Part shown: one piece after another, positions 1-64,000 of the stretch
Numbering within the stretch: the first letter of the stretch is position 1
Layout: the number at the start of each line of letters is the position of its first letter
Assembly: GCA_026874595.1 (NCBI GenBank)
Contig: CM049307.1
Location: 94,526,330-94,590,329 of the forward strand
Direction: 5' to 3'
DNA: 64,000 nucleotides
Source: Sipunculus nudus
Taxonomy: Eukaryota; Annelida; Sipuncula; Golfingiida; Sipunculidae
Program-made: the position numbers and the translations under genes
The notes under the pieces: generated by a model
The model's input: the letters and a program-made list of their open reading frames with translations, nothing else
Told to the model about the DNA's origin: nothing
The model's database searches: none

Positions 1-612
1 GTGGCAAGGGGAAATAGAGTGAGGTGTGTTGCATATTAGCATGGATGTCTGCAGCCGAAATGTGTACGTAGGTTGTGCCACCTACCACAAAATCGAGAAA
101 GCCGCCAAGATGTATACATATGCAAAATTTTAGGCATATAAATCAAACCACTACCAAGATATGAGTGATTTTAGCCCATGGCAGACAAACAGACGCTGTG
201 CAAAAATGATTGCAGGTGGCCCCTCCAGTTTTGTATATGATAAAGAGCTATATGAGATCTATACACATGAAACATTTTGGCCAAATCGGTCAAATGGTTC
301 CAGAGATATGAGCTTGGATGTCTACAGCGTAAACTAGAATGTAGGTGGCGCCACCTGTCATAAAATCAAGAAAGCTGTCCAGGATGTATAAACCTGCAAA
401 ATTTTAGGCAGATATGTCAATCCATGGCTGAGATATGAGTAATTTTATCCTACGGCAGACAAACAGACGGACGCTGTGCAAAAATGTTTGCAGGTAGCGC
501 CACCAGTTTTGCTTATGATAAAGAGCTATGTGAGATCTATACACATGCCACCCGGCGGTGGGGGCAGAACCCGGTCAAAAACACAGTATCCACAAACTTC
601 GTTTTTATAAAC
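1..612 (-). mobile_element. Helitron-like element, family A, copy 1 (cut by window edge)
   Basis: Shares the internal units and the CCGGTCAAAAACA terminal segment of the copies at 5054-6370 and 14487-15277. It contains GTAGGTGGCGCCACCTG near 341-357. The hairpin end lies off the left edge, and the right end lacks the final GGCGGATACAA of copy 2, so it is degenerate. Orientation is by analogy with copy 2. Confidence 0.6.
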
Positions 613-1011
613 GTTCAATGTGCCCAATCTGTTTCTGGTACTTTACGATAACGAGGTGGACTGCGGAAAATAGGAACTGCGTCTATATATGTATAAGTGT
701 ATATATAAATAAATATATAAATAAAGGTCATTATTTTAGGATATGCGATTAGCATTTCACTGGGGTGTCTGCACTCCTTTCAGTTTCAAAGCGGTTTTTA
801 TACAATTTCTCGCGTGATCTTGCGCCCTTTAAGTGACGAATAACTTCACGACATTGGCGTACAGAAGCGTCTTTGTGACCAGTGTTTTTGTTGTATTTTC
901 CTGTATTGCTGTATTTTAGTGTGTATCATCATGTCTCTATTCATTATTGGACGTTGTGTCACGTTTTTTTTTAGTATATCTGCGATTGCAAACTGTGATG
1001 AAAACGCAGCC
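613..1011. other. Noncoding stretch
   Basis: No convincing gene; AT-rich with an ATATATAAATAAATATAT run near 700. Confidence 0.5.
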
Positions 1012-1225
1012 TTAAGCCGTGTCTACATATAATGCTATATCTGCGTTACGTTTGCGATACAATGAATTCGCACACGTAACGCCGAGGTATCGTTGTGTGC
1101 TCAAGGTATTACGCTGTGATTAAATGGGTCGTAATGCTCACGTTAAAGTTGGAACATATTCTAAAATTTGTTAACGTAACGCAGAAAGCGTAACATAGTG
1201 TTCACATAAGCCTATGTCTGCTAAC
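1012..1225. repeat. Possible MITE with CTGCGTTACG subterminal inverted repeats
   Basis: ATCTGCGTTACG on the left is mirrored by CGTAACGCAGAA on the right. Outer ends AAGCCGTGTCTACAT and GTGTTCACATAAGCC are imperfectly inverted. The edges are not sharp. Confidence 0.35.
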
Positions 1226-1831
1226 GGGATTCCAGTCATACCGTTATACGTACATCCGGCTAAAGTGATAGCCCCAATCGTACATCAACACGGCTTCAGC
1301 ATGCCGTTCGTGGCAACCATGGCCTGTGACAGTGACAATTAAGGACTTTGGCCTACAATTTACATTTGTCTTATTCAGTATGTTTATATTCCCGGAATCA
1401 GTCGGCTTTCCAAAAATTTACGATACAAATTGAATAAATTAAACATTTATAAATTGTGATCCTCAAGTAAGGCCAAGATATGCCCAGGTTTCCAAGAAGG
1501 CTGCCTGGCAACAACGTTCGATTTTCGTCAGGTCTGAAATTTGAATAGGCGCATCCTTCCATTATGGAAATGATCATCATATGGAATTTAACATTTTACA
1601 TAAAAGATGCAAACACCTGAAATCATAAAATTACCTGTTTGGTAAAATTTGTATTTGCGTGAACAGACCTGATTCATGAATGAGCAGAAAATATCATTTT
1701 ACCTGACGGAGAGTAGAGCACAACAAGGGGTGCTGACCCACTTCTATTTTGAGGCATGCGAGCTGCTATTTGCCTACTTCCCGTTCGTGAGTATTTGTGG
1801 TTTTTTTTCACAACACATCCGCCGTAATTAT

Positions 1832-2076
1832 GAAAGGATTCTCATGATATTGAGGGAATGGGCTAATGAAGAATCGAATAGATTTTGTTGAGGATCTGGC
1901 ACAAAGTCCAGATTCAGGAACGCCATCAAAGAATATTCACAAATGTAGAGTTACTTATGCCAGAAAGAACCTTGGATTATGGGCCGAATAAGAGAATGCA
2001 AACACGGGTAGCATCTGACAACAGGGACCCCACATGGCGGAGGCTTGCATTCCTTAGAATGAAGATGTCTAGTTTG
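1832..2076 (+). repeat. Interspersed repeat, copy 1
   Basis: Aligns by eye with 53405-53632 along nearly its whole length: AATGAAGAATC, GGATCT, AACG-CATCAA, ATGGGCYGAATAAG-GAATGC and GACCC. The family is not identified. Confidence 0.5.
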
Positions 2077-2085
2077 TTAATGTAA

Positions 2086-3283
2086 AAAAAAACGAAGACA
2101 CACACACAAGTTACATATAAACATATATTTCATTGTTCGTCCACAGTCTTTAGTGTCTTATAGTTATGCCCACTTCTTTCAAAGTATTAAATTATTATTG
2201 AAAAACATATAAAAAATAGGAACAAATTTGTTACAGACGTTTTACAATATTTTATCTTGGCCTTGGGGTCATAGGTGCCAAAACCGTCAAATAAATGGTT
2301 CATTAGTAAATTGTAACCATGCTTTAGACATTTATTCTTAATAAACAGCAATTCACCAGCTTCTGATACTGCCTCTGTGACGAATCTTAATCCATAAGCT
2401 GTTAGTGAACACTGTACACATGCTAATGTTGACTACCAGAAAAATCACGTCACTAGTTGTAAAATGTTAATGTTATATACACGTGGATATAAACAACAAA
2501 ACAGCTTCTTTATTTATCAGGCCGTGTATACAGTATGGAAAACCTTAAATTCCAAAAATAAATCTAGGCCAGACACTGCAAAAAACTAGGCCAGACATGG
2601 TAAAAAAAGTAAATGGGACAGCATGTTGGTAAATTTCTTTTGAGTAGACGAAAAATTTGATATATACATGTATTAGCGCTCACAGTCTGTAGATATTCTG
2701 CATCACTTTAACTGGTGTCTATCGCTGGTGGCAGAGCTTTGGTGGCCTTGAACAAGCAAGATCTTCAAGTGATTTCAAAACAAGTGACCCAATATTTCAT
2801 GGCGCTCAACTGACCAACTAACATTCACAACAGGCACTTTATCATCTGAAACCAAATTGAGAATAACTTCAGATGTGATCTCGACCTCTGACCTTCTGAC
2901 GCCAAAGTCGACAATGAGGACTGAATCCAGTCATGACTGGTCTAAACAGGTTGTACATAAGAAGAATAAGGTCAAGGTCACCAATTTTAAACTCCTATAA
3001 GATTTTTTGTGGAAAAGGTATTTAATCACAAAAATGCTAAAGACGAAGCGATATTCAGCTGAAGCGACCATGAATATAAAGGTAAGGTCGCCTATTTTCA
3101 CAATCATCTGAGCTCATGGTGGTTACAACTGGTCTGTCAATTTTGAGGGAAAAATCTTCTTTACCTTTAAAGTTACAGGGGTTCCAATGATCCTAGAAGA
3201 GTGCACCTTGAAAACCAAGGTCAAGGTCACCAGTTTTTTAACTCGCCACAGAATTTGGTGAAAGCAAAGTTATCACGTTCATG
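2086..3283. other. Noncoding, old degenerate repeats
   Basis: From about 2780 the sequence carries decayed phrases typical of the window's repeat families (CATGGCGCTCAACTG, GGTCAAGGTCACC twice, at about 2971 and 3222). No exon was recognised. Confidence 0.5.
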
Positions 3284-3668
3284 AGAGGTGCGGACCGGAC
3301 CGGACCATGCACTCCCTTATGGTCAGGTCGATCAAATAAGCGTTCCGGTTCTGGTCCAGTCCAGCTGTCCAAGCGGTCCGGTCCATCTATTAAAATATTA
3401 TAAAAATTAAAATAAAATTGTACTTTTTTTTTATTCTGCTTTTGTTCTAAATTTTTTTTTCATAACATATATTTGTATAAATATTTAACAAACCGCATAT
3501 CAAAGAGCAATAAATTTAATATTATCATCTATACTTTAATAGCAAAATCGGAGTCTGATTTTTATAATGACAAATATAAAATCGCAATCTTTGGAAATAA
3601 CTCTACAACTGTGGAATATTTTGTGTCACTGTGTGGGGCATGATGGTTAGATAGGTAGTTCGCACCTC
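3284..3668. mobile_element. Small inverted-repeat element with GGACC-rich left part
   Basis: AGAGGTGCGGACC at the left is mirrored by GTTCGCACCTCT at the right. The left part is rich in GGACC/GGTCC. Related fragments start GAGGTGCGGACCGGAC near 7235 and GAGGTACGGACCCTAC near 4799. TIR form is hAT-like, but no 8-bp duplication could be confirmed. Confidence 0.5.
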
Positions 3669-4796
3669 TTATGTTCACAAGAAACCCTAAAGTTGATGAA
3701 CTATAATTCGGCTGATTTGACCTTTGAGATCCTGACCAAGGTCTTCTTTTTCGAAATCTTTTCTAGATTTTGGAAGAAACAATTTGTGTATAAAATTTTA
3801 GAGGAAAATAGCTACAGATGCCAACTGACGCCCCCGGGTATGATAACAATGTACAACTCCCCCCCCTCCCCCCAAGAATTCCAAGTTTGCAGATTTGACC
3901 TTTTACATGACGAGGGAAATGCTTGTTATAACTACAGTAATCATTGTCAATCTGAACACGGTTTATCTGAAAAATCGGTTACTGATATTGAATATTAAAA
4001 CTGAGAGCCGAAATTTTGATCGTTTATCCAATATCTGAAAATTTTACAAAATTTGAAAATTTTGTAAAAAATATCCAAGCGAATGTTTAGCGGTGGGAGG
4101 GTTAAGTAATGGAAATTTATTTCCAAGACCAATTAGCAATAGTTCCAATTTATTTTATATCATACATTGATTACGTTGATGGAAAACTTCAAAGGATTTT
4201 TTGTCAATTAGCAATGACAACATAGCATTAAGGCCTTTTTAATATAAACTTATAGCCGCCTATGAGTCATGATACAAGATAATAAAACGTCCATTCTAAG
4301 GGTAGGGTCAAAATATTTGCTTTGACATTAGATTTTAATATGGTCGTGTTTTATTTGCTTAGTAATGAATTAAAAATTTGGTTACACAAAAATTATGGTT
4401 TTTACCCTAGCAACGAGAACTGAAGTTTGAAGCAGTTTAAGCATTTGCAGTTTCCGCTGTCAAACCGTCATGACGGATGGAGAGACAAACTTTCCGAGCA
4501 AATCCAGCCTCTTTATTTAAAACTGCTGTATGAATACATGTTCGTCAACCATGAATGGAATATGTATGATTTTCTCCCCAACAGAATAGCGTCATTTATT
4601 TTCCTACCTCGGAAAATTACAGTTCGGCCATAAGATGAAAATGAAAAAAAAATGACTGTTAGAATTGGCGTACACACATCTAGCTACTTCCGGGCCTTAT
4701 AGCTTGTGCTGCCACCTCAGTGTTTTCAGTTAATTAAAAATCGTCGTTTATGTTGCAGCCTTCCGCTGATCGTCAAGGGTTATTCAAGTTAGTGAT
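3669..4796. other. Noncoding stretch
   Basis: Open frames at 3693-3998 and 4427-4633 lack splice context or recognisable motifs. A CCCCCCTCCCCCC run is at about 3859. Confidence 0.45.
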
Positions 4797-4908
4797 AGAG
4801 GTACGGACCCTACCGATTGGACCGTTCCGATCCACAGTTTTGGGCTGGACCGGACCGATAACATTTAGTACTGGACCGCATTTACCCTTGACCAGACCGC
4901 TCTACCTT
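4797..4908. repeat. GGACC-rich element fragment
   Basis: Starts GAGGTACGGACC and carries repeated TGGACCGGACCG/GGACCGC words, like the left parts of 3284-3668 and 7233-7356. It ends near GACCAGACCGCTCTAC with no mirrored TIR. Confidence 0.4.
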
Positions 4909-5053
4909 AAAGGTTTAAGCTGAACATATGAATTTATGGATTTAGTGTAAATCTTCAAATCTTGCTATGGACAAGGTGAAATTAACCTCTCAAAGAAAGG
5001 CTATTTAGCTAAGTAAAATGTATTAAAAGCAATGGCAAACTGCAATGATATAA

Positions 5054-6370
5054 CCAGAATACGGGTAGTCGACAAGCGACTACGTGTATCCGCCAAAATC
5101 AGAGTGGAACGGGTGAAGTGAGGCATGGATTGAGTGGCAAGGGGAAATAGAGTGAAGTGTTGCATATTAGCATGGATGTCTGCAGCCGAAATGTGTATGT
5201 AGGTTGTGCCACCTACCACAAAATCCAGAAAGCTGTCCAAGCTGTATACATATGCACAATTTAAGGCAGATAAGTTAAACCACTACATGTATATGAGTGA
5301 TTTTAGCCATTGGCAGACAAACAGACGGACCTTGCCCAAAAACCTGTCATAAAATCAAGAGAGCTGTCCAGGATGAATAAACCTGCAAAATTTTAGGGAA
5401 TAATGTCAAACCACTGCCGTTATATGAGTGATTTTAGCCTATGCCAGACAAACAGACGGACGCTGTGCAAAAATGGTTGCAGGTGGCGCCACCAGTTTTG
5501 CGTATCATAAAGAGCTATGTGAGATCTATACACATGCAAAATTTTGGCCTAATCGTTCAAACGGTTCCCGAGATAAGAGCTTGGATGTCTGCAGCGTAAA
5601 CGAGAATGTAGATGGCGCCACCTGTCATAAAATCAAGAGAGCTGTCCAGGATGTATAAACCTGCATAATTATAGTCAGATATGTCAAACCACTGCCGAGA
5701 TATGAGTGATTTTATCCCACGGCTGGCAAACAGACTAATGCTGTGCAAAAATGGCTGTAGGTGGCGCCACCAGTTTTGCGTATGATAATGAGCTATGTGA
5801 GAGCCATACTCATGCAAAATTTTGGCCAAATCGGTCAAACGGTTCCCGAGATATGAGCTTGGTTGTCTGCAGCGTAAACGTGAATGTAGGTGGCGCCACC
5901 TGTCATAAAATCAAGAAAGCTATCCAGGATGTATACGCATGCCGAATTTCAAGTAAATCAGTCAAATCACTGCAGAGATATGAGTGATTTTAACCCAAGG
6001 CAGACGAACAGATGGACACTGTGCAAACATGGTTACAGGTGGCGCCACCATGTGTTGTGTATGTTATAAAGCTATCCAAGGGCTACATTTGTACAAAAAA
6101 ATTTTTCCTGATCGGTCAAACGGTTCCCGAGATATGTGGGTTTTATGTGTGAAAACATACGCACAGATGGACGCTGGGCAAAGAGGAAAGGTCAGAGGTC
6201 AAGGTCACTTGGTTAGGTACCAGTTCACATGTGACCTGATAATTGGTGTAAGTTTCGGAAAAATCCGTCCAGTAGTCTCAGAGGAGTTCTCCGGAAACGA
6301 ACGCGGCGGCGGCGGCGGAACCCGGTCAAAAACATAGTATCCGCAAAACTTCGTTTTGGCGGATACAATT
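5054..6370 (-). mobile_element. Helitron-like non-autonomous element, family A, copy 2 (most complete)
   Basis: Read on the minus strand, the element starts near TTGTATCCGCCAAAACGAAG (right end) and finishes at a hairpin GTAGTCG-CTTGT-CGACTAC, seven spacer bases and CTGG followed by T (5057-5053), the CTRR-T form of Helitron 3' ends. The start repeats as subterminal inverted TGTATCCGCCAAAA on both sides. The core has imperfect tandem units, each with GGTGGCGCCACC and a conserved TCAAACGGTTCCCGAGATATG segment. No replication or helicase protein is encoded, so it is non-autonomous. Open frames in it (for example 5428-5658, 5751-5987, 5984-6337) repeat the same translated phrases and are treated as repeat translations. 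Confidence 0.65.
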
Positions 6371-8097
6371 ATATACAAGTATCATACTGGCATTTTTGTT
6401 CTGGGAGTGACAATAAAGGTTCATTCTTTTATTTTAACTTATGATTAAAGTAACATGTTGAACATTAGATTTTTTTCCCACTGTTGTTGCACAATGTTGA
6501 TGCTTTTCCATGTCACTCTACATTAAAATATCACAAGAACAATTTCTATACAATAAATACATTAAATACATAGGCTTATATATACTCTTATATTAAAGCA
6601 TCAACATTTTAAACCACTTAAACAACTGCATAACTATTCAGCTGCAATTTCATCCCTGCACAGCCAATTATTCGAATCAGCTCAACCAAACCTGTACATT
6701 CTAACAATCATACCCCGCACACAAAATATTCCACTTTTATCATTGAAACTCAAACCAAGATCTAGACTAGCCACAAATCCTCAATGTTAATTATTTGCAT
6801 GATATATTCATTAAATTAAATAGAAAAAAGAACCCAAATACTGTTCACTTTTTATGGCTTAGACACCTGTTGCGTTCTCAAAATGGTTAAATAAATTCAA
6901 ATGATCGTTCATCCGAACAAGAACATTGTCCCTGAGCTTGCAAAACAGGTAAATGTACATATGATATAAAAATATAAAATACATACACATATAAAATACT
7001 TATACATTTGCACTGAAAAGATATATATCGGTATTGCTATTGGAAAGATAAATAAGATTATTATAAAGATTCTGTTAAACGAGTAATTTAAACAAAGATG
7101 AATAAAACAATGTATACATATGATTTTATTGCACAATCAATTCCCACATCAGTTAAACGATGTTCCTCTTTATTTTACGTCCACAGCGGCGAAGTATATT
7201 TGTCTCCCGAAAGACTGGTCTAATATTAATTATTAGAGGTGCGGACCGGACTGGACCACCCGGTCCATCACACAAGCGTCCAGTCCTGGTCTGGTCCAGC
7301 TGTAATCGGTCCGGTCCAGGAGGGGGAGCGGTCGAAGCGGTCCGCTCTATATATTAAAACATATAGTCCGGTAGCCTCTGGACTCAACCCTATTTTATAG
7401 TTTAATTTTTTTTCTTAGATTGTACAGCTGACGTATGGGTTTGGCGTCATTATTCAATAAGGTAGTACGACAATACATTTTAATTATAATTATAATTAAT
7501 ATAATTAATACACTGAGCAATAAGGAAAGAATGTTTATGGAATTCCATAAATCTTTCTTTTTTTTACGCATGCGACCCACAGCCTGGCTGTACGTTAATC
7601 TATTAAGTTGACTTTAACGAAAGCTTAACTGAGATATTCTTAATATCAGTGTCGCAACCGGTAGCCAACTATAGTCCTTGTGATAACAGCCTCCTCCCCC
7701 TTATGATCATTTGTATGTATAGGTACCTGCCACAGTCCAAGGTATTCAACTTTTTGTAGTATTTTCTTGGGAAACGTATATTTTCTTGGGAATGTAGCTT
7801 AGTCATCCTCATGCATTATTCGATGGATTATTAAAGGCATATGAGTTATTAATAACGGATTCTTTAGCCATAGGCTGTTTATGGCAAATCATTTTGTCGG
7901 CATTTGTAGTTCATCCATCTCTTCATAAGGACTCTTAGGTACAAGTTAATCCCTGAATATGCGATATCATCTCACTGAACAAATGTGATATTACTTATTA
8001 TGTTACGTGTTTCTGTTATATGTACCAGCTTAATATTATACCATTAACTGCAATTAACCATCGTGATTTCTGTGGCCATATATTTGAATACATATAT
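6371..8097. other. Noncoding stretch apart from the 7233 repeat
   Basis: AT-rich with short A/T runs; nothing coding was recognised. Confidence 0.45.
7233..7356. repeat. GGACC-rich element fragment
   Basis: TTAGAGGTGCGGACCGGACT at the left, then CCGGTCC/GGTCCAG words to GGTCCGCTCTATATATT. Closest to the element at 3284-3668 but without the right-hand inverted repeat. Confidence 0.45.
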
Positions 8098-10249
8098 GGC
8101 TGTTGCTATTGGTCCGGGCCCGGACCCATTATGCAGCCGGCTATTCGTCCGGCACTTCCTGTGCACATGCACAGTAAGCACTTGCCCCGTAATGCGGAAG
8201 TGCCGGGCGTAGACTACACACGCTAATGGTCCGGCACTCTTTGAATCTGGCTCAGTACCGGACCTTCAGATGATATACCCACGGCGCGGCAGTGAATGCC
8301 GGACCCGCAACAGTTGAGCTATTGGTCCGGCAGTTTTATTTTATGTCACTTATATAATAAATGAGACAGTGCCGGACCCGCAATAATTGAGCTATTTGTC
8401 CGCGGCAGTTTTATTTTATGTCACTTATATAGTAAAAAAAGACAGTGCCGGACCCGCAATAATTGAGCTATTGGTCCGGCAGTTTTATTTTATGTCACTT
8501 ATATAGTAAAAAAAGACAGTGCCGGACCCGCAATAATTGAGCTATTGGTCCGGCAGTTTTATTTTATGTCAATTATAAAGTGAAAAAAAGACAATGCCGG
8601 ACCCGCCACAAATGAGCTATTTGTCCGGCAGTTTTATTTTATGTCACTTATATAGTAAAAAAAGACAGTGCCGGACCCGCAATAATTGAGCTATTGGTCC
8701 GGCAGTTTTATTTTATGTCACTTATAAAGTGAAAAAAAGACAATGCCGGACCCGCCACAAATGAGCTATTTGTCCGGCAGTTTTATTTTATGTCACCTTT
8801 ATAGTAAAAAATGCAGTACCAGACCCGCAATACTTTAGCTATTGGTCCAGCAGTTTTATTTTTTGTCACTTGTATAGTAAAAGTCAGTGCCGGACCCGCA
8901 ACAATAGGTCCGGCAGTCTGATTTGACGTCAGTTATATAGTAAAACTACTATGCCCCGCCCCGAAAATTTTGCCGACGGTGTTATGCACCATAATGAGGT
9001 AAATTTGTTTATCTAAACTTTGAACCTAAAAAATGCATGGGTGCAAATCGGCAACAGTACTGCGTAGTTGATAATTGCCTTTAATTAATCCATTTGATTG
9101 TGGAATTACATCTGCTGGTTTGGTGGTCGCACATGTTAACCTGGTCATGCGTTTCCACGCACGCAATTAAGAAATTGCATATATTTCCGTCAGTCGCACA
9201 TCCTGGTTTGGGAGTTTTTAATTGTTTACCTGGTACTTGCCTGTATCCGATAATTACTTTTGAGTGATAAATTTGATTATAAAATTGCATGTATTTAACC
9301 TGGTCATGCGTTTGTTTATATATAGGCCTACCGTCATGTGTTAATAAACAGTCTGAAAGTACTCAGTTTATTTGTCATTCTTTCATCAGTGCGCATGGAG
9401 AATTGGTTTACTATATAGGCCTAACTATATTAACTTTAAATATAATACTACATTGTTGCGGCTACGGCACAGTAGTTTGCTATATAACTGACGTCAAATC
9501 AGACTGCCAGACCTATTGTTGCGGGTCCGGCACTGACTTTTACTATACAAGTGACATAAAATAAAACTGCTGGACCAATAGCTGAATTATTGCGGGTCTG
9601 GTGCTGCATTTTTACTATATAACTGACATAAAATAAAACTGCCGGACCAATAGCTCTTTTGTGGCGGGTCCGGCACTGTCTTTTTTCACTATATGAGTGA
9701 CATAAAATAAAACTGCCGGACCAATAGCTCAATTATTGCGGGTCCGGCACTGTCTCTTTTTACTATATAAGTGACATAAAATAAAACTGCCGCGGACAAA
9801 TAGCTCAATTATTGCGGGTCCGGCACTGTCTCTTTTTACTATATAAGTGACATAAAATAAAACTGCCGCGGACCAATAGCTCAATTATTGCGGGTCCGGC
9901 CCTGTCTCTTTTTACTATATAAGTGACATAAAATAAAACTGCCGCGGACAAATAGCTCAATTATTGCGGGTCCGGCACTGTCTCTTTCATTATATAAGTG
10001 ACATAAAATAAAACTGCCGGACCAATAGCTCAATTGTTGCGGGTCCGGCATTCACTGCCGTGCCGTGCGTATATCATCTGAAGGTCCGGTACTGAGCCAG
10101 ATTCAAAGAGTGCCGGACCATTAGCGTGTGTAGTCTACGCCCGGCACTTCCGCATTACGGGGCAAGTGCTTACTGCGCATGTGCACAGGAAGTGCCGGAC
10201 GAATAGCCGGCTGCATAATGGGTCCGGGCCCGGACCAATAGCAACAGCC
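8098..10249. mobile_element. 2.15-kb foldback element with tandem-repeat arms
   Basis: A near-perfect inverted repeat. The left end GGCTGTTGCTATTGGTCC is exactly mirrored by GGACCAATAGCAACAGCC at the right end, and the next 100 bases (GGGCCCGGACCCATTATGCA...) match as well. Each arm holds about seven to eight tandem units of 74-76 bp (CAGTGCCGGACCCGCAATA ... TATTGGTCCGGCAGTTTTA ... TCACTTATATAGT). Arms are about 850 and 770 bp, and the loop (about 8950-9480) is non-repetitive. Each unit is itself partly palindromic (GCCGGAC...GTCCGGC). This is the architecture of Foldback-type elements. No transposase is present and no clear target duplication is visible. Confidence 0.75.
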
Positions 10250-13200
10250 TAATTTAAATGACAGACGATTTCGGCTAAGGATGTGGTGCAGTCATGGAAA
10301 ATGTGGAAGCCAGCGGTCTGTAGGACAGGTTCACAGCGCAGCAGTCTTTCAATAACAGAGACTTATTAACAATTCTCTAGGCTTTCCCTCAAAGGGAAGA
10401 AGATTCAAGTTTTTATGGAAATATTACAAGCGTCTATCAGGTCAAGGTTATACGGCCAAATCTTTGGGGCCATCTGCTGCCACAAGAACAGTAAAAAATG
10501 ACTGTGATCCCGACAAGGCTTAGTATATTGGCAGATGAAAATGTAGATCGGTCTTCTTTAACCACTTTGTGTTTTGTTGGGCACCTGATGACTACAAGAG
10601 TTTGATGCTGGCCAGTTAGCGTACGTCGTACTTCTCTTGCGTACCATTTTCATATTGCAGTGTCTTATTCCTGATATCTGTTCAGGCTACACATTCGTTT
10701 GCCTTTCATTTTTCTGCGGATCTTGATTCCGCATTATCAGTCTAGGTTCTCAGAAGTAAGGCATTTGATTTATTTGTATTGTTCTAGTAAATCTTATATT
10801 TATGAGACGTAGATTTGATTTAATAGAAGTCACACAAAACATGCGACACCTATCGGTGGTTTCTTACAACATAAGTGACGGATGTGGCTTGTTCATTCAT
10901 GCCAGGTGCTAAGATATTTATTGTCCATATAATTCAGCGTAATGGAGGGTTATGTATTTCGGATTCTCTATTATTGTAGCATTAGGCATGGCTAAAGCAT
11001 CAGATTCATTTGTATTTTTTAAATAAATCTTATAGTTATGTGAACTGTTTTGATGTGACGTAGATTTGACCATATGAACTGGTAAACACGATTTTTAGTG
11101 GACTTCGAAGACTGAACGATTGCTTCAGAAAAAAAAAACAGGAAGAAAAATGGAACATAATTTGCGAAATTATCGGCGATATCTTTGTTCAGATATCTGC
11201 ATTTCTAGCGCACTACGCCAAAGGCAAATTTGTCCTCTACCATGGCTAAGACGGGCCCCGACTCAGTCATGCATAATGCATACGGCAAAGTATCTGCAGC
11301 GCGACCCCCAACCAGGGTCGCGCATAATGAAAGAAAAAACCCAAAATTCATAACCGTTCAGACTGAATAATTTACTGCGACGAAAAGACCAAATGGTATA
11401 TGACATTTTGGTGGCTAAATAACATCTTCATATAACGCAGTATTTATCATAATCATCTTGTCACCTAAAGCGCTAAGTCCCTCCGTTTATGTGTACAATG
11501 ATGGAGGATTCGAGGATTCAAGGGAGTTTCGAAGTACACACTCAAGTAGTGTGTTTTATGATATTTATTAAAGCCATATTTGACCTTTTTTGGGTATTAT
11601 GTGCACTAGATAAGACTTGTTTTCGGTCATTCTGCTCCTAGTTTGAGCGGGCGCCTGCAGATACATTACTAGTTAACTCGTCCACGACGTTGTATGGATG
11701 TAACTTGTGTAAGGAATGTCAATTCGTGACCACGACAAAAGTCAAATCAGCTAAACAAAATGTTTAGAAAGAGAGAGAGACGTCTATGTTCCTGAAGTGG
11801 TGATGTATACAAGTAGCAGAAACGGCTTCACAGGTATCGGCTTCATGACATAATGAGAAGAAACAGAGTTTTCTTACTATATGGCGTTGTATGAAAACTT
11901 TGGATTAGACCTAAACTGATTGATTTGATACAAATTTTAAATCTAAGAATAAATTTAATTAAACTGCTGTATATAATCGCTGCCAGACTTTTATTGTCAT
12001 TAACAGGATACGCCATAGTTTATAAAGAAGTCTTGATACACAGATGTACTCGATTAAGCAGGATGCTTGTCGTCAATAATGAAAGGACCAAGGTCATCAT
12101 TGCATGTTCAGCAAGTAAGTATCAATAGCATGAATCCTGAAAGTTAGAATTGCCGTAATAAATAACCCCCTGACCTTCAACTAAAATCTCATGGAGAAAC
12201 ATTCCCCTACCTATTGCCCTGGCGCCCCAGGGTCGTTTAATTGTCAAACATCTAGCAAAAGCAAGACTGGTTTACAAGATTCCGAAAAAAGGGTCCAGAC
12301 ATTTGTATCACCTTTCTCATACCACTCAGTACGTCTTCTTTCTTTTTTATATAGTTACCAAACTGTGTCCATCTGTTTTTAAAGATAATTAAAAAAATGT
12401 TTATATTTTATCAATAATTGCCATGAAAGCTGCATATGGAAATGACAGCCTAAAATGACAATTTAGAATTTTACAATAAATCCCCAGTTTCTGTTTTACA
12501 ACTTTTATGGCACTTTACATTGATCTGACAGTTTTATGTTTCTTTGCACGATTGACCATTTTTGTTTTAGCTGGCTATATTATTTAGAATGTTTACATGA
12601 CATCATTCAATAAGCAGTTATCAATTGAATCTGTTTTTCCATGTGACAAATGACCTTGACTGCCATTAGCGGGGCCGATATCTTGTGAAATGTAGACCGA
12701 TTTCTCAAATTTTAAAATAATTGTTTATAAAATAATTGTTTCCTAAATACGCGTAAGGCAGATACTTATTTACCTTGTTGTAAATTAAGCTTTTCAATCT
12801 TCTATTCTACATTACCATTTTTCCTTGAAATGTAAGTAATGAAAATGTTACAGGAAAAAAATAGGTGGACTATAGACCAAAACAGTAAGTATATTAAGCA
12901 ACCTGAGGTCCGGCTGGGTCTAATTCCCTGTATAATACATAAATTATAATGGGGCATTTGTATGAGGTGACATACACAGATATCTCACCGGGACAATTAA
13001 AACCCCAAATTTCTTTAGGTTTTGTTTACATTGTGGTCTGAAGGCTACTGGAGACAAGCTGCTGTTTTGGAAATGCTCCTTTCGATAACGCAAGTGTGTT
13101 GAACGCTAGATCTAATTTCCTGAATATTTTATAAATCTCATTCGTTAATGGGGACACGCAGCCTTAACGCACGAGTGTTAAATACAATTACAAGTTTTCC

Positions 13201-13660
13201 ATTGCAAATATGATTTACTGTTTCCCCATCAATCGTTTCGGCACCAAGCAATGGATTTGTTGAGAACAGCTAGGCCAGGATATCGGACTACGCATACATA
13301 TGTGACACTCGCAAAATGTTGCTCTCATTAAACTGAACGTTCTTGGAATTGTGGCATCCACCTGGTGGCAAAAACCCAGCATAACAAAGCAGCGGTTAAG
13401 TGGAAATTATTAAAGAGCGCATATATCGTATAACAACGATATAAGGAATGTAGAGAGCATACACTGTAAACTTCATCAGACAAGAATACTGAATGCCATG
13501 CACCTATAAGCATTAAAGTTTTAATACTTGAGTATGCGCAAACTGACATATATTTTAATGTCAGTTAATCCGCAACCAATTTAAATTTCTTTTCAAATTG
13601 CTGATTGCAACTTTACCCCTGTATTTAATTCAGGATGTAACACCACTCTCTTTAATATAA
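10250..13660. other. Noncoding stretch
   Basis: No recognised gene. One exon-like segment (about 11988-12114) lies between an ACAG acceptor and a GTAAGTA donor and is open, but its translation matches nothing I know. Confidence 0.4.
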
Positions 13661-13939
13661 CTTACATCGATTCTTCTTTTATTATCCAGCAATCCTCTTT
13701 TTCACATTGATTCCCTTTGTCCAGTTTGGCATCCTTTATAGGTAAGTCGATCGTATACTGACTGTAGTGGTAATGTTGTGTGAAATTCCATATTACATTG
13801 TCATTTTCAAGAATTAATTTAGCAAGAGACAAAAAAGGTCTCATGAATATACATGTATCATCTCTTGGTTTCCGTGCATATAACAGTTAAAGTCATACTG
13901 CAATCACGCTTTCCGAGTAAATGCGCCCTTTCAGTGAAA

Positions 13940-14020
13940 ATTCTTGAGGTCACGTGATATGTCCTGTAAGTGAAAGTCCTGCCGAAAACCACGTAGTCTC
14001 GTGATCCCGCCATATTGTGC
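13940..14020. promoter_or_regulatory. Promoter-like cluster: TCACGTGA E-box and YY1-type CCGCCATATTG
   Basis: TCACGTGA (13950-13957) is a perfect E-box palindrome. CCGCCATATTG (14007-14017) matches the YY1 consensus and on the minus strand embeds an ATG (14013-14011) opening a frame starting MAGSRDYVVFGRTFTYR. YY1 sites around a start codon are typical of housekeeping promoters. A short minus-strand exon-like stretch flanked by AG and GTAAGT lies just downstream at about 13664-13732. No recognised protein results, so the function is open. Confidence 0.25.
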
Positions 14021-14486
14021 TTTAAGTCCCTAGAATAAATGCATATAAGCATTTAATACCACATTACATGCATAGTTTATGTAACGTTATCTTTGCTTGC
14101 CCAGGATTTGTATAAGCATGTGAGAGTACAGCCCCGTCCTTCTGTTTTCATTTAAAAATGAAAATTTCATAGTAACATTGTGTACTGTTTTCTTGTACAT
14201 ATAAAGACAAAGCAGCAATCCTTTTTTCTTTATCTTTATTTACACGAATCCACATTTCCATTTTGTTATATGAAATGTATAAATGAACAAATGTAAAATA
14301 CCTTTTATTTCATTTAGTCGTTTTGTTAACAAAGCAGTCAAGGATAGTAAAAGAAAATCTCTCCAACCACTAGATCGTTTGTAATTTATAACTTTGAAGT
14401 TTTGTTTTATATATTAATGGTAAATTATGTTGTGTAGCAACAGTGTGCATTTTGTTTGGAATATGGCAGCTTTAAATGTGCATTAA

Positions 14487-15277
14487 CTAAAATACGGGTA
14501 GTCGACAAGCGATTACGTGTATCCACCGAAAGCAGAGTGGGACGGGTGAAGTGAGGCATGGATCGAGTGGCAAGGGGAAATAGAGTGAGGTGTGTTGCAT
14601 ATTAGCATGGATGTCTGCAGATGAAATGTGTATGTAGGTTGCGCCTCCTTCCACCAAATCTGTATACGTATGCAAAATTTTAGGCAGATAAGTTAAACCA
14701 CTACTTGTATATGAGTGATTTTATCCGACAGCAGACAAACAGAAGGACGCTGTGCAAAAATAGTGGCAGGTGGCGCCACCAAGCATGTGTATGATAAAGA
14801 GCTATGTGAGATCTATCTGCAGCGTAAACGAGAATGTAGGTGGCGCCACCTGTCATAAAATCAAGAAAGCTTTCCAGGATGTATAACCTGCAAAATATCA
14901 GGTGGATAAGTCAAACCACTGCCGAGATATGAGTGATTTTATCCCAAGGCAGATGAACAGATGGACGCTGTGCAAAAATGGTTGCAGTTGGCGCCACTGT
15001 TTTTAGTGTATGTTATAAAGTTATCCAAGGGCTACATTTGTGCAAAATTTATGGCCTGATCGGTCAAACGTTTCCCGAGATATATTGGTTTATGTGTGGA
15101 AACAGACGCACAAATGGAAAATGAGGGTGCAGCAGTTCTCATGTGACTTGTTCTTAATCCCGAATTGAAAAAAAAATTCCGCCCAGTGGTTATGGAGGAG
15201 TTCTCGGAAACCTAAACAGCGGCTGCGGCCGACTGAAAACAAAGTATCTGCAAAACTCTGTTTCGGCGGATACAATA
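14487..15277 (-). mobile_element. Helitron-like element, family A, copy 3
   Basis: Begins and ends like copy 2: ATACGGGTAGTCGACAAGCG at about 14491 and TTTCGGCGGATACAATAA at the right end. On the minus strand the 3' end reads ...CCGTATT-TTAG-T, one C-to-T change from CTAG. The hairpin has one mismatch (GTAATCG against CGACTAC). It is shorter than copy 2, with fewer core units. Confidence 0.6.
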
Positions 15278-15448
15278 ACTGGTTGCGCGCGGCTTGATAT
15301 ATTTGCAGTTATGTATTATTTTACCTGTGGTTTACATGCTTGCAGTTATGTATTTTGTCAGTTTATGCTGTAATGTTTTTGTTTGGGTTGCATAAGCTTG
15401 CAGTATAGATAAGTTAGCAGTATTTTCTTGTGTCTTATTTCATTTATT

Positions 15449-15870
15449 TACTGTGGTTGGCTTCATAATCGCAAGGCTGAAATTTCGCGATTTCTCCATT
15501 TTTAATGTTTCGTGAGGGTTTCATTTTCGCGACCTCACCAGAACCTATATCAAATCATTGGTAAAACCATACCTGTGTGTATCATAAACTGAGAGAAGTG
15601 ATGAGTTTATATATAACGATTGGCCTGTACACACGGCATATATAGAGTAAATCAAATCTAAGGGAATGTTTTCCCTATACCTCAATGGATGTTATTTATT
15701 ATAAAATTTCTCACTGTTCCAACCTATTCCCATACAAGTATTGGCTACACTAAATAAGAAGGACATACTCAATTGGCCAATTATCCCCGAGGGTTTCATT
15801 TTCGCGATTATTTCCCAATCACGAATTTCGCGAAATTAAAACCCTCGTGAACAAAAAGGCAACCACTGTA
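15449..15870. mobile_element. MITE with TACTGTGGTTG ends and TTTCGCGA motifs
   Basis: The left end TACTGTGGTTGGC is mirrored by GCAACCACTGTA at the right, including TA. Inside, both subterminal regions carry GAGGGTTTCATTTTCGCGA or its complement. The 422-bp element has no open frame. Confidence 0.65.
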
Positions 15871-16367
15871 TTTAGTTTATGCCAACGTTAACGATAACGA
15901 TTTGTTGCTTAAAGCTGTTTACTAGTGTTGTTAATATTTGTAATAAAGAATGGTCTTTACAGTATTTGTTACATGTACAAAATGCCTGTGAAATACCTTT
16001 TACTTGGATAAGCTTCCCTGCAGTAAAGTTACTTGTCCAGATTCGTTCAAAATAAGCTGTGCAAGTCATGTGCTGTAAATCGGCGCAAATTTAATTCCAT
16101 GATGAAAGCAATATCGTTTTATCTTACCTTTGTGTAACACTGATTTTTGTTCTTTGACAAGTATCTGGACACCGGATAAAAAACCTGTTTACCGGTCAAA
16201 CTGTACGTGTGGATGCTGGGATACAATATTCAAAGGTAATACCTTTTATATGTTAATAATAACAGCAGGAGTGCAGTGGCAAATTTGGTGATATATATCC
16301 TCAATAGAATTGTAATAACATGCAAATGCGAAAATATGACAACAGAATTTTAGCTTATCAATACAAA

Positions 16368-18160
16368 CAAGGGACCCATGGGTCATGGCGCTCAGCTGTT
16401 ATATATGATAATAAATATGATTAGGAAATGAGGCACATGATGGTTTTGTGTGGTACTAAAAATAAGCTGCATTATGAGTTGTTGGTGTTTGGCTTATGTA
16501 TGATTTTGATAGTATCTTTGGAGACAGGGAAGAGGATTTATTTCATTTATTTTATTAACAAATGGAGTGCTACTGTCACACAGATTTTGACTTGGCAGTA
16601 TAACATATAAGCAGCACATATAACAAAAGAGTTTAATGATTTATTAAAATATAATAAAAAATATTGTGCCAAATATAATTTTTTATAAAAATAATAAGAG
16701 AATCATATGATTTTTAAAAATAAAATATAACTGAAATGATTATTAAAATAATATTATAGAATATATTCATGAATGCATTCATGAATACATTTTGAAAGTA
16801 TTTGCACTGGTATTCAAATACTTTCATTTTTACCTGAATTCCCATTCTTATGCAAGAAATCTTATAATGGAGTACATATTCACATACGTTTTCAAATACA
16901 TTTGCAAAGTATTCGCACCATGTCTGGTATTTATTCAGTTTTAGTTTGGCAAAATTTAAGGTACTAATTTTATATTTATACTAAATTCAGAACTAATTTT
17001 GGGTGTTAAATTGAATCTTGATTAAATCATGTTACACCCCTGACAAAAAATCTCTAGCTTCAGCAATCTTCTTGTTAAGGGAGTAAATATATTTCTTGAT
17101 TTTTACAAAGTGTATTATGTTTAGGCCCATAACTGAAAACAATTACGCAATACTGACATCATTTCTGGCATGTGCATAGCGAATGTATAGAAAAATATGT
17201 ATATTATATATGATCAAATATATAAATGATATTAGGCAGTCTTGAAGTGTAACGGTGGGTTTTTAATAGAAAAATGAAGTTTTTCATTAATATCTCGAAG
17301 GAATTAAGTCCTAGTGACCAAATTCTTGGCATGATAGGGGATTTTGGAGACATCTAACTGTATGCCAAATTTTAAGAACTGAGAGCTGAAGCTGGGAAGC
17401 TGAACTCTAGCAAACTGCATAACACAAGCTTTATGTAAACAATATGTGACTTGGTGCTTGACCACTTGAATAAAATTTACAGTTTTTTGTTAAATTAGTT
17501 TAAAATACTTGGTGTTAACAGATGAAATGCTAAGAGAAACATGCTGTGAAAATTAAATCCACAGCAGTTACAGCATAAAAACATGCCATGGTCAAAGTTG
17601 GGCAAAATTTAAGGAACTAATTTTTTTATTTTTGCTAACATTAAAAAAATTATAAGATTTTGATCTAATTTTGTGTAAACAATTTAATTTTTATCAATTT
17701 AAATTATATTACTGGAAAATTCCTTAGCTTTATAATGTTTTGTGTTAAAGTGATCAAATATCTTTCTTGATTTTTTACAAAATGCATTATGTTTGGGCCC
17801 ATAACTTTTTTAAATTATATAGTACAGACCTAATTTCTGGCATGTACATAGGAACTATATAGAGGAACATTTATGGTAAATATGAAGAAAATCAGATAAG
17901 ATGTTTTGATATAAGCCATTCCTAAAGTGTGAAAATAGGTTTTAAATAAAAAAAATGGAGGTTTTTTTCTTTATTTCTCAATGGAACTAAGTCGCAAAGA
18001 CCCAGTTTTCTGCTTGGTAGGAGATCTTGGGGACATTTAACATCATGCCGAATTTTGGATTCCTAGGTCTTACGGTTTAAATAAACATCACATCTACAGA
18101 CGGACAGACAAGGGACCACGACTATAGCTCAGATGAATTATAGTCAGCTGAACTAAAAAT
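16368..18160 (+). mobile_element. Long degenerate repeat with two internal units of about 675 bp
   Basis: GGCCCATAACT plus TTTCTGGCATGT recurs at about 17125 and 17796, each followed by similar sequence (ATTTCTCAATGGAA or ATATCTCGAAGGAA, then ...CTAAGTC). The left edge holds ACAAGGGACC...GGCGCTCAGCTG and the right edge ACAGACGGACAGACAAGGGACCA then CTGAACTAAAAA. The layout resembles the other tandem-core elements but the end is less clear. Confidence 0.4.
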
Positions 18161-19895
18161 CACGAATGAACGACCACATAAGTTTTCAAACTAGAAGAGA
18201 TGGATAAAAGATCAATTGGAGAATCGGGGGTAAAAGACTGTGGGGTTTAGTCGGGGGGATAGGTGGAGATCTGTGACTGTCATATGACAGTTACAAGAAA
18301 TCTTGTGATATATTGATTCTGTGAAAGCAGGGACCCTTGAAAGAAGATAAAAAAAATCCTGCCCCAGATGTCGACACAGGTCTGACTCCATGGCGACAGG
18401 TTTGAAAACAAATGATAAATGTTGGGCATGCGCGACTTCATCTGACCAGATCTACGATTAGACTAACACCAATCTATCTGCCCATTAGACCGCATACTCC
18501 AAGGAAATATAACATACATTAAACATGCCTTACATATACCTCTATAGAGATGAACAGAAAAAAAACAAAAATGCAAAAGACAGAAGTATACCCAAATGAA
18601 AGGTTTTTTTTGTAAAGCATTCTGAATAAAAAATAATAGAACTAGGTAAGATCCTTTTAAATCAAAGAAAATTCTGGATGTTAAGTCTGGAACCGCATAC
18701 GCAGATCAGTTGGATTATACGATCAGCTCATTTCAGCTGTATACGATCTATGACATTAAAACTGGGTTTCGACAAACATGTCTCACTTTATAAATAAATT
18801 TTACTGTTTTATGGTATGCAGATATACAAAGTGTCAATTGAAATGGGTTTATTTCAGAAGCAGATCAAGGGGAGGGGTCCAGGCAGTTCCCCCCCCCCCC
18901 TTGCACTCACCGAAACTTTTTTTTTAAGGATTTCAGACCAATTTATGCGGATTTTTTAAAGGTTTTATCATGTGTCCTAGTTTGGTCCCCTCCTTTCCCT
19001 AAATTCTGGATCCGCCCCTGTGTTTCCATACATTAAGAGTACACAAACCTTTGTTGAGACAAAAACGTTCTTGTTGCAAATGTAAAGGCGGATTTAAGCA
19101 ATCATGAGTGAGACCTCTGGACAAGAGTGCATGACAACTGATGACAAATGCTTTTAAGCACGCGTTACACGTTGTCACCCGACGCAAAAAGGTCAAAAAC
19201 CGTTTTGTTAAGTTGCGTGGAAATGTGTATGTCGGATTTTAATAGTGCTGCCAAGATGATGCGCTTGAAATTTAAATAAGATACGTCACAACAGATTAAT
19301 GTCAAAATTCCTGATACGATCACAATATTTTCTTCTATTGAGTAAAAGATCGTCCTTTTTTTTAGGGAGACGTAAAAAATACAACAACACACTCAGGAGT
19401 ATTCATGAGATTCAAACTAATATTATCCTCCTTTTGTATAATTCTGTTTCATGCCATTCGGAAAAAAACTTTTGAACTTTTCCAATGGACTTTTTCAAAT
19501 GCTCTACGATTCTCCTGCTTTTGGTTTTTTGACCATATATAGAAGTGTCAAATAGCTAGGTGATAAAATTATGATTCAAATGCATGAACATTGTTTTTAC
19601 TGAGAGGACTCAGATATAAATTTTGGTAATCAAGAATATAAACTGTTGTTTCACTCTCGTTTACCGATGATGATCACCTTTTTAAGTAAACAAATTCTGT
19701 ATGATGACAAAAAATTCATTTTTACGAAATTTTTTTTTTTTAAAGTAAAATGAATATGGAAAAATTATGTTTCAAATGAAACAGTCTGGATCTTGCTTTT
19801 GCAAATATGAAAGTTTTCAATTTGCAACATATATCTATTTTGCATACCACTGATTTTCTAGGAATGACTAATATCCAGTTTCTTTGATCTTACAG
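18161..19895. other. Upstream intron or intergenic sequence of the membrane-protein gene
   Basis: Contains a (C)n run at about 18891 and a repeat remnant at about 18860-19020. The missing upstream exon was not identified. Confidence 0.4.
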
Positions 19896-20527
19896 GGTCT
19901 TACCAAGGACAAACCAGGTTGCCAGGATACAAGCACGTGTACTTCAACATTACCAAAAATACGTTCCTTGTATGGTCAATGACAGTTGTGGTATTGACAA
20001 CAGCATATGAATGTACTCGTTACCTTGTTAGCCTCACTTTGAGTAGAAACATCAACTGGAATTTCTTTGCTCTTTTTGCCGTAGGGCTTTACCCGCATTA
20101 TTTTTCATGGTGGGTATACTTCAACGCATGGAATGACGACTTTTACCGTCAGTGGAACCACCAGACATTTTTCACTCTTACAGAACTCTTTTCAACTATT
20201 CTAGTGGTTTGTCTCTGTGACAAATCTAAAAATTTCAGGCCTAGACTATGTTTGATCATCATATCTATCGCTGTCTTACACATACTCGCCAGTGGAGCGG
20301 ACCAGTTTATAACTAATGTATTAATGGGTAGGGGATTCAGACACCAAGTTGTACGAGACATCGGATTAATGATTCCAGATCTTTTGCATATTGGAATTCC
20401 TACAGCTGCAATTTTGAAGTATTGTGATGGAGAAGGATCACGAATCTCTGATTGCTTCACAAGACGTGAAATTGTGTGTGCCATCGCAGGTGTCCTAGGA
20501 CTTTGGAGTATATGTGCTCTCATATAA
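19896..20527 (+). CDS. Terminal exon of an unrecognised conserved-looking multi-pass membrane protein
   Basis: An open frame of about 210 residues starts after a splice acceptor (TTACAG, exon begins 19896, first codon split) and ends at TAA 20525-20527. No ATG precedes the conserved part, so this is an internal-start exon with its N-terminus in an unseen upstream exon. Hydrophobic segments, numbered from the leucine codon at 19919, lie at about residues 12-35, 44-66, 79-98, 109-130, 143-165 and 182-202, suggesting six helices. Polar features include a WVYFNAWNDDFYRQWNHQ stretch after helix 2, rich in aromatic and acidic residues, and RRE before the last helix. The C-terminus is short (ICALI). 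A likely poly(A) signal AATAAA is at 21644-21649, which would give a 1.1-kb 3' UTR. The open frame, its helix periodicity and an intact acceptor argue for a real gene. I do not recognise the family and assign no function. Confidence 0.75.
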
Positions 20528-21665
20528 TATCTTTCTTAGAAGTCCTTCGTATTGCTTCGGATTACAAGCTCTTCATGTCATACTCTCAGTATACATCATT
20601 TTATGGATGCCAACTTTAAATACATCAAAGAATGAAATATACAGTTAGTGCCTATAACAGTGGATCAATTACCTCCTGAAAACTGCCGTACAATTAACAT
20701 ACAAACATTGTGTTGGCCGGGAGCATCATACCGTTTTCACATTAGACATGAGATTTACAAAACTGATCTTATATATGTGCAGTACACACAATTTACTTGT
20801 TTCCTCTCTATTTTATAGAAGGAGATATGCCTTGGCTAGTTATGCAAGTTATGGTACCAGTTATATCTTTGGAAAGCATACTCGTACATACTGTTAGGTC
20901 GAATGAAACACGTTGTTCAAAAATGTATGAATGAAATCTTTAAAGGGGAGCAAGCTACAAGAAGCATTATCTCTGACCTGGTGAAATTGTTGGCGTTACT
21001 TACATTAATAATTTAAAAAAAGGTTTCATTTACTTTTCATCTCTCTACTAACGGTTGAGTGAAAACACACTTACTACCGACAGTTATTTCTTTTGATCTA
21101 ATGAAACTTTCAAACAATATCCTCTAAGAACAATCATACATTAAAAGCCATCATCATTTCTTTTTAATTTAAGGAGATTTCAGGTAGAAGTTTTGTGTTA
21201 AAAAAATAAAAAATTTGGTCTCAGTAAGCTAAATGTAAGTTGATTCATAAAGGTTGAACCAGTAACATCTCGAATGTGACGCACATTTGCATACATTTGT
21301 TATTCATATGACTAGAGTGCAGCTCGCTGATAAGCAGGTTATAAACACAGCTGAAGTAAAACCCTTTTTAGAAAAAATCACTCAGTTGGTTTATAAGTAA
21401 ACTGGCAAAAAAATAGTGACCTTACTTCCTTCTGAACGACAGTCTTCAAGTTTTATTAAATTAATGTAATTCTTCATACTTAACATATAAAATTTGCACG
21501 TGTGTAGAGATAGTTTGCTTTACTTTATCAATGTATCAGTTTTGGTTTCTGTTTTAGAGGAGATGTAAAGTTTAGTTTAAAATGAGAAGAATCTTTTGTT
21601 CTTCTAAGTATTGTCATGACATATCATACTCAAAGGTATTTTCAATAAAGTTTTACCTTTTGAAC
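20528..21665 (+). other. Probable 3' UTR of the membrane-protein gene
   Basis: AT-rich noncoding sequence with no long open frame, ending at an AATAAA signal (21644-21649) followed by T-rich sequence. The extent is inferred from that signal only. Confidence 0.45.
21644..21649 (+). terminator. Candidate polyadenylation signal AATAAA
   Basis: Canonical hexamer about 1.1 kb downstream of the stop at 20527 and in the same orientation. Other AATAAA hexamers exist in this AT-rich region, so use of this one is inferred. Confidence 0.4.
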
Positions 21666-22097
21666 AGAAGTGAACGACCTTGTTATTCTTTTTTCAATAT
21701 TTTGTTTTGTTGTTAAGGCTAACTATTCCTCAACCTTCTCTATAGTCTATATGTGATTGCTGATTTACTCTGGGTACTTATTGATGAACTCCATTATTTC
21801 CTGTTGAGAAAACTTCTCATAACACCTCAGTGATGGGTGATCGAGCCTGTTTATAAATAAGCTGTTAGTAAACACAGTGACGTTGAAAAAAAAAGAAGTT
21901 GAAAGTCACTAGTTGCAAAACTCGACATTACACATCGGAATAGGCCCCTTAAAGCATTCATCATCATAAGCTTATGGTGGGATGATTTTATAAATATTGT
22001 GTTATATCTTATTATTTTACGCGTTCAATTAAACAATGTTTTTTTTAAATAATTATCAAATAAGTTATGTCTTTTAATTATTAAATTTCAGTCATAA

Positions 22098-24220
<2,123 letters not shown>

Positions 24221-24545
24221 CAGCTTCTGTGGCTCAGGGGTAGAACACAGGTTTCAAAGCCAGGAGACTGGGAGTTTGAATCTCAGCTGATGCAGTGAGA
24301 TTAGTCATGGTAGGCCCCTGCCAAGGGTAAGCACTCTGCAGGATAAATGGGTCGGTGGTATGAACCAGAAATGAGGATGATTTCACACCAGGTGTAGTAG
24401 TCACTGGGCCTGGTAAACACCAAGATATAAAACTGAGAGGAAGCATGTGAAACTGCCCAGTCAAGTTGTCCGAAAACAAGAATGGAATTCTGCAGATGTA
24501 CATATATACTAAGATAAACTTGCATTTAAAAAAGAAGGCGTTTAC
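24221..24545 (+). mobile_element. tRNA-derived SINE, copy 1
   Basis: The head resembles a tRNA: A-box-like TGGCTCAGGGGTAGA at about 24230 and B-box-like AGTTTGAATCT (24273-24283). The body contains GTAGTCACTGGGCCTGG and the tail CTGCAGATGTACATATA. It is shared with the copy at 47446-47797. It lies just beyond the last NAT9 exon found. Confidence 0.65.
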
Positions 24546-24582
24546 CTAAGACTTAAAAAAATATAAGTAAAAAAAGACCCAC

Positions 24583-25362
24583 TGTCCTCATCCATGTGCC
24601 AGGACTGCTGCATGGCGTACTCCTGCTCCAGACTGAGCGGTTCTGATGCTGTAAGCAGCTGCAGCTCTGCACTCTGCATCCAAGAATGATACCTGCATCA
24701 GGATGAAGAAGATTAAACATCATCCTGAGGGAATCATAATGGGAGGAAGTGATAGATGAAGGGTAAAACCAAACCAATATCTTGATTTTAAAAGCATGGA
24801 TTTTGGAATCATAAAACATGTAATGAACAAAACTGTTAAACTGGAATAAAAATTTTCTTTCCCTCCACCATGAAATAATTGCTCATACTTTCCTGTCATT
24901 GTCACATACTAAAGAGATAAGTGAGCACTCATCAGTATCAACAAAGGATACCACTCAATAACAGGTTTCCTGTATACTGCTGCATGGGAGCTGGCACAGA
25001 GCCAACTTGTTCCTACTTTCTACCAATGAGAGTAGGGCACAGAGCCTTAGAAATTACCTAATTTCAAACCTACAAATTACAATACCTGGCCTTAATTGTT
25101 TGGTATATTCTTGCAATCTTGGCCCTGTGCCTACTGTCTGGCAGGAAATCCAGCAAACTCTGATACTGAAAACAGTGGTTGGGTGAGATAGGTTATAGAA
25201 CAAATGCTGCATAACCAATGCATAAGGTATGTATAAAAAAGGGTACCAGGTAATACATGTGTAACAAATGAATACTTACTTTGGGACATGGTTTTCCAGG
25301 TATGGGACCAGAACCACCAGTTTACCCAGAAGACATGTATTTTCATTTATTTTCATGGTGAC
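24583..25362 (-). CDS. NAT9: NAT9-like GNAT N-acetyltransferase, first two coding exons only
   Basis: GNAT-family acetyltransferase; the fly homologue is linked to microtubule stability. Exon 25280-25362 begins with six noncoding bases after a TTTTTCCAG acceptor, then ATG at 25356-25354 and 25 codons (motif [20 protein letters not shown]), with donor GTAAGTA. Exon 24583-24692 follows in phase and reads [34 protein letters not shown], with donor GTGGGTC. This matches the NAT9 N-terminus ([16 protein letters not shown] in vertebrates). About 62 of the usual 200 or so residues are present. The acetyl-CoA-binding core and C-terminus were not found by eye between 20.5 and 24.5 kb. A SINE sits immediately downstream at 24221-24545. 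The acceptor before the ATG implies an upstream noncoding exon. The locus may be a gene broken after exon 2, a gene with a very long intron, or one whose later exons I missed. Head to head with TMEM104. Confidence 0.8.
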
Positions 25363-25899
25363 CTGGAAAAAATGAAAAGTCATAGATAAAATTAAAAAAA
25401 AAAAAATCAATATTACTTAAAGTGACCATTGACACATTTATAATACAACTTTTAGTAAAGTGTCATACATTTCAGTACAATTCACAACATTAATTTCTAA
25501 AAATAAGCAACACATTTGACAAAAAGGAACCTAAAAAATACACAGGCTATGTTTCAAACAATAGCATGTATTCTGTATTTCACGAAAAAGGCAATTTACA
25601 CACGTCTACCATTTGTGTAACCATGAAAACACGACTTGTAGGCCTTTTTTAAATTAATATTGACATTTCCTTGGAAGGCTGCTGCTACCCATAGAGGGAT
25701 AAAATCTTATAAAATAAATTAATAATACAAATCTCAAGTAGTATATTTTTTAAATTTACTTTTCTATTTAAATTAAACATATGCAAATTCCTCAATTCAA
25801 GACTACTTAATCTCTCCTGGACAAGGCATGTTTCAATAGTACCAACATTGACCACTAGATGTCAGCACCAACAAGAATACTGTCAAGGATAACACCCCC

Positions 25900-27446
25900 T
25901 CCCCCCCTCCCTATTTGGATTCACATTCCCTTTCATCTTTATCTACATCCTCCCATGTGGGTCCTTATCGCTCAAAACTGGATAATTATTCCCTCAAATG
26001 GATCATTCTTCATCAGACGTTATTCCCCTCTTGTACATGGATCCTTATTTTACAATGTTAATCCTTATTCCACTCATGATGTAGATCCTTGCTTTCTTAA
26101 GTGGATCCTTATTCCACTCATGTGGATCTATATTCCCCTTCTGTGGATTCTTATCCAGCTCATCTGGATCCTTATCCCTAAGACATGGATCCTCATTACC
26201 CTCATGTGGATCCTTGTCCTCTTGAGTGGATCCATTTTCTCTTCACCTTCATTCTTTTTTCTCATGTGGATCCTTAGTCCCCATCTGGATCCTCATCTCT
26301 CTCATGTGGATCCTTACTCCTCATATGGATCCTTATTCCCTCTAGTTGATCTTTACACCCCATGTGTATCCTCACCCCTCCCATGTGATCATCATTACCC
26401 TCTTGATCCTTATTCCCTCATGTGAATCCTAACTCCCCCAAGTGGATCCTAATCCCTCAGACATGGATCATTATTACCCTTATGGGGACCCTTGCTCTCT
26501 CATGTGGATCCTTACTCCCCATGTGGATCCTTATTCCTCTGTGGATCCTTTTTCCCCTCATGTGAATCATATTTCCCCTCATGTGGATCCTTGTTCTCTC
26601 ATGTGGATCCTTGTCCCTAATGTGGATCCTTATTTCCTCATTTGGATCCTTATCCACAAGTGGATCCTTATCCCTCAGACATGGATCCTTATTACCCTCA
26701 TGTGGACCCATGATCTCTCATGCTGATCTGTGTTACCTCATGTGGATCCTTATTCCTCCAATTTGGATCCTCTTCCCCCTCATGTGGATCCTCTTTCTCC
26801 TATGTGGATCCTTGTTGCCTAATGTGGACCCTTATTTCCTCATGTTGATCTTTATTCCCCCTCAAGTGAATCCTTATCTCTCAGACATGGACCCTTATTA
26901 TCCTCAAGTGGATCCTTAATTATTATCTCATGTGGATCCTTATTCCCCTCATGTGGATCCTTGTTCCCCTCATGTGGATCCTTGTTACCTTATGAAGATC
27001 CTTATTCCCCTCTGGTGGATCCTTGTTCTCCCATGTTGATCCTTGTTACCTCATGTGGATCCTTGCTCCCGCATGTGGATCCTTATTAGGTCATGTGGAT
27101 CCTTATTCCCTCATGTGGAGCCTTGTTCCCTCATGTGGATCCTTATTACACCATGTTGATCCTTGTTCCTTCATGTGGACCCTTATAACCTTATGCGGAT
27201 TCTTGTTCCCTCATGTGGATCCTTATTAGCTCATGTGGATCCTTATATTCCCTCATTATGATCCTTGTTCCCTCATGTGGATCCTTATTACCCCATGTGG
27301 ATCCTTTTTCCCCTCATGTGGATCCTTATTACCCCATGTGGGCCCTTGTTACCTCGAGATCATGTGGATCCTTATTACCTCATATGGATTCTTAATAGTT
27401 ACACTCAAGTGGAACTCTATTCCCTTCCTGTGGATCCTCCACCATA
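25900..27446. repeat. GGATCC minisatellite, 20-24 bp units
   Basis: About 60-70 degenerate copies of CATGTGGATCCTTATTCCCT, nearly all keeping GGATCC (a BamHI site) in at least GGATC form. The pyrimidine strand is stable in several frames, so long open frames with VDPYS, MWILI and CGSLL phrases appear. It lies between the NAT9 start codon and TMEM104, probably in the NAT9 5' UTR intron. Confidence 0.9.
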
Positions 27447-28780
27447 ATTGAGTGAATGACTGATTTGGAACATCTTGACAGCTATGGTTAATGGTCGGGT
27501 ATATTCCATGTTTTTTGGTTGTGATAAATTTTTACGTTAGTATTCTAGCTTGTTCATAAAAGAGCATAATGTTAAACTAAGTGCGTTTTGTATTATAATT
27601 CACATAAACACTATGTTAAAGATGTTATTGCTTACTCACTTCTCGGCTTGCACCAACATAAATCTGATCTGCTAATGACCAGGTGACGGCATGAGCCCAT
27701 TTGCATATTTGTTTACTACTGGCCGCTTATAGCATAAGAAATAAGAAATTTAAAAACTTAATAGGAAAAGAATAGTTTTCCACATGCTGTTCCCTTTTTT
27801 TTGTTCTCATGTCTGTTTGTAAAATGCTATAATGTATATGTTTTCATGTGTTGAATTACTGATATAAACAAATCAAATGGAACCGGACCTGGGACTTTGG
27901 TGGTGGTTACAAAAACGCGTGCACGCACCGGTCTAACTGTTTATAAAATATCCTAAAAATTTTCCCGCACTGCGTGAGGACTGTGTATTCATAAACTTGA
28001 ATTGGGAAAGGGAACGTTGCCGCATCAACATAAAATACATTGTGATATTCCCTTTTTGTAGTCAGAGATATTAATATGAAGATAATTATTTGTTAATGAA
28101 AGCAAATTTATTGGTCATCTAATTAGAACATGCAGAATTACCAGGATATCTAAATAAATAGGCCTACAATTGTGGGACAGAATATTGTATAAATTTGCAC
28201 AAACATTATCAAGTAAAATAATTAAAACGAAAATAAAGTAAATGTAGTACAAAATAACAATGAATAATTGTGCAACTAAATTGATTGATGGAGAATGTTT
28301 AAAATTTATGTTTACAAATAAGTCTACTGACATTAGTGATTGTGTCTCTCTAATAGATATGTCTGTTGCCGAAATAAACCCCAGAGGAGGCGACTATAGC
28401 ATCCCACTCTGTTTTATTTATGGACTTTACGTGATTTATATAACGCTCATCTGCAACTTGCATGTGTGTGTACGTGTCTATTCTCCATCTTCCTAATTAA
28501 CAGCCATGTTGTTTATACTTCTGTACGTAGTAATCATGGATACACTCAATGTAACATATTAATTTCTTCAGGTTTCTACATTTCATGTACATAAAAAAAT
28601 ACTGATGGCAATTACCTGTGTCAATAAGTACAACACATTAGTACTTTTCTCACAATATAGGCCTAAGCTACTTCTGAACCAATCATTTAGCACAACACTT
28701 ATGCCATTCTTTACCACAAGCACTAGCACATTACTTGCACCATGGCACAGTTCTTCATACTGATATATATATACACACAC
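27447..28780. other. Intergenic region between NAT9 and TMEM104
   Basis: On the minus strand, a segment ending ...GCAAGCCGAGAA followed by GTGAGTAAG (donor near 27650) could be the noncoding first exon of NAT9. Weak evidence only. Confidence 0.25.
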
Positions 28781-28845
28781 ACACATACGAGCTTTAGAAG
28801 CGCACAGGCTTCATCGTCAGGTGTGCGCTTTGAAAGCTCGTGTGT
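28781..28845. repeat. Short hairpin with arms of about 23 bp
   Basis: ACGAGCTTTAGAAGCGCAC pairs with GTGCGCTTTGAAAGCTCGT (about 28822-28840) with one or two mismatches and a loop GGCTTCATCGTCAG of about 15 bases. An AC/AT microsatellite flanks the left side. Confidence 0.6.
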
Positions 28846-28904
28846 TAATAGTTAACAATTAGTCTGTATAAAAGGCGTCATGCACTCTTTATCTTTACCT
28901 ACGC

Positions 28905-28909
<5 letters not shown>

Positions 28910-28979
<70 letters not shown>

Positions 28980-28998
28980 TAGATAGATAGATAGATAA
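28910..28998. repeat. Compound microsatellite (TA)n(GA)n(GATA)n
   Basis: Three consecutive runs: TA, then AG, then AGAT. Confidence 0.98.
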
Positions 28999-29282
28999 GC
29001 ATCACGGCCCAGACTGAGACCCTCTTATTAATGCGTCCTTTATGTGAGTGACCTACGTCTTATGATGTTCCATTTTAAGTAAAATTATACAAATAAATTA
29101 ATGTATTTATTGTTCTGAAAAACGGCGTTTCATTGGTCATTCCGTGGTGTTTACTGCAAAGGAAACTGAATTTATGTTTTTTATCTCGTTTTTCTTTAAC
29201 GCCGAAATGTCAACAGATGAGCGTTGGGTTGTTGTTTTACAATTTAATATTTTCTATGAATTCTCCGGCTTTTGAAGATTAT

Positions 29283-29456
29283 ACACTACTGCGTATAAAC
29301 TAGCTGAATATATTCCTCTCTTATGCCTCTGATTGTTTGTGCCTTCTATACATTCCTTTGGGCGTTTTAGACGCGGCCGGGTTTTACACACACAGGTGCT
29401 CAAATGGATGATGTTAATCATAATAAATTTTATGAAGATCGACAGACTCTAGTAAT

Positions 29457-29497
<41 letters not shown>

Positions 29498-29880
29498 TTA
29501 TAATTATCAAATAATCCTTATGGGAAAGATTGACAACCGAAGACCATAGACAAAAAAGCACTTCATTATATCACTAAATATTCTAAGGAAATTAATGGCA
29601 GCTATCGCTGCTATCAAATAAGGTGTTAATCATGCATACAGGTAACCTTCTCAACCCGGTAATTAAAAAAACACTAACCTAGTCCATGAATTATATAAAT
29701 GACATAACTAAAGTCTATTTAAGTTCATGAAAATATTTATTATAATTGATATAATCCGGCCCATTTGAGCATCTGTGGAACCGTGTCTATGACGCCCTCA
29801 GGAATATATATATAGAAGTCACAAACAATCAGAGGAATTAGATAGGAATATATTCAGCCAGTTTACGTGGTCAGTAGTCC
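29283..29880. repeat. About 600-bp imperfect inverted repeat
   Basis: The left arm (about 29283-29465) includes TAGCTGAATATATTCCTCTC and CCTCTGATTGTTTGTGCCTT. The right arm (about 29690-29880) holds their complements, AAGTCACAAACAATCAGAGG and AGGAATATATTCAGCCAGTT. Pairing continues through GCTCAAATGG/CCATTTGAGC to the loop. A (TA)n run sits at the loop side of the left arm. Confidence 0.7.
29460..29495. repeat. (TA)n microsatellite
   Basis: About 36 bases of alternating TA inside the 29283-29880 inverted repeat. Confidence 0.97.
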
Positions 29881-30379
29881 ACATGTATGCTTAAATTGTT
29901 TCACAAATATTATTACATATTTTTTTATTCCCTTAAAACAATAAAACAATAAAGAAATAACGAATATCACGTTATATGAAATGTGAAAGCAAGGTTTAAA
30001 TTCATGGCCAAAATTTACTACGTGGACAGAGAGTTATGTTATAACTTTTAAATTTAAATCATAAGAATGGGTAAATATTTTTTTAAAAGAAATTTCGTAT
30101 GTTCATTTACCATCCTATGTTTCACAGACTGTAAGCAAGGAATAAAAAAATTTAAGAAATCAATTTATAGTTAAAGAAATTGTCTAAAACGGAGTGTGGA
30201 AAAATGACAGTATGCTGTATAAGCAGTGCAGGTCCTCCTAATTCCAATATCACAGTCAAACAACTAGGTTTGGAATGGTTACCTTATAATGCCCATGACT
30301 ATCAAAGTTTGATAATACGCGATAAGTACCTCCGCACGCAGGATACAAGCGTATGCGTTTAAATAATAATATATGTAAA

Positions 30380-30699
30380 CAGCTGAAACCTGCGTTCGTG
30401 GATGACCTAACGCGTTTAAGTAACCAATGCTTTATGCGCAAGGTACGAATCTATTTTTGTCACTTCGCCATGGTGTAAGCGGCACAACAGGCAAAAGGTC
30501 AGAGGTCATGTCATGATATCATGTGACAGAGTGTCGAGGGGATTGGCACAACAACCACCAGAGAGCGGTCCAGCAAGAAAGATGTGTTCATGAAAACATA
30601 GGGAGCTAGTTAAATAGACCGACAGAAGAAACATAACAGGAGAGGAGCAGTGTTTACATAGTGGAGAGTTCTTGATTAAAGGATAGGAAGGATATAAAC
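30380..30699 (+). promoter_or_regulatory. Presumed TMEM104 promoter and 5' UTR with a perfect DR1 site
   Basis: The 320 bases before the TMEM104 ATG hold no open frame continuing into the gene. AGGTCA-G-AGGTCA at 30496-30508 is a perfect direct repeat with one-base spacing, the DR1 form recognised by HNF4/RXR-type nuclear receptors. It is followed by a 12-base palindrome CATGATATCATG at 30512-30523 and a TCATGTGA E-box variant. No TATA box is convincing. The transcription start is not visible. Similar AGGTCA runs occur inside repeats elsewhere in the window (about 6187), so the site may be repeat-derived. Confidence 0.35.
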
Positions 30700-33600
30700 A
30701 TGGCACCAAATGCCGTGATTGAGGCGGGAGCCGCATATTCTGCCCCAGTAAGTGACTCAGTCGATTTTCCATAGTATATGCTATATGTCAGTGTAACTGT
30801 ACATAAAATTGAACGTATTCATAAATTGGGCAAAAAAATAAAAGGTATGGGAGCCACTATAGAACGCGGGCTTCGCTTCTATTGAGGAACATATAAATAA
30901 AATTGTCTCCTCTCATTCCCTATTTTAACTCCTACTTTTCCCTGTAGATGTCCCTACACTCAACTCTTCTAACATAAACAACTACTAAGCATCAGAAGTC
31001 GCCTGAATCGGGAATCGAACCTACGATCTCTGGACTAGGAGCCCTACATGCTACTAAGTGAGCCGTTAAGACGAGATGCCAGCAGGAGCAAGTTTTGTTC
31101 ATTTATATCTGCGATTGAAGAGGCATCTATCGCGAAAATGGGAAACCATTTACTATTTTAACAGGAAAATTAAGCTTTAGGTGGGGGCTCTGCCCTCACA
31201 CCCCCGTTCAGACGGGGAACCCAGGTTCCCCGGACCCCTCCTCTAATTTAATAAACTCCAACTATGAGCAATATTAAATACGGGAATTCTGAGGAAAATG
31301 ATATGTATCGGCCTTTTCCAGGAAACAATTTATTATGCGACACCCTTTGTACCGGCGGTAGGCTGAAGCCCAGTTTCTATAGTTCTGCCAAGGTATGGTT
31401 CTCAGGCACCGCCCGCATCAATTTTAACCCCCCGCATCAAAAATTTTTAATTTGATTTTAAATAGAAACTTGCCAATTTTGAGCTGCAGCCGCTCTGACA
31501 TTTCTTTGAAGAAGATAAAACCTAACTCATAACTGCATTAAATGCAGCGGTATCCAGCGTAGTGTAGTAAGAGAGGACGGGTGCTAGGGCTAGATAAAAC
31601 CATACAATTTCCTTTGTTATGTAGACTTTTTACTTGTTTTGCAAAATAAATCTGTTATTATCATGCTTTTCCCTTATCATTTGACAATTTTTATCGAAAC
31701 ATACCAAAAAAATAAAAATAAAAAATTACCCGCCCGCATTGATTTCTGAAAAAAGTGCCTTCATTTTGGCCTTATAGATGTCATATACTGAATAGAACGG
31801 AAACATTTTCATTTGCTTTGTTGTAAAGCTCAGAATTACAAATCAGCAATTGCTGGATAAAAAACATAGTTTAAGCAATTTATTTTTAGATATTCTATTT
31901 TTTTTTCCAGTAAAATATGAAGTGTCACACATACTGTAAAATACAGTAAAACCTGTGTTATGTGAAACCTCTCATGGGATTAGCCAAAAGTTATCTTAAT
32001 AGGTCTGCTCCAGAACTGTCCACTAACGAGGGCCATCTGGCAGGTCAAGCCTGCTGGTGGTACAAACAGAGCCTGCTCCAGCACTCCCAGGTTATATTAT
32101 ATATCATTAGCTACAAAAGTTCATACAGTGTAATAGCCTCTTCACTATTTTTTTAACAGAATAAGTGAAGGAATTCCTGAATTACTCATAAGCAGATGGA
32201 TTGCCTCTGTTTATTGTAAAAAGGCAACTCAAAGTCAAACTACAGGATATTTTACTATGCCTGGGGTGCCTTCAGCCACGTAACAACTTGTCTAAGACTT
32301 CTTTTAGATCACAGTATTAACATTATTTTTAAAATTCTGCCAATGAGGTTGATATAAACCAGATATTTCCTGTACTCATTCTCATGGTGAGAGGAGCCAC
32401 CACATTAGGAACCACTGCATCAGAGACTGAGTTACATTTGAATATTTGTTTCATTATCAGAAACTGGTAAACTGCCTGTAGTCTGTCCATCTGGGGCCAT
32501 AGTGTGACCCTGCGTAATTACTGGTTTATATTCCTGACTAATTGTTTGATCAATCCCAGTCAGAACTGAAAGGATCATAGCTTTTGCTTTTCATGTATGT
32601 CTAAAGGTTTAGTAAATGCTAAACTTTATTTCACTCTGACTTGTTACTTGTAACAATTAAAATTTAAATGTAACTTTCTTATGTTGGCTTTATCTTGACT
32701 GTTCTCATGCCGTAAATTTCTTATTATCTAATGATGTTTAATTTTTGCAATACTTTAACATTTAGTGGTTCACATTATTATCTATTAAAATCCAGTATTA
32801 AAAGCTCTACAATTAATCTAGATCATTATGTATAAAGCAGCCCAATCACCTAAAAAACATGTTGAGTTAACACGAAAAATAGCTTCTTCCCTTTAAAATA
32901 AATCTGAACCTGCCAAAATATTGCCTTTAAAACTGTTTGCTCACTCCTGTAAAGGAGTATTAAAAACGGCGAAACAGGCTAGATCACAAGTGTAAACATA
33001 AACACAGTGCATTGGGCTAAAATAAGGGCTAAACATATCACTATACATAGTGCTTGAATATTTTCCAGCACTTTCTACAGTTAAGTAAAACTTTGATGAA
33101 ATGGAGTGACATCACTTCAGCTTGTTTTTATCCACAAAATTTGTATCTGCTGTTATAAAATATATTCTTGTTTCTTTTAAATGTACTCATACAGTCATAT
33201 AATTGCAAGTGATTTCACATTAAAATAGAACAAATAGCTGACCATAAATTATTTATGGAAATACTGTTCTCCCCCAGTGTTAGTAAATGAATATATAAAC
33301 ATGAGAAAAAATTAATTTCTAAGCAGGTTTATGCAGTTTTTATCATAATATATTCAAACATTTCAAGAATTCAGTGTAGAAAGAAAAGAAATAATTTGAT
33401 AGTCATTATAAGTGTCATTTGATAAGATTTGGCATTCAAATGTCATCATGACAGACAGATGATTATGTAAAGCTGCAGATATAACAAGTCCTAAGACTCA
33501 AGGCTAGTTGAAACATAATTTCACCTGGTTAAAGTAGGCCTAAGTTTGTATCATACAAACTGATCCATGAAAATGATAAATTGTGCAATGTTTATTTATG

Positions 33601-36600
33601 ATGAACCTGGGAGGTTATGTGGTTACCTGGTACAGGTACAGTCACATGATGGCCATGTGACACAAGTCATCAACCTTTGCCTGAAATACAAACAAGATAA
33701 CACGGAATCTCCTTATCAAATATTTGATGTGTTAGGTATTATTTTCATCTGTATCTGAGATAATTGACTTCTAGGTGTATGCAATCAACAAACTATTCCT
33801 GGAATCAACCCCTGTAAGCCTCCATTTTCTATATTTGATGACTTATTATTACACAAAAAAGATTTTATTTTCATGCCTGTTTTGCATTTCATTGTATCAT
33901 TATTATGGAGGTTTTAAATTATAAAATTAGACCAAATCATATGTCAGATGCAGGTATAAACCACTTTTACTATAAAACAGTTAGATCCCTAATTATCTGG
34001 CAGCTTTGTATGTTCAGAACATTATGAGGGTTATTAATAAAAACATTAATGTATAGATTCCAGTCATCATTATACTGGTGTTTGCAGTGTCAACTAATAT
34101 ATCCTGTTATATGGTTATATAAATACAGTTAACCAATCATGTGTTTTATATACAAATTACTTCCTTGATACATGTTTCCTAAGTTTTACCACTCTAAAAT
34201 TACCTTGCACACAAGGTAAATTTAATATTCAGGTAGCTCAGCTGACTGTTTAAATATTTATTATTTAACTTGAATATTAATGAAGCAAAGGAACACCCAT
34301 CTGTTCAAAGGACTGTAGCCAGTTTAAATAGAATCTAATTAAATTAATTTACTGTTATGTGTTGGCCTGAACGGCAGAATCCAATTTAAGTGTACTGCAT
34401 TCATAGTGGTACACTCATTGTTAGCATCTCTGTTTATATTGCATTTACTGACTGAAACTCATCTGAGTTATATGGGTCACTCTTTGTCCGTCATTTTTCT
34501 GTCCATCTATCTGTCTGTTCATTATGGTTACCTGAAAAGAGCCTTGTTCTTGTGCAAAAACGACTTACGGTAGTTTCAAATTCATCTGAGCATCATGGCT
34601 TATGGGCCACTAGTATTTTTGTAGTTCTGCTGCAGTGTCCTACACGGTACACATGGTGGTAAACGACATGTGGTCAGTTGCTATAGAGACAAAGAAGAAA
34701 ATGAACGAAACAGAAAATGAACCAGCAGTTATATATATATATGTGGAGATGACGGATCCAGATGACCCTTGACCTTTTATTATTTTTCATTAAGATGTAC
34801 AAGTACTTTATTCATCCCCTGGATTTTCAAATAAACTTAAAATCACATGATATCATAATCATATTATATCACAATGATCACAATACTTAGTAGCATAACA
34901 ATCACATAATTTCATAATTATCACATAATATAATAAACATAAAATATGATCATCACATATAATAATAATCACTTAGTAGCATAATAACCACATAGTTTCA
35001 TAAAATCACATAATATAATAAACCTATAATATAATAATCACATATTATAATAATCACTTAGTAGCATAATAATCACACAATTTCATAAAAATCACTTAGT
35101 TGCATAATAACCACACAATTTCATAATAATCACATAATATAATAAACATATAATAATCACATATTATAATTATCACTTAGTAGCATAATAATCACATATT
35201 TTAATAATCATTAAGTCACAAAATAATAAATTAATTTTATAATAATCACATAATATAATAAACATATAATATAATAATCAAATATTATAATAATCAATTA
35301 GTAGCATAATAATCACATATTAAAATAATCACTTAGTAGCATAATAATCACATAATTTCATAATAATCACTTAGTAGCATAATAATATAATAAAATTTAC
35401 TTAGTACGTAGCATAGTCATCACATAATTTTATAAAAAGCACATACCAGTAATATAATAAACATATATTATAATAATGACATATCATAATAATCACTTAG
35501 TAGCATAATAATCACATTTTACATAAAAAAATTATCATGTTGAACAAGAAAGCGTTAAGAAACTGCATACAAACATTCTGGGTAAATAATACCATGATCC
35601 TGACCAGTCTTAATGCATGGTACATAAGTGCATGAAATGTTTGAATCAAAGCCCAGAGAAATATGTGTCACAGTTCTACAACCTGAATGATTTTAAAGGA
35701 TATTTAAATTTTATGTGTAAAAAAATAATTTTTTCCCATTTATGTAGCAGGACTGGCAAAAGTCACCAAATTTTTTTTTAAAATTTAAGTTACATAATCA
35801 CAGTGTAAGGATTTTTTTTTCAACTTTCAGAATATGCACAATTGTCAAGTTGCCGTGCATACAGCCACATTTAAGTAATATTAAGGAGTATTAACAAAAA
35901 TGTAAAACCGTGTTTAAACAGACTCCTGAGACAGATCTAATAAATTACTGATATAATTTTTCAGATTAAAATGGTTTCAGTTAAATTTCTAAGATTAAAA
36001 GGGCTTCAGTTAAATTTTCATATTTAAATGGCTTCAGTTAAATTTTCTGATTAAAATGGCTTCAGTTTAATTTTTTGTAAAAATGGCTTCAGTTAAATTT
36101 TCAAATTAAAACAGCTTCAGTTAAATTTTCAGATTAAAATGGCTTCAGCTAAATTTTCAGATTAAAATGGCTTCAGATAAATTTTAAGATTAAAATGGCT
36201 TCAGTTAAATTTTCAGATAAAAGTGGCTTCAGTTAAATTTTCAGATGAAAATGGGTTTTGTTAAATTTTCCGATGAAAATGGCTTTAGTCATATTTTCAG
36301 ATTAATATGCATTTTTTTATGTGGTGTTTTGTAGATTGGTTTGATCTACATCTTTAACCTGATCGTTGGGACGGGAGCCTTAACTATGCCGAAAGCGTTC
36401 AGCGAAGCTGGCTGGCTGATCAGCTTCATCATCATTGTACTTTTGGCTTTTGTCAGGTGAGATGATTTTACTTCTAATCAAAAGTTTGCGTATCTTTTGT
36501 CTCCCGCTTCCGTGTTATGGGGGACATTGATTTGGGTTTGTCCATCTGTCAGGTTTTCATGTGACAACTTTCCTAAATAATAACCAATTTCATTCAAATT

Positions 36601-39600
36601 TTGGTCAGTGCTTAGTCTCATGCATAACTTGGTTTGGATTGGTTTTGGAGTGTCTGTCAGAAAAATTATTATCACCAGCTCCTAAACAAACAAAAAATTT
36701 CCCTTTTATTCCCAATTCACAAAAAATTATGACGTATGGTGACATCTTCAGGGGACAATAAAAACTAAACACAGGCACTATGACATATGGAGACATCTTC
36801 AGGGGAAAATAAAAACTAAAACATATTTAGAAGGCAAAAGGGGGACAACAAGAGGTGGGAGCAGGGGACATAAATTCTACAAATTTGCCTGCTATCAATT
36901 TATATGATTAACTATGTAAATTAAATATGTGTGTTCATGTATACACTGTTTTTGGTTTCATAAGTGCAAGGGTTTAAAATCACGATAGGTCAATCATTTG
37001 TACAATGTAATTTCTTCAATAAAGTGAGCAGTTAACCACTATCCCCATGTGGATCTGCCCCTGTTTAGTGATTCCAGTTTGTTTTATGTGTATTGGGATT
37101 TGGGAGTCTCAATTGTGTCAACAAATACAGAAGACATCACTCTGTCAATATGACACAGCTGTGTCAGTATGTTTTTATGACATAATGGTTAAAACATGAA
37201 ATGCGACAACATAAGTTCTAATCAAGATAACTGAAGAAATATACTTTCATATCATTTTTGATTACAGTTATGTCACCGCCACATTTGTCATCGAAGTTAT
37301 GGGATCAGGGAATGCTTACAAAGAGTGGGAGGAAGGACAAGCCGCAGCGCTGGTAAAAAAAATATTTTCTTTCTTATCCTTGTATGTCTGTAGATGATAA
37401 TTTTCAGATAAACTTATTACACCCAGCCTTGTCTAGAATGGTGTCCTAAAGCAAAGGGTTGTCAATTTAATATTGAATTGCATTTAACTTCCAATGCAGG
37501 GACTGGCTTTGGTACATAGTATAAACTTGTTTTCATACGCCGATCATATGACAGGATACCCATCCGTCTGTCTGTTAACTTTAGGTGTTGCCATGATAAC
37601 TTACCAGGACTTTGATGGATTTTCACAAAACTCACCATAACTGCTCACCAGCAGATTACCTTGCCTGAGTTCAATTATGGGCAACATCCACACATATTTA
37701 ATAAGGTCACGTGTCACTAGGCTATTTTGTGGGGTCGCTGTGATAACTTGTGATGAATATGAAGGATTTGGATAAAACTCATTGATAATGTTAATCAATA
37801 AAATATCTCGCCTAATTTCAATTTCCAGCAAAATCCATGCATATTTAATGCGATCAGAGGTCACTGCACATTAGACTTTACTTTGTGACTTACCAAAAAT
37901 CCTATGTATTTTCATGAAACTCATTATACATATTAACCAATTGAGTTTCTCACCTGAATTACATTCTCATAAAAATTCAAGCGTATTGAATCAGGACAGA
38001 GGTCACCAGATACACGATGGGTGTATTATGCATGTTTGCGGAGCTCTTTTTTGTAATATTCTGTCATTAGTTTTCACATAAAAGTCTGTATGGTGAGTTT
38101 CTAAATTGAACTACAGGCCTTTGTGTCAAAGTTTTTTCTGCTGGGCTCAAGATGGACTTTGCCTGATTGCTTGTGTCCTGGCCCTGAGTCTGAGTACAAG
38201 TGTGAGTCCATGTCTCTTGAGTCATAGTCCAGGTCCATGAAAAAGTGGACTCTAGTCCAGAATCCAGAGTTCTACATCACCAACATTTATTCAGTCCCCC
38301 TACAATCCATGATGTCACATGTCTACCAGCCAATCATATTGTAGGCCCATCTTCTCTGCAGAATTAAATAATCCAGGCACAAACAAAACTCACATTCAAA
38401 ATTTCTGTACATTTATTTCACTATAACTATCAATAGAATTGAAATCAAAGGTTCTGTGAAAACATTTTTGACTTCTTGATAATGTTACGGTAGTGGCTAA
38501 AAAATGTATGGCTGTAAAATGATTGCAGCTGCCACCAGGAGCTGTACCAGGGCACCCTGCTGTACAACAAGGTGACAGTACTCGAGTGTCTCCACCAGAT
38601 GGTGCTGCAGCAGCTCCTTATGCTGATGAAGAGAGACGGCCCCTCCTTGGCCAGGCTGCAGGTATCATAAAATGTATTATATAATGGCACTCATTGTAAC
38701 TGGCCTATAAGAGGACCTGGCACACAAAACATTTTAGTGTGTAAGAAATGTTGATATATGTGGCAGTCAGGTGTATAAGTTAAATGGACTGTTTATTATG
38801 ATGTATAGTCTGTCCCATTTCCCGTGTCCGCAGGTCTTTCTGGGAAACTTTTCATACAAGTTAAGCAGTGTAAACCTTTCTTGTCCAAAGGTTGCAGGAG
38901 CTATTCCGCCAACTACCTGCATTAAAAGTAATGCCTTACCTTGCTTTGATTTTGTATGAGACAAAAAATCCAAAATATGACAAAACAAGTTACATTTTTT
39001 ACGACTTATTCCTTGCCTGAGAACTAATAATAATAAACAAGTCAAACTTACGACGTCAGTCAGTTGAAGGTGACCTGCTATTGATCACTGTGACATCTTT
39101 GTGACGTCACTGTTGTCTTACAAACACCAAACGCAGCCAGAGAGACGGAAAGTGTACCATGCAGGAATTTACTGTCCAGCTGTGCCAGGAAGATGCCATC
39201 CATGGTATTACAGCATAAATAAAGCAAAAGAGTCGCAAAGTAAATTCGTTTTACATGATATATAATTACACAAATGGGCGGAATATCTGTTTATCTACTT
39301 CAGGCCAAAGGGCATTATTAAAGAATATTCTTAAAATAGTTCATTGTGAAAAAACATGCGGACAGGGTTTTGGGATTGACTGTAATGGCTGGTAACTGGC
39401 AGTAATAACTCTAGACAGGTATAACACAACACAAGTTTATTCCATCATGGCCATTCTAGATGTTCACACACATGAATATGTATCGCTTGCTGGTGGTCCT
39501 ATAAATATTTGAAAATACTGTAATGCATGTAATGTTATTAAATGTATCAAGATATAACTTTGTCAGTGAAAAATATAGCTTGTAAAAATTGATAACTGAT

Positions 39601-42600
39601 CCCTTCCAAGCAAAATTTTTTCATATATTTAAATATAAGGTTACTTCAGTTTGACTTTGTGTGCAAATATTGAAATTTTATATTAACATAAATGATCATT
39701 TTTGCATGATTATTTAGCAAGTCTTAATTTTAATAATGTAATTATTTTTTTATCTCTGTCAGCAAACCATAATTTATTTTTGTTCTGACACTCTTACTTT
39801 GTGCACCATGTTAACCACACACTGGTGGCTGCCGGTGGGGGGGGGGGGGGGGGGGGTAATGGATAGCCTTCAGTAGTCAGCCTACATCTATGGCTTGACT
39901 TAACTTTGCAAATCAGTTCTGAAGTGTTTTTTTCTACTGAAAATTTTATGAATTAAGACCTGTCTTTACGGTCAAGCCATGCAAACTCAAGATGTCTGTT
40001 ATTGGTGTCACAGTATCTAAGTACCACTTTATCTCTCTAATGAATTTTGTGTATCTCCAAAGAAAAGTTTTGCTATCAGTAAATTATATTTTTGATTAAA
40101 TTGTAAATTGAATTGGATTTAATTCAGATTTAATTGGAATTTAAAATTTGTTACAACACAATGAATTTGGAATTGAAATTTGATATCAAAATTATTGAAT
40201 AGGAATTTGAGCATTGAATCCCAAGTCTGATCATACATCCATATTATGAACATTATAATTCTGTTACCTCTCTCTGCTTATATTCAACATCATATAACAT
40301 TTAGAAAATATTATGGATTTTTTTTTCTTTTCTTTTTAGGTCAAGATGGACCACCAGCAAACCCTTTTGACATCACAAGAAATATTGAAATGGTAGGAAC
40401 ATTACATAAGTCTGTTAGAAAATCAGTGATTGAATCAAATGATACATTGAAATGCAGATATTCTCTAATAATTTAGAGTTTGATTTTAATGTTTACTACA
40501 TGTAATTTTTTGGTGTTTATTACAAGAGAAGCAAGACTGCTGTTATAACGTAATGCCATCTGCATGTACTGTACCTTCTAATTACAGAGACATGCAGTGC
40601 AATTGCTTATATTTGGTATCTGAAACTTTCATTAATATAAAAAGAACCACTTTATCTAAAGTAATGAGGATGTTTCAGTTTTATGAATTCACAGCAAATG
40701 CTCCGTATTTACTCTAGGGAAAACACTTCACATTGACCACTGTTAACTAGAGGAGGAAGCAAAAATGTAGTCCCTTATTAATCACTTTTCCCAAGATTTA
40801 AAGCTGGTCATTAACACATGCCTGTGTCAGAAAATAGCTTCATTACAGTAAAAGGTCTTTTTGTACAGTGTCATAAATAAACCACTTTTTTGGTACAAAT
40901 TTGGTACTCCCGGTTAAAAGGCTTGTACTCTTAGACACACTCCAAACAACAAGTAAATTTAATTAAAAAAAATTAGTCTACCTTTTGATCATCTGGTATA
41001 AAGAGAGCTAGTCATTTATACATAATCTCTAACCATTTCTTAATTCTTGATCGGCTTTCATACATTTGAACTGTAACATAGCAGCATACTTCTGATCTAG
41101 TTAAAATTGAACATCATTGAAAAAGAGTTAATAGTGCTTTAAACATGACAAGTCAATTTCAAGTCTGATCCATACTTTCATGTGGGTATTTATCTTGGAT
41201 TATTTGATTACACAATGCAACTGAGCGGGTGGATGCAAATGATATATAAAAGACAGAAAACAATGTATTACTGAATAAATGCCAAACAGTCACAAAAATA
41301 AATGTGTAATCTCCTTTAATATTGACTTTTGAGTTCATTGCTGTGCTTTAATTATTTGTCTGGTCATGTTGTAATGTTCAGTTTGATTTGTTGATGATTT
41401 TGTTCATATTTTATTGTACATGATTTTTTTCTTGATTTGTTAATGATTATTTTTGGGGAAATAAATATTATTCTAATAATGATTTATATGTGAATATATA
41501 AACATTGATTTGTATATTAAAAGATTACTATTAGTTTGTGAAATTAATATTTTAGTATTGATTCATATAGGTTATTTTAGCATAGATAGGTAAGAATAAT
41601 GTGATATTCATTTGTTAATGAACATTTAATTAATGATTTTTATATAGATATTTAAATGATGATTTGAATATGGATATTTAATTATTAATTTATATAAAAA
41701 TATTTAAATATTGAATATGATAAAAAAATGAATATTTTTATATAAATTGTTAAATTAATATTTAAATATTTATTTGTATGTGAATATTTTCAGGGTCTTA
41801 TGGCCAAGATGTTTTACAACCGAGGTTAGTGTTCACTCATGTACATACCTAACTTTGTATGAATAATAACTACAGAATATTGGTACATTTTTCTCTAGCC
41901 CATTCTCCTTGTGCAGTAGATAAATGCCACATTCTCCTTATTCTAAACCACTGCATGCTTTGCTGGGTTTCCCCACCAGGTGTCTGGCACAGCGCCACAA
42001 TTGTTATCAAGACCAATGAGAACAGGGTATTGCTTTGTGCATCCAACTCTACCTGGTGATGAAACACAGCAAAGCTTACTATAGCAAGCTGTGGTTAAAT
42101 CAAATGAGAACCCAGTTTATATCCACTGTGTAAGGAGTGTAGCCAGCACCATCACAGGAATTATTGACAGCTTATTGTATCATTAGGCACTTAAACAATC
42201 ATTGATCATACTATGTATGTTAGATCCTGTCCCTGCAGATTCCATAGTTAGTAAAACTCTTAACTCAGGGACTTGCACTATTTGTAGCCATACTCTAGAC
42301 CACATCACATGATCATCATCAGCAGCAGGGCATGCTTGAAATAATTCAGGAGGAAACAAAGGAGGCTTTTTTAGCCCTCAGCCCTTAGGCTGATGGGCTA
42401 TTGTCATCACCCAAGCTGTCCGTCCGTCCGTCCGGAGTCCGTTAACTTTTACCTTGTGAGCGGGATATCTTGAAAAGGATTCACCGTCAGAATTTTATTT
42501 CCTCGGTAAAGATGTATATCGACAAAATCTCGGTCAAGTTCGAAGATGGGTGACCTTGACCTATTTTTCTTCAGTTTAGAGCTGATTATAGAAAAACACT

Positions 42601-45600
42601 TAGATGCTTATTACTCAGGAACCATTTGGTGGATTTTCACAAAACTTACCATGATAAATGCGACTGATAGTCTGTACCTGCTACACAAGTTTGGTGGCGC
42701 CACCTACATTTTCTGATTTTTAATGAATTTTTATTGGATTTTTCAACTTAGGGCTTGTGAGCAGGATATCTCTAAAAGGATTCACCGTAAGAACTTTATA
42801 TTTTCGGTGAAGATGTATATTGACAAAATCTCGGTCAAGTTAGAAGATGGGTGACCTTGACCTATTTTTCTACATTTTAGAGCTGATTATAGAAAAAACA
42901 TTTAGAATCTTATTTCTCAGGAACCATTGGGTGGATTTTCACAATACTTACTATGATCATAGGGAATGATGATCTGTAACTGCTGCACAAGTTTTGGGGC
43001 GCCAACTACAATTTCTGATTTTTAATGAATTTTTCTTAAATTTTTTAACTTTGACCTTGTGAGCGGGATATCTATAAAAGGATTCGCAATAGAAATTTTA
43101 TTTCTTTGGTGAAGATGTATATCCACGAAATCTTGGTCAAGTTCGAAGATGGGTGACCTTGACGTACTTTTCAAGGTCACAGAGCTTATAATAGAATAAA
43201 ACTTTGAAGCTTAATTTTCAGGGAGCATTTGGTGGATTGTTATGAATCATGGTACATACCTGTCCATTTTAAATTTATAAGTGAGATATGTACAGATATA
43301 CATCCATGTGAGAACAGATAATTAGTACTTGTTACTGTCACCATGTGTAAACACTGTTCTTTTGGCTGAGGGCTTTTGTCAGCTTCTGCTGATATTCTGG
43401 TTTTTTTTGCAACGACTTATTGCCACATAACCCCTGAGGTCATGTGACAATCCCTGAACCACTGTCAACCATGCCATACTGCTGACAATGAACCCTGTGA
43501 TATGATCAAAAGGTACAGTTATGAACAGTGTAACTCCCCGAGTTAAAGAGATTTATGAGTGATACTTAATCATTGATCATTATGTATGGGGGCCTTTGAT
43601 TGGTGGTGGATCAAGGCCTAATGACTCATCTTACCAGTACAGCATTTACTGCGGTAGACAGAAATCATCTTGGCAAATGGCATAGATAGACAGTATACTA
43701 GACAGTAAACTTTAAGATATACTCTACTTTGTGGTATGTGAATTTTGAGGGTATACAGGTGGCAAAAAAAATAAGTTTATACTTTAATTCTTCTTATTTT
43801 TTATTGTATCGCCAGACATAGTCTGGAGATACTATGGTTTAGGCACGGTCGCGCTGCCGCCGCTGCCGAGATTTCTTTTGGACACAATAACTCAAAAAAT
43901 ATTTCACGGATCTTTACCAAACTTGGTATATGGGTGAGAGGACGACGCCTATTTAAAATGAGGTCATGACCTTAACTAGGAGAGTGACCTTGACCTTGAA
44001 TAGGTTCAATTTTGGGGAAAATCACACAAATTCTTAAATATCTCAAGAAAACTTGCATGGATTGATCCCAAAATCAAGTTGATCGAAGATCATGGATAGG
44101 GTTGTCATGTTCCAGAAACTGGTGGCGCCACCTATTATTCTTTACTTGTTTCATGCCGTTTAATATCCCCAAAATTGCTACTTGACAGTACTGTGGGCAT
44201 TATAAGTCAAAAACTAATGGACAGATTTCTTTCATATTATGCAAATACATAGATATGGGTTATGGGATGATGTTTATTTAAATTGGGGTCATGACCTTTC
44301 CTATGAGAGTGGCCTTGACCTTGAATATTGCCATATATGGTGAAAATCACACAAAATCATTAATTTCTCAATAAGGGATGCATGCATTGGTCCAAAAATC
44401 AACTTGACCGAAGATCTTGGATAGTAATGTCATGTACCGGAAACAGGTGGCGCCACCTGTTATTCTTTTACTTGTTTTCGTGCCGTTTAATACCCCATCA
44501 TTGCCACTTAACAGTACATTTATAACCTGTGAGCATTATTAGTCAAAAACTAATGGACAGATTTCTTTCATATTATGCATATACATAGACATGGGTTATG
44601 GGATGATGTATATATAAATTGGGGTCATGACCTTTTCTATTAGAGTGGCCTTGACCTTGAATATTGCCATATATGGTGAAAATTACACAAAATCATTAAT
44701 ATCTCAATAAGGGATGCATGCATTGGTCCAAAAATCAACATGTTCGAAGATCTTGGAAAGTATTGTCATGTACCGGAAACAGGTGGCGCCACCTGTTATT
44801 CTTTTACTTGTTTTGTGCTGTTTAATACCCCATCATTGCCATTTATCAGTACTGTGAGCATTATAAGTCAAAAACTAATGGACAAATTTCTTTCATATTA
44901 TGCATATACATGGATATGGGTTATAGGATAATGTTTATTTGAATAGGGGTCATGACCTTTTCAATGCGTGGCCTTGACCTTGAATATTGCCATTTTTGGT
45001 GAAAATCACACAAAATCATCAATTTCTCAATAAGGGATGCATTGATTGGTCCAAAAATCAACTTGAACGAAGATCTTGGATAGTGTTGTCATGTACGGGA
45101 AACAGGTGGTGCCACCTGTTATTCTTTTACTTGTTTTCGTGCCGTTTAATACCCCATCATTGCCACTTAACAGTATTGTGAGCATTATAAGTCAAAAACT
45201 AATGGACAGATTTCTTGCATATACATAGACATGGGTTAGGGGATGATGTATATTGAAATTTGGATCATGACCTTTTCTATGAGAATGACCTTTTCTATGA
45301 GTGTGGTCTGATATTAATTGTTGCTGAAGATGGGGGGCCTATTCTTAAAGGGGGGGGATAAATTGTCTGGGGATACTATGGCACCTGCGGTGCCAAGAAA
45401 TATCTAGTTAATACAATGCCTTGATAGATGTGCAGATATTTTAAGTTTCATAATACAAATAGGAGCTCTATAAACAAACTACTTCAAGTGAGTCAAAATG
45501 AAAAGCTCAGATAAATGTTGGCATACTGTGACTGTAAGATTTGCTTGGTTTTAGTGGGTCTGGTGTTTTTCTACATCTGTATTGCCCTGTATCTGTATGG

Positions 45601-48600
45601 TGACCTGGCTATATATGCTGCTGCTGTTCCAAAGTCACTGAGAGATGTTGCTTGGTGAGTAATAAAATACACAGAATATAATCTTCATTAAGGTATAATT
45701 TAGGTCATCAGTGATCTATACCAGGATACTTTCCTTAAAATTCTAATAATTTTAATTTGAAATTTGGAACATTAGTGACTATCTATAAATCTGAGATATG
45801 ACCACTGCATATGGATCTTGTGTAGCAGTTTTATTTACGGCTTTAATAGTTATTTATAATTCTCATGTAGCATTAAGCTTAAGAAATGACCTATCCATGA
45901 ACTCTGTGTGACCTTAATCGCATATTCATTCAATGAATAATCATAAGCATTTGACAAATGATCAACCAACCAGGTGACTTTAAACATTGTAAAGCATCAA
46001 TCATCTGTCAAAAACAAAATTTTGCATAATTTGAAGCTCTGTCAAACAGAACATGTGTAGTCTGTACCAGCACCCATGTCGGGATATTTTTTTTATACGA
46101 AGGAGACAGTCTTAAAAGTTTTTGGCTATAGGTTGCAGGAGCCATTCCTCTGACTACAGAGTGAATAATAATGTTTCACCTGGCAAGTATTTCGTATGAC
46201 ACAAATAATCCAAAATAATGCAAGACAATACACAATGACTGCAATATATTCAACAATTGAGAACCGTGATACCAGTTGATGACGTCAGTCAATGAGAGAT
46301 CATATGTCATCGACCTTTGTTAGCTCTCGCTTCCATGGGCATGGAAGACCATCTGCGTAGGAGTGTTTCGGGGCTCATTATAATAATTAGGTTAAAAGGG
46401 AAAAGCATTTGAACTGTGGTAGATAGGTCAGTTGTGTTCATTATTTGTCTACTTTTTAGGTTTTACAAACACACTATAAATGCATAGCACCTTTTTTTGA
46501 TAAAAAATTTTGATAATTAAGACATAATTCCTCTTATTGTAAGGATTATATTTACTTATCATTATTATTTTTATTATCATAATCATTTTTGTAATATCAG
46601 CACCTTCAGATTTTCAAGCAACATGACAAACGGAAGCTGTAATGTCACCTTGACAGACAGTGACCTCTGCTGGCCTGGTGTGGAATCAGTCAACCGAGGG
46701 AATGCGTACAGAATATTTCTTGTAAGCCATACAATATCTAACATAACACATTAAAGATGGCTGCTTCTGATGATTAATTAACAACAATTCAAAGAGCTTA
46801 CAAATATGTAACTTTAGGCCATATGACAAAGTAATCTATGTCTGTTCAAACCTCCCCCCTCCCCCTCACTCAGTATATAAGATACTCTGATATACAAATA
46901 AACTATTATACAAATAACAAGGTATGTTTGTGTTTCCCATTAGTGAAATATGTTTATGCCATATTCTGTCAGTTAAAGATTTGATATATAAACATTCTCT
47001 TTAAAAAGCTATACTAAAATTTAGGTTTTTATTAACCAGAATACACCCAGAGTTTAAATAGGGTTTTCTGTATTACTGCCACATTTTTCAGCAGTACATT
47101 AATTTAAAAACTAAATTAACGTTTAAGTATATACATGCAAGATACAGAGTTAGATCTCTGATTTGTTTGATGTTTGACTTTAACAGGAGTCTTCAAAACT
47201 ATGACTACCATGATAATATCTTTTTTCTTCAGGCTGTGTTTGCACTAGCTCTTGGGCCGTTCACCTACTTCAATATCCAGAAGACCAAAATCCTCCAACT
47301 ACTTACCACCCTCATGCGTTGGCTCGGTAAGATGCAGTTTTTTTTCTGTAATTCAGGGAATGGAAAGCTGCAAGTTGAGGCTACTAATATTTCAGCTGAA
47401 CTTCTTGTGTTCAACAGATCATAACCTTAGCAAGATCACAGAAGTTACTGGCTCCTGTAGCTCACGGGTAGAGCACCAGATTGGAATCTCAGCCGAGGCA
47501 GCTATATTTTCTGCCAGGGTGAACGCTCTGCTGGTTTAATGGGAAGGCTGTGCCTCATGGCTGTGTTTCACTCACAAATGAGTGTGCCTTTTTGGGGTTC
47601 CTTGCTGGTATGAACGAGCACTGGGGACAGTTACACACTCAGGTCCCACAGGTGCAGTAGTCACTGGGCCTGGTTAACACCAGGATATCAAATTAGAAGA
47701 AGCATATAATGCTGCCCTTTCACGTCTGAAACAGGAAGGGAATGCTGCAGATGTACATATACTTAGTTAAGCTGACATTAAAAAAGTGGAGGCGGTTACC
47801 TCCTCCCCCCCCCCTAAAAAAAAAAAGGATCACAGAAGTTTGAAAGTAAGGCCTGTTCTTATATATATATATATATATTACTGAAATGTATAATGCATGA
47901 TTAAGACAATCTTCTGTAATACAGTGTCATAATTTTCTCTTGAAAGTGTTTTGCCCCCTCTGATCATCATTTAATGCTTCATTTAAGTTTTCTTTATTTT
48001 CTTTCAGCATTTGGAACTATGATCACCCTGACTGTCATTCGCCTTGCCAAAGGCCAAGGTCAAGGTCACCCTCCAGTTGGACAGATTTCTGGAATCCCCA
48101 ACCTGTTTGGTGTCTGTGTCTATTCGTTCATGTGTCACCACTCACTCCCTTCTCTCATCACTCCAATTAGACAAAAACATGGCTTGTTTAAATTTTTAGC
48201 AGGAGACTACACCTTAATTCTGATATTCTATGCTGTGTTATCATTTACTGGTATATTTGCTTTTGCAAATTTACAAGATTTATACACACTTAATTTTGAG
48301 CCAGATGTATGTGAAAGTGGCACAAGTCCTATCACCAATATCAAATTTTTCCAATATTTTCTTGCTTTATTTCCAGTGTTTACACTCAGTACAAATTTTC
48401 CAATAATCAGCATCACATTACGTAATAATCTAAAAGCTATGTATTATATGCTGCCGTGTGGTCGACAATATTATTGGGCCGTAGATCGAATACTTTTTCC
48501 AAGTTTAGCCATCGCTCCTCCGATATTAATAGCCTTAGGCACTGATAATGTTGGTGTGTTAGTTGGCATTACAGGGTCATATGCTGGGGCAGGGATACAG

Positions 48601-48783
48601 TATGTTATACCAGCCACACTGCTGTATTTTTCTCGAAAAACAATATCCAACATTCCTAGTATAACAGACCAGAACCCTCATAGAACTCCATTTAGTCACA
48701 ATCTTTGTATATTAGGTGTGCTAGTCTGGGCCTTGTTATGTATTAGTTTTGTTACTGTCAATCACATTATTACTGGGAAATAA
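30700..48783 (+). CDS. TMEM104: TMEM104 orthologue, complete gene, ten coding exons
   Basis: Multi-pass membrane protein of the amino acid/auxin permease-like group (SLC38-related fold); the substrate of the family is not established to my knowledge. Coding exons: 30700-30747, 36335-36456, 37268-37352, 38529-38661, 40340-40392, 41794-41824, 45555-45654, 46601-46721, 47233-47326, 48008-48783 (stop TAA). All junctions are GT-AG and every phase agrees, giving 520 residues (human about 496). Residues 17-56 hold the first membrane helix with the motif NLIVGTGALTMPKAF. Residues 86-147 are a hydrophilic linker ending in NPFDITRNIEM. Residues 159-190 contain YLYGDLAIYAAAVP. Residues 191-231 form a loop with three N-glycosylation sequons (N198, N201, N205), so it probably faces the lumen or outside. 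Residues 264-520 hold the remaining helices, with LFGVCVYSFMCHHSLPSLIT and GIQYVIPA. The start is supported by the YSxx[IV]GL match to vertebrate TMEM104 across intron 1. Intron 1 is 5.6 kb and intron 6 is 3.7 kb, both repeat-filled. Identity is from remembered family sequence. Confidence 0.95.
30845..31400 (-). mobile_element. Inverted-repeat element containing a tRNA-like SINE head, TMEM104 intron 1
   Basis: On the minus strand, 31071-31001 resembles a tRNA with a perfect B box GGTTCGATTCCC (31021-31010). Flanking it, ACTATAGAACGCGGGCTTC at about 30857 is mirrored by GAAGCCCAGTTTCTATAGT at about 31366, suggesting terminal inverted repeats around or beside the SINE. A GC-rich segment with GGGGAACCCAGGTTCCCCGG lies at 31214-31235. 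Whether it is one element or two nested ones is unclear. Confidence 0.4.
34835..35515. repeat. AT-rich tandem array in TMEM104 intron 1
   Basis: Irregular repeats of AATCACTTAGTAGCATAATA and AATCACATAATATAATAAAC over about 680 bp, with units of about 18-40 bp. No coding potential. Confidence 0.85.
35961..36310. repeat. 28-bp tandem array just before TMEM104 exon 2
   Basis: About twelve units of AGATTAAAATGGCTTCAGTT plus AAATTTTC. The last ends roughly 25 bases before the exon 2 acceptor (exon starts 36335). Every unit offers a TTCAG acceptor-like word. Confidence 0.9.
42372..43400 (+). mobile_element. Helitron-like element, family C, in TMEM104 intron 6
   Basis: Subterminal inverted AGCCCTCAGCC/GGCTGAGGGCT near both ends. 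The right end is a hairpin TCAGC-TTCT-GCTGA (43379-43392), TATT, then CTGG (43397-43400) and T. The core is three tandem units of about 303 bp, marked by GAGCGGGATATCT at about 42459, 42762 and 43062. A GGTGGCGCCACCT site lies near 42694. A short (TCCG)n run near 42421 follows the left end. Confidence 0.65.
43801..45407 (+). mobile_element. Helitron-like element, family B, copy 1, in TMEM104 intron 6
   Basis: Starts at TTATTGTATC followed by a CCAGAC-ATA-GTCTGG hairpin. It ends with a perfect hairpin GGCACC-TGC-GGTGCC (45380-45394), nine bases and CTAG (45404-45407), then T. The core is four tandem units of about 325-340 bp, each containing GGAAACAGGTGGCGCCACC or a variant and a segment reading TTGACCTTGAATATTGCCAT. 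Sense to TMEM104. Confidence 0.75.
47446..47797 (+). mobile_element. tRNA-derived SINE, copy 2, in TMEM104 intron 9
   Basis: TGTAGCTCACGGGTAGAGCA is the A-box region. The B-box region is partly deleted. It shares GCAGTAGTCACTGGGCCTGG and CTGCAGATGTACATAT with copy 1, and both end near a GGCG-TTACCT segment. Copy 2 carries about 90 extra bases in the middle. Confidence 0.65.
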
Positions 48784-51700
48784 CCAGCTAACTGATATCT
48801 GCAGAAAATACCAGGATATTGTATAATGATTGTAAAATATTAGGAAAATTTATTTAGTTAGCCCACCATGAAATACCATCTTCCCTAAGCTAGTGGGCAA
48901 TGAGCTGTCACCAAAATAACCAAGTGGCCAATTAGATGTCACTGTGCAATGTGTTTTTCTGGCATGAGCCAATAAGATATTGTACAACAATCTGTGTTGC
49001 TAATCAGAAATCATCTGACAATGTCATAATGATTCCTGCTGTGTCACATATGTTGTTTTAAATATTCAATAGGGTAGTGTTATCTAGGCAAATTAAAGGT
49101 GTTTGTTTTTTTTATGGAAAAAAGCATTGCTCTTTCTTGCAAATCTATGTATACTGGCATTAGCCATATATTCTGGCATTTGTGGTAGTAGCAGTTTGCT
49201 AGGGATGTTCATATTAGGGACATTATCTCATTTTCAGAAAGACTAGTGTGCAAAAAGAAAAATTTTCTTATCAAACATTTAAAATTTATTAGAAAAGAAA
49301 TTCTTAAAAATTGTTTCCTGGTTTAAAAGTTTTAAACATTTATAAATCATAATATTGTAGATAATTGTAGCTAACATTCCTTAATAAATAAACTTCAAAT
49401 TAAACCATTTCAAAACAATACTCAGGGTTTCTTGTAGATTTCTCTCCAGTAGTTAGGTTTATATTTAAAGTTTCACACTGGAAACTTTCTTAACAATTCT
49501 TTACAAGATGTTATATAGCTACACTGCTTTCCAAGCTTAAACTGTGCTTTTGGTCTCACGATATGTGGTCTGAAAGCTCTACCTCAGTATTTAATTATAT
49601 CACAGTATGCACCCATAAGCACTTTTTGAGTTGACCATGAAAATATTGATATAAAGGCCATAACAAAAGAATAAGTTTTTCTTTGCAGTCTGGGACTAAA
49701 ATAATTTTTTTTTCATCATAAGTTATTTACTGTGTAACACTATACAGTGGTGTAAATATATCTTCTGGGGGGGGGGGGGGGGGGAGGGATTAACATATAT
49801 ATACTTAATCATGTTTCAAATATATTGCAAGTATATCATTTTAGAAAATAAGATATTATGTTTCCAGTATGAGTTAATTGTATTCATAGTAAACTCATAA
49901 AATGGAACCCAAGTTTATAAATTATTTATTAATATATTTCATTTGCAGTATATAAATATAATTCTCTGAATAGTTTGGGATGAATACATTGACCATCCTC
50001 CCCTTGACAAAAAAAAAGGGGGGGGGGAGTAGATACCCCCCCATCCACCTTATATTGATGCCCGAGAACCTATACTTGTGTCTTGCCATTCTAATTAACG
50101 GGTATATAATTTATTATTAATGGAAGTGCCATAGAATAGATTAAAAGCATGATATGGGTAAAATAGAGCAGGCTAAAGTTTAAGGCCTTAATTTTTTTTA
50201 TACTTCTTTTGTCTGAACCCTTTTTAGATTAAACTATCTACATGTGTAACAAATTATTATATTGGGGTAAATTTTAACTAATTTGTATTATATAGCCTAT
50301 GAGGCTCCAGATTTTAGGGTCAGTTAATGGCCCGTCAGTTACCATCAGTGCATTTAATACAAATACAAAGTCATAAAATTCCTTCTCACAGAGTTGTAAA
50401 ATGGATATTTCAATTAATAATATTACCATATGATAATCAGTCCAGAAAGTAATAATAAATATTTATACATGAAAATATCTAAAAATATTTTCTTTCAATT
50501 TTCTTATGCAAATCAATGTGGTTGTTATAACCAGCATGTAATATAAACAGCAGTGTACATACATTTGTTATTACTATGGTATGATCAATGAATAGCTTCC
50601 AAAGACTTCTATCAAAGGAATTTAAAATTGTAATTTTCATATTTTAGCAAGCACATAAATTATTAAATGCATAAATTGATGTTTTTAAATGTGTATGATT
50701 TCTCCTAAAATTAGGTTCAGACTTCGATAAGAAACACAAATGTCTTTTAAATTATTTGAAAGAATAGCTATTTTAATCAGGATATAATAAACATAAACAT
50801 AAAAGACAACTACAAGATACGTTCTTTACACAGCGCTTTAACTATAGGCCTAGTACCTACATCGTAAGTTGCTTCTTTAGAAGCACAAGATTTCCGCTGC
50901 CTTGAGAGCGTGACTACAAGAGTAATGACTGGAATATTTGCAGATATATATTATTTATGTAAATATAAATAAAATGTTTAAATTTATTGTTCAGGTTCAT
51001 TCTTGAGACAAAAATGTACCCTGTTTGTTAAATGGGGTTCCTGAAAATAGAGGTTTCATTTGCTTTATATTTTATTTCTTTTTAAGTCACATGTACATTA
51101 ACACTTTAACATTGCACTGTACATAACATGACATATAAAATATTTTATTTAAATTGATTTAACACCAGTGTTGCTTTTTTTTTTATATTCCATTCGATTT
51201 TGGTTCCAGGTAAAATATACAAGAATAAAATCATGGTGGTTAACCAACTTTTAAATTAGCAAATTGTAGATGATTTAATTTTATATTTCTAATGTATGGA
51301 ATGCCCGTATTGTTACATTAATGAGCAAATGAACAAAAAATACTGTAGATAAATTATTATTCATCAGCTAGAGTATATGATCTTATGGTAACTGTAATTG
51401 ATATATGATACAATTTCAAACCAATACCATGCCATTAAATGCACCAGAATCAGCAGTAATACACCAATATAATAACACAAAATCTCTTTGAAACATAGAC
51501 AAAAAATTGTTTATTGAGTCAGTGTGAATCATGAATTATGCAAGTATATATTAATGATATCATACTGGTATTTTATAAGTGAAATACAATTTATTGCAGT
51601 GTCGTGCTGTATCATCATGTGATATTTAGATTGTAGGATGACATGATCTGGAAATTTGCTCATAATGAATTTCAAGCACTTGCCTCTGATGGATACATTG

Positions 51701-53404
51701 TGTGCTCAGTAGCACCTAGCAATGTTCATTTATAAGAGGTTAATGTAAGATGTAAAAAACTGTTTAGTTATTGTGTGTGCACATAAGTATACCAGCATAC
51801 ATACAGAATTGTCAGGGAATCACACAGTATATGATCCAACCAGGGCAAATCGATTTATTTAAATTTATTATAAAAATGATTTGAGAAGATATGTAATTAA
51901 ATTGCAATTAAATCATTTAAAACTTTAAAGATGTTAATATATGATTTATTGTCCAATATTTTTTGTTCTTGATTTTAAGACATAAGTTTATCTGATGTGC
52001 AAAGTTTTGGAAATGTTGAAGTTGCTTGCATGCATTATCATGTTATTGAACAATTGACCAATTTGTCCGTCATGTATTTTGGAAATTAATCAGGAACAAG
52101 TGTAAAACTGATTTAGTAGAACAGCTTTTTTTTCTATTTAAAGTATTGTATACTGTAACTTTGTCCTTAGGACATTTAGACCATCAACCATCATTACCTT
52201 ATTTTATATATAATAATATTATTGATACTCAAAAAGTATGTGTATTATTATTAGGGCTGTAATGATAATTTATCCTGTTATGATACATGTACCACAATAC
52301 TTGAGTCACAATATTATACACTATACAATACATGATAGAAGTAGGATTAGAGAACAGATTCATGCTCTCCTCATTTTCTGGAGTTCAATTATAAATTTCA
52401 ATTTTTGCCATAATTTGGACTTAAGGAATAAACTCGAACAGTCCCTTAAAATGATTTGATTGCGGCGATCAGCCAATCACGTCAGTAAAAGGGTTTCTGG
52501 CCAATGGTGTTTCACCTAATATGCATTGGGATGCTATTTGATAATATATTATTATTAAATGCTGGCAGTCACCAGTTAAAAAACTTAAACATTAAATGTT
52601 CTGTGGATGGACAGATACCATGTGTTTTGAATTCAGGGACAACTGACACTGATACTGTATCAGTGTATCTGGTCTGTGCTCCGGTGAACTGTAACTGCTC
52701 CAATCATTCTTATATATTTGTGATCAATTTGGAATACTCTCTAGTAGAAATAAAATATTTTATATCTTTTGTTACCATATTTTCAGGGTGTCTCGTTGTC
52801 AAGCATGTTTTGTTCTCAATCTCAGTCATGTGTGTCTTGGCTTGGCTGCTTCTCATTTGCATGTGAAAATTTAGCACCTGACATGTGAACCCCTCTCCCT
52901 TTTCACTGTGTTTCTACCTGAAATTTTTTTTATTGATTAATATTTTATATTAAGCAAAAAACACCTAATTTCAAATTAATTAGCCTATTATATTAACACT
53001 GTATATGTATTAAATTTTAGCTCCCTATTGATTGGTCAGTTTTGAAATATAAATATGCAAATAATTAAGCAGATGTAGAAACACTCCAGTATTCATTAAA
53101 ATAAACAAAATCATTTTAATAGCAGTAACATTTTAATTCAATTTTACACATTTTTTTCATACAAAATATATAAATATATGAGCAGTATTGTTCATATAAC
53201 ATGCTGCATGATAACTCAATTTACCGTGGAGTACTCCTGTCAGCTGTATCATCACCATACAAAATACTTCCCTTGCTGTTGTAAACACCATACAGGGTTT
53301 AAAAATTTTAACAAACTGATTTAATGACATAGTTGCTTCCGCCAGGTGGTTTTGCATTCATCCAAATTTGTGTGTGTGTTTGTGTTACATGTGTAATCAC
53401 AAAG
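48784..53404. other. TMEM104 3' UTR and intergenic region
   Basis: AT-rich, with several AATAAA hexamers (for example near 49382), a (G)n run at about 49768-49786 and a (G)n/(C)n pair at about 50021-50041. The 120-codon frame at 52504-52866 has no recognised similarity or splice support. Confidence 0.45.
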
Positions 53405-53632
53405 GGTACCTCATGACATTTTAAGGGAGGGGCCAATGAAGAATCAGATTTTGGTGTGGATCTAGATTAAGAAACGTCATTAAGGAATTTTCAAAAATGT
53501 AGTCACTTAGGCATGAATGAACCTGCCAATATGGGCTGAATAAGTGAATGCAAACAAGCTTTTGGGAACATCCCACAATAGGACCCAATGACAGAGGCCT
53601 GAATTCCTTGGAAATCAGATTTCTAATTGTAG
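53405..53632 (+). repeat. Interspersed repeat, copy 2
   Basis: Diverged partner of 1832-2076 in the same orientation, carrying CAATGAAGAATCAGATTTT, AAATGTAGTCACTTA, TGAATGCAAACAAGC and GGCCTGAATTCCTTGGAA. Lies between TMEM104 and NUP85. Confidence 0.5.
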
Positions 53633-53929
53633 CTGTTTCATACAAGGCTAAGTAAAAGGAACAGCGTTTACATCTGAGCCAGCATTATAGTGTGACTAAA
53701 ACTTTGTTGCTTTTGTGATTCTGGTTTCCAGTCCTTAAAAGCAAGTAATACCCAACTTTCATTGTTCCTCTATTGTAAAGTGAACAGTTTTGAATGTTCA
53801 CTTTTAATAACATTTGTTTAAGTGTTAAATTAAAGATACATGATTTTATAATTCACTGATGACTTTCATCATTCAAAATACATGTCATGACCTGCTGTAT
53901 TGTCAGAAGACACCTTGTGCCTCCTCAGC

Positions 53930-54180
53930 AGTCACATGACACCTTGTGACACAAAATTATTGGCTGAAGAAGAGGTCATGACCTTTAGACAGTCACATGA
54001 CCCCCTAGTGGCCCAAAATCATTGGCTGAAGTAGAGGTCATGAACTAAATAGTCACATGAGATCCTGTGACATATAATAATTTAATGCTTATGACCTTTA
54101 GATGGTCACATGACAGCTTGTGACCTTAAATCACTGGCTGAAGTAGAGGTCACGACCTTTAGACAGTCATATAACACCCT
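53930..54180. repeat. Tandem repeat of about 60 bp downstream of NUP85
   Basis: Four to five units with TGGCTGAAGTAGAGGTCATG, ACCTTTAGACAGTCACATGA and CACCTTGTGAC. It lies about 210 bases beyond the NUP85 stop, so it may fall in its 3' UTR. Confidence 0.7.
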
Positions 54181-54390
54181 GCCACTCAAAACAATATGGC
54201 GAAATGTAACCTGCCGTTAAGTCAAAGGAGTGCTATCATTTTAACAAATCCCCCATAGCACTTGCTGAAACAAGAGAAATCTAATATTCTTCTCAGAAGA
54301 TCAGACGGCTGCATACATGTCAAATTAAGAAACTCTTTAACTGCAGTCCTGGTCCATTTGCTGGTTCACACGTGGTGTGTGCTGGTCTGA

Positions 54391-57300
54391 TCATAGTTTA
54401 GTGTTGCCCTCTTGGAGGATTGCTCGAGCCAGATTTCTTGCAAGTCCAAGCTTCATCATATCTAACCTCTCCTTCTCACTCTCCTCCTGGGCCTGAAATA
54501 GACAATAAATTATGATAAAATTAAAGGTGCATAATATTATGTAATGTGGCATGATATCACAATTCTGCTGTGTAAATAATTAAGAATACAACATATGCAA
54601 CACAAAAACCCCATCGCAGAATAAAGTAAAGGTGTGTCCACAAAAAGGGATAATCATAAAAATTTTAAGTAGTTAGCAAGTCAATGAACTGACCTTTTGG
54701 CATGAGTATAATATACCTTCATGCTGGGGGGAATTACTTTTAAAACTCATCAACTTATTGACCTAAGAGGCAAAATAAAATCCTGTTGTAATGCAAAGGG
54801 TAGATTCAATCAATATTTCCATTTAAGGTCTTTCCACATAGATTCATACATATCCTGTTTTATGACTCACACCTTGAGCATGGGGCTGGACAAAGAACAA
54901 ATTAATCATAAATTTATATTTGAAGTTATAAAATGATAATTTTAAATCAATTTCCTCTCTAAATTTAATATTAAAATAAATTTAGATGTAACGGTAATCC
55001 TAAAAAACAAAGGCTTCTGGATCATGGACCCCTAATGGGCCTTCTGTGCATATTAATTTTTAACTCAACTAGCCATCAGTTACATACAGTGAAATCTTGC
55101 TATGATGACTGTGTTAGCAGGAGATTTTTATGAATTACATTAGTCCATGACCCAAAAATATGGTCGTCTTAGTGGGTTGTGGTCATAACAGGGTGGTCAT
55201 CACAGCAGGGTGGTTGTCAGGCAAGATTTCACTGTAACTGTATTTGGCATACATTGCAAAACATTAAGTGAGTCCTAGGCTTGTTAAGTTTGCTGATTAT
55301 CATATGACACCTGACACCTACCGGTGTTGGTCGTTTGATGTCTCCGCTCGCTTTACACTTCTTCTCCAGTTTACTGGCCATCATGTGTTCTTCTAGACAA
55401 TGCATCAGTTCATATGTCTGCTGTGTGTTGAACACCACCTGGTGGAGATAAAAGTAATTAAAATCAAGACACTCCAAGTATTAAGGTTAAATATCTTGCA
55501 CATAACAAAAAGAGGTACCATTTTGCTTGGCTTGGAATTAAGGCATTTAACAAAGCAAAGCAATATATAGAGAAATTCATATAATCACTACTGTGCTGTA
55601 TTTGCATCAAGTCAATTAAATCTCAAGCTTACAAATGGTCAACAGCGTAGATGTAATAATATCTTACCTCTTGAGCCTCTAGAAGGGGTAAAGCATCAAG
55701 CAGCAAGGTGGTCCAAAACCTGTCAAAGCACATTTAAGGTTATATTCCAAGAATATTCTTTCAAACATTTGCCTACTAATTTTAGCATTCATAGACTTAA
55801 TTCTGCTAAACCTAGTTTCTTAGTGATATATAGGTTTTAATTATGTAAAAGAGTATGGCCCTGATATATAAACTGACTGAAAAATATAACTGTATATCAC
55901 TCCAAAACTAATCAGCAATATTTAATTTATAAATAACAAATAATCGTAAATAATACATTTACACACTGCTCCCATGCATGCGAGACTGCTGCTAAGAACG
56001 GCCTTCGAAAGTTGCAATATTATCGCCCACTCGCCGGCCCAAAAACGATGTCTGTCAGGAAGATATTAAGGAAACCCTTCTAGAATAAACCGCACAGTGC
56101 TTTCAGGAAATCAACCTGATTTCAAGATTTTGAATTTCTTGATTAAACCGCGGTTTTAAGTGGAGATTTTATGGTATACTGAAAATAACAGAGATATGTT
56201 TATGATTGGTATCCTTACTTTTTGGGAGCCAGCCTGGATGTGAGTAGAGATAACAGGAGTGAGGCTGCTGCTCGTAGCTCACCGCTTGTGTATAAATGGT
56301 GGAATTCTCGATATTTCCCTGCAAAATATATACCCAGAGATAAGTAAATGGTTCCAGTAAGGATGAATTTATACATTTACATATAAATTAATTATACTTC
56401 ATTTCAATTTGAAATTATTATAATTATGTCAAATGAATTTCTTGTACTTTCCATGGTATAAATAAACCAAAAGTAGTTACATGTGAAAATACAAAATAAC
56501 ATTTTTAAGATGTGTATCTGTCTGCAAAAAATCACAAATAAGGTAAACTATGTAATGTTGATAAAAGTAAAAATTGCATTGGTGCATGAACTCACCCAAA
56601 AATGTCAGTTTGTCACTAAGCAACATTGATGACCCAAGATGATCAACAAGGTCCAGGTTAGAAAAATCTCCACTCTCTGTGTATTCATCCAAAAACCTGG
56701 CGAAAAATGAAGAAACCAAGCATCATCTTTGGAAATGGCAAGCTAGATAAATTTGGTTAATATCTGTGGAGGTTATAATAGGCTTCTGGTTGTTATTGAC
56801 TCTGAACATTTTATACAATAAAATGTCACTCATAATACATAGGATCTCATTCAAATAGTCATTATCATCTGCAAAAATTAGCTACCTGTAAGTTAATTTT
56901 CAATTTTTTTCAATAACTTAAAAAATTACCTTACAATATTTAATAAATAAATGAGTTGTTTTTCCTGTTGTTACAGATAAACAGTAATACATTGTTAAAA
57001 CAAAAGTAGACTCTTACCTCTCAGCTATATATGTGACCAATCCTATATCCTGAAAAAGAAATATTTCAATGGATTACATTTCTCTATCAGTACTATGATA
57101 ACTAGATATTTCTTGGCACCTGCGGTGCCACAGTATCCCCAGACAATTAATCCCCCCCTTTAAGAATAAGCCCCCCCCCCCATCTTCAGCAACAATTAAT
57201 ATCAGACCACACTCATAGAAAATGTCACTCTCATAGAAAAGGTCATGACCCCAATTTCAATATACATCATCCCCTAACCCATGTCTATGTATATGCATAA

Positions 57301-60300
57301 TATGAAAGAAATCTGTCCATTAGTTTTTGACTTTAAATGCTGACAGTACTGTCAAGTGGCAATGATGGGGTATTAAACGGCACAAAAACAAGTAAAAGAA
57401 TAACAGGTGGTGCCACCATTTTCCGTTACATGACAATACTATCCAAGATCTTCGATCAAATATATTTTTGGACCAATCCATGCCTCCCTGATTGAGATAT
57501 TAATGATTTTGTGTAATTTTCACCATATATGGTAATATTCAAGGTCAAGGCCACTCTAATAGGAAAGGTCATGACCCCAATGTATATATACATCATCCCA
57601 TAACCCATGTCTATGTATATGCATAATATGATAGAAATCTGTCCATTAGTTTTTGACTTATAATGCTCCCAGTACTGTCAAGTGGCAATTATGGGGGTAT
57701 TAAAAGGCGTAAAACAAGAAAAGGATAATAGGTGGCACCACCAGTTTCCGGTATATCACAAGGCTATCCAAGATCTTCAGTCACCTTGATTTTTGGACTA
57801 GTCCATGCAAGCTTACTTGAGGTATTTAAGAATTTGTGTTATTTTCAGCAAAATGGACCTATTCAAGGTCAAGGTCAGTCTCATAGCATAGGTCATGACC
57901 CCACTTTAAATAGGCTTAGTCCCCTTACCTATATCTATACAAATGTAAAGTTTTAAAAAGATCAGTGAAATATTTTTTGAGTTATTCCTCCTCACAAGGT
58001 TTTTCTGTGGCGGCGGCGGGACCGTCGTTAAACCATAGTATCCCGACTTTGTTTGGGGATACAATAATCTTCTGGAATCAAAACATTTTATTCTGGTTCA
58101 GACCCTGTTTTAAACTAGAAAACTGACAGGTCAGTAAGGGCCCGCAAAAGATTCAGTCATTATTAATTGAAGTACTGTGAAAATGGTGTACTTTGGTAGC
58201 ATGGGCTGAAAGAGTGATATTTGAAAATTAAAGAACCTGTAAAGAACAGCTGACATGTACAAACTGGAAGAAAAGATATGGTAAAGTGAAAATGTTCAAA
58301 GCTATCAAAATAATGATATAAAAGAACTGCATGCATTTTAAGTTTCTGTCTTTCTGTATTACCTATGCCAATTGTTCTTGGTTGAAGTCTTGGCTGGGCT
58401 GTGTCAAATATTTTTCCAGTATTTGTATGTTGAATTGGCCTTATTATATGTAAGGGTTGAGTCTGTACATGAACCTTGTAGTATTAGAGAGAGTCAGCTG
58501 TTGGTTAGTAGTGATAACATGGTCATTCTCTTGAACTTAGATACAGCTGTTCTTGGGTTTGGGTCTACAGATGCACTGTGATGTATAGAATGGCTACATA
58601 TGAATATCAATGTAAATTTGTTGATGGTCACTATAATAGGTCCAAATTCCTTGAGATGTTGGAAGTGAAGATAGATTTGTCCAAACATGGTCTAAATGAG
58701 AGCCACTGTGAAGCGTTTGGCCAGTGTATCCTTTTCTGGGGAATCTTCAAATTGTCTGTACAAAATATGCTGTGAAAATGTAATGCCGCTGTACACGAGT
58801 GACTTGAAAAAGATTCATCCATTTCTGGCCTGCTGAAGGAGACACCAGCAACTGATCACCAAACCGTGTATTACTTTTTTTTTTATTTCTGACCCAAATA
58901 TCAATAAGCCTCTCCCTTAGGCCATGGGTGATACATGTTATGTTTGAATCCTATCCATCATAATCATATGTTAGGGGAGTTATTATGCAGAAACAAATTT
59001 GATTGTTCATCAAATTCTTTGCGAGTTATTGCATTAACATCATTTGAGAATTATCGCCTCTGTCAAGATCATCCATCTTCGAACTTGACCTAGCCCTTCA
59101 TAACAAACATTACTGGTGCAAGTTAAGTGAATGTTAGTCAAATTGTTTGCGAGCTATTTGGTTAACATCATTTTAGCATTATCATCTCTATGACCTTTAA
59201 AATCCATCAAGGTCACCCATCTTCAAACATGATGTAGTTCATCAAAAGGTCAATCACTGCAGTGAGTCTGGGGACCTTATATGAAATTCTTTTTACGAGT
59301 TATTGTGTTAACAATGTGTGTCCTTTTGCATGCATATTTGCTAAGAGAGTGCAACTTTACTAGGTGTTCGGTAATGGTTTTTACCGCATAACTTACAGAA
59401 AAATGGCTGACTATGACCAGATATCATGCCTCGTTGCTGTGGACATGAGGACCTGTCCTACTGTTAAGGTGGAACAAACAATTATGGTTACAATTATGAT
59501 TTCTGCCCTGCTGAAAGAGGGACCTAAAATTTAACACCAAACTGTGAATAACTTTTTTGACCTTTGACCTCAGGACCCCAAAATCGATAGGGATCTTCCA
59601 TTATTGATGGTAAATACATATTTCAGATTTGAACTCAATCCGTCAATTCTAACTGGAGTTATCATCCAGAAAAGAATTTGTGGACGGATGGACGGACGGA
59701 CGGACAGACAGACGGACAGGTCGATTACTATAGGGCACCCGGGGCCCTAATTAAGTTTGCTTTCAATATAAGTCAGAACAAAGTACACAATTGTGATATC
59801 AAACATTAATTCCATTATTCATTCAGTGCCACTGTAATGGAAATTCTTGGTGTCAAAGTACTGACCTTAGCTTTGATGCCCCACGTGAGAGCTGACCCTA
59901 GGCGACCTCTGTGAAGTGCCCTGACTGCCATCACTTTACAGATGCTCTTTACTGAAACAAAAAATGTCATTAATGATTATATTAATCTAGCTAACCAATA
60001 ACAGACCAAAGATACCTGAAAATTTTCTTACCAAAATTGTAGTTCACTAACTGAAATTGAATATGCTTTCTCCAATTCATTAATCATATTTTGGTAGACT
60101 ATTTCCAAAACAACCTTTAATTATTTATTTTTTTCTACTTTTTAAGATTAAGTTCAGTATTTAGTATAAATTATAAGGTGTAGGCTCCAGGGTCTAATTG
60201 TTTTTGGTGAATATAAGCTGAATACATCACATAAGTGAAACTAGATGTGTCGGAACGACACGAATGCCCCCACCTGGGGCAAATTAGAAACATTTGTAAA

Positions 60301-63300
60301 ATTTTGAAAAATTTTTTAAGTTCAGGAGGTGTCGTATGGTCAAAAGTGGGTCAACAAGGGCAAAATGCAAACTCGATCTGTAACGGGTCATTATCAAGCA
60401 ACACACCAAAATTCATGCCAGTATATGCAGGCATTGTGAAAAAAAGTCCATACATGTGCATTTTCCATAAAAATTTCTGTCTTTCATGAAATTTTCTATG
60501 TTTAGGAGCCGTAAAACAATCAAAAGTAGGTCAACTGGGACAAAACCCGAACTCGATCTGTAACTGTCATTATCTGCCCACACATAAAAAATCAGGGTGG
60601 TATCTGCAGGCATTGAGGAAAAAAAGTCAGTACATATGCATTTGTTATGAAAATTTCTATTTTTCATGAAACTTTTTATGTTCAGGAGCAGTCAAATGGT
60701 CAAAAGTAGGTAAACTGGGACAAAACAAGAACTCGATCTGTAACTGGTCATTATCTGCCTACACACCAAAAATCAGGCCCGTATCTGCAGGCACTGCGAA
60801 AAAAATTCCATACATGTGCACTTTTTTATGAAATTTTCTATGTTAGAGCACCATCAAACGGTCAAAAATAGGTAAACTGGGACAAAACGTGAACTCGATC
60901 TGTAACTGGTCATTATCTGCCCACACACCAAAAATCAGGCCAATATATGCAGGTATTGCGAAGAAAAGTCTGTACAAGTGTATTTGTCATGAAAATTTAT
61001 ATTTTACATGAAATTTTCTATGTTTAGGAGCCGTAAAACAATCAAAAGTAGGTCAACCGGGATGAAACGCGAACTCGATCTGTAACTGTCATTATCTGCC
61101 CACACATAAAAAATCAGGGTGGTATCTGCAGGCATTGAGGAAAAAAGTCAGTACATATGCATTTGTTATGAAAATTTCTATTTTTCATGAAACTTTCTAT
61201 GTTCAGGAGCAGTCAAATGGTCAAAAGTAGGTAAACTGGGACAAAACAAGAACTCGATCTGTAACTGGTCATTATCTGCCTACACACCAAAAATCAGGCC
61301 CGTATCTGCAGGCACTGCGAAAAAAAGTCCATACATGTGCACTTTTTTATGAAATTTTCTATGTTAGAGCACCGTCAAATGGTCAAAAGTAGGTCAACTG
61401 GGACAAAACGTGAACTCGATCTGTAACTGGTCATTATCTGCCCACACACCAAAAATCAGGCCAATATCTGCAGGTATTGCGAAGAAAAGTCTGTACAAGT
61501 GTATTTGTCATGAAAATTTATATTTTACATGAAATTTTCTATGTTCAGGAGCCGTAAAACAATCAAAAGTAGGTCAACTGGGACGAAACGCAAACTCGAT
61601 CTGTAACTGGTCAATATCTGCCCACACACCAAAATCAGGCCAATATCTGCAGGCATTGCCAAAAAATGTCCGTACATGTGTATTTGTCATGAAATTTTAT
61701 ATTTTTCATGAAATTTTCTATGTTCAGGAGCCGTAAAACGGTCAAAAGTAGGTCAACTGGTACGAAACGCGAACTCGATCTGTAACTGGTCTATATCTGC
61801 CCACACACCAAAAATCAGGCCAATATCTGCTGGCAGTGCGAAAAAAAGTCCGTACAACTGTTTGATTTCAGAATGACGGAAGGACGGACATGGGTAAAAC
61901 TATATGCCCCGGCCACTTTGTGGCGGGGGCATAAAAAGCTATTGTGGGAATATCAAATCTGTGAACAAATAATCATCATTGTGTCATTTTTGCCTTTCAT
62001 TTTCAAGAGCCTAGTGTTATCTCCTTACTCCATTACAAAATCTGGTTTACACAAATTATATCAGTTTACAACAAATGATAACAAAATAAATAACTTCAAT
62101 TAAGACTCAGGAACAATCCCCATGGACAGTCCTAAAAAACTGAATGAACAATATCAAATTTCATATGTACATATCACAGAAACCATACACATAAAAGGCA
62201 CATCAGCATGTACGTGATAACCTCTGAATGACCTACTGACCTTGGGCCTGCATTTTTCGACATTCACACAGATGAATGACCTTTTGAGCCTTGACCTCTG
62301 TTTCGATTGGAAGATGCTCGACAAACTGTTCTAAATATTGCCTGTACAGCAGAAAATGAGAGTAAACACAAATATCAATGAGAAATACAAACCTTTGTAT
62401 GAAAGTGAAGCTCATGGTTAAGCTTATGCTAAGCTTACTTGTACAGAAAGCCAGAATTTATGACATAGTTTAAGGGGTAACATTAAATCTACAAGAAGAT
62501 CATAAACTGAACACTTATCAGGGTAGATCCATCAAAGTTTGAAAATTTAATTATCGCTTATATTATCATAAAATATTACTTGTAGTATGAATAAAATATG
62601 CTCAGTGAATCAACAGAATCTACACAAAACTAATTTAAAACAACAATTCTCAAAGAGTCTATAAATTTTACAGTTTATGTGATGTCAGGCTTGGTAAAGA
62701 AAGATAATATTAATATATATATATCAATTACATTCATGAAAGAAACATAAAACAACATACCTTCCAAACTCCTTACAATGGTCCAGATAACTAGCTCCAA
62801 CTTGCCACAAACTGTAAAATAATAGATTAACAGATCAGCTGAATGTAATTCAGTGTTACCTCCAAGTTACTGATGCCAATGAAAATTGGTTCATTACAGG
62901 GAGCCTGTATTAAAACATTACCGAGCATCAAGTCTATAATATGGTTGGAATCATAGTGGCAAAATACAATTTTATGAATTTTGTGACTGTTAATCGTCTC
63001 CTGTAATCTTTGTATCATAGTTTTTGTCACTGAAACATTTCATGATCTGTATAAACTCCTCAAATCCTCATTTATAATCTAAGATTAAATATTTCTCAAA
63101 TTTTAATGATAGGAAATAATGGTTTTACCTTAGGAGAAGAAGATTATAAAATATAACAAATATACTTTTTAATAGTATTGCAAATGATAATATTTGTATT
63201 AATAAGTATTACTCAATATAAATGATGTTATGTGAGGAAAACAATACAGAACTAATATATAATAAATTTAATGTAATAAGTTGTATGAGTTCTGAAAGTA

Positions 63301-63980
63301 AAACTAAATAGAAAATTTAAATTTTTTTATTCAAAGATGCAAACACCAAACCTGTTATGAGACATTAGTCCTGAGGCGTACTCAAGTAACAAGAATTCCC
63401 TTAATTTGCCACCAAATCTGAAATAAAGCAAAAGGAAATTCTGGAATCAAGGTAAAACAGAAAGAAAATTTAGGTGTCAAGGTAAAATTCTTATCAGCCT
63501 TAAATCAACTTTCCTTGAAATATAGCTGGGTGTTTTCAAAACCAGTAACATTGCTGATATGCAGTACAATCATTTAATGAATACTATGGCATGGTATTGT
63601 ATAAAATTTTACATTTTAAATTTAATTCCATATTTTTTTAAAGAATTTTTAGGGCACATAAAATCTGACAGAAAAGTTTTTAACATCAAAAATGCCAACA
63701 TAGCTAATATACAAAGTCAAAGAACTGATTTTAACAAACAGTCATCAATGCAAAATTTGGCAGTCTGGGTGTATTTATAATACTAATCATAACAAAAGAA
63801 TAGCAAAGTACAGAATTGCATAGTATGATAAAGTGTACCTGAATTGTTGATAACAAAAATACATTAAACTGTCTGATCATCTGATCTTGTACTGACCTGA
63901 GCTGCTGACCATCCAGCTGACCAGCGTGATACAGGAGATCTGTCAGATGGCTGGCAAACCACCAACCACTGAAACTTGAG
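54391..63980 (-). CDS. NUP85: Nucleoporin NUP85, C-terminal half (ten exons, 5' part beyond right edge)
   Basis: Scaffold nucleoporin of the Y complex (Nup107-160 complex) of the nuclear pore, an alpha-helical ACE1-type protein. Exons in transcript order, high to low coordinate: 63897-63980, 63352-63417, 62761-62811, 62241-62341, 59866-59951, 57018-57049, 56596-56696, 56219-56318, 55668-55719, 55322-55438, 54391-54492 (stop TGA at 54393-54391). That is ten complete internal or terminal exons plus the edge-most one; phases agree throughout, giving 296 visible residues of an expected 650 or so. Diagnostic motifs in order: [107 protein letters not shown] and the C-terminal LARNLARAI. Three donors are GTCAGT rather than GTAAGT. 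The gene is tail to tail with TMEM104. Introns at 57050-59865 and 59952-62240 carry Helitron-like elements. The N-terminal part, which contacts Seh1 in other species, lies outside the window. Confidence 0.95.
55085..55236. mobile_element. 152-bp MITE with perfect 16-bp terminal inverted repeats
   Basis: TACAGTGAAATCTTGC at the left is exactly mirrored at the right (GCAAGATTTCACTGTA), counting the TA target duplication. The interior repeats GGTGGTCATCACAGCAGGG-like segments. The form fits a pogo/Tc1-type non-autonomous element. It lies in the last intron of NUP85. Confidence 0.75.
57102..58067 (-). mobile_element. Helitron-like element, family B, copy 2, in a NUP85 intron
   Basis: Inverted relative to the copy at 43801-45407. 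Its minus-strand 3' end is the same GGCACCGCAGGTGCC hairpin, AAGAAATAT and CTAG (57105-57102) then T; flanks then diverge between copies, which fixes this end. The start TTATTGTATC is at 58067. Only two or three core units remain; the GGCGCC palindromes here have decayed to GGTGCC or GGCACC. Sense to NUP85. Confidence 0.75.
58840..59750 (+). mobile_element. Degenerate Helitron-like element, family E
   Basis: Two or more diverged units (CTGCTGAAGGAGACACC at about 58831 and CTGCTGAAAGAGGGACC at about 59508), a (GGAC)n/(GACA)n run at about 59691-59720, and an end reading AGGGCACCCGGGGCCCTAAT, where GGGC can pair with GCCC and CTAA is followed by T. The left boundary is uncertain. Antisense to NUP85. 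Confidence 0.45.
60241..61936 (-). mobile_element. Helitron-like element, family D, with nine core repeats, in a NUP85 intron
   Basis: On the minus strand the 3' end is a perfect hairpin GTGTCG-TTC-CGACAC (60261-60247), AT, CTAG (60244-60241), then T. The core is about nine tandem units of 162-182 bp, marked by GTCAAAAGTAGGTCAACTGG and ACTCGATCTGTAACTGGTC. The other end carries an inverted TATGCCCCGGCC...GGCGGGGGCATA structure. No protein of its own. Sense to NUP85. Confidence 0.7.
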
Positions 63981-64000
63981 CTGTAAGAGAATTTTAAAAT

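Follow-up and report, generated by a model that had tools for sequence, protein, structure and literature searches.

Probable non-autonomous rolling-circle elements with tandem-repeat cores and HINE anatomy in the genome of Sipunculus nudus

A stretch of 64,000 nucleotides from Sipunculus nudus (assembly GCA_026874595.1, contig CM049307.1, positions 94,526,330 to 94,590,329; hereafter the window) contains several families of non-coding sequences in which a core of tandem repeats is closed by a short hairpin, CTRR and a T. This raises the question of what kind of element they represent and how they spread. A previous sequence-only reading took them for non-autonomous members of the Helitron superfamily comparable to the HINE elements of bivalves, an assignment now supported by their anatomy and by empty insertion sites for families A and B. 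We conclude that families A to E are very probably non-autonomous rolling-circle elements of the Helitron superfamily with the anatomy of HINEs (non-autonomous Helentrons), and that these non-coding elements probably spread by rolling-circle copying. Seven near-complete elements in five families and one remnant make up 15% of the window:

1..605, minus strand: A1, remnant at the window edge with array units and a decayed 5' region
5054..6368, minus strand: A2, near-complete, 1315 bp; 5' palindrome 6337-6366, CCG microsatellite 6304-6318, array with GGTGGCGCCACC, 3' subTIR ~5085-5098, hairpin 5065-5083, CTGG 5054-5057, then TT
14487..15275, minus strand: A3, family A, 789 bp; one mismatch in the hairpin, TTAG end, then TTA
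42371..43400, plus strand: C; 5' palindrome 42372-42400, GTCC microsatellite 42418-42433, array of 302-bp units 42442-43238, 3' subTIR 43364-43374, hairpin 43379-43392, CTGG 43397-43400, then TT
42693..42704, no strand assigned: GGTGGCGCCACC in the C array
43804..45407, plus strand: B1; 5' palindrome 43806-43832, array of 336-bp units 43950-45292, 3' subTIR ~45364-45376, hairpin 45379-45395, CTAG 45404-45407, then TT
57102..58064, minus strand: B2, a shorter B copy; decayed 5' palindrome ~58036-58062, CCG run 58011-58019, hairpin 57114-57130 with inverted loop, CTAG 57102-57105
58115..59750, minus strand: E; 5' palindrome ~59731-59749, GTCY microsatellite 59690-59717, hairpin 58122-58135, CTAG 58115-58118, then TTT; weaker than the other elements
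60241..61934, minus strand: D; 5' palindrome 61903-61933, array 60309-61856 (~179-bp units), 3' subTIR 60264-60274, hairpin 60247-60261, CTAG 60241-60244, then TTT

The hairpins with CTRR-T ends that had been reported for families A to D are all present, and family A lies at 1-15.3 kb, outside the range originally proposed (42372..61936). Family E (58115-59750), the 5' palindrome with its matching 3' subTIR and the microsatellite had been overlooked. The parts of an element follow each other in the order TT, 5' palindrome (the subTIR and its complement), usually a microsatellite, the tandem array, 3' subTIR, hairpin and CTRR. All seven window copies, whose 5' starts were placed by eye, begin with TT; six of the seven end with CTRR, the exception being A3 with TTAG, so that the family A ends in the window read CTGG (A2) and TTAG (A3). 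The family A hairpin stops 11 nt before the 3' end. The best match of each 3' region is the 5' end of its own family (7/7 copies), and a 5' subTIR with a complementary inverted repeat (IR) and a matching 3' subTIR is found in A to D. We count family E as weak because neither of its ends folds better than its own shuffled sequences and its subTIR match covers only 7 bp. When folded as DNA, the 5' palindrome reaches z-scores of -4.3 to -5.3 in four of six elements (A2, B1, C, D), while the 5' fold of B2 does not rise above its shuffles. A 3' hairpin is present in all five families, with z-scores of -2.3 to -5.3 in A2, B1, B2 and D and weaker values in C (-1.6) and E (-0.4). By an exact rule, four of the seven elements contain a microsatellite (GTCY in C and E, CCG in A2 and B2); D carries an imperfect GTCC run, and A3 and B1 have none by this rule.

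The combination of hairpin, CTRR and T had been regarded as the hallmark of a Helitron end, a view that does not hold for this motif taken alone: with arms of at least 5 nt the window contains 22 such sites, against 16.4 (sd 4.4, maximum 29) in 60 dinucleotide shuffles, and with arms of at least 6 nt it contains 11, against 5.65 (sd 2.6, maximum 12). A strict rule that couples the 3' end to the 5' palindrome gave three occurrences in the window, none in the 60 shuffles and none in the reversed window. What exceeds chance is hence the coupling of the 3' end with the 5' palindrome, and not the hairpin with CTRR and T by itself. In these counts the index wraps near the sequence edge, which can only add false matches; a row at 52665 in the list of ends is an artefact of such wrapping.

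The families are widespread in the genome (1.43 Gb). The A hairpin occurs at 5,717 places, against 146 for the backward control, and the B 3' end at 1,420, against none for its control. Of the distinct A places that were selected solely by their hairpin, without requiring CTRR, all 22 stop at CTAG followed by T, so that copy ends do coincide with the CTRR position. All 12 B copies likewise carry CTAG, a motif that was itself part of the pattern by which they were selected. A copies are identical at up to 99.2% of positions over 1.7 kb. The 5' end starts with TT in 21/21 A and 6/6 B copies; since the search motifs for this end began with TTG, the TT start is partly selected and other starts would be missed. 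The element termini are TT...CTAG rather than TC...CTRR. Two B copies in the window had been described as having identical ends in different genes. This is true of their last 15 nt (100%), while identity over the last 30 nt is 87%, against 47% outside, and the hairpin loops differ (TGC in B1, GCA in B2). Their location in different genes is plausible: an exon matching PF01490 lies 2.5 kb after B1, and a NUP85-like exon (27-residue peptide, E 4e-5) lies 1.8 kb from B2.

Paralogous empty sites were found for three A copies (L013, L009, L020) and two B copies (L066, L061). In each case they indicate insertion into TWA|TT with neither duplication nor loss of target bases; the target-site duplication that was looked for is absent from all five. 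The 42 matches spanning the L013 empty site are overlapping units of one array, and the best empty paralogue of L061 has C at -1 where the filled site has A. Among the 21 A copies with both ends, T occupies position -3 in 21, A position -1 in 20, T position +1 in 21 and T position +2 in 20; the same four bases are found in each of six B copies, so that both families together show A at -1 in 26/27 and T at +1 in 27/27. As a T stands at the joint in element and target alike, AT|T is another possible reading of the site, and the exact cut may be displaced inward by 1-2 nt (A|TT, AT|T or ATT|). No direct repeat abuts the element in 17 of the 21 A copies; the remaining four have repeats of 3, 1, 9 and 3 nt, that of 9 nt within a TTA run. 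Collectively, these data define the ends of families A and B, their insertion at TWA|TT without target duplication or loss, and their presence in many copies, some A copies being about 99% alike. Family D has T-rich flanks (a T run before the palindrome at 4/4 5' ends, TTT after CTAG at 2/2 3' ends), and its site may therefore differ from that of A and B; we found no empty site for C, D or E.

These results bear on three other interpretations. That the repeats are nothing but satellite arrays, with hairpin ends that match by chance, would accord with the chance-level frequency of the hairpin motif on its own, but the coupling of 5' and 3' ends and the high genome counts of the A hairpin and the B 3' end speak against it, and the empty sites refute it for A and B; we consider it practically out of the question. 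Hardly more credible is an older reading of the pearl elements of bivalves, which would make these sequences MITE-like transposons that move by cut and paste, have subterminal inverted repeats and duplicate 3 bp of target (TTA). TTA does follow CTRR in 4/4 and precede the 5' end in 3/4 of the window A and B copies, which resembles such a duplication; yet nothing has been duplicated, because the five empty sites already hold the bases that flank the joint, and most A copies have no abutting direct repeat.

The elements might also be canonical Helitrons (TC...CTRR) that carry tandem repeats by happenstance. Their CTRR end, the position of the A hairpin 11 nt from the 3' end and insertion at A|T without duplication fit this proposal, whereas the TT start of the seven window copies (by eye) and of all A and B copies with a located 5' end (by TT-motif search) does not; nor does the definition of Helitrons as quoted by Thomas et al. 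(2014; PMC4067079) include a subTIR with IR. We judge it improbable, while noting that PMC4344730 and PMC7992393 apply the name Helitron to elements that combine TC and CTAG with subTIRs, so that the name is partly a matter of convention.

For non-autonomous rolling-circle elements, the favored interpretation, we envisage that a RepHel protein encoded elsewhere in the genome would nick the 5' end in trans, that rolling-circle copying would displace a single strand, that the 3' hairpin and CTAG would mark the stop point of copying, and that the displaced strand would be joined to the target at an A|T site. Pairing between the 5' and 3' subTIRs may bring the element ends together. The arrays would expand and contract in blocks within the element, through slippage during copying or unequal exchange.

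As had been proposed, the bodies of families A to D are arrays of units of 160-340 bp: 278 bp in A (halves of 129-131 and 149 bp), 336 bp in B, 302 bp in C and ~179 bp in D; E has merely a degenerate pair of units. The array units of A, B and C have the 12-bp palindrome GGTGGCGCCACC in common, a detail not previously described, with 21 matches in the window (at most two mismatches) against 0.24 expected, all of them in A, B or C arrays. It is conceivable, though we think it rather unlikely, that this palindrome is a working cis element (e.g., bound by a dimeric protein or acting as a signal when arrays amplify), maintained by selection and transferred between rolling-circle families with differing ends; such families would then compete with a common core and private ends. 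Array-deletion junctions, inspected by eye in a few units, showed no clear association with the palindrome. In the literature searched, the string GGTGGCGCCACC occurs in one paper, on an endochitinase.

That the elements encode no RepHel agrees with a Pfam scan of nine of the ten window ORFs of at least 110 aa (26566-26919 was left out), none of which is RepHel. The genome contains at least 143 matches to the RepHel domain (150 of 195 candidates scored), with open frames of up to 2,426 aa and an HxH motif in all five frames inspected. The suggested autonomous element with a matching 3' end was not found in the readable parts of the RepHel loci. In 30 of them (L025-L054; flanks of 1.5 kb on either side of the domain), the end motifs of all five families detected no family end except a D 5' end in L052. 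Five longer stretches, of 10 kb (L055, L056) or 8 kb (L057-L059), were compared with the element sequences and, together with L070, scanned for seven A-D end motifs (the C 3' end and E excluded); the sole family end in them was a D 5' end in L055. We take the D 5' ends in L052 and L055 to be separate insertions. L070, which adjoins L054, is 98.7% identical to L055 across the entire 3 kb compared, and this identity therefore provides no element boundary. L056 and L059 contain four hairpin, CTRR and T sites that belong to no known family. Element strings had no match among viral and GTDB contigs.

The elements are of a known kind, a mixed Helitron/Helentron type that the oyster already has, and carry short tandem arrays. 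In Cg_HINE of Crassostrea gigas, Vojvoda Zeljko et al. (2020; PMC7492417) describe a 5' subTIR of 11-12 bp that is followed within 1-12 bp by a complementary IR of 7-12 bp. The elements studied here share with it the subTIR/IR, the microsatellite (GTCY/GTCC in several Cg_HINE), the central tandem repeats, a 3' subTIR followed by a palindrome, and the lack of target-site duplications; one Cg_HINE group likewise combines related flanks with unrelated repeats. TT was suggested there as the preferred site and CTRR does not appear in the main text, whereas A and B show TWA|TT and CTAG, and here one array palindrome is common to A, B and C. For Helitron-like elements of C. gigas with subTIRs, Penaloza et al. 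(2021; PMC7992393) report A|T insertion in 86%, subTIRs in 257/751 and an IR in 33% of those, and see possible Helitron/Helentron intermediates. Both sets have a hairpin followed by CTAG at the 3' end, insert at A|T and contain subTIRs and IR; the oyster elements start with TC, those described here with TT, and the A and B ends rest on empty sites. What is new relative to the oyster is that for two families paralogous empty sites support both the ends and the place of insertion, where those of tandem-bearing HINEs have often been inferred from motifs. Full HINE anatomy is hence compatible with a Helitron-type A|T site and CTAG end, and the near-identical A copies make this genome suited to finding an active helper and to testing how element cores become satellites.

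With the Hel-2 Helitrons of Lepidoptera (PMC4344730) our elements have in common a hairpin and CTAG at the 3' end, a 5' inverted repeat, subterminal inverted repeats, a tetranucleotide microsatellite and flanking A/T; Hel-2 differs in its 5' TC and 250-bp consensus, the available description mentioning no tandem array. The proto-Helentron of Phytophthora infestans (Thomas et al., 2014; PMC4067079) has 5' TT, 3' CTAG, A/T insertion and no target-site duplication as well; it is described as autonomous, 14 kb long and Helitron-like in structure, whereas our elements are non-autonomous and have subTIRs. Short central arrays are also known from the pearl-family elements DTC84 and CvA (PMC5139131), and DTC84 in addition has a conserved palindrome close to the junction of its repeats.

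When read in element orientation, the window copies of families A to E, which are non-autonomous elements of the Helitron superfamily, present their parts in an identical order, with a subterminal inverted repeat (subTIR) and its complement (together the 5' palindrome) at one end and a matching subTIR, a hairpin and a CTRR motif followed by T at the other.

Ends of the five families (hairpins in brackets)
Family A: 5' TTGTATCCGCCAAAAC-GAA-GTTTTGCGGATAC ... 3' TTTTGGCGGATACAC-[GTAGTCG CTTGT CGACTAC]-CCGTATT-CTGG, then TT
Family B: 5' TTGTATCGCCAGAC-ATA-GTCTGGAGATAC ... 3' TGTCTGGGGATAC-TA-[TGGCACC TGC GGTGCCA]-AGAAATAT-CTAG, then TT
Family C: 5' TTAGCCCTCAGCC-CTTA-GGCTGATGGGCTA ... 3' GGCTGAGGGCT-TTTG-[TCAGC TTCT GCTGA]-TATT-CTGG, then TT
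Family D: 5' TTATGCCCCCGCCAC-AAA-GTGGCCGGGGCATA ... 3' GGTGGGGGCAT-TC-[GTGTCG TTC CGACAC]-AT-CTAG, then TTT
Family E: 5' TTAGGGCCCCGGGTGCCCTA ... 3' GGGCCCTT-[ACTGAC CT GTCAGT]-TTT-CTAG, then TTT

Seven near-complete elements (A2, A3, B1, B2, C, D, E) and one remnant occupy 9,636 of the 64,000 bases of the window. One of them had been missed in the sequence-only reading:

58115-59750, minus strand: family E element with a GTCY microsatellite, a CTAG end and unit sequence in common with C

The loop of the B2 hairpin (57114-57130; GCA) is the reverse complement of that of B1 (45379-45395; TGC), and the B2 hairpin looks as if it were inverted relative to B1. Judged by eye among the matches listed, TGC far outnumbers any other loop of B 3' ends elsewhere in the genome, and GCA is absent. 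A short GTCY run adjoining a weak inverted repeat (18098-18145, minus strand) may be the decayed 5' end of another HINE.

The sequence-only reading had regarded a hairpin followed by CTRR and T as the hallmark of Helitron 3' ends. This signature is indeed present, but it does not discriminate by itself: its 22 occurrences in the window are not above chance (60 dinucleotide shuffles averaged 16.4, with sd 4.4 and maximum 29; the reversed window had 14). With arms of at least 6, there were 11 occurrences (5.65, sd 2.6, maximum 12 in the shuffles; three in the reversed window). A strict rule combining the 5' palindrome, the matching 3' subTIR, the hairpin, CTRR and T matched three elements (A2, B2, D), and neither any of the 60 shuffles nor the reversed window contained a match; none was found either when six other five-letter motifs replaced CTRRT. 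A looser rule, applied to the window alone without shuffle comparison, yielded eight rows including A2, B1, B2, C and D; family E was picked by eye and lies outside both rules. In a swap test, each of the seven copies had a 3' region that scored best against a 5' end of its own family. Folding of the 5' palindromes gave z scores of -4.3 to -5.3 for A2, B1, C and D; those of B2 and E did not differ from shuffles.

Three looser-rule rows were dismissed, those at 16767 and 26208 as low-complexity or minisatellite DNA and that at 52665 as a computational artefact. Other repeats in the window are:

8098-10249: large inverted repeat with two ~800-bp arms (90% identical; spacer ~550 bp), each containing an array of 74-76-bp units; it looks like a foldback element
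24356-24547 and 47606-47801: dispersed pair, 74% identical, SINE-like by eye
1841-2074 and 53410-53628: dispersed pair, 71% identical
26061-27394, 34855-35528 and 35954-36309: minisatellite arrays with periods of ~20, ~86 and ~28 bp

Throughout the 1.43-Gb assembly (window at C2:94526330-94590329), the A hairpin pattern occurs at 5,717 places per strand versus 146 for the backward control; these figures count the hairpin by itself, and the count is equal on both strands because the pattern is its own reverse complement. The B 3' end occurs at 1,420 places (732 + 688) versus 0 in the control. We compared 20 A and 10 B regions, a non-random sample since it was taken from the top of the list, where every place lies on contig C1, with most variant-loop A places omitted. 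All 22 distinct A places, chosen by hairpin and upstream subTIR, end in CTAG followed by T, with a second T in 21. Both ends were located in 21 A elements, window copies included (the 3' rule required YTRR), and a motif rule identified the 5' end for six of 12 B 3' ends; the other six were left out of the count of ends. Because the 5'-end motifs began with TTG, the search itself favoured a TT start to some extent; it placed no condition on the flanking bases. Among these 27 copies, T occupies -3 in 27, A occupies -1 in 26, and T occupies +1 in 27 and +2 in 26 (binomial tail ~1e-12 or less for each, given the base composition of the DNA analysed). The A copies measure 789-2,180 bp, and some of them moved recently, as pairs reach 99.2% identity (median 85% over 145 pairs with alignments of at least 700 bp; 18 pairs at 95% or more). 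Four loci (L008, L052, L055, L004) hold additional family-D ends, three 5' and one 3', with T-rich flanks and identical over 31 nt to the window D ends.

Flanking target-site duplications had been named as one observation that would speak against Helitrons. We concatenated the two 150-bp flanks of each copy and compared the product with the window and the genome loci analysed; paralogous empty sites came from copies inserted into repeats.

Paralogous empty sites
L013, family A: within a 63-bp tandem array; 42 matches span the site, best 97%
L009, family A: 93%, repeat within the same locus
L020, family A: 93%, three loci
L066, family B: 95%
L061, family B: 95%

The best matches, and 12 L013 patterns that account for 36 of the 42 matches, show neither duplication nor loss of a base at the joint. 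The TTA around three of the four window copies of A and B is therefore the target, TTA|TT. Mismatches were a C at -1 in the L061 paralogue, TTA in the empty L020 copies versus TAA in the filled copy, and an A at +1 in one L013 pattern; spanning rows of L061 and L009 at 74-81% with gaps near the joint, and the L010 A copy at 77%, were not counted. Since both the start of the element and the continuation of the target read TT, A|TT, AT|T and ATT| are all possible notations for the cut; the absence of duplication is independent of its exact position.

The element bodies are tandem arrays. A and C units share 65-69% identity over ~105 bp, A and B units 61-72% over 53-122 bp, and C and E units 84% over 56 bp and 64% over 115 bp; a reversed control gave no cross-family unit match, and D units matched no units of the other families. 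The 5' sequences of A and B are 65% identical over ~120 bp, and the ends of these families are therefore related on the 5' side. A palindrome shared by arrays of three families, GGTGGCGCCACC, occurs 21 times in the window with at most two mismatches (0.24 expected), always within A, B or C arrays. Cross-family identity was 0.90 inside it, 0.30 outside and 0.48 in the best other 12-bp window (two windows omitted), a comparison that anchoring on the palindrome biases in its favour. In A units chosen by their flanks, the majority fraction of palindrome columns was 0.98 versus 0.90 for unselected neighbours (64 units) and 0.92 versus 0.74 in a second set (85 units), with the exact palindrome in 57 and 48 units, respectively. 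This higher conservation may reflect either selection or shared descent. No exact copy of the palindrome occurs in three of the six B copies or in 151 kb of loci encoding the Helitron protein RepHel. In the D array (60338-61856), a ~522-bp block of three units is duplicated at 91.7% identity, which suggests that the array grows block by block; other register shifts give 79-85%.

Families A and B thus have defined ends, a target, insertion without duplication and high counts, and A has recent copies as well. Judging from the Helitron literature, a RepHel protein would act in trans through nicking and rolling-circle copying, for which the 3' hairpin would be the stop signal. Helitron_like_N gave 143 matches in the genome, with 150 of 195 candidates scored; 22 RepHel loci compared form three or more groups, with 30-40% similarity from one group to another, and five frames read carry PHAH, PHIH or PHVH motifs. 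The suggested search for a RepHel element with the ends described here found none among the partly read loci. In three loci of the commonest group (L057-L059), long tandem arrays begin directly after the ORF, and those of L057 have units of roughly 325 bp; these loci are possible autonomous relatives with cores of their own. RepHel loci L054/L070 and L055, 209 kb apart on contig C7, share 98.7% identity in a 3-kb stretch compared beyond the gene and represent either recent copies or a segmental duplication.

In the open-access literature, the anatomy of Cg_HINE (PMC7492417) matches that of our families part by part. Such anatomy together with CTAG and A|T has been noted before, both in oyster Helitron-like elements (PMC7992393) and in the Hel-2 elements of Lepidoptera (PMC4344730), and proto-Helentron (PMC4067079) has TT...CTAG termini and inserts at A|T; empty sites were likewise used in PMC7492417 and PMC4067079. 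Because anatomy, CTAG end, A|T target and TT...CTAG termini all have these precedents, the families described here are further members of an already known kind.
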